The notes under the pieces are model-generated. The model was not told the DNA's origin. It did no database searches and saw only the letters and a program-made list of their open reading frames with translations. Source: Xanthostigma xanthostigma (taxonomy: Eukaryota; Arthropoda; Insecta; Raphidioptera; Raphidiidae). From it: a DNA stretch of 64,000 bases. The stretch is taken from assembly GCA_963575645.1 (NCBI GenBank), contig OY754469.1, forward strand, positions 49,868,753 through 49,932,752, read 5' to 3'. Both the position numbers and the translations under genes were made by a program. The stretch's first letter is position 1. Each line of letters starts with the position of its first letter. Below are positions 1 through 64,000 of the stretch, piece by piece.

Positions 1-935
1 TACAATGAAACCCAAATGGGAACAAAACCCGTTTACCTTTAAGACGTTGATAGCGGACTGCAAACTACAAGAACCACATTAAAATTTTGATACCCCGATG
101 CTGCAATTTTTTTATATTAAAATTAGTGATGTGCCGGATCGTTAAAAATGTATATCCGCGGATACGGATCTGAATACGGATATTTGGTTTCAAGATTCGC
201 GGATACGGATCTTAACTTTCTTAGAGTACGCGGCGGGAAATATTGCACATCGACCTTTGGAAAGAGACTATCTGTTATGGGAAAAAGTTATTGACCTCTT
301 TAAGAGTTAACTCTCATAAAAGATTGTCTCTTTCCAAAGATCGATGTGCAATATCTCATTATAAAGATAGTTTTTTAGTACCTTTGAGTAATTATGTACT
401 ATTGGTATGGTACTCACTACGATAAATGTTTGCAATATAAAGGTGCCAAATACGATTTTAAAAAATAAAAAATAATCTGAATGGAATTTAACAGTTTTTC
501 ATTATTACCTAATCACCTATATATATAAAATTTCATCTATGAATTGAAAATTAATAAGGTAAAAGATCCGCACAAAAACTAACGGATACAGATCTTTCTT
601 CTCCCTCGGATATCCGCGGATACGGATATCCGGCACATCACTAATTAAAATGTACATACTTCACATTTTGAAAGTGAAAAAGTGTGTCCCAAGTGTAGTC
701 TTCCATTCATATACGGGAAGGGAAAAGTGCAGAAAAACTTTTCCTCCGAAGTATTCGATGGTGCATCATCTTCGTACACTTTTTCTTTTGCCCATTGAGC
801 CTGAACTTCCCGTTCTATCTCTTGTAGGTATTCTACTTTAAATGTACCTTTCCGTTCTATACTAGTCTACAAAAATAAAATCAAAATGGGCGTAAATTTT
901 AAAAAGCGCACACATTTTACATAATATACTGCCAT
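1..935 (-). CDS. LARS1: Cytosolic leucyl-tRNA synthetase, N-terminal exons 1-3 (partial)
   Basis: Class I aminoacyl-tRNA synthetase that charges tRNA-Leu in the cytosol. Three minus-strand exons are read: exon 1 at 930-935 (ATG GCA, Kozak-like GCCATGG), exon 2 at 660-866 (69 codons) and exon 3 at 1-64 (continues off the window). The introns are 867-929 (63 bp) and 65-659 (595 bp), both GT-AG. Exon 2 begins [18 protein letters not shown] and contains the catalytic HIGH-type motif in [19 protein letters not shown], near identical to animal cytosolic LeuRS. Exon 3 reads [19 protein letters not shown], the next conserved block. Only about 92 of the roughly 1,180 residues expected are present. Exon 1 is the least certain part because it supplies only Met-Ala, but the splice joins in phase and matches the family N-terminus (M-A-x-ERKGT). 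Intron 2 is about 67 bp once the hAT insertion at 124-643 and its duplication are removed. Confidence 0.93.
124..643. mobile_element. hAT-type MITE (family A) in LARS1 intron 2
   Basis: The terminal inverted repeat starts TAGTGATGTGCCGGAT and ends with its complement. It is flanked by a perfect 8-bp duplication ATTAAAAT (116-123 and 644-651), diagnostic of the hAT superfamily. The interior is foldback, with repeated GGATACGGAT-like subterminal motifs and a central inverted repeat. No transposase is encoded. A second copy lies at 14135-14594. Confidence 0.9.
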
Positions 936-1536
936 GGCATTTCTTTTATCTTTCAATAGATGCGGATACATTTATTTAATGCGTATTCATTTAGCTAAAA
1001 GTTTAATTAAGATACACTCGATCAGACCGCATCTATAACCTAATATTTGCTTATTGAAAACGGCTTGTAGAGTTTATTACATTTGACTGTATATAAAATT
1101 TATTGTTATATAATTAAGTTGTATTCAAATACACATACCATTTTGTCAACATTGAATATCCATAAATTAAATAAATATTAAATATTAGACTGAAATAACT
1201 ATTTATATACACGTGAAATATCTCTGGTGAAAGTGAAAAGAGTCCCTTCCTTTTGCGACACGTAGCTCATGCGCGTAAAAAACAAACTGACGTAATAATT
1301 GAGGAAATTTATTTTTTTTATTTTCTTTGAATATTTAACAATTAACAGTCGCAACATCATTTAAAAACTGATTTTTTAGATACAAAAGCAAATTATCTTT
1401 ATGTCAGCAAATTTGGGAGAGTAATTATTATGCAATATATCACATAATTATACCTAATTCAAATTCTATTATCGGGACATAAAAGACGTGAAGTATTTAT
1501 ATAACAATTTTTGTGGACTCTACACATAAAGATAAA
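936..1536. other. Gene-free AT-rich DNA upstream of LARS1
   Basis: This stretch contains the presumed LARS1 promoter and 5' leader. I see no ORF, clear TATA box or repeat structure that I can support. Confidence 0.5.
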
Positions 1537-2244
1537 TTATATCTCATGTTTCGCTCTCAGAATCACTATGTAGTACATTTCTTTGTACACAGATGGAGCC
1601 ACAATTCAGAAAAAAAATAAGAAAGAAACAGACCTGCGCCATCTCATGTCAGCTTATGTCATAATTTTCTTTGTGCAGTCACAGTTCAGACGCGTTTTTT
1701 TTTTCGTCTCAACTTTTTTCACTAATAAATGTTTTTTCAAGTGATTTTTTAAAGTGATTTTTTAGTTTTGTTAACTAAATTCATTAATCGCAAACGTGAT
1801 CCATCTGAGATGCTAAATAGTGTATCGAAATAAAAACCAAATACATTTATATTTGTTCGAAGTTATATAATAATCTATAGATGAAATGATTGATATTAAA
1901 GGTACGTTTTTACGCCTGAAAAATTCTTTGAGAGAGGTTTGTTTTTTCAGCTCTTCCTTGCGGGCAATCCAATTTTGGTGTTGGTTTGCATAATTTGACT
2001 AAGTCAAAATCGTATGGTATTACTTACCCTAATTTTTTACCAGAAGTGAATTAGGTGATTTTGTCTTTCACGAGTGATGATATAATCTACGCTAATACGT
2101 TCAATGTCCCTGAACTCTTGTAAAAGGTATAAGATTTAAATTTATTTTTGGGTTCAGTTCTGTTTGGCTAACATAACAAATTTCAATGCGTGAAAAACAT
2201 TTTTTTTTTTTTTTCTCTAGCCTTTTGTGTTGCAAATATGACGT

Positions 2245-3690
2245 AAAATTAATCACACAGGAAAGGTTAGCCCGGACGATGACTCACCGTAATAAATGTT
2301 ATCACTAAAGGTGATATTCTATTTTGTGCGATTTTTTCACCTTGTTGAAAATCGTATCTGACGACTAGCCAATAAGCTAGATCTGTTTTGCTTTTGTAGA
2401 CACAGTCAATGATGACCATTCAGGGAGGCATAGCCCTGGAGGAATGAAATTTATCTTGCAGACAAGAAAAATCAGTTTTGGCATCAAAAAGAGTCTCAAA
2501 AGACGATCACTGAGGGGGCAGTAGCCGCTCAGTAAAACCCAATCACATTGATATAGGTGTTCGTACCTAAGGATATCTTTAAGGTTTAACTCACAGTAAA
2601 ATGTTTTATCACTAAATGTGATATTCTATTTGGGCGATTTTTTCACCTTTGTTGAATATCGTACCTGACGACTAGAATAAGCTAGATCTGTTTTTGACGT
2701 GATAACGTCTTATAAATTGATGAAACTCCAGCTGCACGCACGAAAAAGTGTAACGTTCCTAACGTTCCGCCTGACCCTGTGCGTACAAGCGAGAGCGCTG
2801 TATGCTTCGGCCCAAGTTTGACAGCTACTAAAATTTAGGTTATGTATTACGGAATACGTTATCACGTAAAACTATCGTCCGTAAACCGACTTTACAGACA
2901 ACCAATTTTTTGCTTTTGTAGACTTGAAATTTACCTTACAGGGACGTTAGACCTGACAAGAAAAATCAGTTTTGGCATCAAAAAGAGTCTCAAAAGACGA
3001 TCACTGAGGGGGCAGTAGCCACTCAGTAAAACCCACTCACATTGATATAAGTGTTCGTGCCTAACGATATCTTTACGTTTTAACTCACACTAAAAAGTTT
3101 TATCACTAAATGTGATATTCTAAATTTGGGCGATTTTTTCACTTTGTTGAAAATCGTACCTGACGACTAGCCAATATGCTAGATCTGTCTTGCTTTTGTA
3201 GACTCAGATAATGATGACCATGCAGGGACGGATAGCCCTGACGAATGAAATTTACCTTGCAGGGACGGTTAGACCTGACAAGAAAAATTCAGTTTTGGCA
3301 TCAAAAAGAGTCTCAAAAGACAATCGCTGATGAGGCAGTCCCCGCTCAGCTAAACCTAGCCAGCTTGATGTTGATAATCGTAACTGATATAGCATTACAG
3401 TAAACTCACCGTAATAAGTTTTATCACTAAATGTGGTACTTTATTTTGGGCGATTTTTTTTCACCTTGTTGAAAATTAAACCTGACGACTAGCTAATAAA
3501 CTAGATTTGTTTTGCTTTTGTAGTTTCAAACAATGATGACCCATGCAGGGACGGATAGCCCTGACGATGAAAATTACTTTGCAGGGACGGTTAGGCCTGA
3601 CAAACAAGACGAGTATTAATATCAAAAGAGTATCAAAAGACAATGCTGAGGAGACAACCGCCGCTCAGCTAAGCCTATAGGCTTGCGAGC
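2245..3690. repeat. Tandem array, about four units of roughly 315 bp
   Basis: The landmark TCACTAAAtGTGATATTCTA occurs near 2300, 2611, 3100 and 3421, and CCTGACGACTAGC-like text near 2350, 2660, 3160 and 3480. Each unit also holds two diverged internal copies of GCAGGGACGGNTAGNCCTGA. The third interval is longer because a TGACGTGATAACG element is inserted at 2695-2910, partly replacing unit sequence. Confidence 0.8.
2695..2910 (+). mobile_element. TGACGTGATAACG-family element, copy 1
   Basis: It begins TGACGTGATAACGTCTTATA and ends ACAGACAACCAATTTTT, the constant termini of a family with seven copies in this window. The interior holds two TAACGTTCC units and then unique sequence. It is inserted in the tandem array. 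Confidence 0.75.
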
Positions 3691-4061
3691 TACTTGTATG
3701 GTTACAAACACCTCCAAAAAGACAAAAAATTTTGAACTCCACACATATTTCTTATCACTGGTATGGAGGTAGAAATTAGAAAAGACCTTGAAGATTCTTA
3801 AACAAGTTTGTTCAACTGATACATCGAACGATTTCATGATGCTTATATTTTCGAGCTATAAAATATCCTTTTTTGGATCTACTTCAGGTAGACACTGTCC
3901 CTGGTTGCTGATAATTTAATTCATGTCGCTGTGAAAAAAGCATCGCTGTTTCACTAAGTTATTAAACTCACTATGCTCATTGTAATTACCAACAAAAGAA
4001 AATAAAAACACATTTTCTACAGATGTTTATAATAAGCTACTGACAGAGCAACTGGTGCTTA

Positions 4062-4064
<3 letters not shown>

Positions 4065-4106
<42 letters not shown>
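4065..4106. repeat. Poly-T tract (42 T)
   Basis: An uninterrupted run of T. On the minus strand it could be the poly-A tail of an old retroposed transcript, but no body was recognised upstream. Confidence 0.8.
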
Positions 4107-4860
4107 CACATCAGCTGATCTTTGAACCTTCGGCTAAATTGTTCTGTCTCCTGACATAACGGACAGAAAGATGCAATACTTACCGGCAAACACGCTGACA
4201 GGGAGATTGCTTTCAAGACACGAAGCTAATGAAGAATTAAGAGAGTTCTCTTAAGTTCAGTAATTGATGATACGAGTCTATTGTGAACTTTATATACTTC
4301 TTGCAACTTACATGCAAATCGATTATGATACTACTCTGTTTTTTAATTAATCGAAGTCAAGGAGGTTGACATAATTAATTCCTCTTGGACGGGTGTTCGC
4401 TACCCACTGTCGTTGTTACCCATATTCAACGAAAGATCCAAACTTTTTGTGGGTACCAAGAGACGTTTGGAATACATATCTGCCTTGGCAGAAAATGTGG
4501 ACAATCAAACGTGGACAACAATAATTAGGACACCTTACAAAACAACAAAAGCTGTTTTAAGCAGGTGGATATAACATCAAAAAGATGTTTAGTATCGAAA
4601 ATAGGTTTTCTAGTATTAATGGCGATTAGATTAGTGTTACGGCTAGCGCGCCGGCCTTTGTTTTAATTATCGTGAGCCTGATTCTCACCTCCATGGATGC
4701 CATTTATCTTGATATGTTTTTTTATGTAATTAGACACTGCCGAACTTGTTGTCAAGTGTCTACAATTTAAAATATGTTTTTTGCTAATTAATAGTCCTGT
4801 TTTGATATTGTCAACATTGTTTTTCCACGTTGTGTTTAGGCTTGCTCTAAACATCTACAT

Positions 4861-4971
4861 AGTGATTCTGAGAGCGAAACATGAGATATAATTGTATGAT
4901 TGAGCGAGCCCGCCGAAGGCGGGCGAAGCTCGATCGTAATTATATCGATTGTTTCGCTCGAAGAGATCACT
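4861..4971. mobile_element. Small foldback MITE with GC-rich core hairpin
   Basis: The element is nearly self-complementary from AGTGATTCTGAGAGCGAAAC to GTTTCGCTCGAAGAGATCAC, with the core GAGCCCGCC GAA GGCGGGC. Its right 84 bases recur exactly, inverted, at 5190-5274, and its left end recurs at 1540-1567. Confidence 0.65.
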
Positions 4972-5189
4972 CCCCACCCAAGTCTTGTTCCATTAAATGG
5001 TTAAAGGAATAGATATAAAGGTTAATAAATTTGTTATTATTATTATTAATGTGAATCAGGATCTCCCACCCGTGATCTCTTCCATTCGTATTCACTTTGA
5101 ACTTTATGACATGAGATGGCGCAGGTCTGTTTCTTTCTTATTTTTTTTCTGAATTGTGGCTCCATCTGTGTACAAAGAAATGTACTACA

Positions 5190-5274
5190 TAGTGATCTCT
5201 TCGAGCGAAACAATCGATATAATTACGATCGAGCTTCGCCCGCCTTCGGCGGGCTCGCTCAATCATACAATTAT
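5190..5274. repeat. Inverted exact copy of the 4887-4971 hairpin half
   Basis: By eye the 84-bp sequence is the perfect reverse complement of 4887-4971. The two copies flank about 218 bp. Perfect identity suggests a recent event. Confidence 0.75.
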
Positions 5275-5667
5275 TTGTTGCAAATGAAATGAAACAGAAA
5301 AAGATTTGTTGATTAAAAATTATTTAATATATTTTTAAGACTAGAGGCGCAGCCAAAAAAAATCTTAAAGTATGATTGAGTTATGGATGATCTTTGGTTC
5401 ATTTATCGATTATTTTTTTATAATAATTGCGCTAACAGAAGTAATACATTCTACAAACTATTTTTGACTGAATAATTACATGTTGCCATTTTTTAAATTT
5501 TTATTCATAAACACTCCACGTATGTGTTGAGATCAATGGACAAAATTTCTAGTGTGTAAATAAATTATAAGGTTGGCAACACTGACCAATTTATCTAGAC
5601 CCGTCAGTTTGACGTTTATCGTTTTTCGTATTAAAAATTTTTTAATAGCAATTATATACTAATTATA

Positions 5668-6395
5668 ATGGCGAATTCAGATATAGCCCAAGTAAGCTCT
5701 TTGCCTCTACCACCCGTACAGTATATTAACCAATACACAGATGAAAATATTAGAAGGGGCCGAGCACCAAGGCCTCCACCGCCTATTCACGACACTTATT
5801 CCATGTTTGGAAACGCTTTCAATGCAGACGAAAGTATTATCAGGCCTTTGGAAAGTCAGGTCAGTATTCAACATAATCTTAATTGCGATAATTTGTAGCG
5901 TCAATAAAATTATTGAATTTTTAGGGCATCAAACGACTTTATCCACAACATTTTGACAGACGACGTGAATTGAAAAAATTAAATCATTCACTTTTAGTGA
6001 ATTTCTTAGATCTCCTAGACCTTTTAGTTCATTGTCCAGATAATCCAAGAAGAACTGAAAAGGTAGAAGATTTAAGTTTGTTATTCATTCACATACATCA
6101 TTTACTCAACGAATTCAGACCGCATCAGGCAAGGGAAACACTTCGCGTAATGATGGAATTGCAAAGACGCCAACGGATAGAGACTGCACACAGATTCCAA
6201 AAACACTTAGATAAAGTACAAGACATTTTACAACAAGCTTTTCAAAATCTGCCAGATCCAAAAGAGAACGATTCAAAACTCACAATACCAGTTGAGTCGT
6301 TCGAATATATGGACACCGACGATAGTAAAGATGAAAACGCCGATTCCTGTCACGTTTTAGATAGAATTATGTGCAATATTGTAGACAATATGTAG
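5668..6395 (+). CDS. MED7: Mediator complex subunit 7 (two exons)
   Basis: A middle-module subunit of the Mediator coactivator, which bridges activators and RNA polymerase II in the nucleus. Exon 1 is 5668-5859 (64 codons), the intron is 5860-5924 (65 bp, GTCAGT...TTTTTAG) and exon 2 is 5925-6395 (156 codons plus stop), giving 220 residues, the usual insect length. Recognition is direct: the N-terminus [20 protein letters not shown], then [36 protein letters not shown] and the signature [20 protein letters not shown] are hallmark MED7 blocks, followed by the long helix ([16 protein letters not shown]) that pairs with MED21. The acidic C-terminal tail ([11 protein letters not shown]) is lineage-variable. 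The ATG is the first in frame and matches the family start. The gene looks intact. Confidence 0.97.
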
Positions 6396-6443
6396 TTATT
6401 TAATATTAGACGGTTTATTCGTGTTCAATTTTTTTTAAGTAAT

Positions 6444-6449
6444 ATTAAA
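6444..6449 (+). promoter_or_regulatory. Probable MED7 polyadenylation signal (ATTAAA)
   Basis: ATTAAA lies 49 bases after the stop codon. No AATAAA is present before the next repeat. Confidence 0.45.
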
Positions 6450-6547
6450 AATGGCTTTGAAATATTCTGCAATTGTTATTTATTTTAAATAGAGCCTTGT
6501 TTTCAATCGCAAAACGGATTATTCAACACAGTTTTTCAAATCTAATA

Positions 6548-7016
6548 CGGTGGTACCTCGACATACGAGTTTTTCGAGATACGAGCCGGCTCAGCGAGTG
6601 ATTTTTTGCTTTGAGTTACGAGCGAAATTCGAGATACGAGTTCGGTTTAGCAGGTTTAATGACACTTGCCTAACTCATTTCCGGAACATTCTGAGAGGGA
6701 GGAAGAAACAAACCTCCTTGGATATGTTTTTTTCTAAACGGCCTACAGGTCAAAGCGAGAAAAATGTAGCGAAAAAGGCAAAGACCAGTGAGGATATCTA
6801 ATTTATTTCTTTACATTCTCTTTTTTGTTTTTGTACAATAAATATTTGTCATTTATAAACACGTTATTATTCAAACTGGGGTGACATTTTGGGGGTTGGA
6901 ACGGATTAATGGTAGTTCAATTGTTTTGTATGGGGAAATTTGTTTCGAGATACGAGTAATTCAAGATACGAGGAAGGTTGCGGAACGAATTAAACTCGTA
7001 TGTCGACGTACCACTG
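6548..7016 (+). mobile_element. Tigger/pogo-type MITE with transposase C-terminal remnant
   Basis: The TIRs are CGGTGGTACCTCGACATACG and, at the other end, the complement of CAGTGGTACGTCGACATACG, flanked by TA (6546-6547, 7017-7018). The ORF fragment 6661-6801 includes RKKQTSLDMFFSKRP, like the tail of jerky/Tigger transposases. An AATAAA follows at 6838. The DDE domain is absent, so it is non-autonomous. Confidence 0.8.
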
Positions 7017-8472
7017 TATCTTGCAATAAAGCTGAAGAGATACTAAGATTTAAAGTTAATTTTATTATGATTTATGAATTACCTTTTAAAAAATTTTCAA
7101 AATATAGCATACTGTTTGCTGCGTTGTTAAGAAACACCTATTGTTACATCACTACACTAGAAAAATTTATCAACGAATGTAACCGAACATCATTTATTTA
7201 TTATAGCAATTTGTAACTGTTTCTTTCACATCATGCGAGAGCTAATTTTTATCTTAGGTGACGCTAAATATGAACCTTCACAGAAGTGAGTTATGGGTGT
7301 ATCTGATGAAATTATTTTCTTTTGTTTTAAAAATGTTTTGCGATTCATAAATTCATATTTCAACAGGGATTTGCATAACAAGAGCAATAATTCCGTTTTT
7401 GGGTTAAAAAAACCGAAAAATGCAAAAAATATAACTTTAAAATTAGGTTACATTTATTAAGCAAACAAATATAATTACAAATGCTATAAAGTGCAAGTTT
7501 TGTTTTTATTAATTATAAAATTTATTTGAAGCGAACTCTATTTGCTGTGAAATAAAAAAAAAATGAGCTGTAATGTGAGTTGTCCAATGCATTTTGGAGC
7601 AGTATTAATGAAGGGTTTTCTTCTTTAAAGGGTTCAAGCATCTGTAAAAAAAAACTACACAAAATTGTTAATGTTATACCATTCACACAAAAAAAAAACA
7701 CAAGCGCCCATATTTATTCTGAATTGTAATAATTTGTTATCATTTTTACATTACGATAAATATGTCGTTTCTAAACCTGTGAACGAAGTCTTCTTTAGTT
7801 GTAGAAAACTGCTCAAACTGAAAAAATACTAATTAGGATTAATAGAATAATTTTGGAAAACCGCTGTACTTCAAATAGGGAGCCGTGCATCAATATAATT
7901 CTTAAAAACTACAGAATTCGAAAATACAAAAAAATCACATCTGGTGTTTTATTAGATGACGGTTAATTTTTTTCAAAAAGTTTTTTGGATATGCACGCCC
8001 TTTAAAAATAATTGAGAAATTAAACTTATCTAAAAAATACTTCAAAATGTTTGAAAAACGCGTAAGCAAATGTACACCTGGAAAAAACAAAAAAAGCAAG
8101 ATAATTCCAAGGGGATTCAGTATAATCATTGATTAAGGTATTATAGGAAGATCATTAACCAGACAACGAAAAATGTTATATAGTAAACCTCTTACGTTTC
8201 ATGCCCCTGGCCCACAAACTGAATATTGGTTTGTGCTTCCACCTACATTATGGTTAAATTAACAGTTCGGATATTATCAACGCTCTCTCTGTACTGATCC
8301 TAATTACTTATTCAATTGTTTATAAACTGTTAAAAACCAACGTTTTTTATTTTATTTTTGACGTATGTCATAATTTACAGTTTTCCGTGACGACAGTTCC
8401 CACTTTGTTTCAAACGGTATAATACACAATGAATTTATTTTGTGTCGGCAAGTTCTGAATTTTTAAAACAAG

Positions 8473-8642
8473 TGTTGGCAATACAGAATTCTTGAGACAC
8501 AACTGCGTGTTAGTCAGTCAAATTCTCGAAATTGGCTTAAGCAGTTCTAGGCTCGCTAGAACTGTTAAAGGCTTAGAATTGATTGAACCAGATTTGTCCA
8601 ACAAATACTTAATTAAGTCGAAGGAGTTCTGTATTGCCAACA
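8473..8642. mobile_element. Short MITE-like inverted-repeat element
   Basis: TGTTGGCAATACAGAATTCT at the left pairs with AGTTCTGTATTGCCAACA at the right. A second small inverted repeat (CAGTTCTA/TAGAACTG) lies inside. No certain target duplication. Confidence 0.5.
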
Positions 8643-10948
8643 GACATTTTAAGAGTTCAAAACATAGTGCATATGTATTTTAAAAAATAGCTACACTGAG
8701 TGTATACAAAATTAATTAACGTAACGTGCGAATTTCATTATTGAGTCATCTTTTAAAAAATATACACTTCAAAATAATCGACGCACTCGGAGAACTGCGC
8801 ATTTTCTATTCCGATGGTAAGCCGAGAATGGTAATGTTGAGTCTAGTTTGTGTACCGTGTAACCGCGTGTTAAATGCTTTACTTTTTATGTCGAAAGAAC
8901 TACAAGAATTACAAAATTACAATAACATTATATTATTAATATTGTTCAGTTCTAATTCCGAATTGGAGAAGACGAACACTATAAACAACCAAATCCCTTC
9001 GGTTAGAATCTAGCTTTCCTGGTCCTGCTGTTCATTTGTTCTTTGTATTTATGTGTTGAATACTAAAATAAGAGAAACAAAATTTTACAGAAAATCGCCT
9101 TGACTGAAATGCTTCCATGATCATCATTCTTTTTTTTTTAACTGCCTCTCCTTATTCGGTGCTGCCTACATAATACAAATGTACCATTTTAAATGCCTGA
9201 AAAAAATAATAATAAATAGTATTTTAAGTAGTTTTCAGTATTTAGTCTGCTCGCACGGCATCAGCTCCATTCCATCACGTACGCAGTTTTGAGTAATTAA
9301 TCACTTCTGAAATGAAAAAAATAGTTATTCAAACACAAATAAAAATTTAACATTCTAAGATTGAAAAAACGCACTTAAAATGTTAAATGTTTTAAAATAG
9401 TTATCATTTATAACTATAAAATTAAAAATTATCATTTTGAACACTAGTTTAGGAACATTTGATGATTTCCTTGGATTACTGCCGTTTATGTTCAATAGTA
9501 TTCAAAATGTTAATTATTTTTGCAAAATAATTTTAAATTCTGGATATTGCAATTTAGACAGATAATACCGAAAACAATGAATTTGGAAAATTTATATATA
9601 AAAAAATCGAAATTCAATTTTTTTATATAAAACATTCTTTAGAAATTTTTTATTTGTTAGCAGTTAGATGACCACCGAAGTTCTCGCCTTTTGGTTTCTT
9701 TGGTTAAATCAATTAAATTTCCCAAAGAACTACCCCTTGAAACCATTTCAAAAGTATTTCATACTTGATACTTTGTTTTCTTGTGAGTTCTTTTTCAAAA
9801 GTTGTTTGCAATCGATTAAGAAAAATATTCATTTTTTTCCCTCACAAAATATATTCGCACTACAAAGTTTCCGAAGAATTAATTTTTTTTATTGTTTTGC
9901 GATATCAATGATTTTTCTTCTAAGTTCAAATAGCAGTGTATCTTGGCGTCCATTACGAAATTGGTTTTCCTCACTCAGATATAACCGAAAAAATTATTTT
10001 CTTTTTTTTTTAACACTGCTTTATCAACATTTCTTCAAAAACATTTAATCACTTTTTTCAACTGGACAATTTAATGCGACGGCAATAAACGAAGAAGTAC
10101 AAATGGCTTGGCCACTTTTACATGAAATTTAAGTTATTATTTATCTCCTGCAGAAAATTTTGCTTCATCTTTAATTGGGTGAATGCAAACAGATAAGCAC
10201 TAGTCGTTAGTACAGGAGAATTGTGGAGCTATTTTATTATCTCCAATATCAATGGCCTTATTTTGTTTTCCACATACATCGATGGAATAGTAAATGAATT
10301 GATATTGTTTTGAAATACAGCCGAAGAATCTTGATCTCAATTTCACTTTACAAAAATATCACATTACTGTCATTGTTTTGGTAATTTCCTTCCTTTTTTA
10401 ATCATATTCCGTTCATTTTTTTCAGATTTAACAAAAGAATTCATAAGCCATAGGTGTTGTCCCAAATTAATATAAGTCAGTCCTTGAGAAACGGCTGTAA
10501 TATCATAGCCTATTTCAACAATGAATTACATAATTCTGGCTAGTTTTTTGCAATTTTGAATTCCGTGTCAATATCTATCAAAACGACAGGATGTGTTGTC
10601 CATTTTTTAAATTAAATTTTAAAATTTGATTTTCATATCATGGTCCATTAAACTTGGACATCTCCCCATGACCTTGAAAAATCAATCAGGATTAGTGCTC
10701 GAACATACGTTTTTTTTTTATTCCACTTGACACTTTCTTCTTTCTTCTCAATATTATAATGTGTCTATATAATTTATTATTTTATTATTATTTTAATTTC
10801 TTTTCTTCCAATGTCAAATGAAAATTCTAAGCTTGTAAAAACATACTGAAGAATTTTACTGCACTGTAGTAATTAATCACGTTTTTGAAATAAAACTTCT
10901 TTTGGCACGGTGAAATTTATTCATGAGAATGAAAAAAACCGGCTGTAG

Positions 10949-11034
10949 AACAATTATCTCAGTTGGCAGCGAGGTAGAACAGTTTCCTCGTAGTCTAAAG
11001 ATCATAGGTTCGATTGGGTTCTTTCCCGGCAGTC
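10949..11034 (+). pseudogene. tRNA-like relic (tRNA-derived SINE or tRNA-Met pseudogene)
   Basis: An A-box-like TATCTCAGTTGGCAG (10955-10969) and B-box GGTTCGATTGG (11007-11017) are correctly spaced. The anticodon region CTCGTAGTCTAAAG resembles elongator tRNA-Met (CTCATAATCTGAAG) with a changed anticodon, and a T-rich tract follows. Acceptor pairing is poor, so it is not a working tRNA. Confidence 0.5.
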
Positions 11035-12849
11035 TGTCGCATTTTTTTGTTTGTTTGTTTTTTTTTTTTTTTTTACAATTATACAAATTTCACTTTTGTA
11101 GTGTGTACTGTAAAACATACAGTCTCTTTGATTTAACGCAATAATATTTTCAAAGGTTCATAGCATTAGAGATGTATGAGTTTTAAAGATTTATATCTCT
11201 TGCTCAATTAATACGTTTTCGGTTATCATACCTTTTAAATAATTTACAAATTCAAAGTAGAAGAAACAGCCATTTTTTTTCCTGTTCGTAATATTCAGCA
11301 ATAAAAAAATGTTCGTAAAACTTTTTTTTTTAATTCTTTCAGTACTTATTTTAAATATCCATTTCAATAGTTAATTTAATTTTAATAAATTTTATATTAC
11401 TTGATTTGTTACGAAAATAATTGAATTCAGTATAAATTATCAATTTGTTTAGTTTTGTTAATCACTCCGGCAATCTATCCGTGACATATTCTGATTTGTT
11501 CACTTCAAACGAATTTATTTATTTTTTTTTGGCCTGACTCTTGTTTTGGCCAGTAGCCGATCTTCTATCCAACGAATTTATTTGTTTCGGCGCAATTGAT
11601 ATTGTGTTTAAATATTGATTATTATAGTGTTAGTGTCTACTTATTAAAATGTTATATAATTCAGATTTGTATTATGCAAATATTCTTCCCCGTCGCAGAT
11701 CAAAGTAGAAGTATTTAGGTATTACGGTTATTTAATTTCGAATATAATTTTTCAATTATTTTTTTAAACTCCATTGAAAATTCATTATCACGAGTGTCGA
11801 GTTTTTCTTCACATTATTATTTCTTTTCCGATTTTAAAATGTGAATCCATTAATTGAGACTAATCTTTCGTGTATTATATTTATAAACGCTCGATATCTA
11901 AGATCATTACTGGCTATTCTACAGCATTTTGCAGAACCGTCTTTGTATATTGCATATAAATAATTCTCGATTAACGAATGTTGCGTTTTTCACGGAACAT
12001 TAAATATGAAACCAAATAATCTTGCAAATTTCTAATTTCACTTCTTTAATTTATTTTATTTATTCTATTCAGTTTTGATTATTTAATCGAAAGAATCGTA
12101 GGTTACAGTTTGTTAAGAAATGTGTTAACACCGCAAAAAGTAAATTTTCATGATTTTCCTGACAATGATTAACATTTTTCAATTTATTTAAAAATTCCAC
12201 GACTTTTCCAAAGCAGTGGTCATCCTTATTAAGCTTAGTGTTCACCTTGAATGTTACGTATTTAGCAAATTTACGCCCAGAAAATGTTTCGACATTACAA
12301 ATTAGATAAATTATTTTAAGTAATTTGCTTTACTTTATTTTATTATTCATCTCTTGCAAAGTTTCATTTATGTGTTCATCTTTTTTTCTGTTCAAAAAGT
12401 GCTTAAGGATTTCACACGGAGGCGTCGTCTAATCATGAAACCATATTCTGCTTCGCTTTTTTGCTACCAGATGTCCTCGCGTAAAATGTCAAATCTATAT
12501 AAGCTGATCTGACATGGAAGCCCGCCCTCAGCCTAATTGCGAAACTGCATTTTGCTACACTTTTTCTTACCACAAATCATTTCCATTTTTTTCTGAAATG
12601 TTTTTCTTTTTTTTAACGATCTCTTTAACCCGCACGTCTTTTGTGCCGCGAAGTTTCGGTATGCCTCCATTTTTTTTTTCTTTGTTGACAATGTTTCAGA
12701 ATTATATTTCTAAAACTTTCATTAGAAAATTTCTTTGTTTGTTAATCTTTTCGATAGACGAGTCTTCTGCAAGCTGTGATGTTTCGTTAGGTGTTCAACC
12801 TTTTAAAGTGAAACTTTTATTCTATCGCCCCGAATTTTTCTGGCCGTCT

Positions 12850-13060
12850 GTTGCATGTCGCATTACAGGCGACCGCGGAGTAGACGTAAAGTGAAAGGCG
12901 TTCGGAGTAGGCGCTCGGTAGAGCAGCCAAGGCCAATATGGCGGCGCCCATGGTTAGCATCAGCTGACCGTGTAGTATGTATAACACATAGTCAGTCTGT
13001 CATGCGGGCAAGTGCTGTACAGTGTTTACATGTTTTTATTCGTGTATTCATGTGAATATT
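12850..13060. other. GC-rich island with YY1-like ATGGCGGC site
   Basis: A CpG-containing stretch in AT-rich surroundings. It holds CCAATATGGCGGCGCCCATG near 12932-12951. It looks like a core promoter or 5' leader, but no exon was recognised. A 44-codon minus-strand frame (MGAAILALAALPSAYSE...) is open here and may be chance. Confidence 0.35.
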
Positions 13061-13879
13061 GTTGTTTATAATTAATCGTGATGGATAAGTGTCTACAATC
13101 CAACGCCTACAATCCAATAAAAGTTACACTTGCGTCGTGGTTTCTTAAAACCACACAACTGTTTTTTTTTTAATTTCATTTCAACTTCATCAATCAATCA
13201 ATAGATACTTTGGAATTTAAGGAAAACGTGAAATTAAAGGAATTCAATAGAATCGGATACAACAGGAGTAGGGACACATATAAATAAATCCACTAGCTTG
13301 AAAGTCTACACTTGATGATTCCGCAATAAAAAAAAAAAACACAAAATTTTTAATCTCTTCTACTGAACTTCGATTATGAAATAATTTTTATGATTTACGT
13401 ATAGAAATAGTCCGTATAATTTAGAAATTATAAATCGGCACAAATATAAACGTCTAGTTAACAAAACCGTGTTTCATGTTCCGTTGGCTTGAAAATATTT
13501 TTTAAATTTTATCTGTCTTTATAGAAACAGCACTGTATTCTTTTTTTTTTGTTTAAAAGTTCACAAAAAGCAAAACAAAATAATTACTGGGAATTTTATT
13601 ATTAAAATTTGTATTTAAACGGCCGAAAACTTTTGATGTTTTAATGATTTAATATTACACTTATATTATATTCTTGACGAGTTCATTTTTACACACATAC
13701 TTCTAAACAAACATAATTGCTTATTATTTGTATTAAAAAATTTAAACAACTTTTAGACCTTACTATTTACCGAACACACAGAAAAAAAATCCACTTTGGA
13801 ACGAATAATTTAAAAATTCAAGTCCTATTAATTTCCAAGATATTTTCCACTTTTTGTTTCAAATATCAGATTAGTTCTT
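13061..13879. other. Gene-free spacer downstream of API5
   Basis: AT-rich, with several A and T runs. Nothing supported. Confidence 0.5.
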
Positions 13880-13885
13880 TTTATT
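13880..13885 (-). promoter_or_regulatory. API5 polyadenylation signal (AATAAA, minus strand)
   Basis: AATAAA on the minus strand, 65 bases after the API5 stop codon, giving a short 3' UTR. Confidence 0.65.
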
Positions 13886-13949
13886 CACAGGTTTCGAGAT
13901 TGATGCATATTGAATGTACAAAAATTTATCACGCGAACAATCGCATAAT

Positions 13950-16900
13950 TTAATACCTCCAGCCACGATTCGATCCGCGGTAATTGTTTCTACCTCTCGA
14001 TGGACGACCACCTCCTCGACCTCTGCGCGCTCCATCTGTAAACAATGAAATGTTATTTAGCTTCGAATGTCCCACAAAATATATTCATCTAAAAGAAAAA
14101 ATAGCTCGAAGTTAGCAGCAGTTAGTATGCAGATTAGTGATGTGCCGGATATCCGTATCCGCGGATATCCGAGGGAGAAGAAAGATCTGTATCCGTATCC
14201 GTTAGTTTTTGGCGGATCTTTTACGGATTCCATTCAGATTATTTTTTATTTTTTTAAATCGTATTTGGCACCTTTATATTGCAAACATTTATCTTAGTGA
14301 GTACCATACTAATAGTACATAACTCAAAGGTACTGAATCAACTATCTTTATAATGAGATATTGCACATCGATCTTTGGAAAGAGACAATCTGTTATGAGA
14401 GTTAACTCTTAAAGAGGTCAATAACTTTTTCCCATAACAGATAGCCTCTTTCCAAAGGTCGATGTGCAATATTTACCGCCGCATACTCTAAGAAAGTTAA
14501 GATCCGTATCCGTATCCGTGGATCTTGAAACCAAAAATCCGTATTCAGATCCGTATCCGCGGATATACATTTTTAACGATCCGGCACATCACTAATGCAG
14601 ATACACAAAAAAAAAATAATTTGCTTATTTACCATATCCCGAAACTTTATTGCTGTATTTGCCGCTTGGCGGCGTATAAATTTTCTGTTGCTCCGAGCCG
14701 CTGGTTTTGCCGTTTCCACGAGACTGTTTGGCAGGTGAAGGACCCCCATCGAACGTAATTTGCGCGTGTCGTTTTGTCTTCAAAACAGGTTGTGAATTAT
14801 TCTCTACAGGCGAGGAAGGTACCTGAAATTAATAAAAATTTATATTACAAAAATAAATAAACAATATTATTATAAACTACTCCCTGATAAACATAATGTC
14901 GTAACTAAGCATAAAATTGATTACGACCATAAAATTAATTGGGATAGTGTTAAAATTTTAGATAATGAAAGTAATTATTTTAAAAGAAGTATTTCGGAAA
15001 TGTTATATATAAAATCTAATAAAAACTCTCTTAATGCTCAATTAGATACGGAAAATTTAAGTAATATTTATGATATTATTTTGAAATAATATTTTGTTTT
15101 TTCAAATAATTTTTTCTTTATGGGTACTTTGATATCCATGACTACGGTTTATAAATTTTGTTTGTTATTAATTTTTCATTATTTTTTAATCTTTCAAACT
15201 TTCAATTTTACGTACAATCGATTAGTTAATAAATAACTTAATATTAATTATTTTTTATATTTTTTAGATATTTCTGAAGAAGATCCAAATCCGGATCGAA
15301 ACGTCATCTTGTGTTATATTGATTTGTAATTTTATCATTTTTTGTCAATATATCGTTCGGTCTGAGAAAAATTGGTCGACAATTTTATTTACTTAAATAA
15401 TATTTATATTATAACGTATTAATTAAGTACTGATAAAACTCACCTTTCTGACGGTTTCGGGTTCTTTCCAAGATAACGTAACTTTGGCTTTGTAAATTGG
15501 CGGCGCTCGGAATAAGTCTTTAATAAGCGTATTTATGTTAGTCATTATATGAAGTAGTAAATTTGGATCTCTTTGTTTCTTTAGATCGTCATCCGATGCC
15601 ATTTTTTCATTCAGAGTCTTGATACTCCCCTAGTGGAATTTCAGAAGTTTTAAAGTACATTGAGGATAGTCTTGTTCATGCAAATGATTTTTTTGATATT
15701 TGATTGTGAGTTGACGCGATTTGCACTGGCAATATTGTTATCGATACACGACTTACAAAAATCATTTCTAAGTGAAAAATTTCATTGGGATAGCGTACAC
15801 GATACTTAGATAATATTGTTATCTATATACAGGCTGAGTTTTAAGTTGATGCTTTTTTTTACAGCGTGTAAAAATCAAATAGACGAGCAAATATTTCAAA
15901 TAGTTTTTTTATCAAATCTCAAAAATAAGAGAGAAACAGCCTTTCGAAGTTTAAATAAATTTTATTAAATTTTCTTTAATTTTGAGGTTGGTCCTGGGGT
16001 TATATTATGTCACTATGGAAATATGTTATCATTATCATTTTAAAATTATTTTTGTACCTTACAAATTTGAAATATTTGCTCGTCTATTTGATTTTTACAC
16101 GTAAAAAAAAAGCATCAACTTCAAACTCACCCTGTATATAAAATTCACGTGTCACAATTTTGGCCGCGCTAAGCTACTGAACCGATTTTAATGAAATTTT
16201 GTAAATGTGTCTTGCTCGGTGCAACTTACGCTATAGGATAGTTTTTATCAAATGTTTTGTACAAAATTAGGGCGTTTTACCAAAAAAAAATACTGTTTTA
16301 ATAACATATAACGACATCTGATAAAATTTACTCAAAGCTATTATTTCAGAAGCAAACCAAAAAAACTGTTTTAGTACCAAGTAGCGACATCTTTTACTCA
16401 AAGCTATTAGTTCTGAAGCAAATTTGCTCAAAGCTATTAATTCAGGCGCCGGGTCGCAAAAGATATACCTTTTGCAGAATTATATCTATCGGACCCAGGT
16501 GGAACCGGGAGGGGCCGCTAGTAAATACATAATAAACAAAATATAGAGTCCTAACACTGACACAAGCAAATTTCTTAACGATACAATAATATAGTCCTTC
16601 ACCCGAAGTATCCTGTCATTATTCCCGGAGTATTCCGAAACACCTCAACAATCGTGTAAGATCGAGATTGGAAAGAAAAAACATACCTGCAGTCCTCTAG
16701 CGAAATACTGTATTCTAAGTTTTAACTCGTGTAAACGTGATTCGTCAGACAGAAAACTAGGACAATGTCTTCCTAGTTTGTGGAGTGCATAGAGCAAACA
16801 TTCAACGTATGAATACTCTTGTTTCGGATAATTAGTTACATCTCCATCTTCTGGAGGCAGTGGCATATATGTCTGAAACAAAAATAAAATGAACAGATAA

Positions 16901-19900
16901 TTAATTTAAAAGAATTCCACTATAAAAAAACTAGCGTGACCTGTGCGAATTATTCACACTAAATAAGTATAATAGGTTCGTTCCAAGCAGCCAGTGAACG
17001 GTTTCGGAACTGCCAGCCGCATGCGCACTAGGTAAAACGAAGCTGTTAGTGGCGATTTTAGAACACGTTTTACCTACTGCGCATGCGGGTGACGGTTTCG
17101 GAACCGTTCACTGGCTGCTTGGAACGAGCCTAATAATTATCACTTTACAAAATTATTTTTTAAATATGATTGCAGGTATTCAATTCGTTTCTAATTTTGT
17201 ACACTGCTTATAACGTTCTTCTTTTTGTTGTAAAAGAAATATTTTACTAAAATTGTCATATAGAGGCGCAAGTAGCAAAAGCGTTGTTCAGCGTTGCCCG
17301 TCAGATGGCAGTATGCAGTATTTACAATAAGTTCGTTTCAAGCAGCCGCGAACAGTAATAAAACCGTACACAGTCTTGTTACTGCGCAAGACTGTCTTGC
17401 GCAGTATCGATTTTTGAGCTAGTGCGCAAATTAGTCTTGCGCAGTGACAAGACTGTGTACGGTTTTATTACCGGTCACGGCTGCTTGGAACGAACCTAAT
17501 ATGATAGTCAGATGACAGATCGAAGTGATAACGTTACGCCGTCAGATGGCAGACGTTGTTCAGAGCTTAATTAATTTACAAAAACAATAGCAATAATAAA
17601 TTTTTTAGTTGTCGATGTCAGTAGAGCAAGCAATTATCTGTAAAATGATATATAATTTATGTGGAGAAGTTGTGTGGTTTTTTCTAAAAAGGGAGGCAAA
17701 CATCTCAAACCTAATATATATGATAAATGTTTACCTTTAAACACTCGTGAATTTGAGACACTGATTTTTCAATATTGTCATACGATGTAGAATATGCCGC
17801 CATTTCTGCCAAATGACGCAGGACGACCATTTTAATCGCTCGTCCATTTTCGATGGTTTCGATTTCTTCCAAGTGCGGCAATATCTCCTCACAGTAATAA
17901 CGTAAAAATGAGTTCGAGTTTATTTGAGACTGAAAAAAAACACGAAACGTTCATTTTCAAGTTTAAAAGAAATTGGGAAAATAGAACATCAAAATATCGA
18001 GAAAATGATGCCTGCATCATACAATAGGCCTTTCTCATTCTCGTAGAAGCCTCGGGGAAGCGATTGTGTTACCGACCGAGTTTTTGAAGTGAAAACTTCT
18101 TTAGCGGCGTTGTACACTTCTTAACTTCCCGCTTAAAAAAAAAAAAAAATTTTTTTTTTTCAAAAATCGAGAAGTATGTATGTAAACCTTTTATATCTTT
18201 TGAACGGAGTGTCCGACTGAAACGCGGTTTGCGGCATCTGACGTGATCTTGGTGAACTTAGACTTCCTGAAAATTTGAAACGATTCGGCCATAAAAAATT
18301 TTGAGAAATCTTAAAAAAACAAGTTTCAAAAATTTTTAAAAATTTGTTTTTGTAAAAAATTTTCTAAACTACTAAACCGATTAATTCCAAAAACTAATCA
18401 GCTCTTCTCCTTAGCAAACTGCGTCGATTTCCGCAAACCGCATCAAAATCGGTTCATTTGTTCACGAGAAACCGTGAACGAAAAAATCGTAAAAAAGTGT
18501 TTTTTTAAAATGACTCTTAAAATTGTTATCAGATTGATTTTTTTGTAATAAATTACTTTCTTAAGCTAAAAAAACTGCGTCGATCGCCGCAAACCATATC
18601 AAAATTGGTTCATTTGTTCATGAGATAACGTGAACGAAAAATTAGGAAAAAAGTAATTTTTTAAAATTACTCGTAAAATTCTTATCAAATCGATTTTTTT
18701 GTAATAATTTGCTTTCTTAGGTTAAAAAAACTGCGTCGATTGCAGCAAACCGCATCAAAATCGGCTCATTTGTTCACGAGATATCGTGAACGAAAAATTT
18801 TTAAAAAGTGTTTTTTTTTTAATTGCTCGTAAAATTCCTATGTGATCGATTTTTCTGTATTAAATTACTTTTTAAGGTTAAAAAATTGCGTCGACTGCCG
18901 CAAATCGTATCAAAATCGGTTCATTTGTTCATGAGATATTGTGAACGAAAATTTCGTAACAAAGTGTTTTTTTTTTGAGCTCGAAGAGCTAAAAAATAAA
19001 CTTCTTGCTATATTTGATATATTTTTGAGCGTTTTGAACTCGAAAATAGCGGGAAGTTACAGGGATGGCCTGCAGGTTCAAACTACTTTTCAAATTTTTT
19101 TGTAATGGGTAAAAAATGTTACACTCGCGTCAGGCCTGACGCGTCAGTTTTTTTGTAATGGGTAAAAAATGCTAAACTCGCGTCAGGCCTGACGCGTCAG
19201 GAAGTGTTGTCAATAAATAAAATTAAGACGTTAATATTCAAGTTTTCACTTCTGCCGGCACTCCCGGAGTGCACCCCGGAGTTTTTTTTTTTGCTTTCGC
19301 TTCGATTAATATTTTTTTGACCTGTTTCGGACAACTACTAGAGAGAATTATAGTTTCTTACACTGTAAAAAGGTAATGCCGATGATGCGCATAGAGTTAC
19401 TAGATGTAACCGCTGATTATCTTCATCCTGGACTGTAAACGGTTGATCCAACGATGCATGTTTCTCAATTAGAGTCACCAGTTCTTTTTGTCCGGTTACT
19501 GTTTTTACCAGGTGAGTATTTGTCAATATCTGGATTGTCGTTTTAAAATCTTCACCATTCACACTCTGCAAAAAAAAATTGGTTGTCTGTAAAGTCGGTT
19601 TACGGACGATAGTTTTACGTGATAACGTCATAAAGAAACATTGATGAACTCTCTGACGCCACGCGAGAAGAGAGAGAAATGCGTACAAGCCGACGCTTGG
19701 GCCGATCATGCCTCTCTATCGCTTATACCGCGCTCTCGCTTGCACGCTCAGGCTCAGGCGGAACGTGACACTTTTTCGTGCGTGCAGCCGGTGTTTCATC
19801 AATTTATAAGACGTTATCACGTCGAAAATTATTATTTCTGATTGAATACATCCGAAAACAGAGATCGACCGAAAATATTTTACAAACCTGTATAAGTTTT

Positions 19901-20704
19901 CTGCACTGTTCAATAATAACGTCATCGACTTCTTTATTAATAATATCCCGCCCGATAACTTTTAGCTTTGCGAGCAGAAATTTGAAACATCGCTCCCTAA
20001 GTAAATCCTCTCCGATAAGCAGTTGCTGGAAAATGCCCTTGAGTGCATTTATAGGATCGGTTTGTATAATCGTAACCAACGAGTTGGACGTAATGCTCTG
20101 TTCTTGGTGATCATCGCTCTGAAGGAGTTGGGCGAGTATATCGGCAATGCGGAATGTATTTTCTTTGTTATCTCGGCAGAGGTTTGGCAAATCTTTAATA
20201 CTTTGTTTTCGAATCTAAAAAGACAGAAAAATAAAATGAATTTTTATTATTAGATAAATCGACAAATATTAGTTTAATAATAAAAATACTACAAAAAGTT
20301 ATCTAATACTTACGTTAACATCATCGTCTTCGCAAAGATCAAATATAGCATCTAGAGCAGTACTGTGATGTTCGGGGAAATGTTTAAAAAATCTTCCTAT
20401 AAGTTGAGATGCCAATTTCTTTACACTGGCACCTTCTCCGTTCTTTGCAGCTGATATTATTTCCAAATATTCGTTTTGATGCTACAAAAAAAAATGTATT
20501 CATTTCAATTTCTTCCATTCTGTAATCTTCGCTGCTACCAATTTATTACAACTAATTCTCCTGCTCAGTTCAAAAGATCTTATGATTTACATTACTACTA
20601 TCTTGTTTCGATAATTCTATACTTTTACATACCTCTTTCACTTTATCTTTAGCGTCTGTAAGGACACTACAAGAAGCATACAACTTTTCAATCGCGTCGA
20701 CCAT
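13950..20704 (-). CDS. API5: Apoptosis inhibitor 5 / AAC-11 (nine exons, complete)
   Basis: A nuclear HEAT/ARM-repeat scaffold that binds Acinus and suppresses apoptotic DNA fragmentation. Exons on the minus strand: 20633-20704 (ATG), 20314-20481, 19888-20214, 19362-19565, 17735-17929, 16687-16872, 15444-15629, 14633-14822, 13950-14035 (TAA). All have GT-AG borders; phase is 0 except between the last two exons (phase 1). The product is 537 residues, close to fly (about 536) and human (510-524). Landmarks: FFKHFPEHHSTALDAIFDLC and EDDDVNIRKQSIKDLPNLC (65-99), EDLLRERCFKFLLAKLK, the MPLPPEDGD and QEYSYVECLLYALHKLGRHC block, LKLRIQYFARGLQ (heptad-leucine region), KDLFRAPPIYKAKVTLSW, a basic segment, then QKIYTPPSGKYSNK and an RG/RGG-rich tail ending GSNRGWRY. 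No disruption is seen. Five of the eight introns are inflated by transposons. Confidence 0.97.
14135..14594. mobile_element. hAT-type MITE (family A), second copy, API5 last intron
   Basis: Same TIR TAGTGATGTGCCGGAT as 124-643, with perfect 8-bp duplication ATGCAGAT (14127-14134, 14595-14602). Removing it leaves an intron of about 129 bp. Confidence 0.9.
14873..15390 (+). mobile_element. Penelope-like retroelement, 3' fragment
   Basis: A plus-strand coding tail ends at 15089 with HKINWDSVKILDNESNYFKR and SISEMLYIKSNKNSLNAQLD, the typical C-terminal GIY-YIG region of Penelope-like polyproteins. About 185 bp further on there is a hammerhead core (15274-15305) and the 3' end AATTGGTCGACAATTTTATT shared with the insertion at 28889-29305. 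It sits in API5 intron 7, antisense to the gene. Confidence 0.8.
15274..15305 (+). ncRNA. Hammerhead ribozyme motif, Penelope-like element
   Basis: The core reads CTGAAGA, one extra A, stem II GATCC/GGATC with a 6-base loop, then GAAAC and GTC. Stem III is only the self-complementary ACGT, as in minimal or dimeric hammerheads. Stem I pairing is weak, so activity is doubtful. Confidence 0.6.
15822..16521 (+). mobile_element. Non-autonomous Helitron (with nested MITE)
   Basis: It starts TCTATA(TATAAAATTCACGTGTCAC) after A15821 and ends CCGCTAG before T16522, the A-T insertion, TC start and CTAG end of Helitrons. The reading is restored by removing the TA-flanked MITE 15830-16134. The body (TAGCGACATCT, ACTCAAAGCTATTA, CGCCGGG) matches a relative at 60770-61074. 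Confidence 0.75.
15830..16134. mobile_element. Tc1/mariner-type MITE with long TIRs
   Basis: TIRs of about 75 bp start CAGGCTGAGTTTTAAGTTGA and, at the other end, CAGGGTGAGTTTGAAGTTGA (complement). It is flanked by TA and nested in the Helitron 15822-16521. Confidence 0.8.
16973..17132. mobile_element. Foldback MITE, TAGGTTCGTTCCAAGCAGCC family, copy 1
   Basis: Long TIRs (TAGGTTCGTTCCAAGCAGCC and complement) make the element nearly palindromic. The flanks suggest a TA or ATAA duplication. API5 intron 5. Confidence 0.8.
17338..17498. mobile_element. Foldback MITE, same family, copy 2
   Basis: The same termini with a different core: TTGCGCAGTGACAAGACTGT-like arms. It lies 205 bp from copy 1 in the same intron. 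A third, diverged copy is at 59934-60087. Confidence 0.75.
18080..19272 (+). repeat. Hairpin-terminated repeat element with 155-bp tandem array
   Basis: It starts near TTTGAAGTGAAAACTTCTTT AGCGGCGTTGTACACTT and ends AAGTTTTCACTTCTGCCGGC ACTCCCGGAGTGC, so the ends contain inverted GAAGTGAAAAC and a terminal hairpin GCACTCCCGGAGTGC. Two copies of GTAATGGGTAAAAAATGT(T/C)A..CTCGCGTCAGGCCTGACGCG precede the end. A shorter copy is at 55851-56338. Occupies API5 intron 4. Not assigned to a known class. Confidence 0.6.
18310..18975. repeat. Tandem array, four units of about 155 bp
   Basis: The landmark CTGCGTCGATTNCNGCAAAC followed by CATCAAAATCGGTTCATTTG occurs near 18419, 18577, 18731 and 18888. 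Each unit contains GTTCACGAGAAACCGTGAAC-like inverted repeats. Confidence 0.8.
19571..19823 (-). mobile_element. TGACGTGATAACG-family element, copy 2, at an API5 splice acceptor
   Basis: In minus orientation it begins GACGTGATAACGTCTTATAA and ends ACAGACAACCAATTTTT. That end lies 5 bases from exon 4 of API5 (TTTGCAG, exon from 19565). The element makes up about 250 of the 322 bp of the intron and contributes the T-rich tract before the acceptor. Confidence 0.8.
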
Positions 20705-20936
20705 TTTTAACAATATTGTTTCACAGTTAACGTATTTATAATCAGTAACGAGAAACTATACTCAAAATAAATTTTCACAGAAATATGCGTTTTACAAGTA
20801 TTCACATAAAATATACCTCAAAAATATAAATATGGCGTGGTCAGGTCGGCCAAAAAGTACCACAGGAGTATAGTACTAAGTACACATTTAAGACGAAAAG
20901 ATCAAAGACCATAGAGTGTTGATATGTCTTAGATCT

Positions 20937-21076
20937 AGAAAATAAAAACTAGATACCTGTAATTTTCAACAAAGAAAATAAAAACTAGATTCCTGTAATT
21001 TTTAACAAAGAAAATAAAAACTAGATTCCTGTAATTTTTACCAAAGAAAATAGAAACTAGATCCCTGTAATTTTTA
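20937..21076. repeat. 36-bp minisatellite, four copies
   Basis: Unit AAAGAAAATAAAAACTAGAT TCCTGTAATTTTTAAC, about 0.23 kb upstream of the API5 start codon. Copies differ by one to three bases. Confidence 0.85.
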
Positions 21077-21541
21077 TAAATTTAATATAAAGTTAGTTAC
21101 CGACTCCTAGGTAGTGCTGTATACAAAAGTTGATTTATTTAAGGTAGATTTTTTAATCATGGATGTAGTCTAAGCTTTTAACAAATAAGTACTTAGTAAT
21201 GCCTAACTTTTCTATAGTATGAAAATAAATCACTAAAAACAACTGTCGTCTGAAATTAAAATGTCAAAATGTAAATATTGTGAAAAAAGTAAATTAGTGG
21301 AAAAAATTAAGGAATAAAAAAAATCCAAATTTTTAGGTGATTTTCAACAGGCTGTAAAACTTGGGGAAAAATGGTCATACAGCAAATTTTAAAAAAAGGA
21401 AATTGTAGCTCCAAGTGTCTAGTTTTTGGATCTGAACTTCGAAATTTTTTAGCATCAATGGTTTTTGAGTAATCTTAAGAAAACCACCGACAAAAGAAAT
21501 CTTTGAAATTTTTTTTTGGTCTACGGACTCGGAAAACGTTT

Positions 21542-21711
21542 TGACGTGATAACGTCTTATAAATTGATGAAACACCGGCTGCATGCACGAAAAAGTGTAA
21601 CGTTCCGAAAAGTGTAACTCATAAAAGTATGCAATTTTTCATCAATGTTTCTTTATGACGTTATCACGTAAAACTATCGTCCGCAAACCGACTTTACAGA
21701 CAACCAATTTT
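21542..21711 (+). mobile_element. TGACGTGATAACG-family element, copy 3
   Basis: Shortest complete copy (170 bp) with both constant ends. Its right part CATCAATGTTTCTTTATGAC is shared with copy 2 and differs from copies 1, 4 and 6, defining a second 3'-end subtype. Confidence 0.75.
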
Positions 21712-22077
21712 TTGTTGACTTAATGGAGCGGATAACTTGTTTATTCAGGCATTCAGCTTCAATTTCTTTTTTTAAAGATCTTACGACTACTTCTTGCTGA
21801 GATATCGGTCTTTGACTGGAAAACGATTATTTTATCTTTGATTAATTATTATCGATATCTCAGCAACCAAATGATCGCACAGAAAGTTAAAGGTGGGTTT
21901 CGAGAGCTTTAATAAATTCTTTTCAAGGATTAGCCATTGGTTCTTCGAAAAAAAATCCGTTCTTTACATTAATTTGAAAAAACAACAAAAGAAAAGGGTT
22001 TTTTGGAAAATCAAGCTCAGAATCAAAAATATCGAGAAAACCACTCTATAATCAAATTATAATGTGTCATACTAGAA

Positions 22078-22850
22078 CAAGAGCCCGCGGCAATTTTAAT
22101 TCTAGTAATTTAAGGCATATATGCTCTAAATTACTAGAATTAAAATTTTGTCGAAACTATGAGAGTAATCGAATTTTATCAAGAGTACCTTTTTGTAGTA
22201 AATGAGTCTCGTGATCCATATTTCATACTCAAACTGATTTTTTTCCATTGGCGTAGAAGTTTTAGATGTTTATTTATCGAAAAAATCAAGTTCTACGCCC
22301 ATGGAATGATATTCATCATTATTATGATATGGGTTTTATTGCCCAATAGAGCTATGCCAACGTACCAAATTTGAGTAAAATCTCATGAGCCGTTTCAAAG
22401 TTATAAAGCAAAAACGATTTGAAAATTGTACACTTTAATGCGTCTGGCAGGATGATAGAACCCTCGAAACTGTCTGGCTACTAATGAAACATTATTTAAT
22501 AGTTCTCCAAACAATATATATAAAATTCAGCTTTTATAAAATAACGTAAATATAATTATACAAATTATAATAGTTTAAGGGTGTCTGGCAGGGGGTTGGA
22601 ACCATACTAAGTGTCTGGCAATGAGCGACGCGATTTTTAATATTGTTACGAATGAAATATTAAAAAATTGAGTTTTATAAAATGACGAATTTGAGATGGA
22701 ATTTTGTACACCTTTAATACCTGTTACCTGCCAAAGCCACCACTACTCAGGTTTCATGGGTGGGGATCATTCTTACCTGTATTGGAGACATCCATAGAAA
22801 AACTTTCAGCTTTTATAAAAAGACGAAGGTCTGGCTGCCGCGGGCTCTTG
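22078..22850. mobile_element. Unclassified TIR element with GTCTGGC repeats
   Basis: Perfect 15-bp termini CAAGAGCCCGCGGCA and TGCCGCGGGCTCTTG. Inside are a 61-bp palindrome (22092-22152), at least five copies of GTCTGGC and three of TTTTATAAAAN(A/G)ACG. No target duplication or transposase is seen. Confidence 0.6.
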
Positions 22851-22879
22851 GGCTATACGTCATGTTACCGCGTCGTTTT

Positions 22880-23288
22880 CATGTATATATAAGTAGGTGT
22901 TATATAAAACGACAGACCTAACGATAATAATTCATGCAAGTGGCGCCGCGTGGGCACAGCCAAAAGACAACCTCTGTCGTTCATTGTAGAATCTTCGTTC
23001 CTGCTCTTGGTGGCTGGAGAGAACGAGAAAAGCTTTAATCTAAAACCGTTGAGATGCTATAATTTCGTGTACATTGTACAATTGTTATACTGCTCTTGTC
23101 GCGTATAAAACACGTCATAAATCCTGTGACGTCTACACAGTTTTGCGAATGTGGTGCGATGTCAGAGGAACGAGCACAGAAGAGGATTGCAGAAGAGACA
23201 CTCACATTAATATGTGCGAAGTCTTTACCCGCTCCTCTGCCCGCTCGTAATAAATATCTGTTTTAACGACATTCTCGCATAGCTGAAT
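22880..23288. other. Promoter-like segment of unknown origin
   Basis: Moderate-GC sequence with TATAAAACACGTCATAAATC near 23106, a possible initiator (TCTACACAGTT) about 30 bases on, and AATAAA near 23252. It could be a host promoter or a fossil terminal repeat. No ORF supports either. Confidence 0.25.
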
Positions 23289-23341
23289 AAAAAGTATAGA
23301 TACCCAATACCATAATATGGTATTGGGTATCTATACTTTTT
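23289..23341. repeat. Perfect 53-base palindrome
   Basis: Arms AGTATAGATACCCAATACC and complement around a 7-base centre. It abuts the TGACGTGATAACG element that starts at 23341. Confidence 0.85.
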
Positions 23342-24066
23342 GACGTGATAACGTCTTATAAATTGATGAATCACCAATATTATAAATTGATAAAACACCG
23401 GCTGCATGTACGAAAAAGTGTAACGTAACGTTCCTAACGTTCCTAACGTTCCTAACGTTCGTAACGCGTAACGCATAACGCATAACGTGTAACGTTCCGC
23501 CTGACCCTGTGCGTGCTTTTTGCTAATTTCTCGCTCAATTTAAATCAGATCGGTTTGAAACCAGTCTTAAACGAAAGAGGAGAACATTTTACATAGATTT
23601 CGTATAACAGAATTTGCCTAAACAGTTTTTTTATACAAATTTATATAGAAAAATATTTTATACAAATTTATATAGAAAAATAGCTGTATAAATGCATTGT
23701 TGTCTATTGCATGGCGCGCGCGCGAAGCGGTCGGTCGTCTTTGTTTGCCGTACATGGAAATTAGAAGCAAACGTATGTCTTGTCTTAACATGAAAGCGGC
23801 TGCATTTCTAATGTTTAATTCAATTTTTTGACATTAGTATATTGTGAAATGCAACTCCTTCTAAGTTAAGTATTGGAATAACTAATTATTATTAGAACAT
23901 AATACTTTGTAAGTTGCAAACGTCACTTTTGACATTTCTTATCATTCCGACACCAAGGATAAGCGGATTGAAACCAAATTTTGGGAGGTTTAGGTTATGT
24001 ATTACGGAATACGTTATCACGTAAAACTATCGTCCGTAAACCGACTTTACAGACAACCAATTTTTT
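23341..24066 (+). mobile_element. TGACGTGATAACG-family element, copy 4 (long)
   Basis: Both constant ends are present. The 5' part has an expanded array of TAACGTTCC and TAACGC units near 23422-23500. The interior (from CTTTTTGCTAATTTCTCGCT) is shared with copy 7 at 57010, except for about 95 bp holding GCGCGCGCGCGAAGCGG that copy 7 lacks. Confidence 0.75.
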
Positions 24067-24093
24067 TAGTTCAGAAAATTACGTACTTACCTA

Positions 24094-24720
24094 CAGTAGA
24101 ACCCCGATTATCCGAGATAACATGGGGAACACCCTACTCGGATAACTGAAAACTCGGATAATCCGGATTTATTTTTATTCAATATTTGCGTGGCCCATGA
24201 AGTGAGACAGCAAATTACAGTTTTCTATCTCTTTCTTTTTACTTGACCCGTTGTGTGCAAGTGTCGCGTCTTTAGTGGGGCAATTAGTACCTAAGTGGAA
24301 TAGAGCAAGCCACCTCCCTTTTACAGCTTAGTTCCATGTGCAAACTGACGCGTATCCATTCACGGACATGCGCATGAGACTCAGAGTATAATAAGTGAAA
24401 CAGACGTATAAAATGTCTTCACCGTAGTGTTTAAGTCTTTCTCCCGATCTTTATGGATGGTGGACCAAGTTTCATCAAAATCGCTCCCGTCGTTCATGAG
24501 TGATTGAACATCGACCGCAGATTTTAGTTCAGCAGAAAACTGCAGGACTATCCTTTCTATAGACGATTCAGTCCTGCATGCAATACAGATATGGATTAGC
24601 GATTGCCGCTTCTGGATGTCCTTTTCTGTGGTGCGAGAATGGCGTGCCGTGGCGCGGGCAAGCGCTAAGCGGCCCTCTGGGATCCATTACAAACCACTGT
24701 TATTGTCCTTGTTCTCTGTC
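24094..24720 (-). mobile_element. Tigger/pogo-type transposon, 3' part
   Basis: The end CAGTAGAACCCCGATTATCC follows TA (24092-24093). Upstream on the minus strand, 24390-24590 stays open (RIVLQFSAELKSAVDVQSLM then NDGSDFDETWSTIHKD), consistent with a transposase C-terminus. The other end was not found. Confidence 0.5.
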
Positions 24721-24896
24721 ATTGTAGTCTATACTACTACAATATATTTAACTAGGAGAAACTAAAGCACTAAAGCACAATTTACACGTTGTGAATGATT
24801 CAACTGTATAGCAGGTCGAATTACCGTCAGTTGTTTTTATTTCAGCATGGCTGAAAGATTTAATTCTCAATAAAAATATTTATTTACTTTATAGGA

Positions 24897-25055
24897 AATC
24901 TAATAGTTTCTGCCCTTACTTGATGAAAATCCATTATAAAATAAAATAAATAAAACAGTTAAGTTATCTGATGAAGCTGCTGTGACAGCGAAACATATGT
25001 CATATTTTTATAATTAAAGTGAAAATATTTTTTTAACTTAATTGTTTTATTTATT
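24897..25055 (+). mobile_element. Short hammerhead-bearing retro-insertion (159 bp)
   Basis: Flanked by the direct repeat TTACTTTATAGGA (24884-24896, 25056-25068). It contains 25-bp inverted arms (24942-24966 and 25034-25058) that enclose a hammerhead core and ends TTGTTTTATTTATT, like the Penelope-like 3' ends elsewhere in the window. Confidence 0.75.
24968..25001 (+). ncRNA. Hammerhead ribozyme motif
   Basis: CTGATGA, one extra A, stem II GCTG/CAGC (loop CTGTGA), GAAAC, a 4-base loop ATAT, then GTC. Stem III is the 2-bp AC/GT. Stem I starts with 3 bp and continues in the 25-bp arms after an internal loop. All core residues (CUGANGA, GAA, NUH) are present. Confidence 0.75.
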
Positions 25056-25109
25056 TTACTTTATAGGAGACCTTTTTTGTTTCCTTTCTGTTAGCTTAGA
25101 AAGCTAGTC

Positions 25110-25411
25110 CATAATTGATCGTATTTTCTCATGTATCTATTAATTAACTATATGAATCATTGCCTATCTACTCAATGCGCGGTGAGTGAACGCAACAAAG
25201 CGTATCGAAAATATATCCGCGTCTTTTTCTTCGATGTAATTCCCTGATTTCTCCGATGATAGGATTGGTTGACGTACTTGCATTCAATCTGAACAAAGTA
25301 TCTCCGTTTCAAAAACTGTGCCTTTTTCTATGACGTAAAAAAAGACAGAAGTATATTATGTTCGATTGGATTTTATTCCTATGCTCAGTATAGAATAAAA
25401 GTATATGTATT
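25110..25411. repeat. Dispersed repeat (CATATACTTTTATTCTATAC family)
   Basis: It matches 54748-55145 in inverse orientation over ATGAATCATTGCCTATCTAC, CAATCCTATCATCGGAGAAA (complement) and the end ATGCTCAGTATAGAATAAAA. A short third piece is at 45117-45210. No TIR or coding region was identified. Confidence 0.65.
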
Positions 25412-25419
25412 TTCTATAC

Positions 25420-25747
25420 CTGTGATGTCAAATATACGGTCCGTGGGCCGTATCCTGTCCTCAAGTTATCTCAATACGGCCCGTGACCAGAATCTATCCA
25501 GTGGGGATTTTAGACACCTGACATCAATGAGCTTATCAAAAACAAGAGACCTCGGGTGTCTGAATCCTCAAGCTCAAGATAATTTTATTACCCAGCTAGT
25601 TATATGAAAATTGATTTAAACTAAATAAATAAAGATTTTAATTTAGTATATTGCGTGTTTCAGTTTTAATTTAGAATCTGGCCCGCTAACACCCTAAATC
25701 TTATCGATGGACAATGGCCCTTTAGAAAAATCAGTCTGACACCCCTA
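25420..25747. mobile_element. hAT-type MITE (family B, GGCCCG-rich)
   Basis: Termini CTGTGATGTCAAATA and AGTCTGACACCCCTA, with 8-bp duplication TTCTATAC (25412-25419, 25748-25755). The interior has GGTCCGTGGGCCGTA and TGGCCCGCTAACACCC. Confidence 0.8.
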
Positions 25748-25755
25748 TTCTATAC

Positions 25756-26988
25756 GACGATATCAGTCAAGGAAAATTAGACTTTGACTTCAAAAACATT
25801 TGTTAATATAACTATAAACTACTTATAATATTCACATGATATACAAGATGAAATAAATTCGGGGCATTTATCCGGGGCATATCTATATATTAATACGAGA
25901 TACGGGGCTTTAATCCCGGAAAATCCGGGGCGAATGGTCAACCTATATATATAAATAAATCAATAAACATAAAAATATGTAAAAATGATTGACTTCAAGA
26001 ATGATGCCCCGCAAAATTAGTATTCATTTCTTGTTTGTTCGTTCGAACAAAAATAAAAATATTGCATGTAATTGCCGTGTTTTGCGATTCAATACAGATG
26101 ACAAAAAGTTGTAAATTTGTATTCGCTTTTACTTGCAAAACTATGTGTGCATACAAATTGTAAAACAAAATTGGATTAGAATTTAATCTGTTGTTATTTT
26201 TAACAACGGGTCGTATATCAAGCTCAGGACGCTACTGAATACCAAGCGTCAGGTTTGAGTCACTTGCAAATTTGAAATGGATACCCCAGTATAAAACTCT
26301 ATACACGTGAATCGGCTTTAAGTTTACAGTAAATATCATGCATACCTACAACTTACAGACGTGTATTAAAAAGAAAAGGCATCGACTTTTGATGTTTGAG
26401 AAACGACCGAAAAATGTTTGCGGCACACATTTACAAAAACGGTCTGAAAATCCCATTGTCTTTAATAAACAGAAATTGTAAACCGGGTTAGCTTGTTTTT
26501 TTTTCATTTTATTGACGTGAAAAATCTATTGGCGCGTTTTGTTGGGAGTAAAATCGTGCAGCTGCAGACATGACACTTTAACGGAAAGAGGTATAATTGG
26601 ATTAAACATGGCTTTAGTTCAAGGCGACATCTAGATAACTGCAGGGCGAAATTTACTTACAAGTATTTCGTTAGATGCGTTGGATTAGGTATAACTTGGC
26701 TTTTGTTAAAGGCGACAACTAAATGACAGGGCAAAATTTAGTTACAGGATGAAATTTATATACCTACTATCTTCTTGTATGAGAAATTCTAATTTGAAGA
26801 AAATTTTAAATACGGCCCTGTATGAGCATTCAAAAGTCTAAAGGGTTCGTTTGCAAATCTATTTTACTGTTATATTTGCAGTGCCACAGTATTTAATATT
26901 CATGATGCTAAAATACCGTTAATATTGTTTAAATCTTTAAATTACCTCAGAAAAGACAACTCGTCAACGAAACCGTACCTACCTCTTG
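25756..26988. other. Gene-free stretch
   Basis: AT-rich. A few CGGGGCAT repeats near 25861-25935 and a degraded GGCGACATCT-type Helitron relic around 26600-26760. No exon. Confidence 0.45.
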
Positions 26989-27938
26989 TGTATATGTTAC
27001 CGGCAAAGCCCGTTACGCAGTCATACCTAGGTTTGTCTAGGCAAAGTCCGCATTGCCGGGCCACTTTAGGCTAAGTCGGAAATTAGTTGATATTTCCGAC
27101 ATTGCCTGCACTGTTGTAAGACAATCTTAGGTTTACCAAACATGTAGCAGGCAAACTCCGAAATAACCTACCGCATTACTATCCTACCTACTGTCAATAT
27201 TATACCTATGTACGAGTAAGAAGCACAGAATGCGATAGAAAAAAAAACACTAATTTGTATTAATAATTTGTTGCTTAGTGCTTTAATCATAATATCTCTT
27301 CCAGCATGACCACATTCCTTGTGAGCATTATCTAGCACCTCAAACAATTCTTCATTGGGGACAAAGTATTTCACTTCAGTGACTTGCGCAGACAATGGCA
27401 AAATTAACTTTTTAATGCCCCCAACAAGTAACACATCGTAACGTTTGAGACGCCGGTATTGAAGAGTTGTTTTTTTGGCAACCTGCTTGGCTTCTTCAAC
27501 TTCTTTAATTAATGCCTCGTACTTCTCTATCGATGGAATGTAAAAAGAATTTATTGGTTTCTGCATACTCTCTAATTTCTCCAAAAAGCTCGCCTTCATT
27601 TCACCCACGCCACTCATATCTACTTGCATATGTCTTTTTGGTCACAAATCCAATAAAGATTAAACCCAACTGAACACAGCGGCCGCTTAACCCAACTAAA
27701 CACAAAAGTCGATGCAGAATGGGAATTCAGTGACGTCGCCTGGAATCGGAATATCAACTTATTTCGTAGTTTGTCTGCTACACATCTAGCAAACCTAAGA
27801 TTGTCGTACCACAGTGTAGGCAATGTTCGAAATATCGAATAATTTCGGACTTTGCCTAAAGTGGCCCGACAATGCGGACTTTGCCTATAGGCAAACCTAG
27901 GTATGACTTCATAACGGACTTATCCGGTAACATATACA
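26989..27938 (-). mobile_element. Integrase-bearing cut-and-paste transposon, internally deleted (Ginger-like)
   Basis: Long TIRs of about 150 bp start TGTATATGTTACCGG at both ends and repeat GGCAAAGTCCG and GCCACTTTAGGC. Between them a minus-strand ORF (27168-27629) encodes the N-terminal part of an integrase-type transposase of the KRBA2-like group. Confidence 0.7.
27168..27629 (-). CDS. Integrase-type transposase, N-terminal part (KRBA2-like)
   Basis: A 153-codon frame inside the transposon 26989-27938. Residues about 27-113 (INSFYIPSIEKYEALIKEVE, KKTTLQYRRLKRYDVLLVGG, VKYFVPNEELFEVLDNAHKE, CGHAGRDIMIKALSNK) match my memory of the conserved start of KRAB-A-domain-protein-2-like integrases, including the first half (His..His) of the HHCC zinc-binding module. 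The catalytic DDE core is absent. After about residue 120 the frame continues into unrelated sequence. This is a transposon relic, not a host gene. Confidence 0.65.
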   Translation of the reverse strand: MQVDMSGVGEMKASFLEKLESMQKPINSFYIPSIEKYEALIKEVEEAKQVAKKTTLQYRRLKRYDVLLVGGIKKLILPLSAQVTEVKYFVPNEELFEVLDNAHKECGHAGRDIMIKALSNKLLIQISVFFSIAFCASYSYIGIILTVGRIVMR

Positions 27939-28482
27939 TATTATGAATAAATAATCTCGTGTCTCACAATTAGGTATTTTAGTAAATCTTGGCATGTTGT
28001 TTAATTTTTTTGATAAATTACAAATGTCCGGCAGTTAAAAAAATTTACCAGGTGATTAGGGCTACCAGGCGTCCAGCTTTAGCCGGACATGTTTGGCTTT
28101 TTACAGCCGCGTGTCCGTCCAAATATTTACAAGCCCGGTTTTCGTTAAACTGTCAATGAAATTTCAAGGAAAATGTTGCTTGTGATAAAGTAAAATTGCC
28201 AATAATTCATACCTACTTATGGAATTTTGTTGTTTCCCTAATTGAAATGCCAAAGCCAAACAGTAGCATGTAGATATTATTTTAAATTTTTTATTTTAAT
28301 AAAGATCCTTTCGTTTTTCCTGTCAAAATAATGAGAAGATGACTAGTTGGGGTTTGTTATTATCTATTTAATAGAATTTCGTTGTTAAAATTGTGATTGA
28401 TTAGTATAAAACCATTATAAAAATAACTTTTTATTAAAAAAATAGTCCAACTTTTAGCGATTTAACGATTAATTATTCTTAA
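27939..28482. other. Spacer with a hAT-like terminal fragment
   Basis: TAGGGCTACCAGGCGTCC AGCTTTAGCCGGACA near 28057-28090 resembles one end of a common hAT-type MITE. The opposite end was not found. The remainder is featureless. Confidence 0.35.
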
Positions 28483-28817
28483 TCTATTACTAATATATAA
28501 AGCTGAAGAGTTTGTTTGTTTGAACGCGCTAATCTCAGGAACTACTGGTTAGAATTAAACATTTTTTTTGTTGGATAGTCCATTTAGGCTATAGGCTATA
28601 TAATATCACGCTACGACCAATAGAAGCGGAGCATCAATGAAAGATGTATAAATCAAAACTTTTTCGTCCGACAAAAACTTTTGAACGGTAACTCCGATCA
28701 TCATGAAATTTGGACACAACATTCATCTCGGTAAACGAAGATGAACGTGCGTACTCATGTCCCTCCCCCTCCATTCGTTCTTTTGCACTCGGTCGAAACC
28801 GGGCGGGACCGCTATAG
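28483..28817 (+). mobile_element. Helitron-like element, copy 1
   Basis: TCTATTACTAATATATAAAG CTGAAGAG...GAACGCGCTAATCTCAGG to ...CGGTCGAAACCGGGCGGGA CCGCTA. It is nearly co-linear with 59595-59923 on the other strand. The 3' end is slightly altered (CTATAG for CTAG). Confidence 0.65.
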
Positions 28818-28985
28818 TTTTTGATAAAGACATGCCATGATGTAACTAATATTGGTGCAAAAAAGCATTGTATTTAAATAGTAAATCTTTGATTAACGTC
28901 TGATTAGAATTCTTCAATAAATAAAATTATCGACCAATTTTTCAGACAAATATAGGTATTATCAAAAAATAATAATTAATACATT

Positions 28986-29017
28986 GACGTTTCGGTCTTG
29001 ATTTGGATTTTCTTCAG
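28986..29017 (-). ncRNA. Hammerhead-like motif, left arm
   Basis: Minus strand: CTGAAGA, A, AATCC/GGAC(C) imperfect stem II, GAAAC, GTC. The stem II mismatches suggest it is decayed. It mirrors 29211-29242. Confidence 0.5.
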
Positions 29018-29210
29018 AACTGATCTAAAAGATATAAAAATAATTAATAATTAATTTCTAATTCGTATTTTAAAATTATTCGCTTTGTTTTTAAATTATA
29101 TTCAAAAATTGAAAAAATAATAACAATTTTTGAATATAATTTAAAAACAAAGCGAATAATTTTAAAATACGAATTAGAAATTAATTATTTTTATATTTTT
29201 TAGATCAGTT

Positions 29211-29242
29211 CTGAAGAAAATCCAAATCAGGACCGAAACGTC
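29211..29242 (+). ncRNA. Hammerhead-like motif, right arm
   Basis: The same core as 28986-29017 on the plus strand. Stem I has two pairs plus a wobble only. Probably inactive. Confidence 0.5.
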
Positions 29243-29609
29243 AATGTATTAATTATTATTTTTTGTTAATATATTTGTCTGAAAAATTGGTCGATAATTT
29301 TATTTATTTAAATAGTAAATCTCCGAAGAAAATGCACCCAGCGCATTGAATCATCGGAATAATAATTTATTACTTTTCAATCTTGAAAAATCTAGCATAA
29401 TGAAAACGTTTTATAAGAAACTGGTTATTAAGTTTTTGACAGCTTTCAGGTACTTTTTTCACGGAAACACCGCAAAATGTTACAACGTTATTATCTGCCT
29501 ATAAGATCAATATAAACGTCCCGCCCAGATACGTTTTTTTCAATAGACAAATTGAGGCGTTGGTTCATGTTGCTGTAATAAAACTCCATACACTATTCTA
29601 TTGTAGACG

Positions 29610-29741
29610 TTATACGACGTGTCCTCCAATAAACCCGTCTTCACCGACAACTTCTAGTCCACCATTCTCGTCTATGAATGCCACGAGATACATAAAGACG
29701 ACGTTGGCATGCGAGGAAAGTAACATAAAGCCTTGCATCCA
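29610..29741 (-). CDS. Candidate exon, unidentified
   Basis: A minus-strand 44-codon frame after a good acceptor (ACTTTCTTCAG at 29742). It reads WMQGFMLLSSHANVVFMYLV then AFIDENGGLEVVGEDGFIGG, ending HVV-stop. A possible donor (GTATAA) overlaps the stop. Base composition is more balanced than the surroundings. I do not recognise a family; it could be an exon, a transposon remnant or chance. Confidence 0.25.
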   Translation of the reverse strand, partial: WMQGFMLLSSHANVVFMYLVAFIDENGGLEVVGEDGFIGGHVV

Positions 29742-29769
29742 CTGAAGAAAGTTTATAAAAACCCACTGA

Positions 29770-30669
29770 TTGATAGGCGCTTAGCATACCTATACAATCT
29801 CTAATATATATTTTGTAAGAAAGGCGTAGTGCACCTACTGTACAGCGTACACAAGCTGTGGTATTCCTTTGTGTCCACGAGTGTAGCTGCGTCTTCCCAC
29901 GTGACATGCGGCTGACCAATGACACGAGGGGACGCGTGGAACTAGCTAGCAATTTGTATAAGCCATTTCTTAAACTAGCTAGGTGTCTTATAAGTCAATT
30001 GATTTATTATGTTAAGTCTAATTTTATATTACGTTTTATGATGATTAATTGATCCTAATTTTTGGCAAAACAAACAAATTATTTTATTATTATTATCATT
30101 ATAATATAGGAATATTAGCCAAGGGACTTTCTGTACAAAAAGGCAAGTAGTCTTAATTTCTTGATATAATTGTACTCTAGAATCAAAGTTTGCTACCTCT
30201 ACGCGCTACTTGGTATCGCAAAAAAAATGTTTTTCAAAATAGCTCAACAATAGTACCTATATTGTGCAACTAGTGCGACAATGCCGCACGAGTTGCACAT
30301 ACTATTTTTATTACGAATTAAATTAAATTAAAATTTTATTACGAATTAAAAAAAGAAATTAGAAGTAATAAAAATTAAAATTTAAATCATTAAAAAGTTG
30401 AAAATTCAGTTAAAATTGTTATTGTATTGGTAACTATGGTAACTCTGAATTTGCGTGCGGCAAACAATAATTTCAGTGCGACAAATAAAGTTTCCTCACG
30501 CAAATGAAAATAGCTACTTTTCAACTGTAACAGCGTGCGTAAACATATTACTTTTCCCGCATGAGTAATAAAAAAATATTATAATATTGGATATCTATGT
30601 CAAATTTAAAGATATCGAAATAATTCTTTCGGCATCTAAAAAGATATCCTTACTATCTTTATGCCGTGC
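29770..30669. other. Gene-free stretch
   Basis: AT-rich. Nothing supported except a small inverted motif GTGCAACTAGTGCGACA / CACGAGTTGCACA near 30267-30300. Confidence 0.45.
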
Positions 30670-31175
30670 CAATAGGTCATATGCATGATTTTTTTTTATA
30701 TTTTTAATAGATTATTTAGTCAACCATAATACGGAAAAAAATTGATAATCATTTAAAAATGTAATATTATCATAAGAAAAAAAATATTAAATTCCACATT
30801 CAAAAATAGACAGTTTAAACAATCGGCCATGTTCGCGGGCTTATGTGACGTCATGATATACGATGCATGCCAACCTTGATGTCAAATTGTCAATGTTCTA
30901 AATGAAGTTTATTTGTTGTTTTCTCTAAATACTGACATAATCTTACTGTGAGACGACACAGTCGTCATGAAAACTGTTGTTGATATATACTCTGACGTCA
31001 CGATGCGTTTTGAAAATTCGAAAGTAGCGCTTATTTTCTACATTTCTTTTTTATTATTTGTATTTTTTTCAGTGATTAGATTAATAAAATAACCATTACG
31101 TTATGATCAAGAACTAAAATATATTTCGAAACAAAAATTTTAACCAATTTGGAGTTTTATGCATATGACCTATTG
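30670..31175. mobile_element. TIR element, 17-bp termini
   Basis: CAATAGGTCATATGCAT at the left and its exact complement at the right. The interior of about 470 bp has TGACGTCA twice. No ORF, and the target duplication is unclear. Confidence 0.55.
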
Positions 31176-31568
31176 TAACATCTATATTATTATAGTATTT
31201 CAGTCACTATATGCGTCATTGATTGATAGTGGATAACATGCTTTCAGACACTTCAACGAGACGACAGATGCTTCTCTATCCCTACAAATGCATCTTGATC
31301 GTATTTATTTATGTGGAAGTTTTTTATTTTATATAGTTTACTTCAATTTAGTTCAAAAACTGGTATTATAGTAAATGTTAACGAAGCGGCTAATTCTTTT
31401 ATGAAAATATATATGTACGTGTTTTTTACCTGTTTGATTTCTAAACTAGGTTTTTATGTGTTCATTTATGAAACACAGGTGATTGCACACCATGGTACTT
31501 TGGATCGGAAAAAGAATCAACATATACGACTTTAAACAAGAATTGATATTTATTATAGCCTAAGATCT

Positions 31569-32104
31569 CACGTACCACTTTTCATGAAGTGTTTGATTCA
31601 CGTGGAAATTTTGACCAGTGGTACAGATAGGATAGATGAACAAGAAAAAATATGTTTGCCTGCAGACTTACTGTGGTAGTTACTGCGCATACAAGTAATG
31701 CGCCCAAAAATTTATGTCAAAAAAAATGTTTGATTGAAAGAGATCGCATCTAAACATGCTTTGATTAATTGGAACATATTATGTAGGCAGGGCCCGATCT
31801 AGGGGAGGGCAAACCGGGCAATTTCCCGGGGCGGTAAAATTGAGGGCGGCGCGGCGTCGGCGCCGAAAATTTAAAAGATGGTTAAACAAAAAAAAATTAC
31901 ACCATCTATGGAACAACGCATGGGTAAAAAGGCGGCAAATATTATTTCGGCCGGAGCGGCGAAATAGCTGGATCGGGCCCTGTATGTAGGTAACAATAGC
32001 AATTATCGTATTTAATACTAGCCATTACCTGCACACCGCACGCTATTTAATAAAAAAACAATAATTTCTACGTGAATCAAACACTTCATGAAAAGTGGTA
32101 CGTG
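31569..32104. mobile_element. TIR element with nested hAT MITE
   Basis: About 42-bp termini: CACGTACCACTTTTCATGAA GTGTTTGATTCACGT and complement, with one or two mismatches. The hAT MITE 31788-31982 lies in the middle; without it the element is about 330 bp. Confidence 0.7.
31788..31982. mobile_element. hAT-type MITE (family C), copy 1
   Basis: Termini CAGGGCCCGATCTAG and CTGGATCGGGCCCTG, 195 bp, GC-rich (GGCGGCGCGGCGTCGGC), with perfect 8-bp duplication TATGTAGG (31780-31787, 31983-31990). Copy 2 is at 53333-53522. Confidence 0.9.
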
Positions 32105-32105
32105 G

Positions 32106-33216
32106 TCATCCAACTATTAGGTAATATTAGCAGACGAAAGGTTTCAGCAGTACAAAACTACTTCAAGCGCTGAAAGGATTCGCTAAATACGAAGATATGA
32201 TTTTATTTTAAAAATGCATAGTTGAAAAGACATTAAAGAAAATATCCCTCCTATATCCGAAACTGCTGAGTCTAAAATTTTGAAAAAAATAGGGAATTTA
32301 AGGCCTCATTGATTGTTTATATGGAAAATCTAAACGAAAATCCTACGTCCTAAAGTTAAAAAACGGAATGGAACAGAACCCTCTCCACCAGAGCGCAGCT
32401 CGCACTTGACCGCGGTTATTTACAAATATCAAACTGCCCACTTTAAGATTTTTGAGTATTCGTTTTTGTCCAGACTGTGTATGAAAGTATAGGTACCTAT
32501 AGCAAATCTTCGGTAATTTTATTTTTAGAAATAAAAGATCAGAATTAATAATCCTATACAGGCCAGAAGATTAAGAAACCTCTTTATGGCTTACAGTGAG
32601 TCTGCATGATAATTATATTTTTCAAATTTCTTAGGATAGATTTTACCACTGATAAATAGGAAACCGGATACGATCTAGTATTTTAGTTTTGTATAGCACC
32701 GATTATCATGCAGGGTTTTAAAACCTAAATTATAATTGTGTTTAAAATGAGCTGTAATCCTCCTGAATATGTTGAGAAAATATAGCGAGCTATTAAAAAC
32801 AATAAAATTGTATAGGTATCTGGTATCTGACATGCTTGGGGATGATGCAATGATTTGACAGGTCAATCAGGTTGTGATGGGATCTTGGGCCCCAAAAAAG
32901 CTAGTTACTGCCCTGGGTAGGTATACCTCCAAGATTTTCTTAAAGCTTAATATATTAAGTACTACCCTATTAAAGCTCAGTTCATACTTTTCTGTGGAGT
33001 GTACCTACTAATTTTGTGAATATTTTTCATTGGTTTTCTTATATTGGAAAATAGTTTGGAAGATATATATATATACCTACCTACATATAAGTATATATAC
33101 AGGTAAATATAGATACCAAAATATTATTTGACAGTGCAGTTTAGCGATCCTCATGGTTGTTTTATGTGAATTAAATTATGGTAAGTTAATTTTATTATTA
33201 CTGCAGTTTTATTATA
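32106..33216. other. Gene-free stretch
   Basis: AT-rich. No exon or clear repeat recognised on either strand. Confidence 0.45.
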
Positions 33217-33543
33217 CAGAATGATTCAAAATTCCCGCAACGGCTTAATATTTCTTATCGGGTGTAAGTTGAACTAAAAATGTTTTTTTTAATCATTTTT
33301 CCTGTCTATCGAATAGCAAAATTAAATTTTAGGCCCTAAAAGGATCCCGTAGGGTTCAACTTTGAAATTTTAAATATTTCATATTCGTACTCTTTAAAAT
33401 TTCAAAGTTGGGTCCTACAACAAAATCTGCTTTTGCCGTTCGATAGACAGGAAAGAATTATAAAAAAAACATTTTAACATTTTTAGTCCGGCTTACCCGA
33501 TAAGAATAATATTAAACCGTTCCGGGACTTTTGAAACACTCCG
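33217..33543. mobile_element. Tc1/mariner-type MITE with long TIRs
   Basis: CAGAATGATTCAAAATTCCC and, at the other end, CGGAGTGTTTCAAAAGTCCC (complement), TA-flanked. The inner arms (ATTTCAAAGTTG / CAACTTTGAAAT, CTGTCTATCGAA) make it a near-complete foldback. Confidence 0.8.
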
Positions 33544-33700
33544 TATATAAAACAAAGTCCCTCCACCGCGTCTGTCTGTCTGAACGCGACAAATTAAAAA
33601 ACTATCGAACGGATTTTCATACGGTTTTCAAGAATAGAAAGAGCGATAAACGAGGAAGGTTTTTGTATATATATAATTTGTAAATATTTTGTACAAAATG
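33544..33700 (+). mobile_element. Helitron 5'-end fragment
   Basis: TATAAAACAAAGTCCCTCCA CCGCGTCTGTCTGTCTGAACGCG then AACTATCGAACGGATTTTCA, a start region common in insect non-autonomous Helitrons. The 3' end was not found. The MITE 33217-33543 sits at its edge. Confidence 0.5.
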
Positions 33701-34352
33701 GCTGAACTATGACGGTGTTTTGTCAAAACACCGTCACGATAAATATAAAATATTTTAGTGTTAATAATTCAACTATAGGTATACAAAAGCTAAGTTGTTT
33801 ATGCACTAACAAAGTATATACCTATTAATAAATATTATGTATTTGTATGTCGGTTATTTTATGTTACTATAAAAGTTTACACACTATAGTGAAAACTTTA
33901 AAAAGTCAATTGAGTCCTATACTTCCTTATAACATAATTTGTAACTGATACCTACTTCATCAGTAGTCGTCAATATACAATATACCTATATATACCCACA
34001 AAATATTATATTATGTCTGTTCGAATATTAATTTTTCCACGCCCATCAGAAAGCCCTCGTTAATCTATATATATACAGAGAGCTGAAACTTTGCACGGCA
34101 CTTATTGAGATTTTACTTCAACCATGCGCCATCTACTCAGAATTTCAGTGAACTATCCTATGCGAAGCGTCTCATATTATATAGTAAAGCATTGCGCGCG
34201 CTACGTGTATTTTTGAATATACTATATATTGTTTATGTAATTATGGCTGCAGTTACAGACTGTATTATTGTATAATGCTTTTCAAAAACCAATTTCTTGG
34301 TAACGTATAAACGATAGACCTAAAAAAATGAGGGATTCTTCGACTTCGCGTA
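33701..34352. other. Gene-free stretch with one strong hairpin
   Basis: A hairpin GACGGTGTTTTG / CAAAACACCGTC lies at about 33713-33738. The rest is AT-rich and featureless. Confidence 0.4.
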
Positions 34353-34514
34353 CTATATTTCAACTTTTTGAGGGTATATAGCTTGCAAGATTGAATTTTG
34401 CATAAAAATTGATCTCCTTTGATATACAGAAATATTGACGTGTTGTTGGATTTTTGTCAAAACATTTTCGAGGGTGAAATTTTTTGTTAGAATATCAGTA
34501 AGGGTGGTTAATTC
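34353..34514 (-). CDS. Candidate terminal exon, unidentified
   Basis: A strong acceptor (TTTTTGCTCATCTGCAG) at 34515 is followed by 53 codons and TAG. The frame reads ELTTLTDILTKNFTLENVLT KIQQHVNISVYQRRSIFMQN and ends SILQAIYPQKVEI. The protein-like composition in AT-rich DNA suggests a real exon or an old transposon tail. I know no matching family, and no upstream exon was found before the caudal promoter. Confidence 0.3.
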   Translation of the reverse strand, partial: ELTTLTDILTKNFTLENVLTKIQQHVNISVYQRRSIFMQNSILQAIYPQKVEI

Positions 34515-35359
34515 CTGCAGATGAGCAAAAATCCGTATAGGTATATAAGTTGATGCAATAATTGTTGAGTGAGAAAGACAGTGATACTTATATGATGAGT
34601 AGGTGTCTATAGCTACCAAAGATTTATTATATTTATAGCAATATATAGCTAAACAAAGTGGAATGGTTAATTTTAAATGAGCTTCTCAATATGGTTGTTT
34701 AGTTTACCTGCAATTAAATATTTATTCAGCAAAAAAGAAAAAATTGATTCTTCCTTGCAACCTATGTTTCTTTGTTTAGAAGCATTTCGGGATGCAACTA
34801 TCCGAATGAAATTTTAATTTAGGTACTTTGATCACTATAGTATAGATTCAGAAAATAGACTTTCTGCTAATTTTCAATATATCTAAATAATAATTTCATT
34901 TCACCTATAATATGGCGCTATTAAGACAATCTAAAGATCGAAAAGATTTGATTTGGCGGTGAGACAATTTTTACAAACTAAATTGTTTTACAGTGTGGAT
35001 ACATATTTGAATGTTTAATTTTATAGTTTTCTCTATTGTTGATCTGTCATTTCAATTTTTGTATTATGACAACATTAATAATAAATATTATTATTAAATT
35101 AATAACTGGAGACAGTTTTACGGAATTTTAAAACATTTCTATAAAGTCAGGGACTTCAGGGTGTTTTGGCGTAATTGATTCCACCTTCATTATTTATTTT
35201 TCAAAGATGATTTTTTGCAAAAACTCTGGTTAAATTGTTAGTCCCCCGTTCCAGTTATTCAATAAAATATATATGGTAATTATTATGGTATTATCATTAT
35301 CATTCATTATTGCATCAGAGTATCCCAGTACTCGCCTGTTCAATTCAAGATAGCGTAAC

Positions 35360-35460
35360 CGTATACGATTGGTTGAGAGACGCCCAGTGACGCTACGGTA
35401 GGCGTGCTTTCAATGCAGCCATCATGACCGCACGCAATCTTCTATTGGTCACGACGCTGC
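35360..35460 (+). promoter_or_regulatory. Possible caudal promoter segment (inverted CCAAT boxes)
   Basis: GATTGGTTG (about 35367) and CTATTGGTCAC (about 35452) lie in a GC-richer stretch about 0.55 kb before the caudal coding exon. No TATA or initiator could be fixed. An acceptor-like TTTTTTCGTGTTTGTACAG at 35931-35949 suggests a 5' UTR intron. Confidence 0.35.
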
Positions 35461-35985
35461 AATACTGCTCATATCCTGTTCCGTTGAATGAAACGTTCTG
35501 AGTTTGTACACGTTTGGAACACTGCTTTCACTAAAATATACGTCTCTATTATTGTCATAGTGTCGCTATATGTGTTGACAAGTGAGCATCATTATATTTG
35601 ACAACTGAATATCAATACGTTTGTCTTTTGTCGTCGCCGCTATTGATTGATTTATCATACAAAATAATGGATTTATTTGTGTCGTGTTATATGCTTGTAC
35701 TGTTTACTGTTTTTAATAATATTGTGACTAATAATCTTGAATTATTTTTTTGTGGATTATAACTGAACAGAATTATTTTTATTATTAATAGCCCAGCTAT
35801 TTTATTGTAAAAAGATTTTTTGTGTGCATAAATCGTCCGTCATGGACTGTTTTTAAATTTTGTTGTATTTGTTATATTATAGATAGTAAGAGATTTATAA
35901 GACGCGACGAGGTTAGAAATTACTGCAGTGTTTTTTCGTGTTTGTACAGGGTACAGAAACCGATAGACCTATGAAAGTAGATGAC

Positions 35986-36556
35986 ATGGTGACTTATTTT
36001 AACCCGATGGCCATGTACAGACAACCGGGTGTAATGAGTGCGGGCACTATGAACGGACCAATTGCTTCCCAGTTTCACCATCCGGGTAGCCCGTCGGCGG
36101 CGAGTTGGGCTTACACGACCGGCTATCACCAACCGGCACCGCATCAGATGGCACCCGCCGGCCACGGCCACCATCAGCACCAGGCCTGGCCGGACGAGGG
36201 ACACCATCAGATTGTACCGCCGCCCCCGCCTCCTTCGTCGTCGTGGCACCACGCGATGTATCCGCAGGAATTCGCAGACTTCAGCGCGATAACGGGACCG
36301 GCTCCCGGACAGAATGTAGGACAGCAGATATTGGGACACGAAACCACGTTGCCTTCGCCGCCGATTACGGTTTCCGGAAGTGATTTGTCGAGTCCTGGCG
36401 GCGGCGCCGGAGGCGGTAGTGTTTCGCCGCCGCAACAACAACCGAGAGGTGCGTCGACAAGTAACATTAATTCACAGGGAATGCCCGCGCGTCCAGGTGC
36501 TCGGAGTCCGTATGATTGGATGAAGAAACAGTCTTATCAGAGCCAACCAAATCCAG
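35986..36556 (+). CDS. cad: Homeobox protein caudal, first coding exon (partial)
   Basis: A ParaHox/Cdx transcription factor that patterns the posterior embryo. This exon encodes 190 residues plus one base (phase 1), up to the donor CCAG|GTATGT at 36557. Start taken as MVTYFNPMAMYRQPG; an in-frame ATG at 35971 (MKVDD) is an alternative. Order: His/Pro/Gln-rich activation-type segment (31-70), PPPPPP (78-83), the caudal signature LPSPPITVSGSDLSSPGG (122-139), a Gly-rich stretch, and the hexapeptide region SPYDWMKKQSYQSQPNPG (174-191) that recruits Extradenticle and precedes the homeodomain. The exon is GC-rich against its surroundings. The KTRTKDKYR homeodomain exon was not found downstream, so the next intron may exceed 27 kb. 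Confidence 0.93.
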
Positions 36557-36922
36557 GTATGTTTATCAATTAATTTATCATTTATGCTTGCGTATATATG
36601 TTCTTTTTAAAATTACATTGGGTACAGTGAGGCAAGTGAAGCTTTTGATAACTCAACGAAATTGACAAAAACCAATTAATTAATACTTATTCACGAGATT
36701 TTTATCCGTACTCTCCACAAAATAGCTGCTTTTCACTTCATTTCGGTCTAACGTCCAGTAATAACAGTATAGGTTACCTATAGGTAATTTATAGGGGGTA
36801 TGACAAAAAGTATTTTAAAATGTTTTATTCTACACGAGAATTTAAAACTTCGTGATAGTATGGGAATACTTGAATTTTCTAACTTTATTTTGACCCTCAA
36901 TTGTAAAAATTCCATTTTATTA
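36557..36922 (+). other. Start of caudal intron
   Basis: No exon or element recognised. Donor GTATGTTTATC. Confidence 0.5.
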
Positions 36923-37680
36923 TAGTAATAATAATAATAATAATCTTTATTAAAAACCAATACAGTGGTATAATGCGTCAGGTTACATCGATTTAGACTA
37001 CACTATGATGTAATTTTCCAAAAATTCTTCTATTGAATAGATACACTGTTTTATTAATAGATTTTTTATCTGTTTTTTGTATTTTCCTATTTCCAAGCTT
37101 TTTATTGTGTCCGGTAGTTTATTGTAGAATTCTATGCAATAAAAGTTTGGACCATTGGTGGATTTTTTATATTTGTGAAACGGTATTGTCAGATTTGACC
37201 TGTGTCTGGTATCATGTCGATGAATAATATTTTGTTTTTCAAATTTTTTTAGGTTATTTCTGACATATTATAATAGGCAATTGTAAATATATTGGGAGTA
37301 TACTGTAAGAACTTTTAATTGTTTAAATAGTGGTCTGCAGGTTTCTCTATTTTGTGCACCTGTTATCACTCGAATGACTTTTTTTTGCAATAAAAATATT
37401 TTTGATGCAGAGCTGGCATTGGCCCATAGTTCAATACCGTAAGACATCTTAGAGTGGAATAGTGAATGATATGCAGTCATGAGGATATTCTGTGAAACAT
37501 TATTTTTTAGCTTTCTGATTAAGTATATTATTTTAGAGAGATTTGCAGCCAGTTCATCTATAGGTATGCAATGTCCAAGACAAATGCGTGTCTATATTAA
37601 GTCCCAATAATTTTAGATTTAGAGTGTTAGGCTTTAAGTGAACCTTATACAAACTAAAGCGTAATTATCAGAGACCGTAC
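36923..37680 (-). mobile_element. LINE 3' fragment (CR1/L2-like)
   Basis: Minus-strand coding for the end of a reverse transcriptase: ELAANLSKIIYLIRKLKNNV, MTAYHSLFHSKMSYGIELWA, QKKVIRVITGAQNRETCRPL, then (after a frame change) RHRSNLTIPFHKYKKSTNGP and ENYIIV near the end. It terminates in an (ATT)n tail at 36927-36948. Truncated at the 5' side, with frame disruptions. Confidence 0.8.
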
Positions 37681-37689
37681 TTTGTGAAA

Positions 37690-39432
37690 AGAATATTTAA
37701 AGAGTTTTGTTCTGAACGTGTTGATTGGAATCGTCAGTTCCCATAATACTTAGGTGTAATTATTTCCATGTAAAAGTGATTTCAATGATGATTAACTCGA
37801 TTGGTAAATAGAAAATAGTATTTTTTATAGTTTTTCTGCGAGTATTTGCTTAAATGCATGTTCATTTCAATTGAAACATTTTTTTTAATATCAAAAAGTG
37901 TATAGCTAATAGTTCTTAATTGTTCTCTGTAATGAAAATAGCTTCTAGGCACCTTCGGCACAATAGATACCTCCTCGAATAAAATGTACGTTTCAAATTT
38001 AAATTTTGAAAGACTGTGGCTTTATCGCTCCAAATTCGTATATATAGATGAAATGTTTGAGTAATTTTGAAAAATACGCTTTATAAAATTTGAAAGTAAT
38101 TGAGGAAATTTACAAAAGTATACAATAGAACTAAATAATAAAAAAATAATCACTTAAAATAACATATAGGCTATTTTAATTTAATTAGTATTATTACCTA
38201 GAAATTGAAATAATAACTATGTTTTCGAAAGGCTTCAATTTTGATGTTTAATTTCCAATATGGCTAACTTTGATGCTGACCGCTAGGTTTCTTGTACTAA
38301 ACTTTCAACGCTAAAAGTCCTTTCAGCACTGAATTACCGCGGTATAAATTTTAGTCCTAAATATTTTTTAAAACTATCTATACTTTTATCTTCGTATATT
38401 TTGATTTTAAGTTCTACATAAATAACTACCGGGGCCAGTAATTTATGTATCTATGGGATCTATCGAGTTCAAACTTTACTAAATAATGATTAATGCCGCT
38501 GCACATATTATAACAAACAATAAGCTCAGTTGTTAGATTAACTGCAATGATTAGCGCAAGTGTAAAATTATAATGTGTTAAAACATAGCTTATATATAGG
38601 CATTAGGCAGTAATGCCAAATAGTCATTCCATTACTCTACATTACACCACCAATTGCAGCAGGAACTTAATTTGGCTGTATAGAAGTTTATTATTTTATT
38701 AAAACGTACTTTTATTAGCTTTACCTGCATGTATCTATCAGCTATGATATATGAAATCTTTCAAATTAATTTTCACTCACTGTTAGATGTCTGAATAATT
38801 TGAAATTTTGAAAACCGCGTATTTATAACCCATGGAACACAGTAATTTAATATATAAATAATGTATGTAAATTAATGACTTAACTTGAACATTTATTGTA
38901 AGCAGGCTAACGAGCCGTGCAGCGCTGTACGTAGCGTTGCCTTCTCCGTAGGCGTGATTTTTAGTGAGAATATAATTAAAATTATATATAAGTACCTATT
39001 AGATTTTGAATACATTTAGGTATGCTGGGTTTCAGCTATTGTAGGTCATGTATATTTCGTTTATTTTAAACACAAAGTATTTAGTATCTTGAAAAATTCA
39101 CCGAGTCGTTAGGCAATTTTTTTCCAAAACCGTCGGACATGCATTTCTCTATTTTTTAAGAAGAATATTTTTCAAAATACTTGCGTACGTGCGCCCGCGC
39201 GGTAAACGAGTTTAAATATGTTATATAAGTCCAATTTGATATTATATAATATAGCTTGCTTATAAATGTTTTAACATAAAATACGCAAACCTTCAGTATA
39301 TTTCAATTTTAGAAAACGGCTAGCTAAGTATACACCCAAAATATGCAAGGCGCTATAAAGTTAGTAAACATTTTTTTTACAAATTTGAAATTTATTTTTA
39401 AAAATATAATATGTAGTTAGGACATAGCAGAC
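37690..39432. other. Gene-free caudal intron/distal DNA
   Basis: AT-rich. Nothing supported on either strand. Confidence 0.45.
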
Positions 39433-39440
39433 ACCTATAT

Positions 39441-40015
39441 TAGGGTGCCATTAGCTAATGTTTTAGCATTGGACCTAAAAAAAATTCTCCCGAAATTTCA
39501 GCTTTCTATATCAAACCGAGTTTGTTTCCCATTTAATTAACACGGGAAAATGAAGTTTTTACTCAAACATGGATAGCTGGTAGAAACACTTTTTATTTAA
39601 TTTTTGATAGCAGCATTTTGTAGAGAATTAAATTTCCCACAAAAAAGGTCCTTAGTACCTACTAAATCCGTGAATTCATTATTTTCAAAGAAATGTTTGT
39701 TTAAACATTCTCATAAAATCGGATTTCATTTAATTAATGACTGTTTAAACGAACATATCTTTGAAAATAATGAATTCACGGACTTAGTACTAAGGACCTT
39801 TTTTGTGGGAAATTTAATTCTCTACAAAATGCTGCTATTAAATTTTTTTTCTACTAGCTATCCTTGTTAGAGTAAAACGCCGTTTTTCCTATGTTAATTT
39901 AATGGGAATCAAACTTAGTTTGCGCCGTTCACAGGTTTAATCTAGGAATCTGAAATATCAGGATTTTTTTAGGTCCAATGCTAAAACATTAGTCAATGGG
40001 ACCAAAAATACCCTA
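39441..40015. mobile_element. hAT-type foldback element
   Basis: Perfect 8-bp duplication ACCTATAT (39433-39440, 40016-40023). The ends TAGGGTGCC and ATACCCTA are followed by long inverted arms (AATGTTTTAGCATTGGACCT, TTTGTAGAGAATTAAATTTC, GAATTCATTATTTTCAAAGA and complements), so almost the whole 575 bp folds back. No coding. Confidence 0.85.
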
Positions 40016-40165
40016 ACCTATATGTTTCTGCAAATTTCGATTTGAAGTGAAATAGGGAGGGGCAGGTGTCAACATATTATGTCCTCTTACGATTTTCTTT
40101 GCGCTACGTAAATGGAATATTAGCGTCTCTAATTTCGTTTTCTTGCGATTTTTAGTGATTTCTAT

Positions 40166-40435
40166 TGTAGCAAGACTTATTACATTAACTCTCTCTATAG
40201 CTCTTTTTTGTAATATTGTCAAAATTAGTTTTCCTTAGCTACGCTGGAAAAATGAATGAATTGTTATTATTTTTGGAAAAATTTAATTGATTAATTTCTT
40301 CTCTAGAGAAAACATCATTTTAATTTTTCCAAAAATAATAACATTAATTTTTCCAGCGTAGCTAAAGAAAACTAATTTTGGCAATATTACAAAAAAAGAG
40401 AGAGAAAGAGAGTTAATGTAACAAGACTTGCTACA
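40166..40435. mobile_element. TGTAGCAAG foldback MITE, copy 1
   Basis: Termini TGTAGCAAGACTTATTACAT and complement, then CTCTCTC/GAGAGAG and TTTTTCCAGCGTAGCTAAAG arms. It is flanked by a 4-bp duplication CTAT (40162-40165, 40436-40439). Confidence 0.75.
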
Positions 40436-40574
40436 CTATTGTAAGCACTTAATAAAGTTCTTACTTTAAAATAAATAAAAAGCTTAGACTTAAATTTTAA
40501 AAAAATCGTGATGAACTGTTTTTTCGAGATCTGATTAATTAAATTGATTTTTTCCAAATTTTTAACAACATTCA

Positions 40575-40668
40575 TTTTTCCTGCGTATAGCTAAGGAAAA
40601 CTAATTTTGACAATAATACAAAAGACGAGAGAGAGAAAGAATTAATGTAACAATACTTGCTACATTAT
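40575..40668. mobile_element. TGTAGCAAG MITE, partial right arm
   Basis: GCTAAGGAAAACTAATTTTG ... AGAGAGAAAGAATTAATGTA ACAATACTTGCTACA. Its left half is missing or lies beyond copy 1. Confidence 0.6.
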
Positions 40669-41204
40669 GATTCGGGATGAGTATTTTTGCCCTCTACGAA
40701 CCTCTGACTCCGTCACTGCTATATGGTCACACTGTACATATTTGATTAAGGGGACGACATGAACCTAGTGCCCATTCTGAACCGGGACTAAAGATAATTA
40801 TTTAAGATCCATCTAGCAAGAACATAAAACCATTAGGAATATTTGTTGACACTTTATGTAGGTATACACTTATACGCAAATAGATGCATACGTACGTAGA
40901 GATAATGCGCCATGTCACACAATAAGATGTATGTGTTGCGTATGCATGTATAATATGTACATTTGAGTCCTTCGATACAGCATATTGAATTTGTAAACAC
41001 TGCCACATTAAAGCATCGCTTATTGGTTGAGCAAACATCCGACGACTGCGGGCTTCCCGCGGCCGCGACACACCGCGATATCGCATACCTACCACCGTTC
41101 AAAATAACGTATACTTCGGCCGTCTGTTGCCTCTATGCTCAAGTTGCTGAAACTATTGACGTAAGGAATGGACGGCGGAAAAGACCAGGAAAAGTGTCGC
41201 TCAA

Positions 41205-41327
41205 AAAAAAAGTGTGTGTGCGATGTGTGTGTGTGTGTGTTAGCTCCGAAGTACAACTCTCTTTTGTATCCCATCTCATTCTTTCGCATGTTAAATCCTA
41301 CAGATATATATGTTTGTCTCGAAAAAC
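41205..41327 (-). repeat. Dispersed repeat with (GT)n
   Basis: Contains a GT microsatellite (41211-41239). On the minus strand the sequence GAGACAAACATATATATCTG TAGGATTTAACATGCGAAAG matches 62972-63110. No function seen. Confidence 0.6.
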
Positions 41328-42015
41328 CGAAATCTTTCGGAACTTTGGCAAAATCATCATGCTTAAAAAAACAAGCTGAATCCAATGAGCACAAACAAAC
41401 GCCTGTATGTCTTTTGGTTTAGAAGTTATTTGCATTTATAGTTTTAAGAAAATCATATAGAACCTTTGAATGGTCGTAGTTTCCAAACTAAAAGAGATAC
41501 AGACGTTTGCTTACGCTCATTGACTTCAGCGTATTTTTTTCTGTAAGCATTTTCAATTTCAAAAGTACATTAAAGAATTCGATTTTTGCAGTTTTTTCAT
41601 GGCATACCCCTTTAAAAAATGCGATTTTTGACGAAAACCAAAATCTTTCGGCTATGGCAAAACCATCATATATGCTTAAAAAAAACAAGCTGAATCCAAT
41701 GAGCACAAACAAACGCCTGTATGTCTTTTGGTTTAGAAGTTATTTGCGTTTATAGTTTTAAGAAAATCATATAGAACCTTTGAATGGTCGTAGTTTCCAA
41801 ACTAAAAGAGATACAGACGTTTGCTTACGCTCATAATTGAATTCAGCGTATTTTTTTCTGTAAGCATATTCTCAATTTCAAAAGTATATTAAAGAATTCG
41901 ATTTTTGCAGTTTTTTCAAGACAAACCCCTTTAAAAAAATGCGATTTTAGATGAAAACCGAAATCTGTTGGAACTTTTGCAAAATCATAATGCTTATAAA
42001 AACAACACGCTGAAA
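41319..42015. repeat. Tandem duplication, unit about 317 bp
   Basis: CCGAAATCTTTCGGAACTTT-type landmarks at about 41329, 41638 and 41959. Each unit carries an inverted pair (CAAACGCCTGTATGTCTTTT / AAAAGAGATACAGACGTTTG). Two full units and a partial third. Confidence 0.75.
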
Positions 42016-42087
42016 AATCCAGCATGGTCGTAAAACGTCGTGAGTTTCGAACAAAGTAAAATAGTATTTAACCATCCCCCCTCTCCT

Positions 42088-42150
42088 TTTCCAAGTAAAG
42101 CCTTTGACTTAGTAGCCCATGAGCTAGTACTAAAAAAAATAATTAACAAA
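42088..42150 (+). mobile_element. LINE reverse-transcriptase scrap
   Basis: The frame PSKAFDLVAHELVLKKIIN resembles the LINE motif SKAFDxVDHxxLLxKL. No flanking RT blocks could be read. Confidence 0.45.
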
Positions 42151-42836
42151 ATTTGATCCACTTCTCAAATAGGTTCACCATCACTATCCTATAGAGTTGG
42201 TATGGTCTCGTTAGTTTTAAATATTATATTGTGGCCATGTTAGTTATATGTGATACATTTTGTATTCAAGACAGTACAAAAAAATAAATTTTTAAGACAA
42301 TTAATATTATTAGTATGTAGTCATAATTTGGAGACAGAAAACGCGGTTAACGAATTTTTCTAAATTGTTGCTATAAAAATAACAATGGCATATATATCTA
42401 GAATGGAATATAAATTAAATGGACAAAACAGAAAAATTATTTAATTGCATTAAACGAGCCATCCACAGTTTAAACAAACGGTTTACATTAAATGAATACA
42501 CGGAATGTCACACATTGGACGCAAAATGTAACTAATATTAGTTACATATTGTTATCATGAGATGTATCAAAGTTGCTTCAATCAAAACTAACAATGTCGA
42601 TCTAATCAACTTAGTTCATGCGAATGTAGCATTATGAATACAAAAACTATGCATCTAATGAATTCACCATTAGTTGCATTTTTCCATCATCAGATGTATC
42701 AAATGACTCAAAAAATTCCATTTGTTGATACAGTATTCATTCAATACTTTTCTACATTTTCGGTCCTTGCATTACACTTTTCTGATGATTTCAATTTTAT
42801 CTAAATCTCTCATACACTAATTTTATCAAATATAAT

Positions 42837-43226
42837 ATATCGTCGTTGGTTCTGTAATAGCTCTTATGTGCATAATTGGCAGATTTTACGCTTTTTAAAT
42901 GAAAAGATTCAGGAAACGGAGCTCTATACACTAGTAATACCTCCAAATTAATTTTACAGTAATCAACAAGGGGAAGTAACTCTTATGTGAAAAGTTGTAT
43001 CAAATAATTCGTCCCATGTGCCAATAAATTCAAAATTAACGTTAAATATTTTTTAAGAAAATACTTCGTCTTAATTAAACACGTATAGTAAAGATAAGTA
43101 TGAATTAGTAATATATCTCTGAAATTGCTAGTTCTTACAATCCATTGCTGAAATAACCACGTTTTGACTTTTCCTGCAAATTTTACTTTTTGCAGATAAG
43201 AGGTATTACAGAACCAACGACGATAT
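42837..43226. mobile_element. TIR element (CGTCGTTGGTTCTGTAATA)
   Basis: ATATCGTCGTTGGTTCTGTA ATAGCTCTTATGTGCA at the left, with the near-exact complement at the right. About 390 bp, no coding. The ATAT flanks leave the duplication uncertain. Confidence 0.65.
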
Positions 43227-45116
43227 GTTCAATATTCTGTAAAATGTGGATATTTCATTTTCATCATACCAAATGAGTCTCATACTTGTCTATCTGGGAA
43301 CTGTACGTCTTTTTTTATAAATCTCGTGCAGTTATTTAAAAAACTGATGGAATAAATCTATCGTCCGAGTATTTATACGATAATTTATAACGTTTTCGTC
43401 ATATTATCTTGATATGTCCTCCTATAATAATAATTAACGCACATTGTAAACTATTAAAAATTATTCATTTTACATGAAAACATAAATATAAATTAACATT
43501 ATACGAACTTATAATCATAGAAAAGTAATTAAAAATTCTGACGATGACACTAATTAATTTATGCTGTCAGTAATTTGTTAGACCAGTTCTTTTTAATTAC
43601 CCTTCGACGTGTTCCAGGGTTCGTTTCAAGAAATAATGTATTGCTTTTTTACGACGGAATCATCTGATATGTAATAAAATACAAAAGAAATGACACACAG
43701 AATAAATATATAACCAGTGTCTTTTTATGGACTGGAAAATAAAAAAAAATATACTTTAAAACAATAATTATTATTACTTCTAAGTATATAAAAATATATG
43801 AGATCCAATAAATTGTTTACACAGTATAAATAAATATATTTTTTTTAATATCAGTGCCTACATCCGGTGACAGGATAATGTGTTTAAAAAATATCAGGCA
43901 TACAATACGTGAAATTTCTTAATGGCGAACCATAAATATTTGCGAGATTCTTTGTAAATATGCGTATAATAAATATTTAAGCGCTGTATATTCTACAGCT
44001 TATAATCGCAGTAGTTCATTTGTTTGTTTGATTTTTTGAAAATCAAACATACTTCTACACCGCGGAATTAGAGACCTCTGCAATTTCTTTTTTTTGAGTT
44101 TTTTTTAATGGGATAATTACTTAGACGGGAAAAAGTTATATATCTCTACCTCAAGGCTACATTAACCTAATCACAACGGAAAATATTTCAGAAGACATAT
44201 ATTAGAAAATATAAAACATATCTGTTTGAACTGTTTCATTTTTCAGATATAGATTTTTGCCGTTTGTCGGGTTTTTCAAAATTAATGACAGTATAGATCG
44301 ACCATACACGGACAACTTCGAGCGGTCGAAACTGACTACTTCAAACTGCAAAATAAACTAAAAATGTCTATAGAAAATATAATACACATGACCGCCCGAG
44401 CAGTCAAGATTGCACCACGCAGTCGAGCAGTAGACTGCTCGTGAGCATGGTTATAAAAGAAACAGGGACACTGATTGATTGCTGTGGTTCGTGTATGTTG
44501 CTCGACGATTGCTCGTCGTGTGGTCGGCCTTATAGCTGCAATTTACCAAATAATGATGCTTTATTGTAGTACCTATAAAATATGTTTTAAAAAAAATTCA
44601 GATAAGTCAGTCTGACTTTAGGGCACTGATTTGCAACGTTAACATTAATTTATAATCTTTTATTATTAAACAAAAAATGTATCCACCAAACTCTTCTGTG
44701 AGTATATTACCTGAGTATTTTACTGCACCTGAAAAGCGTTACGTTATGTACAATTGACGGAAAACGACTAATAAAAAAAAAAACAATATTATATATAGGG
44801 GCAATATACTCGTTGTCATAATAAATTCCTATATAAAGCCATTTTTAAGCTACATACTATATTTATTGGTATAAATATTGCAGTTCATAAAATCACTCTG
44901 TAAAATAATTTACACGAATTATATTGTATTATATTTATTTAACCAATTCAAACATTGTACTGTGACAAGTAACTAATAAGTAATAACTTATCCATTCTAT
45001 TAGTTTACAATTGTTTAACCTGTGTTTTGCTGATTACCGGTGATTACTAGTTGATTACTAACTTACGAGTGGCAATAGTAATTGCCTACGGTTCAATAGA
45101 TATCTTATATATTATG
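43227..45116. other. Gene-free stretch
   Basis: AT-rich. A weak inverted pair GACCATACACGGACAA / GTGTGGTCGGCC at about 44291-44530 may be a decayed MITE. Nothing else supported. Confidence 0.4.
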
Positions 45117-45210
45117 TACCATATACTTTTATTCTATACTGAGCATAGGAATAAAATCGCAATCGAACCATTAGGGTGCAAACATATACTTGTCTTTTTT
45201 TTTAAGGGAG
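45117..45210. repeat. Short copy of the CATATACTTTTATTCTATAC repeat
   Basis: It matches 54748-54835 closely. See 25110-25411. Confidence 0.65.
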
Positions 45211-45378
45211 TTGCGTTTGGGTCGGTGCCCGCGCAGATTCTACACGATGCCAAAATCTAAATATATCCGTTTTATCGCTGGTGGGGCAGAGGGTTGGACA
45301 AAAGCGTCGTGACGGACCATGGCGTCCACGCCGAATTTCAGATCTATGATCTCCCGCTCAGTTCTGTACGTCCATCCT

Positions 45379-45657
45379 TGTAGCAAGTTTTGTTACATTA
45401 ACTCTCTCTCTCTCTTTTTTGTAATATTGTCAAAATTAGTTTTCCAAAATTAATGAATGTTGTTATCATTTTTGGAAAAATTTAATTGAATTATAAATAA
45501 TTCTTAAAATGATGTTTTCTCTATACCTACAGAAGAAATTAATCAATTAATTTTTTCCAAAGCAAAACATTCATTTTCCAGCGTAGCTAAGGAAAACTAA
45601 TTTTAACAATATTACAAAAAAAAGAGAGAGAGAGTTAATGTAACAAAACTTGCTACA
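45379..45657. mobile_element. TGTAGCAAG foldback MITE, copy 2
   Basis: TGTAGCAAGTTTTGTTACAT and complement, flanked by the 4-bp duplication TCCT (45375-45378, 45658-45661). It supports the 4-bp rule seen for copy 1. Confidence 0.8.
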
Positions 45658-45661
45658 TCCT

Positions 45662-46539
45662 GAAGTGAAAAAATTTTTGAAATCGGAGTTTAGCTCCTAC
45701 ATCCAAACTTACAAACTTGATCTCTTAATAATATTAGTGTATATTTTTATTCTGTTGCTCCTTTTTCTCTCAGAGTATAATACCTACAACCACCCCCTGC
45801 ACTCTTCATCACAAATCCTCTCCCCTCTCCTTAAAAAAACGATCACAGCTCTTTTGACGTTATTTTTAAAGCTAAAGGGTTTGGGTAAGCACCAAATATA
45901 GAACCGAATTTCACATTATTGGCGAAAAATTGAAAAAAATCTGTGAAAACTTAGAACTTTATAAAAAAGTATATAAACGTAATCTTTTACATCGTAACCA
46001 AAACTTTTTTTCAAAAAATCACCTGTAGGATCTGTCGTGTGATTCTTGATTCCTGATTTGGTGTTTACCCGCGAATTCTTTAGCGCTGGTTGAGCTGAAG
46101 CCGTTTTTAGGGCGAGGGGAAAGGAATTCAGATGAAGAGGGCACGCGGGGTACTTGTAGGTATCCTCAATGCTCTTAAGAAGTATCGCAAATTACTATAG
46201 AAACTTTAAAATCACTTCTTCGGTAAGAGTCTTAAGAGATAAGGAATGTCCAGTTGGGAATATGGCATGCATTAAAACGGTTTATGTCCGACCAAATTCA
46301 ATAAAACATCTGAACGAAATAGTCACCGCAATCTTCACATATTTTTGTTCGTTGGCTTTTGTTTCTCACCATTTTTATTACCCTTATGATGAGTTATATA
46401 GTAATAAGTAATATAAAAATTAATGGTTCAACTTTTGATTTTAGTTTAATGGCCTTGTCTCAGGGCACTGGGACATCTTGCATCAGGCCTGTTAAACCTG
46501 TGTTCGATTAATAAACGTGAGATAATTTCTCAGCATATT
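45662..46539. other. Gene-free stretch
   Basis: A pyrimidine-rich patch near 45790-45830 and a more balanced segment at 46030-46160. The minus frame of the latter is open (VPRVPSSSEFLSPRPKNGFS) but not recognised. Confidence 0.35.
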
Positions 46540-47254
46540 GTGTGTTCACCGATAGCGGTAACAGTGAATAATTCTTATATTCATACTAGATACAAAAAAA
46601 AGTTTGAATAGTTTTTTTGTTCAACTCGAAATTTACTATCAGATGCTGAAGTATGTTCTTTTGTACTTCAAACTCAACCGGAAATGTACATGCATTTTTT
46701 TTCAAATGGTAGCACATATATTTTTTACATTTTTGAAATCTCCATTTTTTTTGTCTATAAATTCACGTGAAATTGTCATAAGGTTACATAAGAAAATATT
46801 TGAGAAACACATTATCGAATTAAACAAACAGTATATAATAATTAATTTTTGACGTGATAACGTCTTATAAATTGATGAAACACCGGCTGCACGCACGAAA
46901 AAGTGTCACGTTCCGTGATGTGTCACGTTCCGCCTGACCTTCGAGCGGAATACGTTATCACGTAAAACTATCGTCCGTAAACCGACTTTACAGACAACCA
47001 ATTTTTCATAGCACTTCAGACATGTGTAAATGACAATTATTCTCGAATATTTTCTTATGTAACCTTATGACAATTTTACATGAATTTATAGACAAAAAAT
47101 GGAGATTTGGAAAATGTGAAAACTACCTATAGATATGTTGCCATCTGAAAAAAAAATTCATGTACACTTCCGATTGAATAAAATTCAAACTTTTGTTGTA
47201 TCTGGTAGGATACAAGAATTGTTAACTGGTTGCCACTATCGGTGAATACACGAT
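46540..47254. repeat. Long imperfect inverted repeat with an insertion in its loop
   Basis: Arms of about 270 bp: ATTCACCGATAGCGG, CCGGAAATGTACATGCATTT, AAATTGTCATAAGGTTACAT AAGAAAATATT and complements on the right with about 15% difference. The TGACGTGATAACG element 46850-47006 occupies the central loop. Confidence 0.75.
46850..47006 (+). mobile_element. TGACGTGATAACG-family element, copy 5
   Basis: Short copy (157 bp) with both constant ends and two GTGTCACGTTCC units in place of TAACGTTCC. Confidence 0.75.
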
Positions 47255-47265
47255 CTATCTGCGGT

Positions 47266-48110
47266 GATACCGTATAAAATTTTTGGTGAAATGATAGCTA
47301 CCTACTTTCCTGTAAAAATATAATCGAACTAGTGTCCACCGCTTTAACGTTTATAATTGCCAGGACAACACATAATATAAAGATTGTATCAATTACAGGG
47401 TTTTCCACAAGAAGATTAACAAAACTTAAATTTTAAACCTTTATTCACCAAACAAACCCGTTTCACCGCGAGCCGTATGCACATAAACAAACTTTACTTT
47501 TTAATTGCCTAAAATACCTAACACCTAACACTCGCAGGCAAATTTTATTATACCATTTAATGGTCCATGCATTTTTTTTAAATAAGGGGTTATATATTTT
47601 ACGCATTTCTGGAACTTGAAAATTATCAATTTCGACCACTGTATGTCGAGGTTTGACACACTTGTCAATATGTATAAGCAGCGAATAGCGATACTTATCC
47701 AGTTAATATAGACATACATATTTTTTCTTTATTGTGTTTGCTTCTGCTAGCCAGTCAATTTCGATGGGTGCTGAAATCGTTATCTTCGCTTCATCAAACA
47801 CATTAAAAAATTAATGTTCACTTTTATCTTTTTTATGTTTTTACTTTGGTGGTCGATTATGTATGTAAAGTCGCCTGTCTGATGTCTGTTAACGGAAAAT
47901 CTTATTCATTTACATTTATCATGTAGTAGTATAGGTAAAAGCGCTACATTTCCAAACTATAAATTTAATATTGGAAGGGAGTTTTATAACATTGTAGGAT
48001 ATCTATTTTTTATTATTTATTACAAAACTGAATTAATCAATAATCAATACCTACTCACTTATTGTACAAAATAGTAACGTGTCCTCTAAAGAAAGAAAAT
48101 AAAAAAAAAA
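47266..48110. other. Gene-free stretch
   Basis: AT-rich. Nothing recognised. Confidence 0.45.
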
Positions 48111-48673
48111 AATGGCTGTCTGTAAAGTCGGTTTACGGACGATAGTTTTACGTGATAACGTATTCCGTAATACATAACCTAAATTTATATAATAATTATA
48201 ATAAATCGAATCTATGATATTGCATCTTTCGCTTCAAATTTAGGTTAATTTTATTTATTAAAATTACTCACCACCTATAATATAATTGTTTTTTTTAACT
48301 TTCTTTCTTTCGTATTTATTTTAAGTCTCAAAGATTAACTGTCATAATATTTTGAAAACAATTGTTTCACTGTTTATATAAAATTCCAAAACCTACTTAC
48401 AATACCTACCTATTTAAGTATTTTCATACGTCAAAAAATTGATTTTTATAATGATAAAATTTGTATGAAAACGATTTTTTCGAGAGATGAGACCTAGCTA
48501 AAACGATTTTTTGCCCCCCAAAATCCCTTTTCAGTAAATTTCATCCAAATCGTTAGGGCCGTTTTCGAGAAAAGCACGCACAGGGTCAGGCGGAACGTTA
48601 CACTTTTTCGTGCATGCAGGCGGTGTTTTATTAAGATTGGTGATTCATCAATTTATAAGACGTTATCACGTCA
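48111..48673 (-). mobile_element. TGACGTGATAACG-family element, copy 6 (long, different interior)
   Basis: Minus orientation. Both constant ends and the subterminal GGTTATGTATTACGGAATAC are present, but the middle of about 330 bp is unrelated to that of copies 4 and 7. Confidence 0.75.
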
Positions 48674-48676
48674 AAA

Positions 48677-48867
48677 TTATTGAAAAAAAAACCCGACTGC
48701 ACAAAAATGAAATAAATAAAAAGAGGAAAACAATTCGGAAAATTTCAACATGCAGTGGCTGGGAACCCATTCAAAAACAAAAGAAGGAGTCAATTTTTCC
48801 AACTGTTTTCCTCTTTTTATTTATTTCATTTTTGTGCAATCGGGTTTCTATTTTTTTCAATAATAAT
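48677..48867. repeat. Palindrome adjoining copy 6
   Basis: Arms ATTGAAAAAAAAACCCGACT GCACAAAAATGAAATAAATA AAAAGAGGAAAAC and complement, centre near 48772. It starts four bases after the element end. Confidence 0.75.
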
Positions 48868-48869
48868 TT

Positions 48870-49427
48870 GTAAATAATTATGCACCGGTTCCATTCTACT
48901 GGTCCTGAAATGATGGCGATGTCCTCTGAAACAGGCGACTTCTTTTCAAACGATACTTGTTTATTTATATAAAGTCCTGTAACTCGTTTTACTGGCAATT
49001 TAAATTCGATCTGTGGATCGTTTATGGTACGTAATTAATACCAACATTAAAATACTATTTTCTCTGTTTTGCATGTTTCACTATGATTAATAATAAACTG
49101 CTAAAACCATAACTCTTCCTTTTGGCTTTGTCGTAGTCGGGTAAAAAATAGATACCTACATTTATTATTTTATATAAATATAACAAAAACTCTATTTTTG
49201 CTGCGTTTTTTCTTTCTAATGTATTTTCCGCAAAACATCAATCTATAATTCGAAACCAACAAAAATTGCTTAGAACTATTTTTAGATAAATATTTTTTTA
49301 ATCTGTATTGAAAAATTATTTCTCTGCATCTCTATCTATTTTATTTTAAACTGTAGATAGTTCGCTTTACTCAAACTTGTCGTTAATTGATTTTCCTAGC
49401 GTCATTGTGACCTTTTTCTGCCGTTTT
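48870..49427. other. Gene-free stretch
   Basis: AT-rich. Nothing recognised. Confidence 0.45.
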
Positions 49428-49652
49428 TTAGACAGCATCGCGCTCTGCTTGCTGCGTCATCTCGAGTAACAATTCTCGAAACCGAAATCGACAGAAAACG
49501 TTCCTCGCGATATTGCCCTTGCTATAATGCTCGAACAATAACACGAGTCCGGCTCTGTTTCGTAATAATTTGTGTTCCACGACTTCCAATCCATCGTCGG
49601 CACCTTTGATATACATGTCTTGTGTTATGTGTGGACAGATAATATGAAGCAA
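49428..49652 (-). CDS. Unidentified conserved-looking coding fragment
   Basis: A minus-strand 74-codon frame ending in TAA. It reads HIICPHITQDMYIKGADDGL, EVVEHKLLRNRAGLVLLFEH, YSKGNIARNVFCRFRFRELL, LEMTQQAERDAV. Its GC is clearly above the surroundings and its composition is that of a soluble helical protein. It could be a last exon (a possible acceptor CACACATAACACAAG lies before D12), a retrocopy or captured sequence. No further exon was found upstream. I do not recognise the family. Confidence 0.4.
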   Translation of the reverse strand: MLHIICPHITQDMYIKGADDGLEVVEHKLLRNRAGLVLLFEHYSKGNIARNVFCRFRFRELLLEMTQQAERDAV

Positions 49653-50084
49653 TGTTTGATTAATGACTAGATTGTCACACTACTGTCAAGTGTCAACATT
49701 GACTATACTTCGTGTCCCTTATAACAGTGCCGAAATTTCAAACATTTATTGATTTTTCTTAGATTTAATCAAAATGTTAAACCTAACTGATCATTATCTT
49801 TTACTTAATTTTGTAGCGAAAAATTGCTTAAAGTGTCGCCGTCAATATTCGCATATATAAAAATATAACCTCCTTCAAAAAAGTCATTAAACGCAGGAAA
49901 ATAAAATTTTGAGGTTAGCGCTTGAAGGAGATTTTGAGAGGACTGAATTCCAATAAATAAAAATATGGGATATTTTTTATTTGGATACGACCAGGCTAAA
50001 ATCCGTATCCTGTTTTAAAGATAATATTCATGAAAAAACTGATATGAGATCGAAATCACGAACAAAGACTGATTGGTTAAATAA
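49653..50084. other. Gene-free stretch
   Basis: AT-rich. Inverted motif AACCTCCTTCAA / TTGAAGGAGATT at about 49867-49935. Confidence 0.4.
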
Positions 50085-50395
50085 GAAGATGTGGATCTAA
50101 AAGGTTCAGAAGTTAGTCGCAAAGGCACATTTTAGAGCCGTTGATACTCCCACCACCTCGTAGCTACATGCACGGAACGTGCGCTCGTCGGTGATTGGCC
50201 GTGATCGCTCGTTGTCTTTGTCACTTGTCGCTTTCCTGCTTTAAAGTACAGTCGAGTACGCTATTGTCAAGTTGTATTTGCTATGCTAGTTTTGTTGAGT
50301 TGCGAGTTTGTAGTTTTTCAACAGACTGTACAAGCGTAAGCCTGCATTCGCATCTACTTCCGAGCCTTTTAGATTCGTGATGCGTACTATATTTG
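50085..50395. mobile_element. TIR MITE (ACGCGCCACGAATCTAAAAG family), copy 1
   Basis: Ends GGATCTAAAAGGTTCAGAAG and CCTTTTAGATTCGTGATGCG. The body GGTGATTGGCCGTGATCGCT CGTTGTC matches 59086-59403 (inverse) and 61312-61530. Confidence 0.7.
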
Positions 50396-50399
50396 AAAA

Positions 50400-51737
50400 G
50401 GTTATAGGTTATATTGCGATATAACAGAGGGCTATCATTCCCGAACACCGGCGGGTAAATACGATTAATTTATCATTTACATTCCCACGAAAACTGCATC
50501 GCCGTCATTTTGTATCGTTTAAGCTATAGTTTTTGTGGGACATCTTATATAAATTCAACCACAAGTATACTTACATTAAAAATGTATATGGCGATATATA
50601 CAGTTATTTATTATGGGTAGGCAATATGCACTGACGTTGTTTCGCAATAGGTATGAAGTTTTAGTGATCACTATATAATAATGTCACAAGTGTTAAAATG
50701 GAACAAAATATTTGACTTGTTGAGATATTAATTACTTACAATTGAAAACGAGTTTTCAAAACTCTTTCATGTAAACGATATTACCGGCAAGTATTTTTTA
50801 TTGCAAGCTTTTATTAGAATAGAATAGAATAGAATAGAAATAATTTATTGCTAAGGCAATCGGACCAGATTCAATCCATACGAATTGTCCTTAAATTACC
50901 ACTGAACTTACCACATTTGTCAGTCAGTCAGTCAATCAGTCTATCAGTTTGGGTCAAATCTTGCTATAAAAATTTATACTAAATCGAAGCTAGAGTCATA
51001 TAATATATATCTAATATCGTTCTAAATCCAATATGGCGGACGCCCCAAGATGGCGGATTACTTTTATTCTTCGCAACCCTCTTGACATGGTTATCAAATG
51101 AAAGAGTTTGACGAACGGAATACGACGTCATTGTAAACCCAATATGGCGGACGCCACGTGTCCGATGGACTTGAAATTTTGTACACATATATTATGTATT
51201 CCCGATGGCAATACCATGACTCAATCGTTTTTAAAATAAAGTAATCAATTAAGTTTAATAAATTAATGTTTTAGGTGTAAACATTTTGAAAGATTTATTT
51301 TGTGCATATTTACTACTGCTGAAAATATACGCAGATATGAATTGGTGCTAGGCTCAAATAGTCCTGACTGTTGGTGGCCTTAAAAAAAGCATGATTATAT
51401 ATATACTGTTAGAGATTCGTCGGCATTTAGCACAGAAGAGAATCTCTAACGAGATTCTCCGATATTATATAGATGGGTAAATTTCCTAGCGGAATGTATT
51501 AAATGGAACGAGAATTAATTCTTTTGACCTTTGATGTGATGAAGATGCATTCTTCATCACATCAACCAAATTTTCTGAAGAAATTGCCCATTAGAGTTGT
51601 TCTTATCGTTGCAACTGCACTAAAATTGTCAATTTACTGCTGATAAATTTTATATAAATCTCGCATTTGCTTTCATAATATAATTTATACATGCTTTTAA
51701 TATTATTTGTAAACTGATTGATGTATTTCTGTTATAG
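50400..51737. other. Caudal intron/distal DNA, few repeats
   Basis: A TAGAA pentamer run (50817-50840), two CCAATATGGCGGACGCC motifs (51030 and 51140) and a hairpin at 51531-51565 (15-bp perfect stem TTGATGTGATGAAGA). No other feature. Confidence 0.45.
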
Positions 51738-51797
51738 AAATCGCACCACTCTCATCTACTCCCTCGATCTTAGACTTTACCAACACTGACCTCACTG
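51738..51797 (+). CDS. Candidate 60-nt in-frame exon of caudal
   Basis: Acceptor TGTATTTCTGTTATAG, 60 bases of balanced composition, donor G|GTATGG. Joined to the phase-1 donor of the caudal exon it reads E-IAPLSSTPSILDFTNTDLT-G and leaves phase 1 again, so it would insert 20 residues between the YDWM hexapeptide and the homeodomain without breaking the frame. Inferred only; no homolog is known to me. Confidence 0.35.
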
Positions 51798-53332
51798 GTA
51801 TGGCTAATAATATAATCACATTCTAATATTTTACTCGAATTTATCGTTGTTATGATTGCATGCTATGTTCTTTAAAAAAAAAACTATTGAAACTGAATTT
51901 TAAATTTGCACGTAGTTTTTAGTAATTTGATAGTTTTTGAGATATTCTCGTAACGTTTCTAAATGAACTTTTTTGGATGCTATAATTTATATTCTTTAAA
52001 TTATTATTTTTTTATTACTTAATCTGTGTTTATATTTTTAATTGTCTTATTTTGTTTGTGTAGTTAAAATAGAAAATAAGCTTTAAGTTCAATTTATAAT
52101 AAAAAAGTGTCACTAAGTTAAAGGCAATGATGCCCGACTACCCACCAGCTGTCGGTTTTATGTTTGTAGTTGATATAGGATATAGATGACATACCGGGCA
52201 GTAAGCAATAAAGAAAATTGTAATTAGAGATATTATTGATGTATAAATTAATATGAAAATTGTACTGTTCTTGTTTTAAATTTCTTACTTCGTATTTATC
52301 CAACAATAATATTCTATCGCGAGGCCAATCAAGTATACGGTGCCATTTACATACGACCTTAATTTTTTTATATAACATGCGCTCTAGATTCGCGAAACCC
52401 CTGTAGAACTGTTTGAACTGCCCGCCACAAGCGTCAATTCAGCGACAATGCCATAGACACTGATGACCTCAGCTGTTGAGCGTCTATAATCTATCTCTGC
52501 TATTTTGGCATGTGAAATCTTTTATAATCAACTGTCATAATTTTAAGATTCTGAGATGGTTTTGTGTTTGTCCATTTTCCGTTGCTATATATACAAATTG
52601 CAGATAAAATAATGTCGAAATATTGTAATTAGTAGATTTTTTCAAAATGAATATTGTATATTTTGATAAACATCGCAACATTCTATTTGATTAAGCTCTA
52701 AAAAAATGTTTTTTTATCTAAATTTCCGTTTGTTTTTATTTTTCTTCCCATTAACGAATGTTTTATTTTGGATACAATTTATAATGAAATTACTGTTATA
52801 ATTATTAGCTAATTAAATAATAATTAATCGATATTCGATAAAATGTATGTCGTTCCAAATAAATAATTTTTATAGTTCTACCTAAATCTAAAGTCTAGTC
52901 CACATTAAATGAATACCTTAACAACATCTTAAAGTGCCTACGGCACGATTTACAGAAAATCTGAAATGTTTTGAAAGTGATTACATTGCTATCATAGATA
53001 GGATTTTTTTAAACCAAAAATGGAGTGAGCTGATTTGCAGTCTATAAGCCAACGATATGCAATTTGTGCGTCGAGTTTTTAAAATTCAAAACGAAACACA
53101 AACAAATATTTATTAATGTGAACAAGACTGAACACATTCTGATACATGGTCCAATTAACGGAACATTTTGATGATAATTTTACACATTAAAATTATAAAA
53201 TGCGTATACTTCTAATTTTGAAATAACGAATTATGTTTACTATACTATCTGTTGCATTCTTTGGACGACGCACCCTGGGTTGACACAGTTTGGCCCGGTC
53301 GTGAAATGTGACGAAAGATAGGAAGAAATAAT
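51798..53332. other. Gene-free stretch
   Basis: AT-rich. A minus frame at 52240-52378 (KIKVVCKWHRILDWPRDRIL LLDKYEVRNL) is open and protein-like but unidentified and lacks clear splice sites. Confidence 0.35.
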
Positions 53333-53522
53333 CAGGGCCCGATCTAGGGGGGGGCAAACCGGGTAATTTCCCGGGGCGGCAAAATTGAGGGCGGCGCGGC
53401 GTCGGCGGCGAAAATTTGAAAGATGGTTAAAAAAAAATTACACCATCTATGGAACAACGCACGGGTAAAATGCGGCAAATATTATTTTGCCCGGAGCGGC
53501 GAAATAGCTGGATCGGGCCCTG
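53333..53522. mobile_element. hAT-type MITE (family C), copy 2
   Basis: CAGGGCCCGATCTAG...CTGGATCGGGCCCTG, about 95% like 31788-31982. The 8-base flanks (GAAATAAT, AAAACGAT) match only in part. Confidence 0.85.
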
Positions 53523-53757
53523 AAAACGATTTGCACTGCAGCGGATCTGTTGATCACAAAAATGACTTGAGCGGGCTTTCATTTTCTTTTTTTTAAAACG
53601 TACGTTATTGTTTTTTTGTTTTATTATAAACTTTTGGATTTTACACTTTTGTGTATTCAGCCACTAACTAAACTATCCCTGACAGATTGAATGAGTGATT
53701 ATAGATGCTCGACAATCGAGTTCATTAGCGTCAAATCCCGGATCGAGCCGACACACT

Positions 53758-54010
53758 ATAATAATAATAATAATAATAATAATAACTTTATTTCACATTG
53801 ACTATATAGTGTGTGATTCGTCATAAAAAGTTAATAAAAGTTACATTAAAATAAATAAAATTTACATTAAAAATCACATATATAATTCATTGATGTTATA
53901 AAAAGCTTGGTCGATCAGGAATTTTTTTAATTCTTTTTGAAATACAGAGGCCTTTTTAGTATAAGCGTTGTGCTTAAAATATTTATTCTGTGTATATATA
54001 ACTATATATA
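53758..54010 (-). mobile_element. LINE 3' end fragment
   Basis: Minus strand: SVFQKELKKFLIDQAFYNIN at the end of the ORF, a short 3' UTR and an (ATT)n tail (53758-53786). The layout matches 36923-37680. Confidence 0.65.
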
Positions 54011-54219
54011 ACTATAACTACTCTAAAACAATCAAACTGGAACTATCTAGCGTCTATAATGTACAATTTTTTTCTTTCGATAATAAGTTTTCTAAACAAA
54101 GGTGCAATGAAAAATTGAAATCTTTTTTAGTTTCCTGTATTAACTATAATTTTGACTCTATATCGAAAGTTAAATTTAGTAGATATACTTTATTAAGTTT
54201 GTAATATAAGTATAGAATT

Positions 54220-54747
54220 TACGCGTATTAATAAAACAAAAGCCTCAGTTGCCATATTTTAAATAAAAAAATCCTGCACCTCTTTTGATTTAAATGTGTT
54301 TTAAGAGTAATGATGGAGTCCTCTGAGATTTGATAGTGGCTAGTTCAAATACTTTTTCATATACTATGTATTTTGCAAACCAAACCCGGAATCAAATTTT
54401 AAAAATATTTTTTGAATAATAAGCCATAGTAAATTATTATATATTATATTAAGAAAAAACTGTTTAGGTCATGGGCTAAAAATATTATTTAACTTGTTTA
54501 TTAATGTAAAGTTAATAAAATATGTGATAAAGGTAAGAAAAAAAATCCCATGTTAATTAAAATCTAAAATACAAAAGCGATAAGAAATATATTTATATAC
54601 GAATTTTTAAATACCTGATATAGTCAATTCCAATCGACATTATAGTCGCACGTTAGACTTCTGTTATTTTGAAAAGCATTTAATATACCAAATATTCGGT
54701 TTTTGGAATTTGTGTAACGAATTTGAAATCGCGTAGCGTTACCACCA
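54220..54747. other. Gene-free stretch
   Basis: AT-rich. Nothing recognised. Confidence 0.45.
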
Positions 54748-55145
54748 TATACTTTTATTCTATACTGAGCATAGGAATAAAATCGCAATCGAACTATTAG
54801 GGTGCAAACATATACTTCTGTCTTTTTTACGCCGTAAGCACTGGCGTATCTAGGAGGGCAAAACAAGCACGCGGGGGACCCGGCTTAAGAAATTTCTAAT
54901 TTGCCCTCTCCTGGGCCAAAAGCTGGGTACGCTCATGTTAACGTCATAGAAAAAGACAAAATTTTTAAAACAGAGATACTTTATTCAGATTGAATGCAAG
55001 TACATCAACCAATCCTATCATCGGAGAAATCAGGGAATTACATCGAAGAAAGAGACGCAGATTTATTTTCGATATGCGTTGTTGCGTTCACTCACCGCAC
55101 ATTGAGTAGATAGACAATGATTCATATAGTTAATTAATAGATATA
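54748..55145. repeat. CATATACTTTTATTCTATAC repeat with internal insertion
   Basis: It matches 25110-25411 in reverse. About 105 bp at 54839-54945 (CTGGCGTATCTAGGAGGGCA ... GCTGGGTACGCTCATG) has no counterpart there and may be a separate small insertion. Confidence 0.6.
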
Positions 55146-55274
55146 TGGTTACCATAGACAGTCAGTGACGACCAGAACTAGGAAATGCTAAGAACTTTGT
55201 GCTTGTAATAATGCTTAAAGCAGTTTTTACATCAAATGATCGAAGCTTATAGCACTTGCTAGTAAGCGCGTAAG

Positions 55275-55320
55275 CATTATTTATTTATTTTATTTATTTA
55301 TTTATTTCCTCAAAAAAATA
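55275..55320. repeat. TTTA microsatellite
   Basis: TATT/ATTT repeats followed by TCCTCAAAAAAATACAAT, possibly the tail of an old retroposon on the minus strand. Confidence 0.6.
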
Positions 55321-55504
55321 CAATTTATATAATGTATAATTCTTACATAGAGGATATCCTGCCCAACTTGCTTAAAAGGATTCAACAAGCTTATTAAACA
55401 TTAAGAATGCTTAATAAGCGCTTTCAATGCTTAGCGAGCACTTTCAATATTTAAAAATAATATTTCGTGCATATCTCATAATTTGTAATTAGTTTGTTTA
55501 AATA

Positions 55505-55540
55505 TATATTAAATATATATTAAATATATATTAATTACCA
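55505..55540. repeat. AAATATATATT short tandem repeat
   Basis: Three copies of TTAAATATATA. Confidence 0.7.
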
Positions 55541-56035
55541 ATATTGTTCATGTTCAAAATTTACATAATAACTTGCTGGAAGTTAATATCTATTTAAGAA
55601 GTTATATTAAAATGCGTAATACTTTGTGCTTTTTTTGAGCACTTTAGCTGTGAAGCATTTTGAAAAACGGAAGCTCGATGCTTGGTGCTTCAAGCATAGG
55701 TTCAGTGCTTTGCTCAGCTCTGATAACAACAAAAACTTGTTGCGAGTTAGCTGTCTCGAACTCTATCTTATTTATTTACTCGCGGCTGTTGTTTTTTTCT
55801 TCTTTTGCTATACTAATCAGTAAAATAGGTATAACTTAAAAAAAAGAAAAGCACTCCGGGAGTGCCAGCAGAAGTGAAAACTTGAATATTACCTCTACTT
55901 GAAGATTGACTCTATTCAATAAATAGAGTAACTGTGATCCATTGAAGTTAATGATGAGTATTTGGAAAGAATTCCGTGGCATAAGGATCGAAAATGAAGC
56001 AATACTGAGACTATTTTAAACTTGCATTTAATACT

Positions 56036-56066
56036 AACGTTTCGATACGTTTTGTATCATCTTCAG
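56036..56066 (-). ncRNA. Hammerhead ribozyme motif (left arm)
   Basis: Minus strand: CTGAA GA, extra T, stem II GATAC/GTATC, GAAAC, GTT. Mirror of 56098-56128. Confidence 0.6.
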
Positions 56067-56097
56067 AGTGTTCAACATGTGACAGCATTTGAACACT

Positions 56098-56128
56098 CTG
56101 AAGATGATACAAAACGTATCGAAACGTT
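56098..56128 (+). ncRNA. Hammerhead ribozyme motif (right arm)
   Basis: CTGAAGA, extra T, stem II GATAC/GTATC with loop AAAAC, GAAAC, GTT. Stem I is strong: GCATTTGAACACT (56085-56097) pairs with AGTATTAAATGC (56129-56140) apart from one mismatch and a bulged G. Stem III is only ACGT. Confidence 0.7.
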
Positions 56129-56717
56129 AGTATTAAATGCAAGTTTAAAATAGTCTCAGTATTGCTTCATTTTTGATCCTTATGCCACGGAATTCTTTCC
56201 AAATACTCATCATTACCTCTACTCTCCATCCGTCTTACGAATTTTCGATCAGGTCACGTGTCCTGACGCGAGTTTAACATTTTTTACCCATTACAAAAAA
56301 AGTGTACAACGCCGCTAAAGATATTTTCACTTCAAAAAAACGATATTACGCGTGCTAAGCCGCAGGTAAAGGCTAGTATACCGTATTAACGATTTATAAA
56401 TCTAGGATTGCTAGGACTCATTTATGGTTTTAATTGCGCTGTTGTTACGTTTCATGAACAAGTTAAAATACAAACATAAATGTCAAAGTTAAAACCGCGC
56501 TTATGATTCAAGGTAAATTATTATTTACGAAATGCCGCGTTGGTCGGCTGTAGAAATTAGCCTGTGGGTATTTTTGTAATATGAAATATAATTATAATGA
56601 GAAGGTTGTATATAATATGTAAGTGCCAAGTTGAGCAAAAAAATACTTATATATCTATCTGTTACATACGTTTTCAATTATCAAATTTAATTTTTTTTTA
56701 CCCGTTAGCATCCCGTG

Positions 56718-56853
56718 TATATGTTACGGTTAATACAAGAAAGTAGTTTATTCGCGAATTAACCGGCTAATACCCGAATTAACCAACGTCAAGGATTGGT
56801 TAATTCGGGTATTAGTCGATTAATTCGCGATCTTGTATTAACCGTAACATATA
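56718..56853. mobile_element. Palindromic element, TATATGTTACGG ends
   Basis: TATATGTTACGGTTAATACA AGA and complement enclose a second inverted pair (ACCGGCTAATACCCGAATTA ACC / GGTTAATTCGGGTATTAGTC). The end motif resembles those at 26989, 58427 and 63405. Confidence 0.75.
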
Positions 56854-57009
56854 TAAAAATGCTGTTTAAAAGAATCAACCATACGCCATTTTGTCCGCAT
56901 TAATAAACATTTGTATTGTGCGCCAAAGAAGTATAACTTCTAACGCGTGTACATAGGTACAGGAACCCATTTTTTTATAAAATGACTGAGTCTACTTTAA
57001 ACACGTTTT

Positions 57010-57499
57010 TGACGTGATAACGTCTTATAAATTGATGAATCACCAATCTTATAAATTGATAAAACACCGGCTGCATGTTCGAAAAAGTGTAACGTTCGTA
57101 ACGCGTAACGCGTAACGTTCCTAACGCGTAACGTTCCGCCTGACCCTGTGCGTGCTTTTTGCTAATTTCTCGCTCAATTTAAATCAGATCGGTTTGAAAC
57201 CAGTCTTAAACGAAAGAGGAGAACATTTTACATAGATTTCGTATAACAGAATTTGCCTAAACAGTTTTTTTATACAAATTTATATAGAAAAATAGCTGTA
57301 TAAATGCAACATGAAAACGGCTGCATTTCTAATGTTTAATTCAATTTTTTGACATTAGTATTTTGTGAAATGCAACGCCTTCTAAGTTAAGTATTGGAAT
57401 AACTAATTATTATTAGAACATAATACTTTGACAGTTGCAAACGTCACTTTTGACATTTCTTATCATTCCGACACCAAGGATAAGCGGATTGAAACCAAA
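57010..57499 (+). mobile_element. TGACGTGATAACG-family element, copy 7 (3'-truncated)
   Basis: Constant 5' end, an array of TAACGTTC and TAACGCG units, then an interior co-linear with copy 4. It stops at GATTGAAACCAAA, where a Tigger-like relic begins; the right terminus is missing. Confidence 0.75.
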
Positions 57500-57934
57500 G
57501 AGTTTTCGTTATATGGAGAGAAGAAATAAAAATAACCAAATTTCACCTAATTAATTTATTCCAAACACATATACTTTGCCTGACGTTTTTTGCTATAGGT
57601 ATGCCAATATTTGTTTTGTATTTTATTAAGTATCTTATGCATGTCTTGGGATGTGGTGGAATCATCTTTATTAAACAATTAGAATTTTTCGATAAGTTTG
57701 GCGGCATCAAGTGCTCGTTGAATAGTTGGTGATGGTTCAGAATCGTCCTCTTTACGTCTGCAAATATTTGCTGACGCCTAAATATGAACATATTTCATCG
57801 TAATATGAGAATGGCTGTTGCGCTATAAAGAGTGTATTAATGTATGGGTTTTGAGGTAAACCAACCAAATTGTAAAAATTTCTACGTTATAGGGAGTTTT
57901 TTGTTATAATGAAGGACGTTAAGAGGTTACACTG
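57500..57934 (-). mobile_element. Tigger/pogo-type transposon relic
   Basis: The end CAGTGTAACCTCTTAACGTC (minus, from 57934) is next to TA. The minus strand carries a transposase C-terminal piece (RRKEDDSEPSPTIQRALDAA KLIEKF, DDSTTSQDMHKILNKIQNKY, with frame breaks). Confidence 0.6.
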
Positions 57935-58426
57935 TATTAAATTTCTTATGCATGGCAATAAATTTTTGCCTGCATGAAATGACAGACCTTATATAAAAAT
58001 TGGAAATTATTCAATCTTTTTTTTATAGATAAATCAATTTTATTTTTTACATGTCATCGATTTTATTATACTCCAAATATATCTTATAATAGGAAATATA
58101 TAAAAAGCGGTCGCATTTTATACATATAATATATATTATTATTAACTTAGGGTAAATCATACTTTCATGAGGTATATATATAACAATACGGTTCAACCAT
58201 GATACTTGTAAAGAATACTGGTGGTTAAGCAATGTTGAAAAAAGCTAAAAACATTTAATTTTACGTGAAATTTTATGCTTCATAATAAATTTTCTACATG
58301 AATACGACGAAAGATCTCGGGAAAAAAACCCCAAAAAATACGCAAGAAAACCTTGTCTATCTGCCAATTTTTTTAATAACATCCTCAGCGCAACTTTTTG
58401 TATGACGATTGTAATCCCATTACAGT

Positions 58427-58579
58427 ATATATATGTCGCCGGGATATTGTCAAATCCGTGATTTTGTAATTTTACTAGTGAAATTACAATATCACGATTG
58501 ACAAAGATTCGTGATATTATAATTTCACTAAGTGAAATTATAATATCACGGGTTTGACAATATCCCGGCGACATATATA
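58427..58579. mobile_element. Double-hairpin palindromic element, copy 1
   Basis: The outer arms TATATATGTCGCCGGGATAT TGTCAAA and complement enclose two inner hairpins built on GTGATATTRTAATTTCACT and complement. The same design is at 63405-63558. Confidence 0.8.
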
Positions 58580-59085
58580 ATATATACCAATAGTATTTTG
58601 ACTCATAACTGAGCTAATTTTTATAACCAAAAGGTATACCTTACAACAAGGAAATTCATACTTTTTAGCCACTTTTTTATACAGCGATATTGGATTTTAA
58701 TGTAGGTAACGAGCATTTTTTCTCTCAACAAATTTTTCATCATATCTTATTTGTTTAAATGGCCTTTCAATGAGCGCTCATTGGCCGATGAAATATAAAA
58801 AAAGTCGAAGTATTCATTCCTTTGTCGTAAAATATACTCTGGGCAACGTACTGAATTAACGACGTACCTAATTTATAGATGCGTTTTTTAAACAGTTTGA
58901 AAACTTCTGAGTTAGTTATCTGTTTAAAAGCTCGTAGGTACGAACAGGTACAATAAAACCTAATACAATATTCTTGTTCGTCGACACTCACGCAACCCTG
59001 CGTGACCATCAAACGTCTACGGGGAGACGCATAAACAACATTGCTCTAAACTCTAAAATCAAATCTATACATAATATAATACGCG

Positions 59086-59403
59086 CCACGAATCTAAAAG
59101 GCTCGAAGTTAGATATGCGAATGCGGGCTTGCGCTTGTACAGTCTGTTGAAAAACTACAAACTCGCAACTCAACAAAACTAAAATAACAATAACAACTTG
59201 ACAATAGCGTACTCGACTATACTTTAGAGCAGGAAAGCGACAAGTGACAAAGGCAACGAGCGATCACGGCCAATCACCGACGAGTGCGCGTTCCTTGCAG
59301 GTAGCTGGGAGGTGGTGGGGGTCTCAACGGCTCTAAAATGTGCCTTTGCGACGATGTTTGTATGATTAACTTCCGAACCTTTTAGATCCGTGGCGCGTAT
59401 TAT
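59086..59403. mobile_element. TIR MITE (ACGCGCCACGAATCTAAAAG family), full copy
   Basis: TAATACGCGCCACGAATCTA AAAGG and, at the other end, the complement of AATACGCGCCACGGATCTAA AAGG, TA-rich flanks. The longest of three copies, about 320 bp. Confidence 0.75.
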
Positions 59404-59594
59404 ATACATGAACTGCGTTTATGACCGTATAATCAGAGACTAGCCCATAGTTTTATGTGCAATTTTTGTAAATATATTTAGTTACTAAAAAATTGCCCAT
59501 TCCTGGACGAATCCCTAATAAGTAATATTGTACTCATTATTATCGCACAGAATAAATTTCATTAGTTACTCCACAGTGCCCACAGTATCTAATA

Positions 59595-59923
59595 CTAGCG
59601 ATCCCCCCCAGTTTCACCCGGGTGCAAAAGAACGAATGGGGGGAGGGACATGAGTATGTATGTACGTTCATCTTAGTTTAACGAGATCCAAATTTCATGA
59701 TGATCGGAGTTACCGTTTAAAAGTTTTTGTCAGTTACATTTTGCATCATTTTTCATTGATGCTCCGCTCCTATCGGTCGCAGTGTGATATTATACAGCCT
59801 ATAGCCTTCCTCGATAAAGGGACTATCTAACAAAAATTTTTTTTTTCAATTTGAACCAGTAGTTCCTGAGATTAGTACGTTTAACCAAACAAACGAACAA
59901 ACTCTTCAGCTTTATATATTAGA
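59595..59923 (-). mobile_element. Helitron-like element, copy 2
   Basis: Minus orientation: A|TCTAATATATAAAGCTGAAGAG ... GGGGGGATCGCTAG|T. Same family as 28483-28817, with intact TC and CTAG ends. Confidence 0.75.
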
Positions 59924-59933
59924 TAGGCTATAA

Positions 59934-60087
59934 TAGGTTTGTTCCAAGCAGCAGAAAACGGTAACACAACCGTCACAAGACTGCTTGCGCACTAGTTCAA
60001 AGATCGATATAAACAGTTTCGATTTAGCTAGTGCACAAGACGGTGACGATTCTGTTACCGTTCTCTGACTGCATGATGGAACATATA
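59934..60087. mobile_element. Foldback MITE, TAGGTTYGTTCCAAGCAG family, copy 3
   Basis: TAGGTTTGTTCCAAGCAGCA GAAAACGGTAAC and a degraded right arm. It starts 11 bp from the Helitron 59595-59923. Confidence 0.65.
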
Positions 60088-60769
60088 CCAATAAATAATG
60101 AATAAAAATAAACAATTTTTTACGTCAAATATACTTTCAGAGAAAATTGCCTGTGACGGACATGTATATATAAACGATTTTTTTCATCGTAATCGGACAA
60201 ATGGTATATAGGCATGCATAGGAGACGAACAAACATAAATTTTTCAGATTTAATGTTTATTTTTATTCCTGGTTTGTGCCCGCCCCACTGCTACCCTGCG
60301 TCCGGGGAAATGGCCGCGACCGACCTAAAAAGACGATCGTATTTTAACAATTTAAAAATTGACACTCTTGTTTTGTTCCACCCGTTATATGCACATTTGA
60401 TTGTAGGTAGGGTATGGCATGTAACACAGGTACGAGATACAAGTATGTACGTAGGTATTAAAAAGCGCCATCTTCCATTTAAACACGTAATGTCCGACCG
60501 ACCAATAAGAAACGAGAACGCTAGTGAATGTTTGGAACATTTTTGTAGGCATACGCCGTATACGTTGACTCTTAAAAAAACATTTTATATTATCATCTTG
60601 ACGGATTTACGTTTCTACGTATTTATGTATAATTATAGTCCGTGACATCATCACTGGTTTGCTTCGATGTGGTTGAAAATAGTTCATATCATGACATATT
60701 TTCTTTTAACCTGTGAAAATTGTGGCTTTGGTTAAGTATCGAATTCAAATGGAACAGTATAAAAATTTC
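60088..60769. other. Gene-free stretch
   Basis: A 143-codon plus frame (60214-60645) is open but resembles no family I know. No splice or other support. Confidence 0.4.
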
Positions 60770-61074
60770 ACAATTTCGGTCACGCTAATCTCCGTAACCA
60801 CTGAACCGATTTTAATGAAATTTTGTAAATGTGTTTTGCTCGGCGCAACTTACGCTATAGGATAGTTTTTTATTAAATATTTTGTACAAAATTACGGTGT
60901 TTTGTGAAGAAAATTGCTTTAGTAACATGTAGCGACATCTGATAGAATTTACTCAAAGCGATTAGTTTAGAAGAAAATCTGATAGAATTTGCGCAAAGCT
61001 ATTAGTTCAGACGCCGGGCCGCAAACGAAATACATTTTGCAGAATTATGTCTATCAGACCCGGGTAAAACCTAG
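60770..61074 (+). mobile_element. Helitron-like fragment
   Basis: It matches 16150-16521: GAACCGATTTTAATGAAATT TTGTAAATGTG, GCGCAACTTACGCTATAGGA, ending CCTAG|T at 61074. The 5' end is missing. Confidence 0.65.
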
Positions 61075-61311
61075 TTTCCTTATAAAAATAAAAACAAAAT
61101 ACTTCCTGCAAAAATGTTCCTCGCTGCGCATATTTTGGAAAATTTGCTACTAAATTAGCATGACTTTTTATGAATGTATTAAAATTTAATTCCAGCCGAC
61201 AAATTGAACACATTTCTGTAAGAATCTCGTTGTTCGGGTTTAAATAATGACGTATTGTTTCGCTGTTGAGAGTGGTTGTTACGCTATATAAACTGTTTCC
61301 ATATAATATGG

Positions 61312-61530
61312 GTATAATACGCGCCACAAATCTAAAAGGGTTGGAAGTTAGATGCGAATGCGGGCTTGCGCTTGTACAGTCTGTTGAAAAACTACAAACT
61401 CGCAACTCAACAAATCTAACAAAGCAAATACAATTTGACAATAGCGTACTCGACAGCATTTTAAAGCAGGAAAGCGACAAGTGACAAAGGCAACGAACGA
61501 TCACGGCCAATCACCGACGAGCGCACTCGT
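61312..61530. mobile_element. TIR MITE (ACGCGCCACGAATCTAAAAG family), truncated copy
   Basis: Left end ATAATACGCGCCACAAATCT AAAAGG present; ends within GACGAGCGCAC. The right third is absent. Confidence 0.7.
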
Positions 61531-62814
61531 TATATAGAGTTTATAAAATATGTATAGGTACAGTTATGGATTTATCGATCTCAATCGAGCAATAAATTGA
61601 CAGTACGGTTCAAATGCGGCTTCCTTTGTATTGATAATTTCGACGAGATATCTTTGATATAACTTAAAAAATGCAACGGATTAAAGGCGTCGATAAGATA
61701 TATAGGTAATAGATAAAAATTATAATTATAGTTGGCAAAACCAAAAGTGCACATCCCGCAAGTTTTCCACTGTACATATTATAATGAAAAAAAATTGAGA
61801 AAATAGATTTAAAAAAAAAACAATTAAAAAAATAGAAAAAAAAATAAAAATAAAATGGAATAGAAAAAAAAATATTACTTGGTGTCAGCGGGAATCGAAC
61901 TCGGTACCTTGCTATTACTGGACTACGCGTTTAACCACTCGGCCATTCTGATATCCCGCAGCTTGCGTTGTTATTGTGGTATAGAAGTGGAGCAGTTATT
62001 CTACGTAATACACTACATTACAATAACAGTAATAGGTATTTTTTTGTTTTTTTAAGGTTTTTTATTTTAACTATTAGCTGTCAAAAATAATAAAATAAAA
62101 CTGTTTATAAAAATTAAACTACTGAACACATTTATGTGAATTTAAATAGGGTTCTGGTCTGATACTAAACAAAGTGAATAAAATATAACCCAAGGCAGTC
62201 CGACCAAAATTTCGATCTGTAGAGTCGTGACGTACATACGTACAGACCAACCGACAACTGCTGTTTGTAACTTTCAATTACAATTTTAATAGTATTTATG
62301 AACTCGAATTGATTTAAAAATGGTTCTGTTTTATAGATCAGAATCTCCTCTTTTCAAAAAGCTTCAATTTGAATGGATTTCGTGTGAAATTAACTTCGAT
62401 ATAACTTCTTATATGAACGAAAGTCAGCTCTGACGCTCAAAGCGATAATAAAGCACATACCGCTAATTTAGCGGTATGTGCAATTGAGTTTCGTTTATCG
62501 CTGCAGTTCGTCCATTTTGTTTACGGTTTGTTTCGATATGTGATTTAGGTACTTAATTGTTCCGCTTCGTTTAAATGGTGTCAGGAGGGAACAATGCTAG
62601 TTAAGGAGAATACGAGAAACATTGCACAAAGGGTTATTTTAATGTTTCCAAAGTCTTATAATGCGGCATTGTTGCATGCGTCGGGCACGAAGGAGATCGG
62701 TTCGTGTAGATAATTTATATGGCAGCAGTTTTATTGCCCCCGACTCTCTCACAACTCACAGACCAAGGCATTAATCTATTCTTGATGCCATACTGTGACT
62801 GTATAATATATGTA
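61531..62814. other. Gene-free stretch
   Basis: Apart from the tRNA-like relic at 61881-61952 nothing is supported. An inverted motif GCACATACCGCTAA / TTAGCGGTATGTGC is at 62453-62480. Confidence 0.4.
61881..61952 (-). pseudogene. tRNA-like relic (Leu/Ser type)
   Basis: Minus strand: A-box TGGCCGAGTGG, B-box GAGTTCGATTCCC, acceptor TCAG/CTGA. The anticodon and T stems do not pair well, so it is degraded or tRNA-derived. Confidence 0.5.
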
Positions 62815-62971
62815 CAGTAGAAACTCGATAATTCGAACCTCGACCAATTTTTTTGGGGTTTACTCCTTATAAGAGACGATTTTGAGTTATAAGGCCCGGT
62901 ACGGAAATTTTAAATTGGTGAGGCGTTATGCTCCACCGCTTCAAGTGTGGCGTTATACGCTCGTCCGCTTC

Positions 62972-63110
62972 AAAAGAGACAAACATATATATCTGTAGGA
63001 TTTAACGTGCGAAAGAATGAGATGGAATACATTACACAGCGTATCTAAGGAGTAAACTCCAGTCGTGCGTCTGAGCTAACACACACACTTTTTGTTTGTT
63101 TTTTTTTTGT
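62972..63110 (+). repeat. Dispersed repeat, copy of 41205-41327
   Basis: GAGACAAACATATATATCTG TAGGATTTAAC and GAGCTAACACACACACTTTT match 41205-41327 in reverse. Confidence 0.6.
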
Positions 63111-63404
63111 TATTTAGGGACCAAAGAACCGAACTTACAAAAATGTAATTAAAAAAATTATGTAAAAAAAATTTGTCTAAGTATAGTCACGTCCGTATAG
63201 AATCGGTATAATAAAGGTTTAACATAATTGAAATCGTCTCCAAATCGAACAATTTAGCTATTCCCTGTTGCTCAAAACCAAAAGTATCACTAAACCGGGT
63301 TATTTAAATTCTATAACTCGAAATAAATATGATTTCCACACGAGGTACTACGATTCGGCAACTCGAAGTTTTAGTTTCGCGAACTCTGTATCTCGAAGTA
63401 AGCG

Positions 63405-63558
63405 ATGTATATGTTACCGGGATATTGTCAAACAAGTGATATTATAATTTCACTTAGTGAAATTACAATATCACGACTCTTTGTCAATCGTGATATTGTA
63501 ATTTCACTAGTGAAATTACAATATCACGGATTTGACAATATCCCGGTGACGTATACAT
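63405..63558. mobile_element. Double-hairpin palindromic element, copy 2
   Basis: ATGTATATGTTACCGGGATA TTGTCAAA and complement. Inner hairpins GTGATATTATAATTTCACTT and GTGATATTGTAATTTCACT with complements. Nested in the Tigger element 62815-63657. Confidence 0.85.
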
Positions 63559-63658
63559 GTTATACAGTCTTTACAAGTCATCATTTACAATCCCTAAATA
63601 GAAATTCCGTAACTCGAAATCTTTTCCCTTGGAGTTCGAGTTGTCGAGTTTCTACTGT

Positions 63659-64000
63659 ACGTACATACATATTATTATACCAGCAATCTGTACTGTAAAC
63701 CGTGATCCGTTGATTGTCTCATTTAAATGGCTGGCTACTCGAGCATTGAAATCTTTTATCTCCACTTCAAGTTTGGACAAAAAATAGATATCTTTGTACT
63801 GTGATTTTTTGAAGTTAAACTTCTTTAACGCCGCGTTTTGTAAATTAGGTAGAGTAAGTCAGATCTTTACAGGTTTCATGCTAAGTTTCACTTCAACTGC
63901 GCGTATAAAGCCTAAGCGGGGCCGTTATGTGTCCTATATATATTCACATCGTTTGTAATACTGGAAATTATACAACTTTAAACATGGCGAGTATACTAAA
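63659..64000. other. Gene-free end of window
   Basis: A relic TTTTTTGAAGTTAAACTTCT TTAACGCCGCGTTTTG (63815-63842) resembles the start of the hairpin-terminated repeat at 18080. No homeobox sequence is present. Confidence 0.45.

Follow-up and report, generated by a model that had tools for sequence, protein, structure and literature searches.

Hammerhead-bearing leader palindromes in Xanthostigma xanthostigma as probable products of two-sided Penelope-like target-primed reverse transcription

The question raised by the locus described here is whether short insertions built around hammerhead motifs require a ribozyme transposon of their own, or whether they can be produced by an ordinary Penelope-like element (PLE). 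The stretch of Xanthostigma xanthostigma DNA that was analysed (64,000 nucleotides of contig OY754469.1, hereafter the window) contains three short ribozyme-bearing insertions, termed A, B and C, which are flanked by target duplications of 12-17 bp, as determined by direct reading and a repeat test, and which are copies of three multi-copy families. A sequence-only reading had suggested that they could form a non-autonomous ribozyme retroposon class mobilised by a PLE. The pattern CTGANGA-N8..24-CGAAAC yielded six matches in the window as compared to 0.08 expected, and none of 100 shuffled sequences reached six. These matches are entered as hammerhead cores among the following features, with the strand given where one applies.

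14880..15089, plus strand: C-terminal tail of a PLE open frame in a 5′-truncated copy (open 14880-15086, then stop)
15274..15397, plus strand: same PLE copy, hammerhead core to proximal start site, no tail (pattern search and comparison)
24883..24896: left target duplication of C, 14 bp, TTTACTTTATAGGA (reading and repeat test)
24897..25054: insertion C, left arm with distal-start tail; sense right arm, hammerhead to proximal start
24968..24994, plus strand: hammerhead core of C, CTGATGA ... CGAAAC (pattern search)
25055..25068: right target duplication of C, 14 bp (reading and repeat test)
28872..28888: left target duplication of B, 17 bp, ATTTAAATAGTAAATCT (direct reading)
28889..29305: insertion B, head-to-head palindrome; tail on left arm, none on right
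28989..29017, minus strand: left-arm hammerhead core of B (pattern search)
29211..29239, plus strand: right-arm hammerhead core of B (pattern search)
29306..29322: right target duplication of B, 17 bp (direct reading)
55888..55899: left target duplication of A, 12 bp, ATTACCTCTACT (reading and repeat test)
55900..56211: insertion A, head-to-head palindrome; left arm from distal start (~50-nt tail), right arm from proximal start
56039..56066, minus strand: left-arm hammerhead core of A (pattern search)
56098..56125, plus strand: right-arm hammerhead core of A (pattern search)
56212..56223: right target duplication of A, 12 bp (reading and repeat test)

The tail of the left arm of C is ~40 nt long and contains ATGGATTTTCATCAAG in antisense. 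The direct repeats had initially been given as 13, 17 and 12 bp; the values for B and A stand, whereas the repeat of C comprises 14 bp and the insertion ends at 25054. The automatic repeat test, which used limited flanks, recovered 11 of the 17 duplicated bp of B. As claimed, each insertion carries one or two cores by pattern match (C one, B and A two each). Likewise, the description as head-to-head palindromes holds for A (55946-56075 / 56089-56218, 98% alike) and B (28957-29063 / 29165-29271, 92% alike), whereas C, with its short left arm, is palindromic in part only. Several low-score Rfam microRNA matches fall on palindromes.

The core is intact by sequence in 54 of 58 A, 23 of 26 B and all 8 C motif copies, and the four A copies without an intact core are arms cut at the junction. 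Judged by reading, the motifs of all three families are predicted to be minimal hammerheads with a minimal stem III. When the hammerhead pattern was made stricter by fixing the stem-III loop at 5 nt, no match remained, and the Rfam search returned no match at the gathering threshold and 22 at E ≤ 10, none of them to a hammerhead family. Minimum-free-energy (MFE) folds of six raw stretches showed no clear hammerhead; one of these, L047:560-700, represents upstream leader instead of a ribozyme region. In a computed fold, the spliced A stretch forms stems I and II. Since hand-set hammerhead structures are less favourable than the MFE fold, folding by itself is no proof of ribozyme activity.

In 55 of 56 readable two-armed insertions one arm begins at a distal fixed RNA start, while its partner begins at a proximal start ~30-50 nt away (A 29/29, B 18/19, with end types judged by eye, and C 8/8). 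Correspondingly, the tail is present on one inverted copy in each of these 55, as expected of PLE pseudo-LTRs. The single exception, L024 in family B, is proximal/proximal and has a repeat of 6 bp only. An exact-pattern search of the genome for palindromes of family A in which both arms have a distal start, run without a positive control of the same size, returned none in a gap range that holds 26 spliced palindromes. Insertion L065, with one distal and one proximal end and a 13-bp repeat with one mismatch, is included in the end-type count and absent from the target-duplication counts. Left out of the end-type count were, in family A, L028 and L049, each of which lacks an outer end, together with seven copies that have a single arm (distal L023, L031, L033, L046 and L050; proximal L037 and L052). 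In family B, the single-armed copies L012, L035, L039 and L057 and short partial matches in L032 and L034 were left out, as were copies of which an end was missing, lay beyond the locus or was not read: L036, the copy L045:1-53, the older copy around L045:490-1009, the upstream copy in L059, L060, L061, L062, L066 and the window copy at 15274.

Repeats of at least 8 bp flank 28 of 29 two-armed A, 6 of 7 single-armed A, 16 of 18 B and all 8 C insertions, as compared to 53/812, 3/42, 19/306 and 13/56 swapped-flank controls, respectively. Thus, 58 of the 62 tested insertions have duplications of at least 8 bp, in agreement with the variable duplications of ~8-15 bp expected of PLEs.

These ends bear on two further explanations. 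In LINE-1 twin priming, inverted arms arise by a second priming from the other target strand at a variable place on the same RNA. Such an event would explain why the inverted arms meet at short overlaps and lie between target duplications. However, the second start is fixed to within a few nucleotides in all three families and the arms overlap on the same RNA stretch, and we regard twin priming as very unlikely. Palindromic MITE-like DNA transposons moved by a transposase would likewise have short inverted repeats and many near-identical copies. The unequal ends, the variable interior junction, the single-armed copies, the varying duplication length and the precise absence of an intron-like segment argue against them so strongly that we consider this origin extremely improbable.

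Family A, which is young, further bears on the nature of the template. Its arms extend toward a common RNA 5′-end: 15 of 69 stop within R1-10 and none beyond. The sequence-only reading had named random truncation without a length peak, together with a lack of cleavage, as the outcome that would refute it; the fixed 5′-end counts against such truncation. None of the 69 arms ends at R250-262, the predicted ribozyme cut, and the ribozyme therefore does not determine the insertion ends. Moreover, most A arms precisely lack a GT-AG segment. At L048 a 75-nt GTAAGT...TTACAG segment is present in one arm, and the other arm is exactly continuous across the site. Across the A loci read, which were retrieved with a spliced query, we counted 49 exact spliced junctions versus one exon-intron junction.

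Do the two arms derive from one RNA? Among pairs with a gap of 15-45 both arms were spliced in 26, both unspliced in one and mixed in none, although the absence of mixed pairs is uninformative by itself with one unspliced pair in that range. A list read by hand contains 13 A pairs in which neither arm is spliced (in one pair a partner is partial) versus one proven mixed case; it also has 20 unpaired intron-bearing A arms besides L048. The mostly concordant splice states suggest that the template is as a rule a single RNA or a pair of like RNAs; two separate templates are supported by a single case, L048. At four diagnostic sites, including the doubtful sites 300 (a CpG) and 337 (at the end of the proximal arms), 11 of 100 arm-to-arm comparisons differed versus 15.3% after re-pairing, and 53 of 2000 re-pairings were as low. 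We judge this variant test weak; by it, the arms of one insertion resemble each other slightly beyond chance. The minor base at site 279 is common to both arms in three insertions and split in two, and that at site 332 is split in all three.

Self-priming on an antisense template, in which one cDNA folds back and copies itself, is proposed for the Penelope palindromes of Adineta in PMC3846280. The head-to-head order, the junction palindromes and the agreement of splice state between most arms would all be explained in this way. However, the exact GT-AG loss points to a sense, spliced RNA; a fold-back should copy the whole first arm including tail and primer flank, whereas the second arm halts at the inner fixed start; and the arms of L048 differ, one being spliced and one unspliced. 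We therefore consider self-priming unlikely.

Taken together, the fixed ends, their distal/proximal pairing, the duplications, the 5′-end and the missing GT-AG segment in family A and the head-to-head order lead us to propose that the insertions probably result from two-sided, PLE-type (RT + GIY-YIG) target-primed reverse transcription, in which both cut target strands prime on leader RNA. On a PLE-type leader RNA, the 3′-end of one target strand would prime cDNA synthesis at the distal fixed site, whereas the second strand would prime at the proximal fixed site ~30-50 nt upstream. Both cDNAs would proceed to the RNA 5′-end across the uncleaved hammerhead, and their free ends would then be connected, either through short overlaps or via a few added bases, resulting in a head-to-head palindrome between target duplications of ~12 bp. 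The template may be either the leader of a PLE mRNA or a short non-autonomous RNA whose ends are identical to it. In families C and A the RNA 5′-end is only ~150-390 nt away from the start sites, and the default product would thus be the ribozyme leader alone; coding copies would require a longer template, for instance a tandem one.

According to PMC11167929, the Anolis PLE PAc has two internal reverse-transcription start sites in vitro, both target strands are extended, and protein-assisted hammerhead cleavage is reported. In the same in vitro work the two target strands showed no difference in start site, which counts against strand-specific distal and proximal starts. Tentatively, and with somewhat less than even confidence, we suggest a one-site-per-strand rule for PLE integration, in which a complex with two non-equivalent reverse transcriptases would use each adjacent RNA start site once, one per target strand, and could take two RNA molecules for the two arms; splicing of A may complete the predicted ribozyme. 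The leader intron of family A interrupts stem I of the hammerhead, which is the basis of the last point. By folding alone, inner stem I pairs at 0.28-0.40 in the spliced RNA versus 0.00 in the unspliced RNA; with the intron retained, pairing persists in stem II (0.62-0.82) and in the outer part of stem I (0.58-0.88), and the inner part alone is lost.

As to the source of the template, longer relatives of the tail at 14880-15086 carry it next to a GIY-YIG motif (Pfam GIY-YIG, E = 0.0018, 19.0 bits versus a 22.6-bit cut-off), and other GIY-YIG copies elsewhere in the genome score above this cut-off. The core at 15274 begins 185 bases past the stop codon of this tail, in keeping with its placement downstream of a Penelope-like GIY-YIG tail in the sequence-only reading. 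Coding PLEs at most 7 kb apart form 21 head-to-head, five tandem and no tail-to-tail pairs at the 150 scored GIY-YIG places; the B-type tail protein is present at 150 scored places, where its C-terminus forms 13 head-to-head pairs and no other order. The ribozyme-to-tail stretch of the short B copies compared is 72-79% alike to that of coding PLEs. In one B-type PLE the ORF begins ~25 nt past a tail-like sequence, a weak 13-nt match with one mismatch. With a B start a few dozen nucleotides from the start codon, leader-only products could arise from ordinary PLE RNA.

Alternatively, the insertions could represent a separate non-autonomous family with a short leader RNA of its own (A ~390 nt, C ~150 nt), on which a PLE acts in trans; insertion would proceed by an identical mechanism and the template source alone would differ. 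We found no coding partner for the A leader among the best 150 of 2936 candidates, scored by reading-frame length in one frame, nor for the C leader among 150 scored of 197, again in one frame. In the scored A copies running through the distal end the frame closes within 110 codons beyond (median 12), and open frames of the scored C copies do not exceed 143 aa. At two places, C7:17753958-17757402 and C3:1485021-1488593, C arms are separated by 3.4-3.6 kb. In addition, a passenger DNA insert common to L025 and L031 interrupts the leader at the same point in both, and the two loci differ in flanks and target duplications. However, a single reading frame was checked, the B-type PLE ORF seems to begin after the tail, the 150 scored A candidates all tied at 100%, so that a coding parent may be among the unscored rest, and coding PLEs carry a leader akin to that of family B. 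We consider a separate family possible, but less likely than not. With respect to the sequence-only reading, the insertions look RNA-mediated and of PLE type, and their description as little more than a ribozyme leader is upheld. Copies devoid of coding sequence are indeed numerous, the B-type PLE C-terminus (other PLE types being possible) occurring in none of 36 fetched A loci. The separate non-autonomous class that it proposed is not established by these data: the short B copies have a stretch related to that of coding PLEs, and for A and C, for which no coding partner was found among the scored candidates, such a class may exist.

Because family A is young and leader-only insertions are short and abundant, both termini of an individual event can be read directly. 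Head-to-head copying of PLEs and the single-tailed repeat are left open in the discussion of PMC3846280 and the scenario of PMC11167929, as far as the parts considered here extend; the leader-only insertions argue against the self-priming idea of the former, and the end pairing provides a testable rule for the PLE integration complex. These results suggest that an ordinary retroelement could seed a genome with ribozyme palindromes, with no separate ribozyme transposon needed.

Among known systems, twin-primed LINE-1 insertions likewise have inverted arms, owing to a second priming event on the opposite target strand; unlike in these, the second start is fixed here and both arms copy the same RNA stretch. 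Metazoan retrozymes (PMC7229834) are likewise short, non-coding, A+T-rich and hammerhead-bearing, with a PLE as suspected helper. They are characterised by tandem repeats, canonical type I hammerheads and circular RNAs, whereas the copies here are palindromes or single arms with putative minimal hammerheads and ends set by reverse-transcription starts. The A, B and C copies read form no tandem array of 150-450 bp units, and no canonical type I hammerhead was found, in line with the Rfam result. Outside the copies read, two A tail matches on the same strand are separated by 150 bp (C11:24550082 and C11:24550232).

The closest match are PLEs of the Penelope/Poseidon kind, as described in PMC11167929 (PAc of Anolis) and PMC3846280 (Penelope of Adineta vaga). 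Unlike these, many insertions here are leader-only, exactly one arm is tailed in nearly every two-armed insertion, family A includes arms derived from spliced sense RNA, with L048 of mixed splice state, and A and C lack a coding partner among the scored candidates in one frame. Common to both are coding relatives associated with GIY-YIG (for family B here, a motif that scores below the Pfam cut-off), a pseudo-LTR with a putative minimal hammerhead, an optional tail of 30-40 bp, the inverted head-to-head arrangement, duplications of no more than roughly a dozen bp and start sites near the ORF start, and the distal and proximal ends match the two in vitro start sites of the Anolis PLE.

The three compact insertions that the sequence-only reading had described, together with their flanking repeats, were borne out by direct reading, with one repeat being 1 base longer. 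The window contains 6 hammerhead-core matches versus 0.08 expected, and a search of the genome (623 Mb, 28 contigs) indicated that all three insertions are members of multi-copy families, whose match counts are lower bounds.

Hammerhead-bearing insertions and the Penelope-like fragment of the window
55900-56211: family A, at least 55 matches, most with 96-99% identity (40 scored of 1226 candidates)
28889-29305: family B, at least 60 matches, most with 90-95% identity (40 scored of 2406 candidates)
24897-25054: family C, at least 88 matches (40 scored of 267 candidates)
14880-15397: fragment of a coding family of Penelope-like elements (PLEs), C-terminal tail at 150 or more places (150 scored of 2717 candidates)

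The hammerhead core is intact in 54 of 58 motif copies in family A, 23 of 26 in B and 8 of 8 in C. The 180 kb of the 20 A-chosen 9-kb loci (L021-L040) hold about 12 B insertions; if these loci are representative, B would, as a rough estimate, comprise tens of thousands of copies genome-wide. At L028, L030 and L045, A copies sit within B copies, in line with a target preference for A+T-rich PLE leaders. The window further contains an API5 fragment (E = 3.7e-32), pointing to a eukaryotic, probably animal, genome. It also has a frame at 35917-36570, which we take to be caudal-like and for which Pfam gave no match, and a long inverted-repeat pair (107-645 / 14133-14611, 91-100% in pieces) that looks like an unrelated dispersed repeat.

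Beyond the window, 36 A loci (20 spanning 9 kb and 16 spanning ~1.5 kb), 7 C loci and the B copies inside the fetched loci were read. The A arms were mapped on the full-length arm of locus L047 (positions R; the spliced arm has 390 nt, and its hammerhead core begins at R224), revealing two fixed outer ends: a distal end at R387-390, beyond a tail with a ACTCTATT/AATAGAGT inverted repeat, and a proximal end at R338-349 as aligned, where the final bases are often common to the flank. The 38 A insertions comprise 29 two-armed copies with both ends readable, 7 single-armed copies and 2 that lost one end. One distal and one proximal end were found in 29/29 two-armed A, 18/19 B and 8/8 C copies. Given a free and even choice per arm, the chance of at least 54 mixed copies in 55 (a set that does not include L065) is 1.6e-15. 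Single-armed A copies take either site (5 distal, 2 proximal), and a genome-wide search with an exact pattern, set for A palindromes whose ends are both distal, gave no match in the gap range that holds 26 spliced palindromes. The B exception, L024:3168-3288, is the sole proximal/proximal palindrome seen; it has a repeat of 6 bp and perhaps reflects a rare second route. The proposal that each of the two adjacent RNA start sites is used once, one per target strand, is not stated in the titles and abstract openings of the literature searched, a search that most subscription papers lie outside.

Repeats of at least 8 bp adjoin the ends of 28/29 two-armed A, 6/7 single-armed A, 16/18 B and 8/8 C insertions, as compared with 53/812, 3/42, 19/306 and 13/56, respectively, when flanks from different insertions were paired as a control. 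The median repeat length is 11-13, and L041, an A insertion missed by this test, shows by eye a 12-bp repeat with one mismatch.

In the A insertion L048, the right arm alone contains a 75-nt segment that starts with GTAAGT and ends with TTACAG, exactly where the left arm is continuous. Among 245 candidates, of which 40 were scored, the segment recurs in at least 47 matches in other copies. In all, 49 exact spliced junctions and 1 exon-intron junction, that of L048, occur in the window and the 36 A loci, which were found with a spliced query. We read the segment as a putative sense-strand intron; on this reading, the A templates were sense RNAs that had in many cases been spliced, and in L048 a spliced copy is joined to an unspliced one. 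PMC3846280 describes an optional tail, borne by one member of the inverted pLTR pair, and proposes self-priming on an antisense template, allowing an unspliced sense transcript as an alternative.

For A insertions in the gap range 15-45, both arms are spliced in 26 cases, both unspliced in 1 and mixed in 0; the matches listed for the 75-nt segment include 13 adjacent pairs in which each arm is unspliced, with a partial partner in one pair. These counts speak against a general two-RNA rule. Arm-to-arm variants were discordant in 11 of 100 comparisons versus 15.3% for re-paired arms, the minor base being shared in 3 and split in 2 insertions at site R279 and split in 3 at R332, which points weakly in the same direction. 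The concordant splice states and the arm variants thus suggest that an A insertion usually draws on a single RNA or on two RNAs of the same kind. Evidence for two RNAs comes from L048 alone, where a template switch could also account for the arms.

Folding predictions for the spliced A RNA gave 0.76-0.98 for stem II and, for the two parts of stem I, 0.75-0.98 (outer) and 0.28-0.40 (inner). For the intron-bearing RNA, inner stem I dropped to 0.00, with stem II (0.62-0.82) and outer stem I (0.58-0.88), whose 5' strand is located in exon 1, remaining. These predictions suggest that the A ribozyme may be completed by splicing.

The 150 scored A copies share an identical stretch of 38 codons that runs to the distal end; beyond it, in the one frame tested, the frame closes after a median of 12 and at most 110 codons. 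The C frames comprise 20-143 aa (one frame tested, 150 scored of 197 candidates), and a B-type PLE C-terminus was found in 0/36 A loci. These results are the pattern given by leader-only copies; the frame data, covering one frame in scored candidates, fit a full mRNA copied over its leader and a separate short RNA alike and do not decide between them. Two independent A insertions, L025:4878-5544 and L031:3893-4574, which differ in their flanks and target duplications, have a ~680-bp DNA insert in common at R about 141 (89% alike), and a source copy marked in this way seems to have retrotransposed more than once. Two A tail matches 150 bp apart on one strand (C11:24550082-24550345) are a possible direct tandem of leaders.

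Among the 150 places listed for each, GIY-YIG neighbours at most 7 kb apart are arranged head-to-head in 21, in tandem in 5 and tail-to-tail in 0 cases, and B-type C-terminus neighbours head-to-head in 13 and in other orders in 0. A tandem PLE array (C3:18458536-18468421) comprises four copies spaced by 3042-3043 bp, with open frames of 871, 888, 888 and 242 aa and an inverted copy at its end; a second array (C4:23143039-23148117) has an 804-aa frame and likewise an inverted copy at its end. Locus L067 contains the start of a B-type frame of 822 codons at a head-to-head junction with a perfect 57-nt inverted repeat (47-103 / 285-341). There, AATTAAAGATTTG ends 26 nt before the ATG and agrees with the B tail end (AATCAAAGATTTG) at all but one of 13 positions, which identifies it weakly. 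The C tail contains an ATG with 12 open codons. Based on this weak tail-like match and the C tail ATG, the start sites here seem to adjoin the start codon, as in the Anolis element PAc, for which PMC11167929 places them 111-118 nt into the ORF. Starting beside the start codon, reverse transcription would copy no more of a single mRNA than its leader. Two pairs of C arms lie head to head 3.4-3.6 kb apart (C7:17753958-17757402, C3:1485021-1488593), possibly with a coding PLE body in between.

The inner ends of the A arms were scored in 69 arms from the 38 insertions, taking the farthest reach of arms with internal gaps.

Inner ends of A arms by position on the spliced arm
R1-10: 15/69 arms
R11-40: 7/69 arms
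R41-181: 9/69 arms
R182-230: 32/69 arms
R231-262: 0/69 arms
R263-340: 6/69 arms

Arms ending inside R200-341 are under-sampled, since copies were ranked by a query of ~R200-341; this bias also touches the zero at R231-262, leaves partner arms free and does not touch the fixed 5' end. The ends clustered at R182-230 fall immediately upstream of the ribozyme core or where it begins; they may stem from a halt at stem I, from another RNA start or from the sampling. All 8 C copies read include the ribozyme core, and their arms extend little past its start. At the L047 palindrome centre, the two arms, each extending to the RNA 5' end, are linked by consecutive AAT repeats that may reflect untemplated synthesis or slippage. 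None of the 69 A arms ends at the predicted ribozyme cut (R250-262), and we therefore infer that the A templates were probably uncleaved RNA. This agrees with PAc, for which PMC11167929 reports that ribozyme mutants still inserted.
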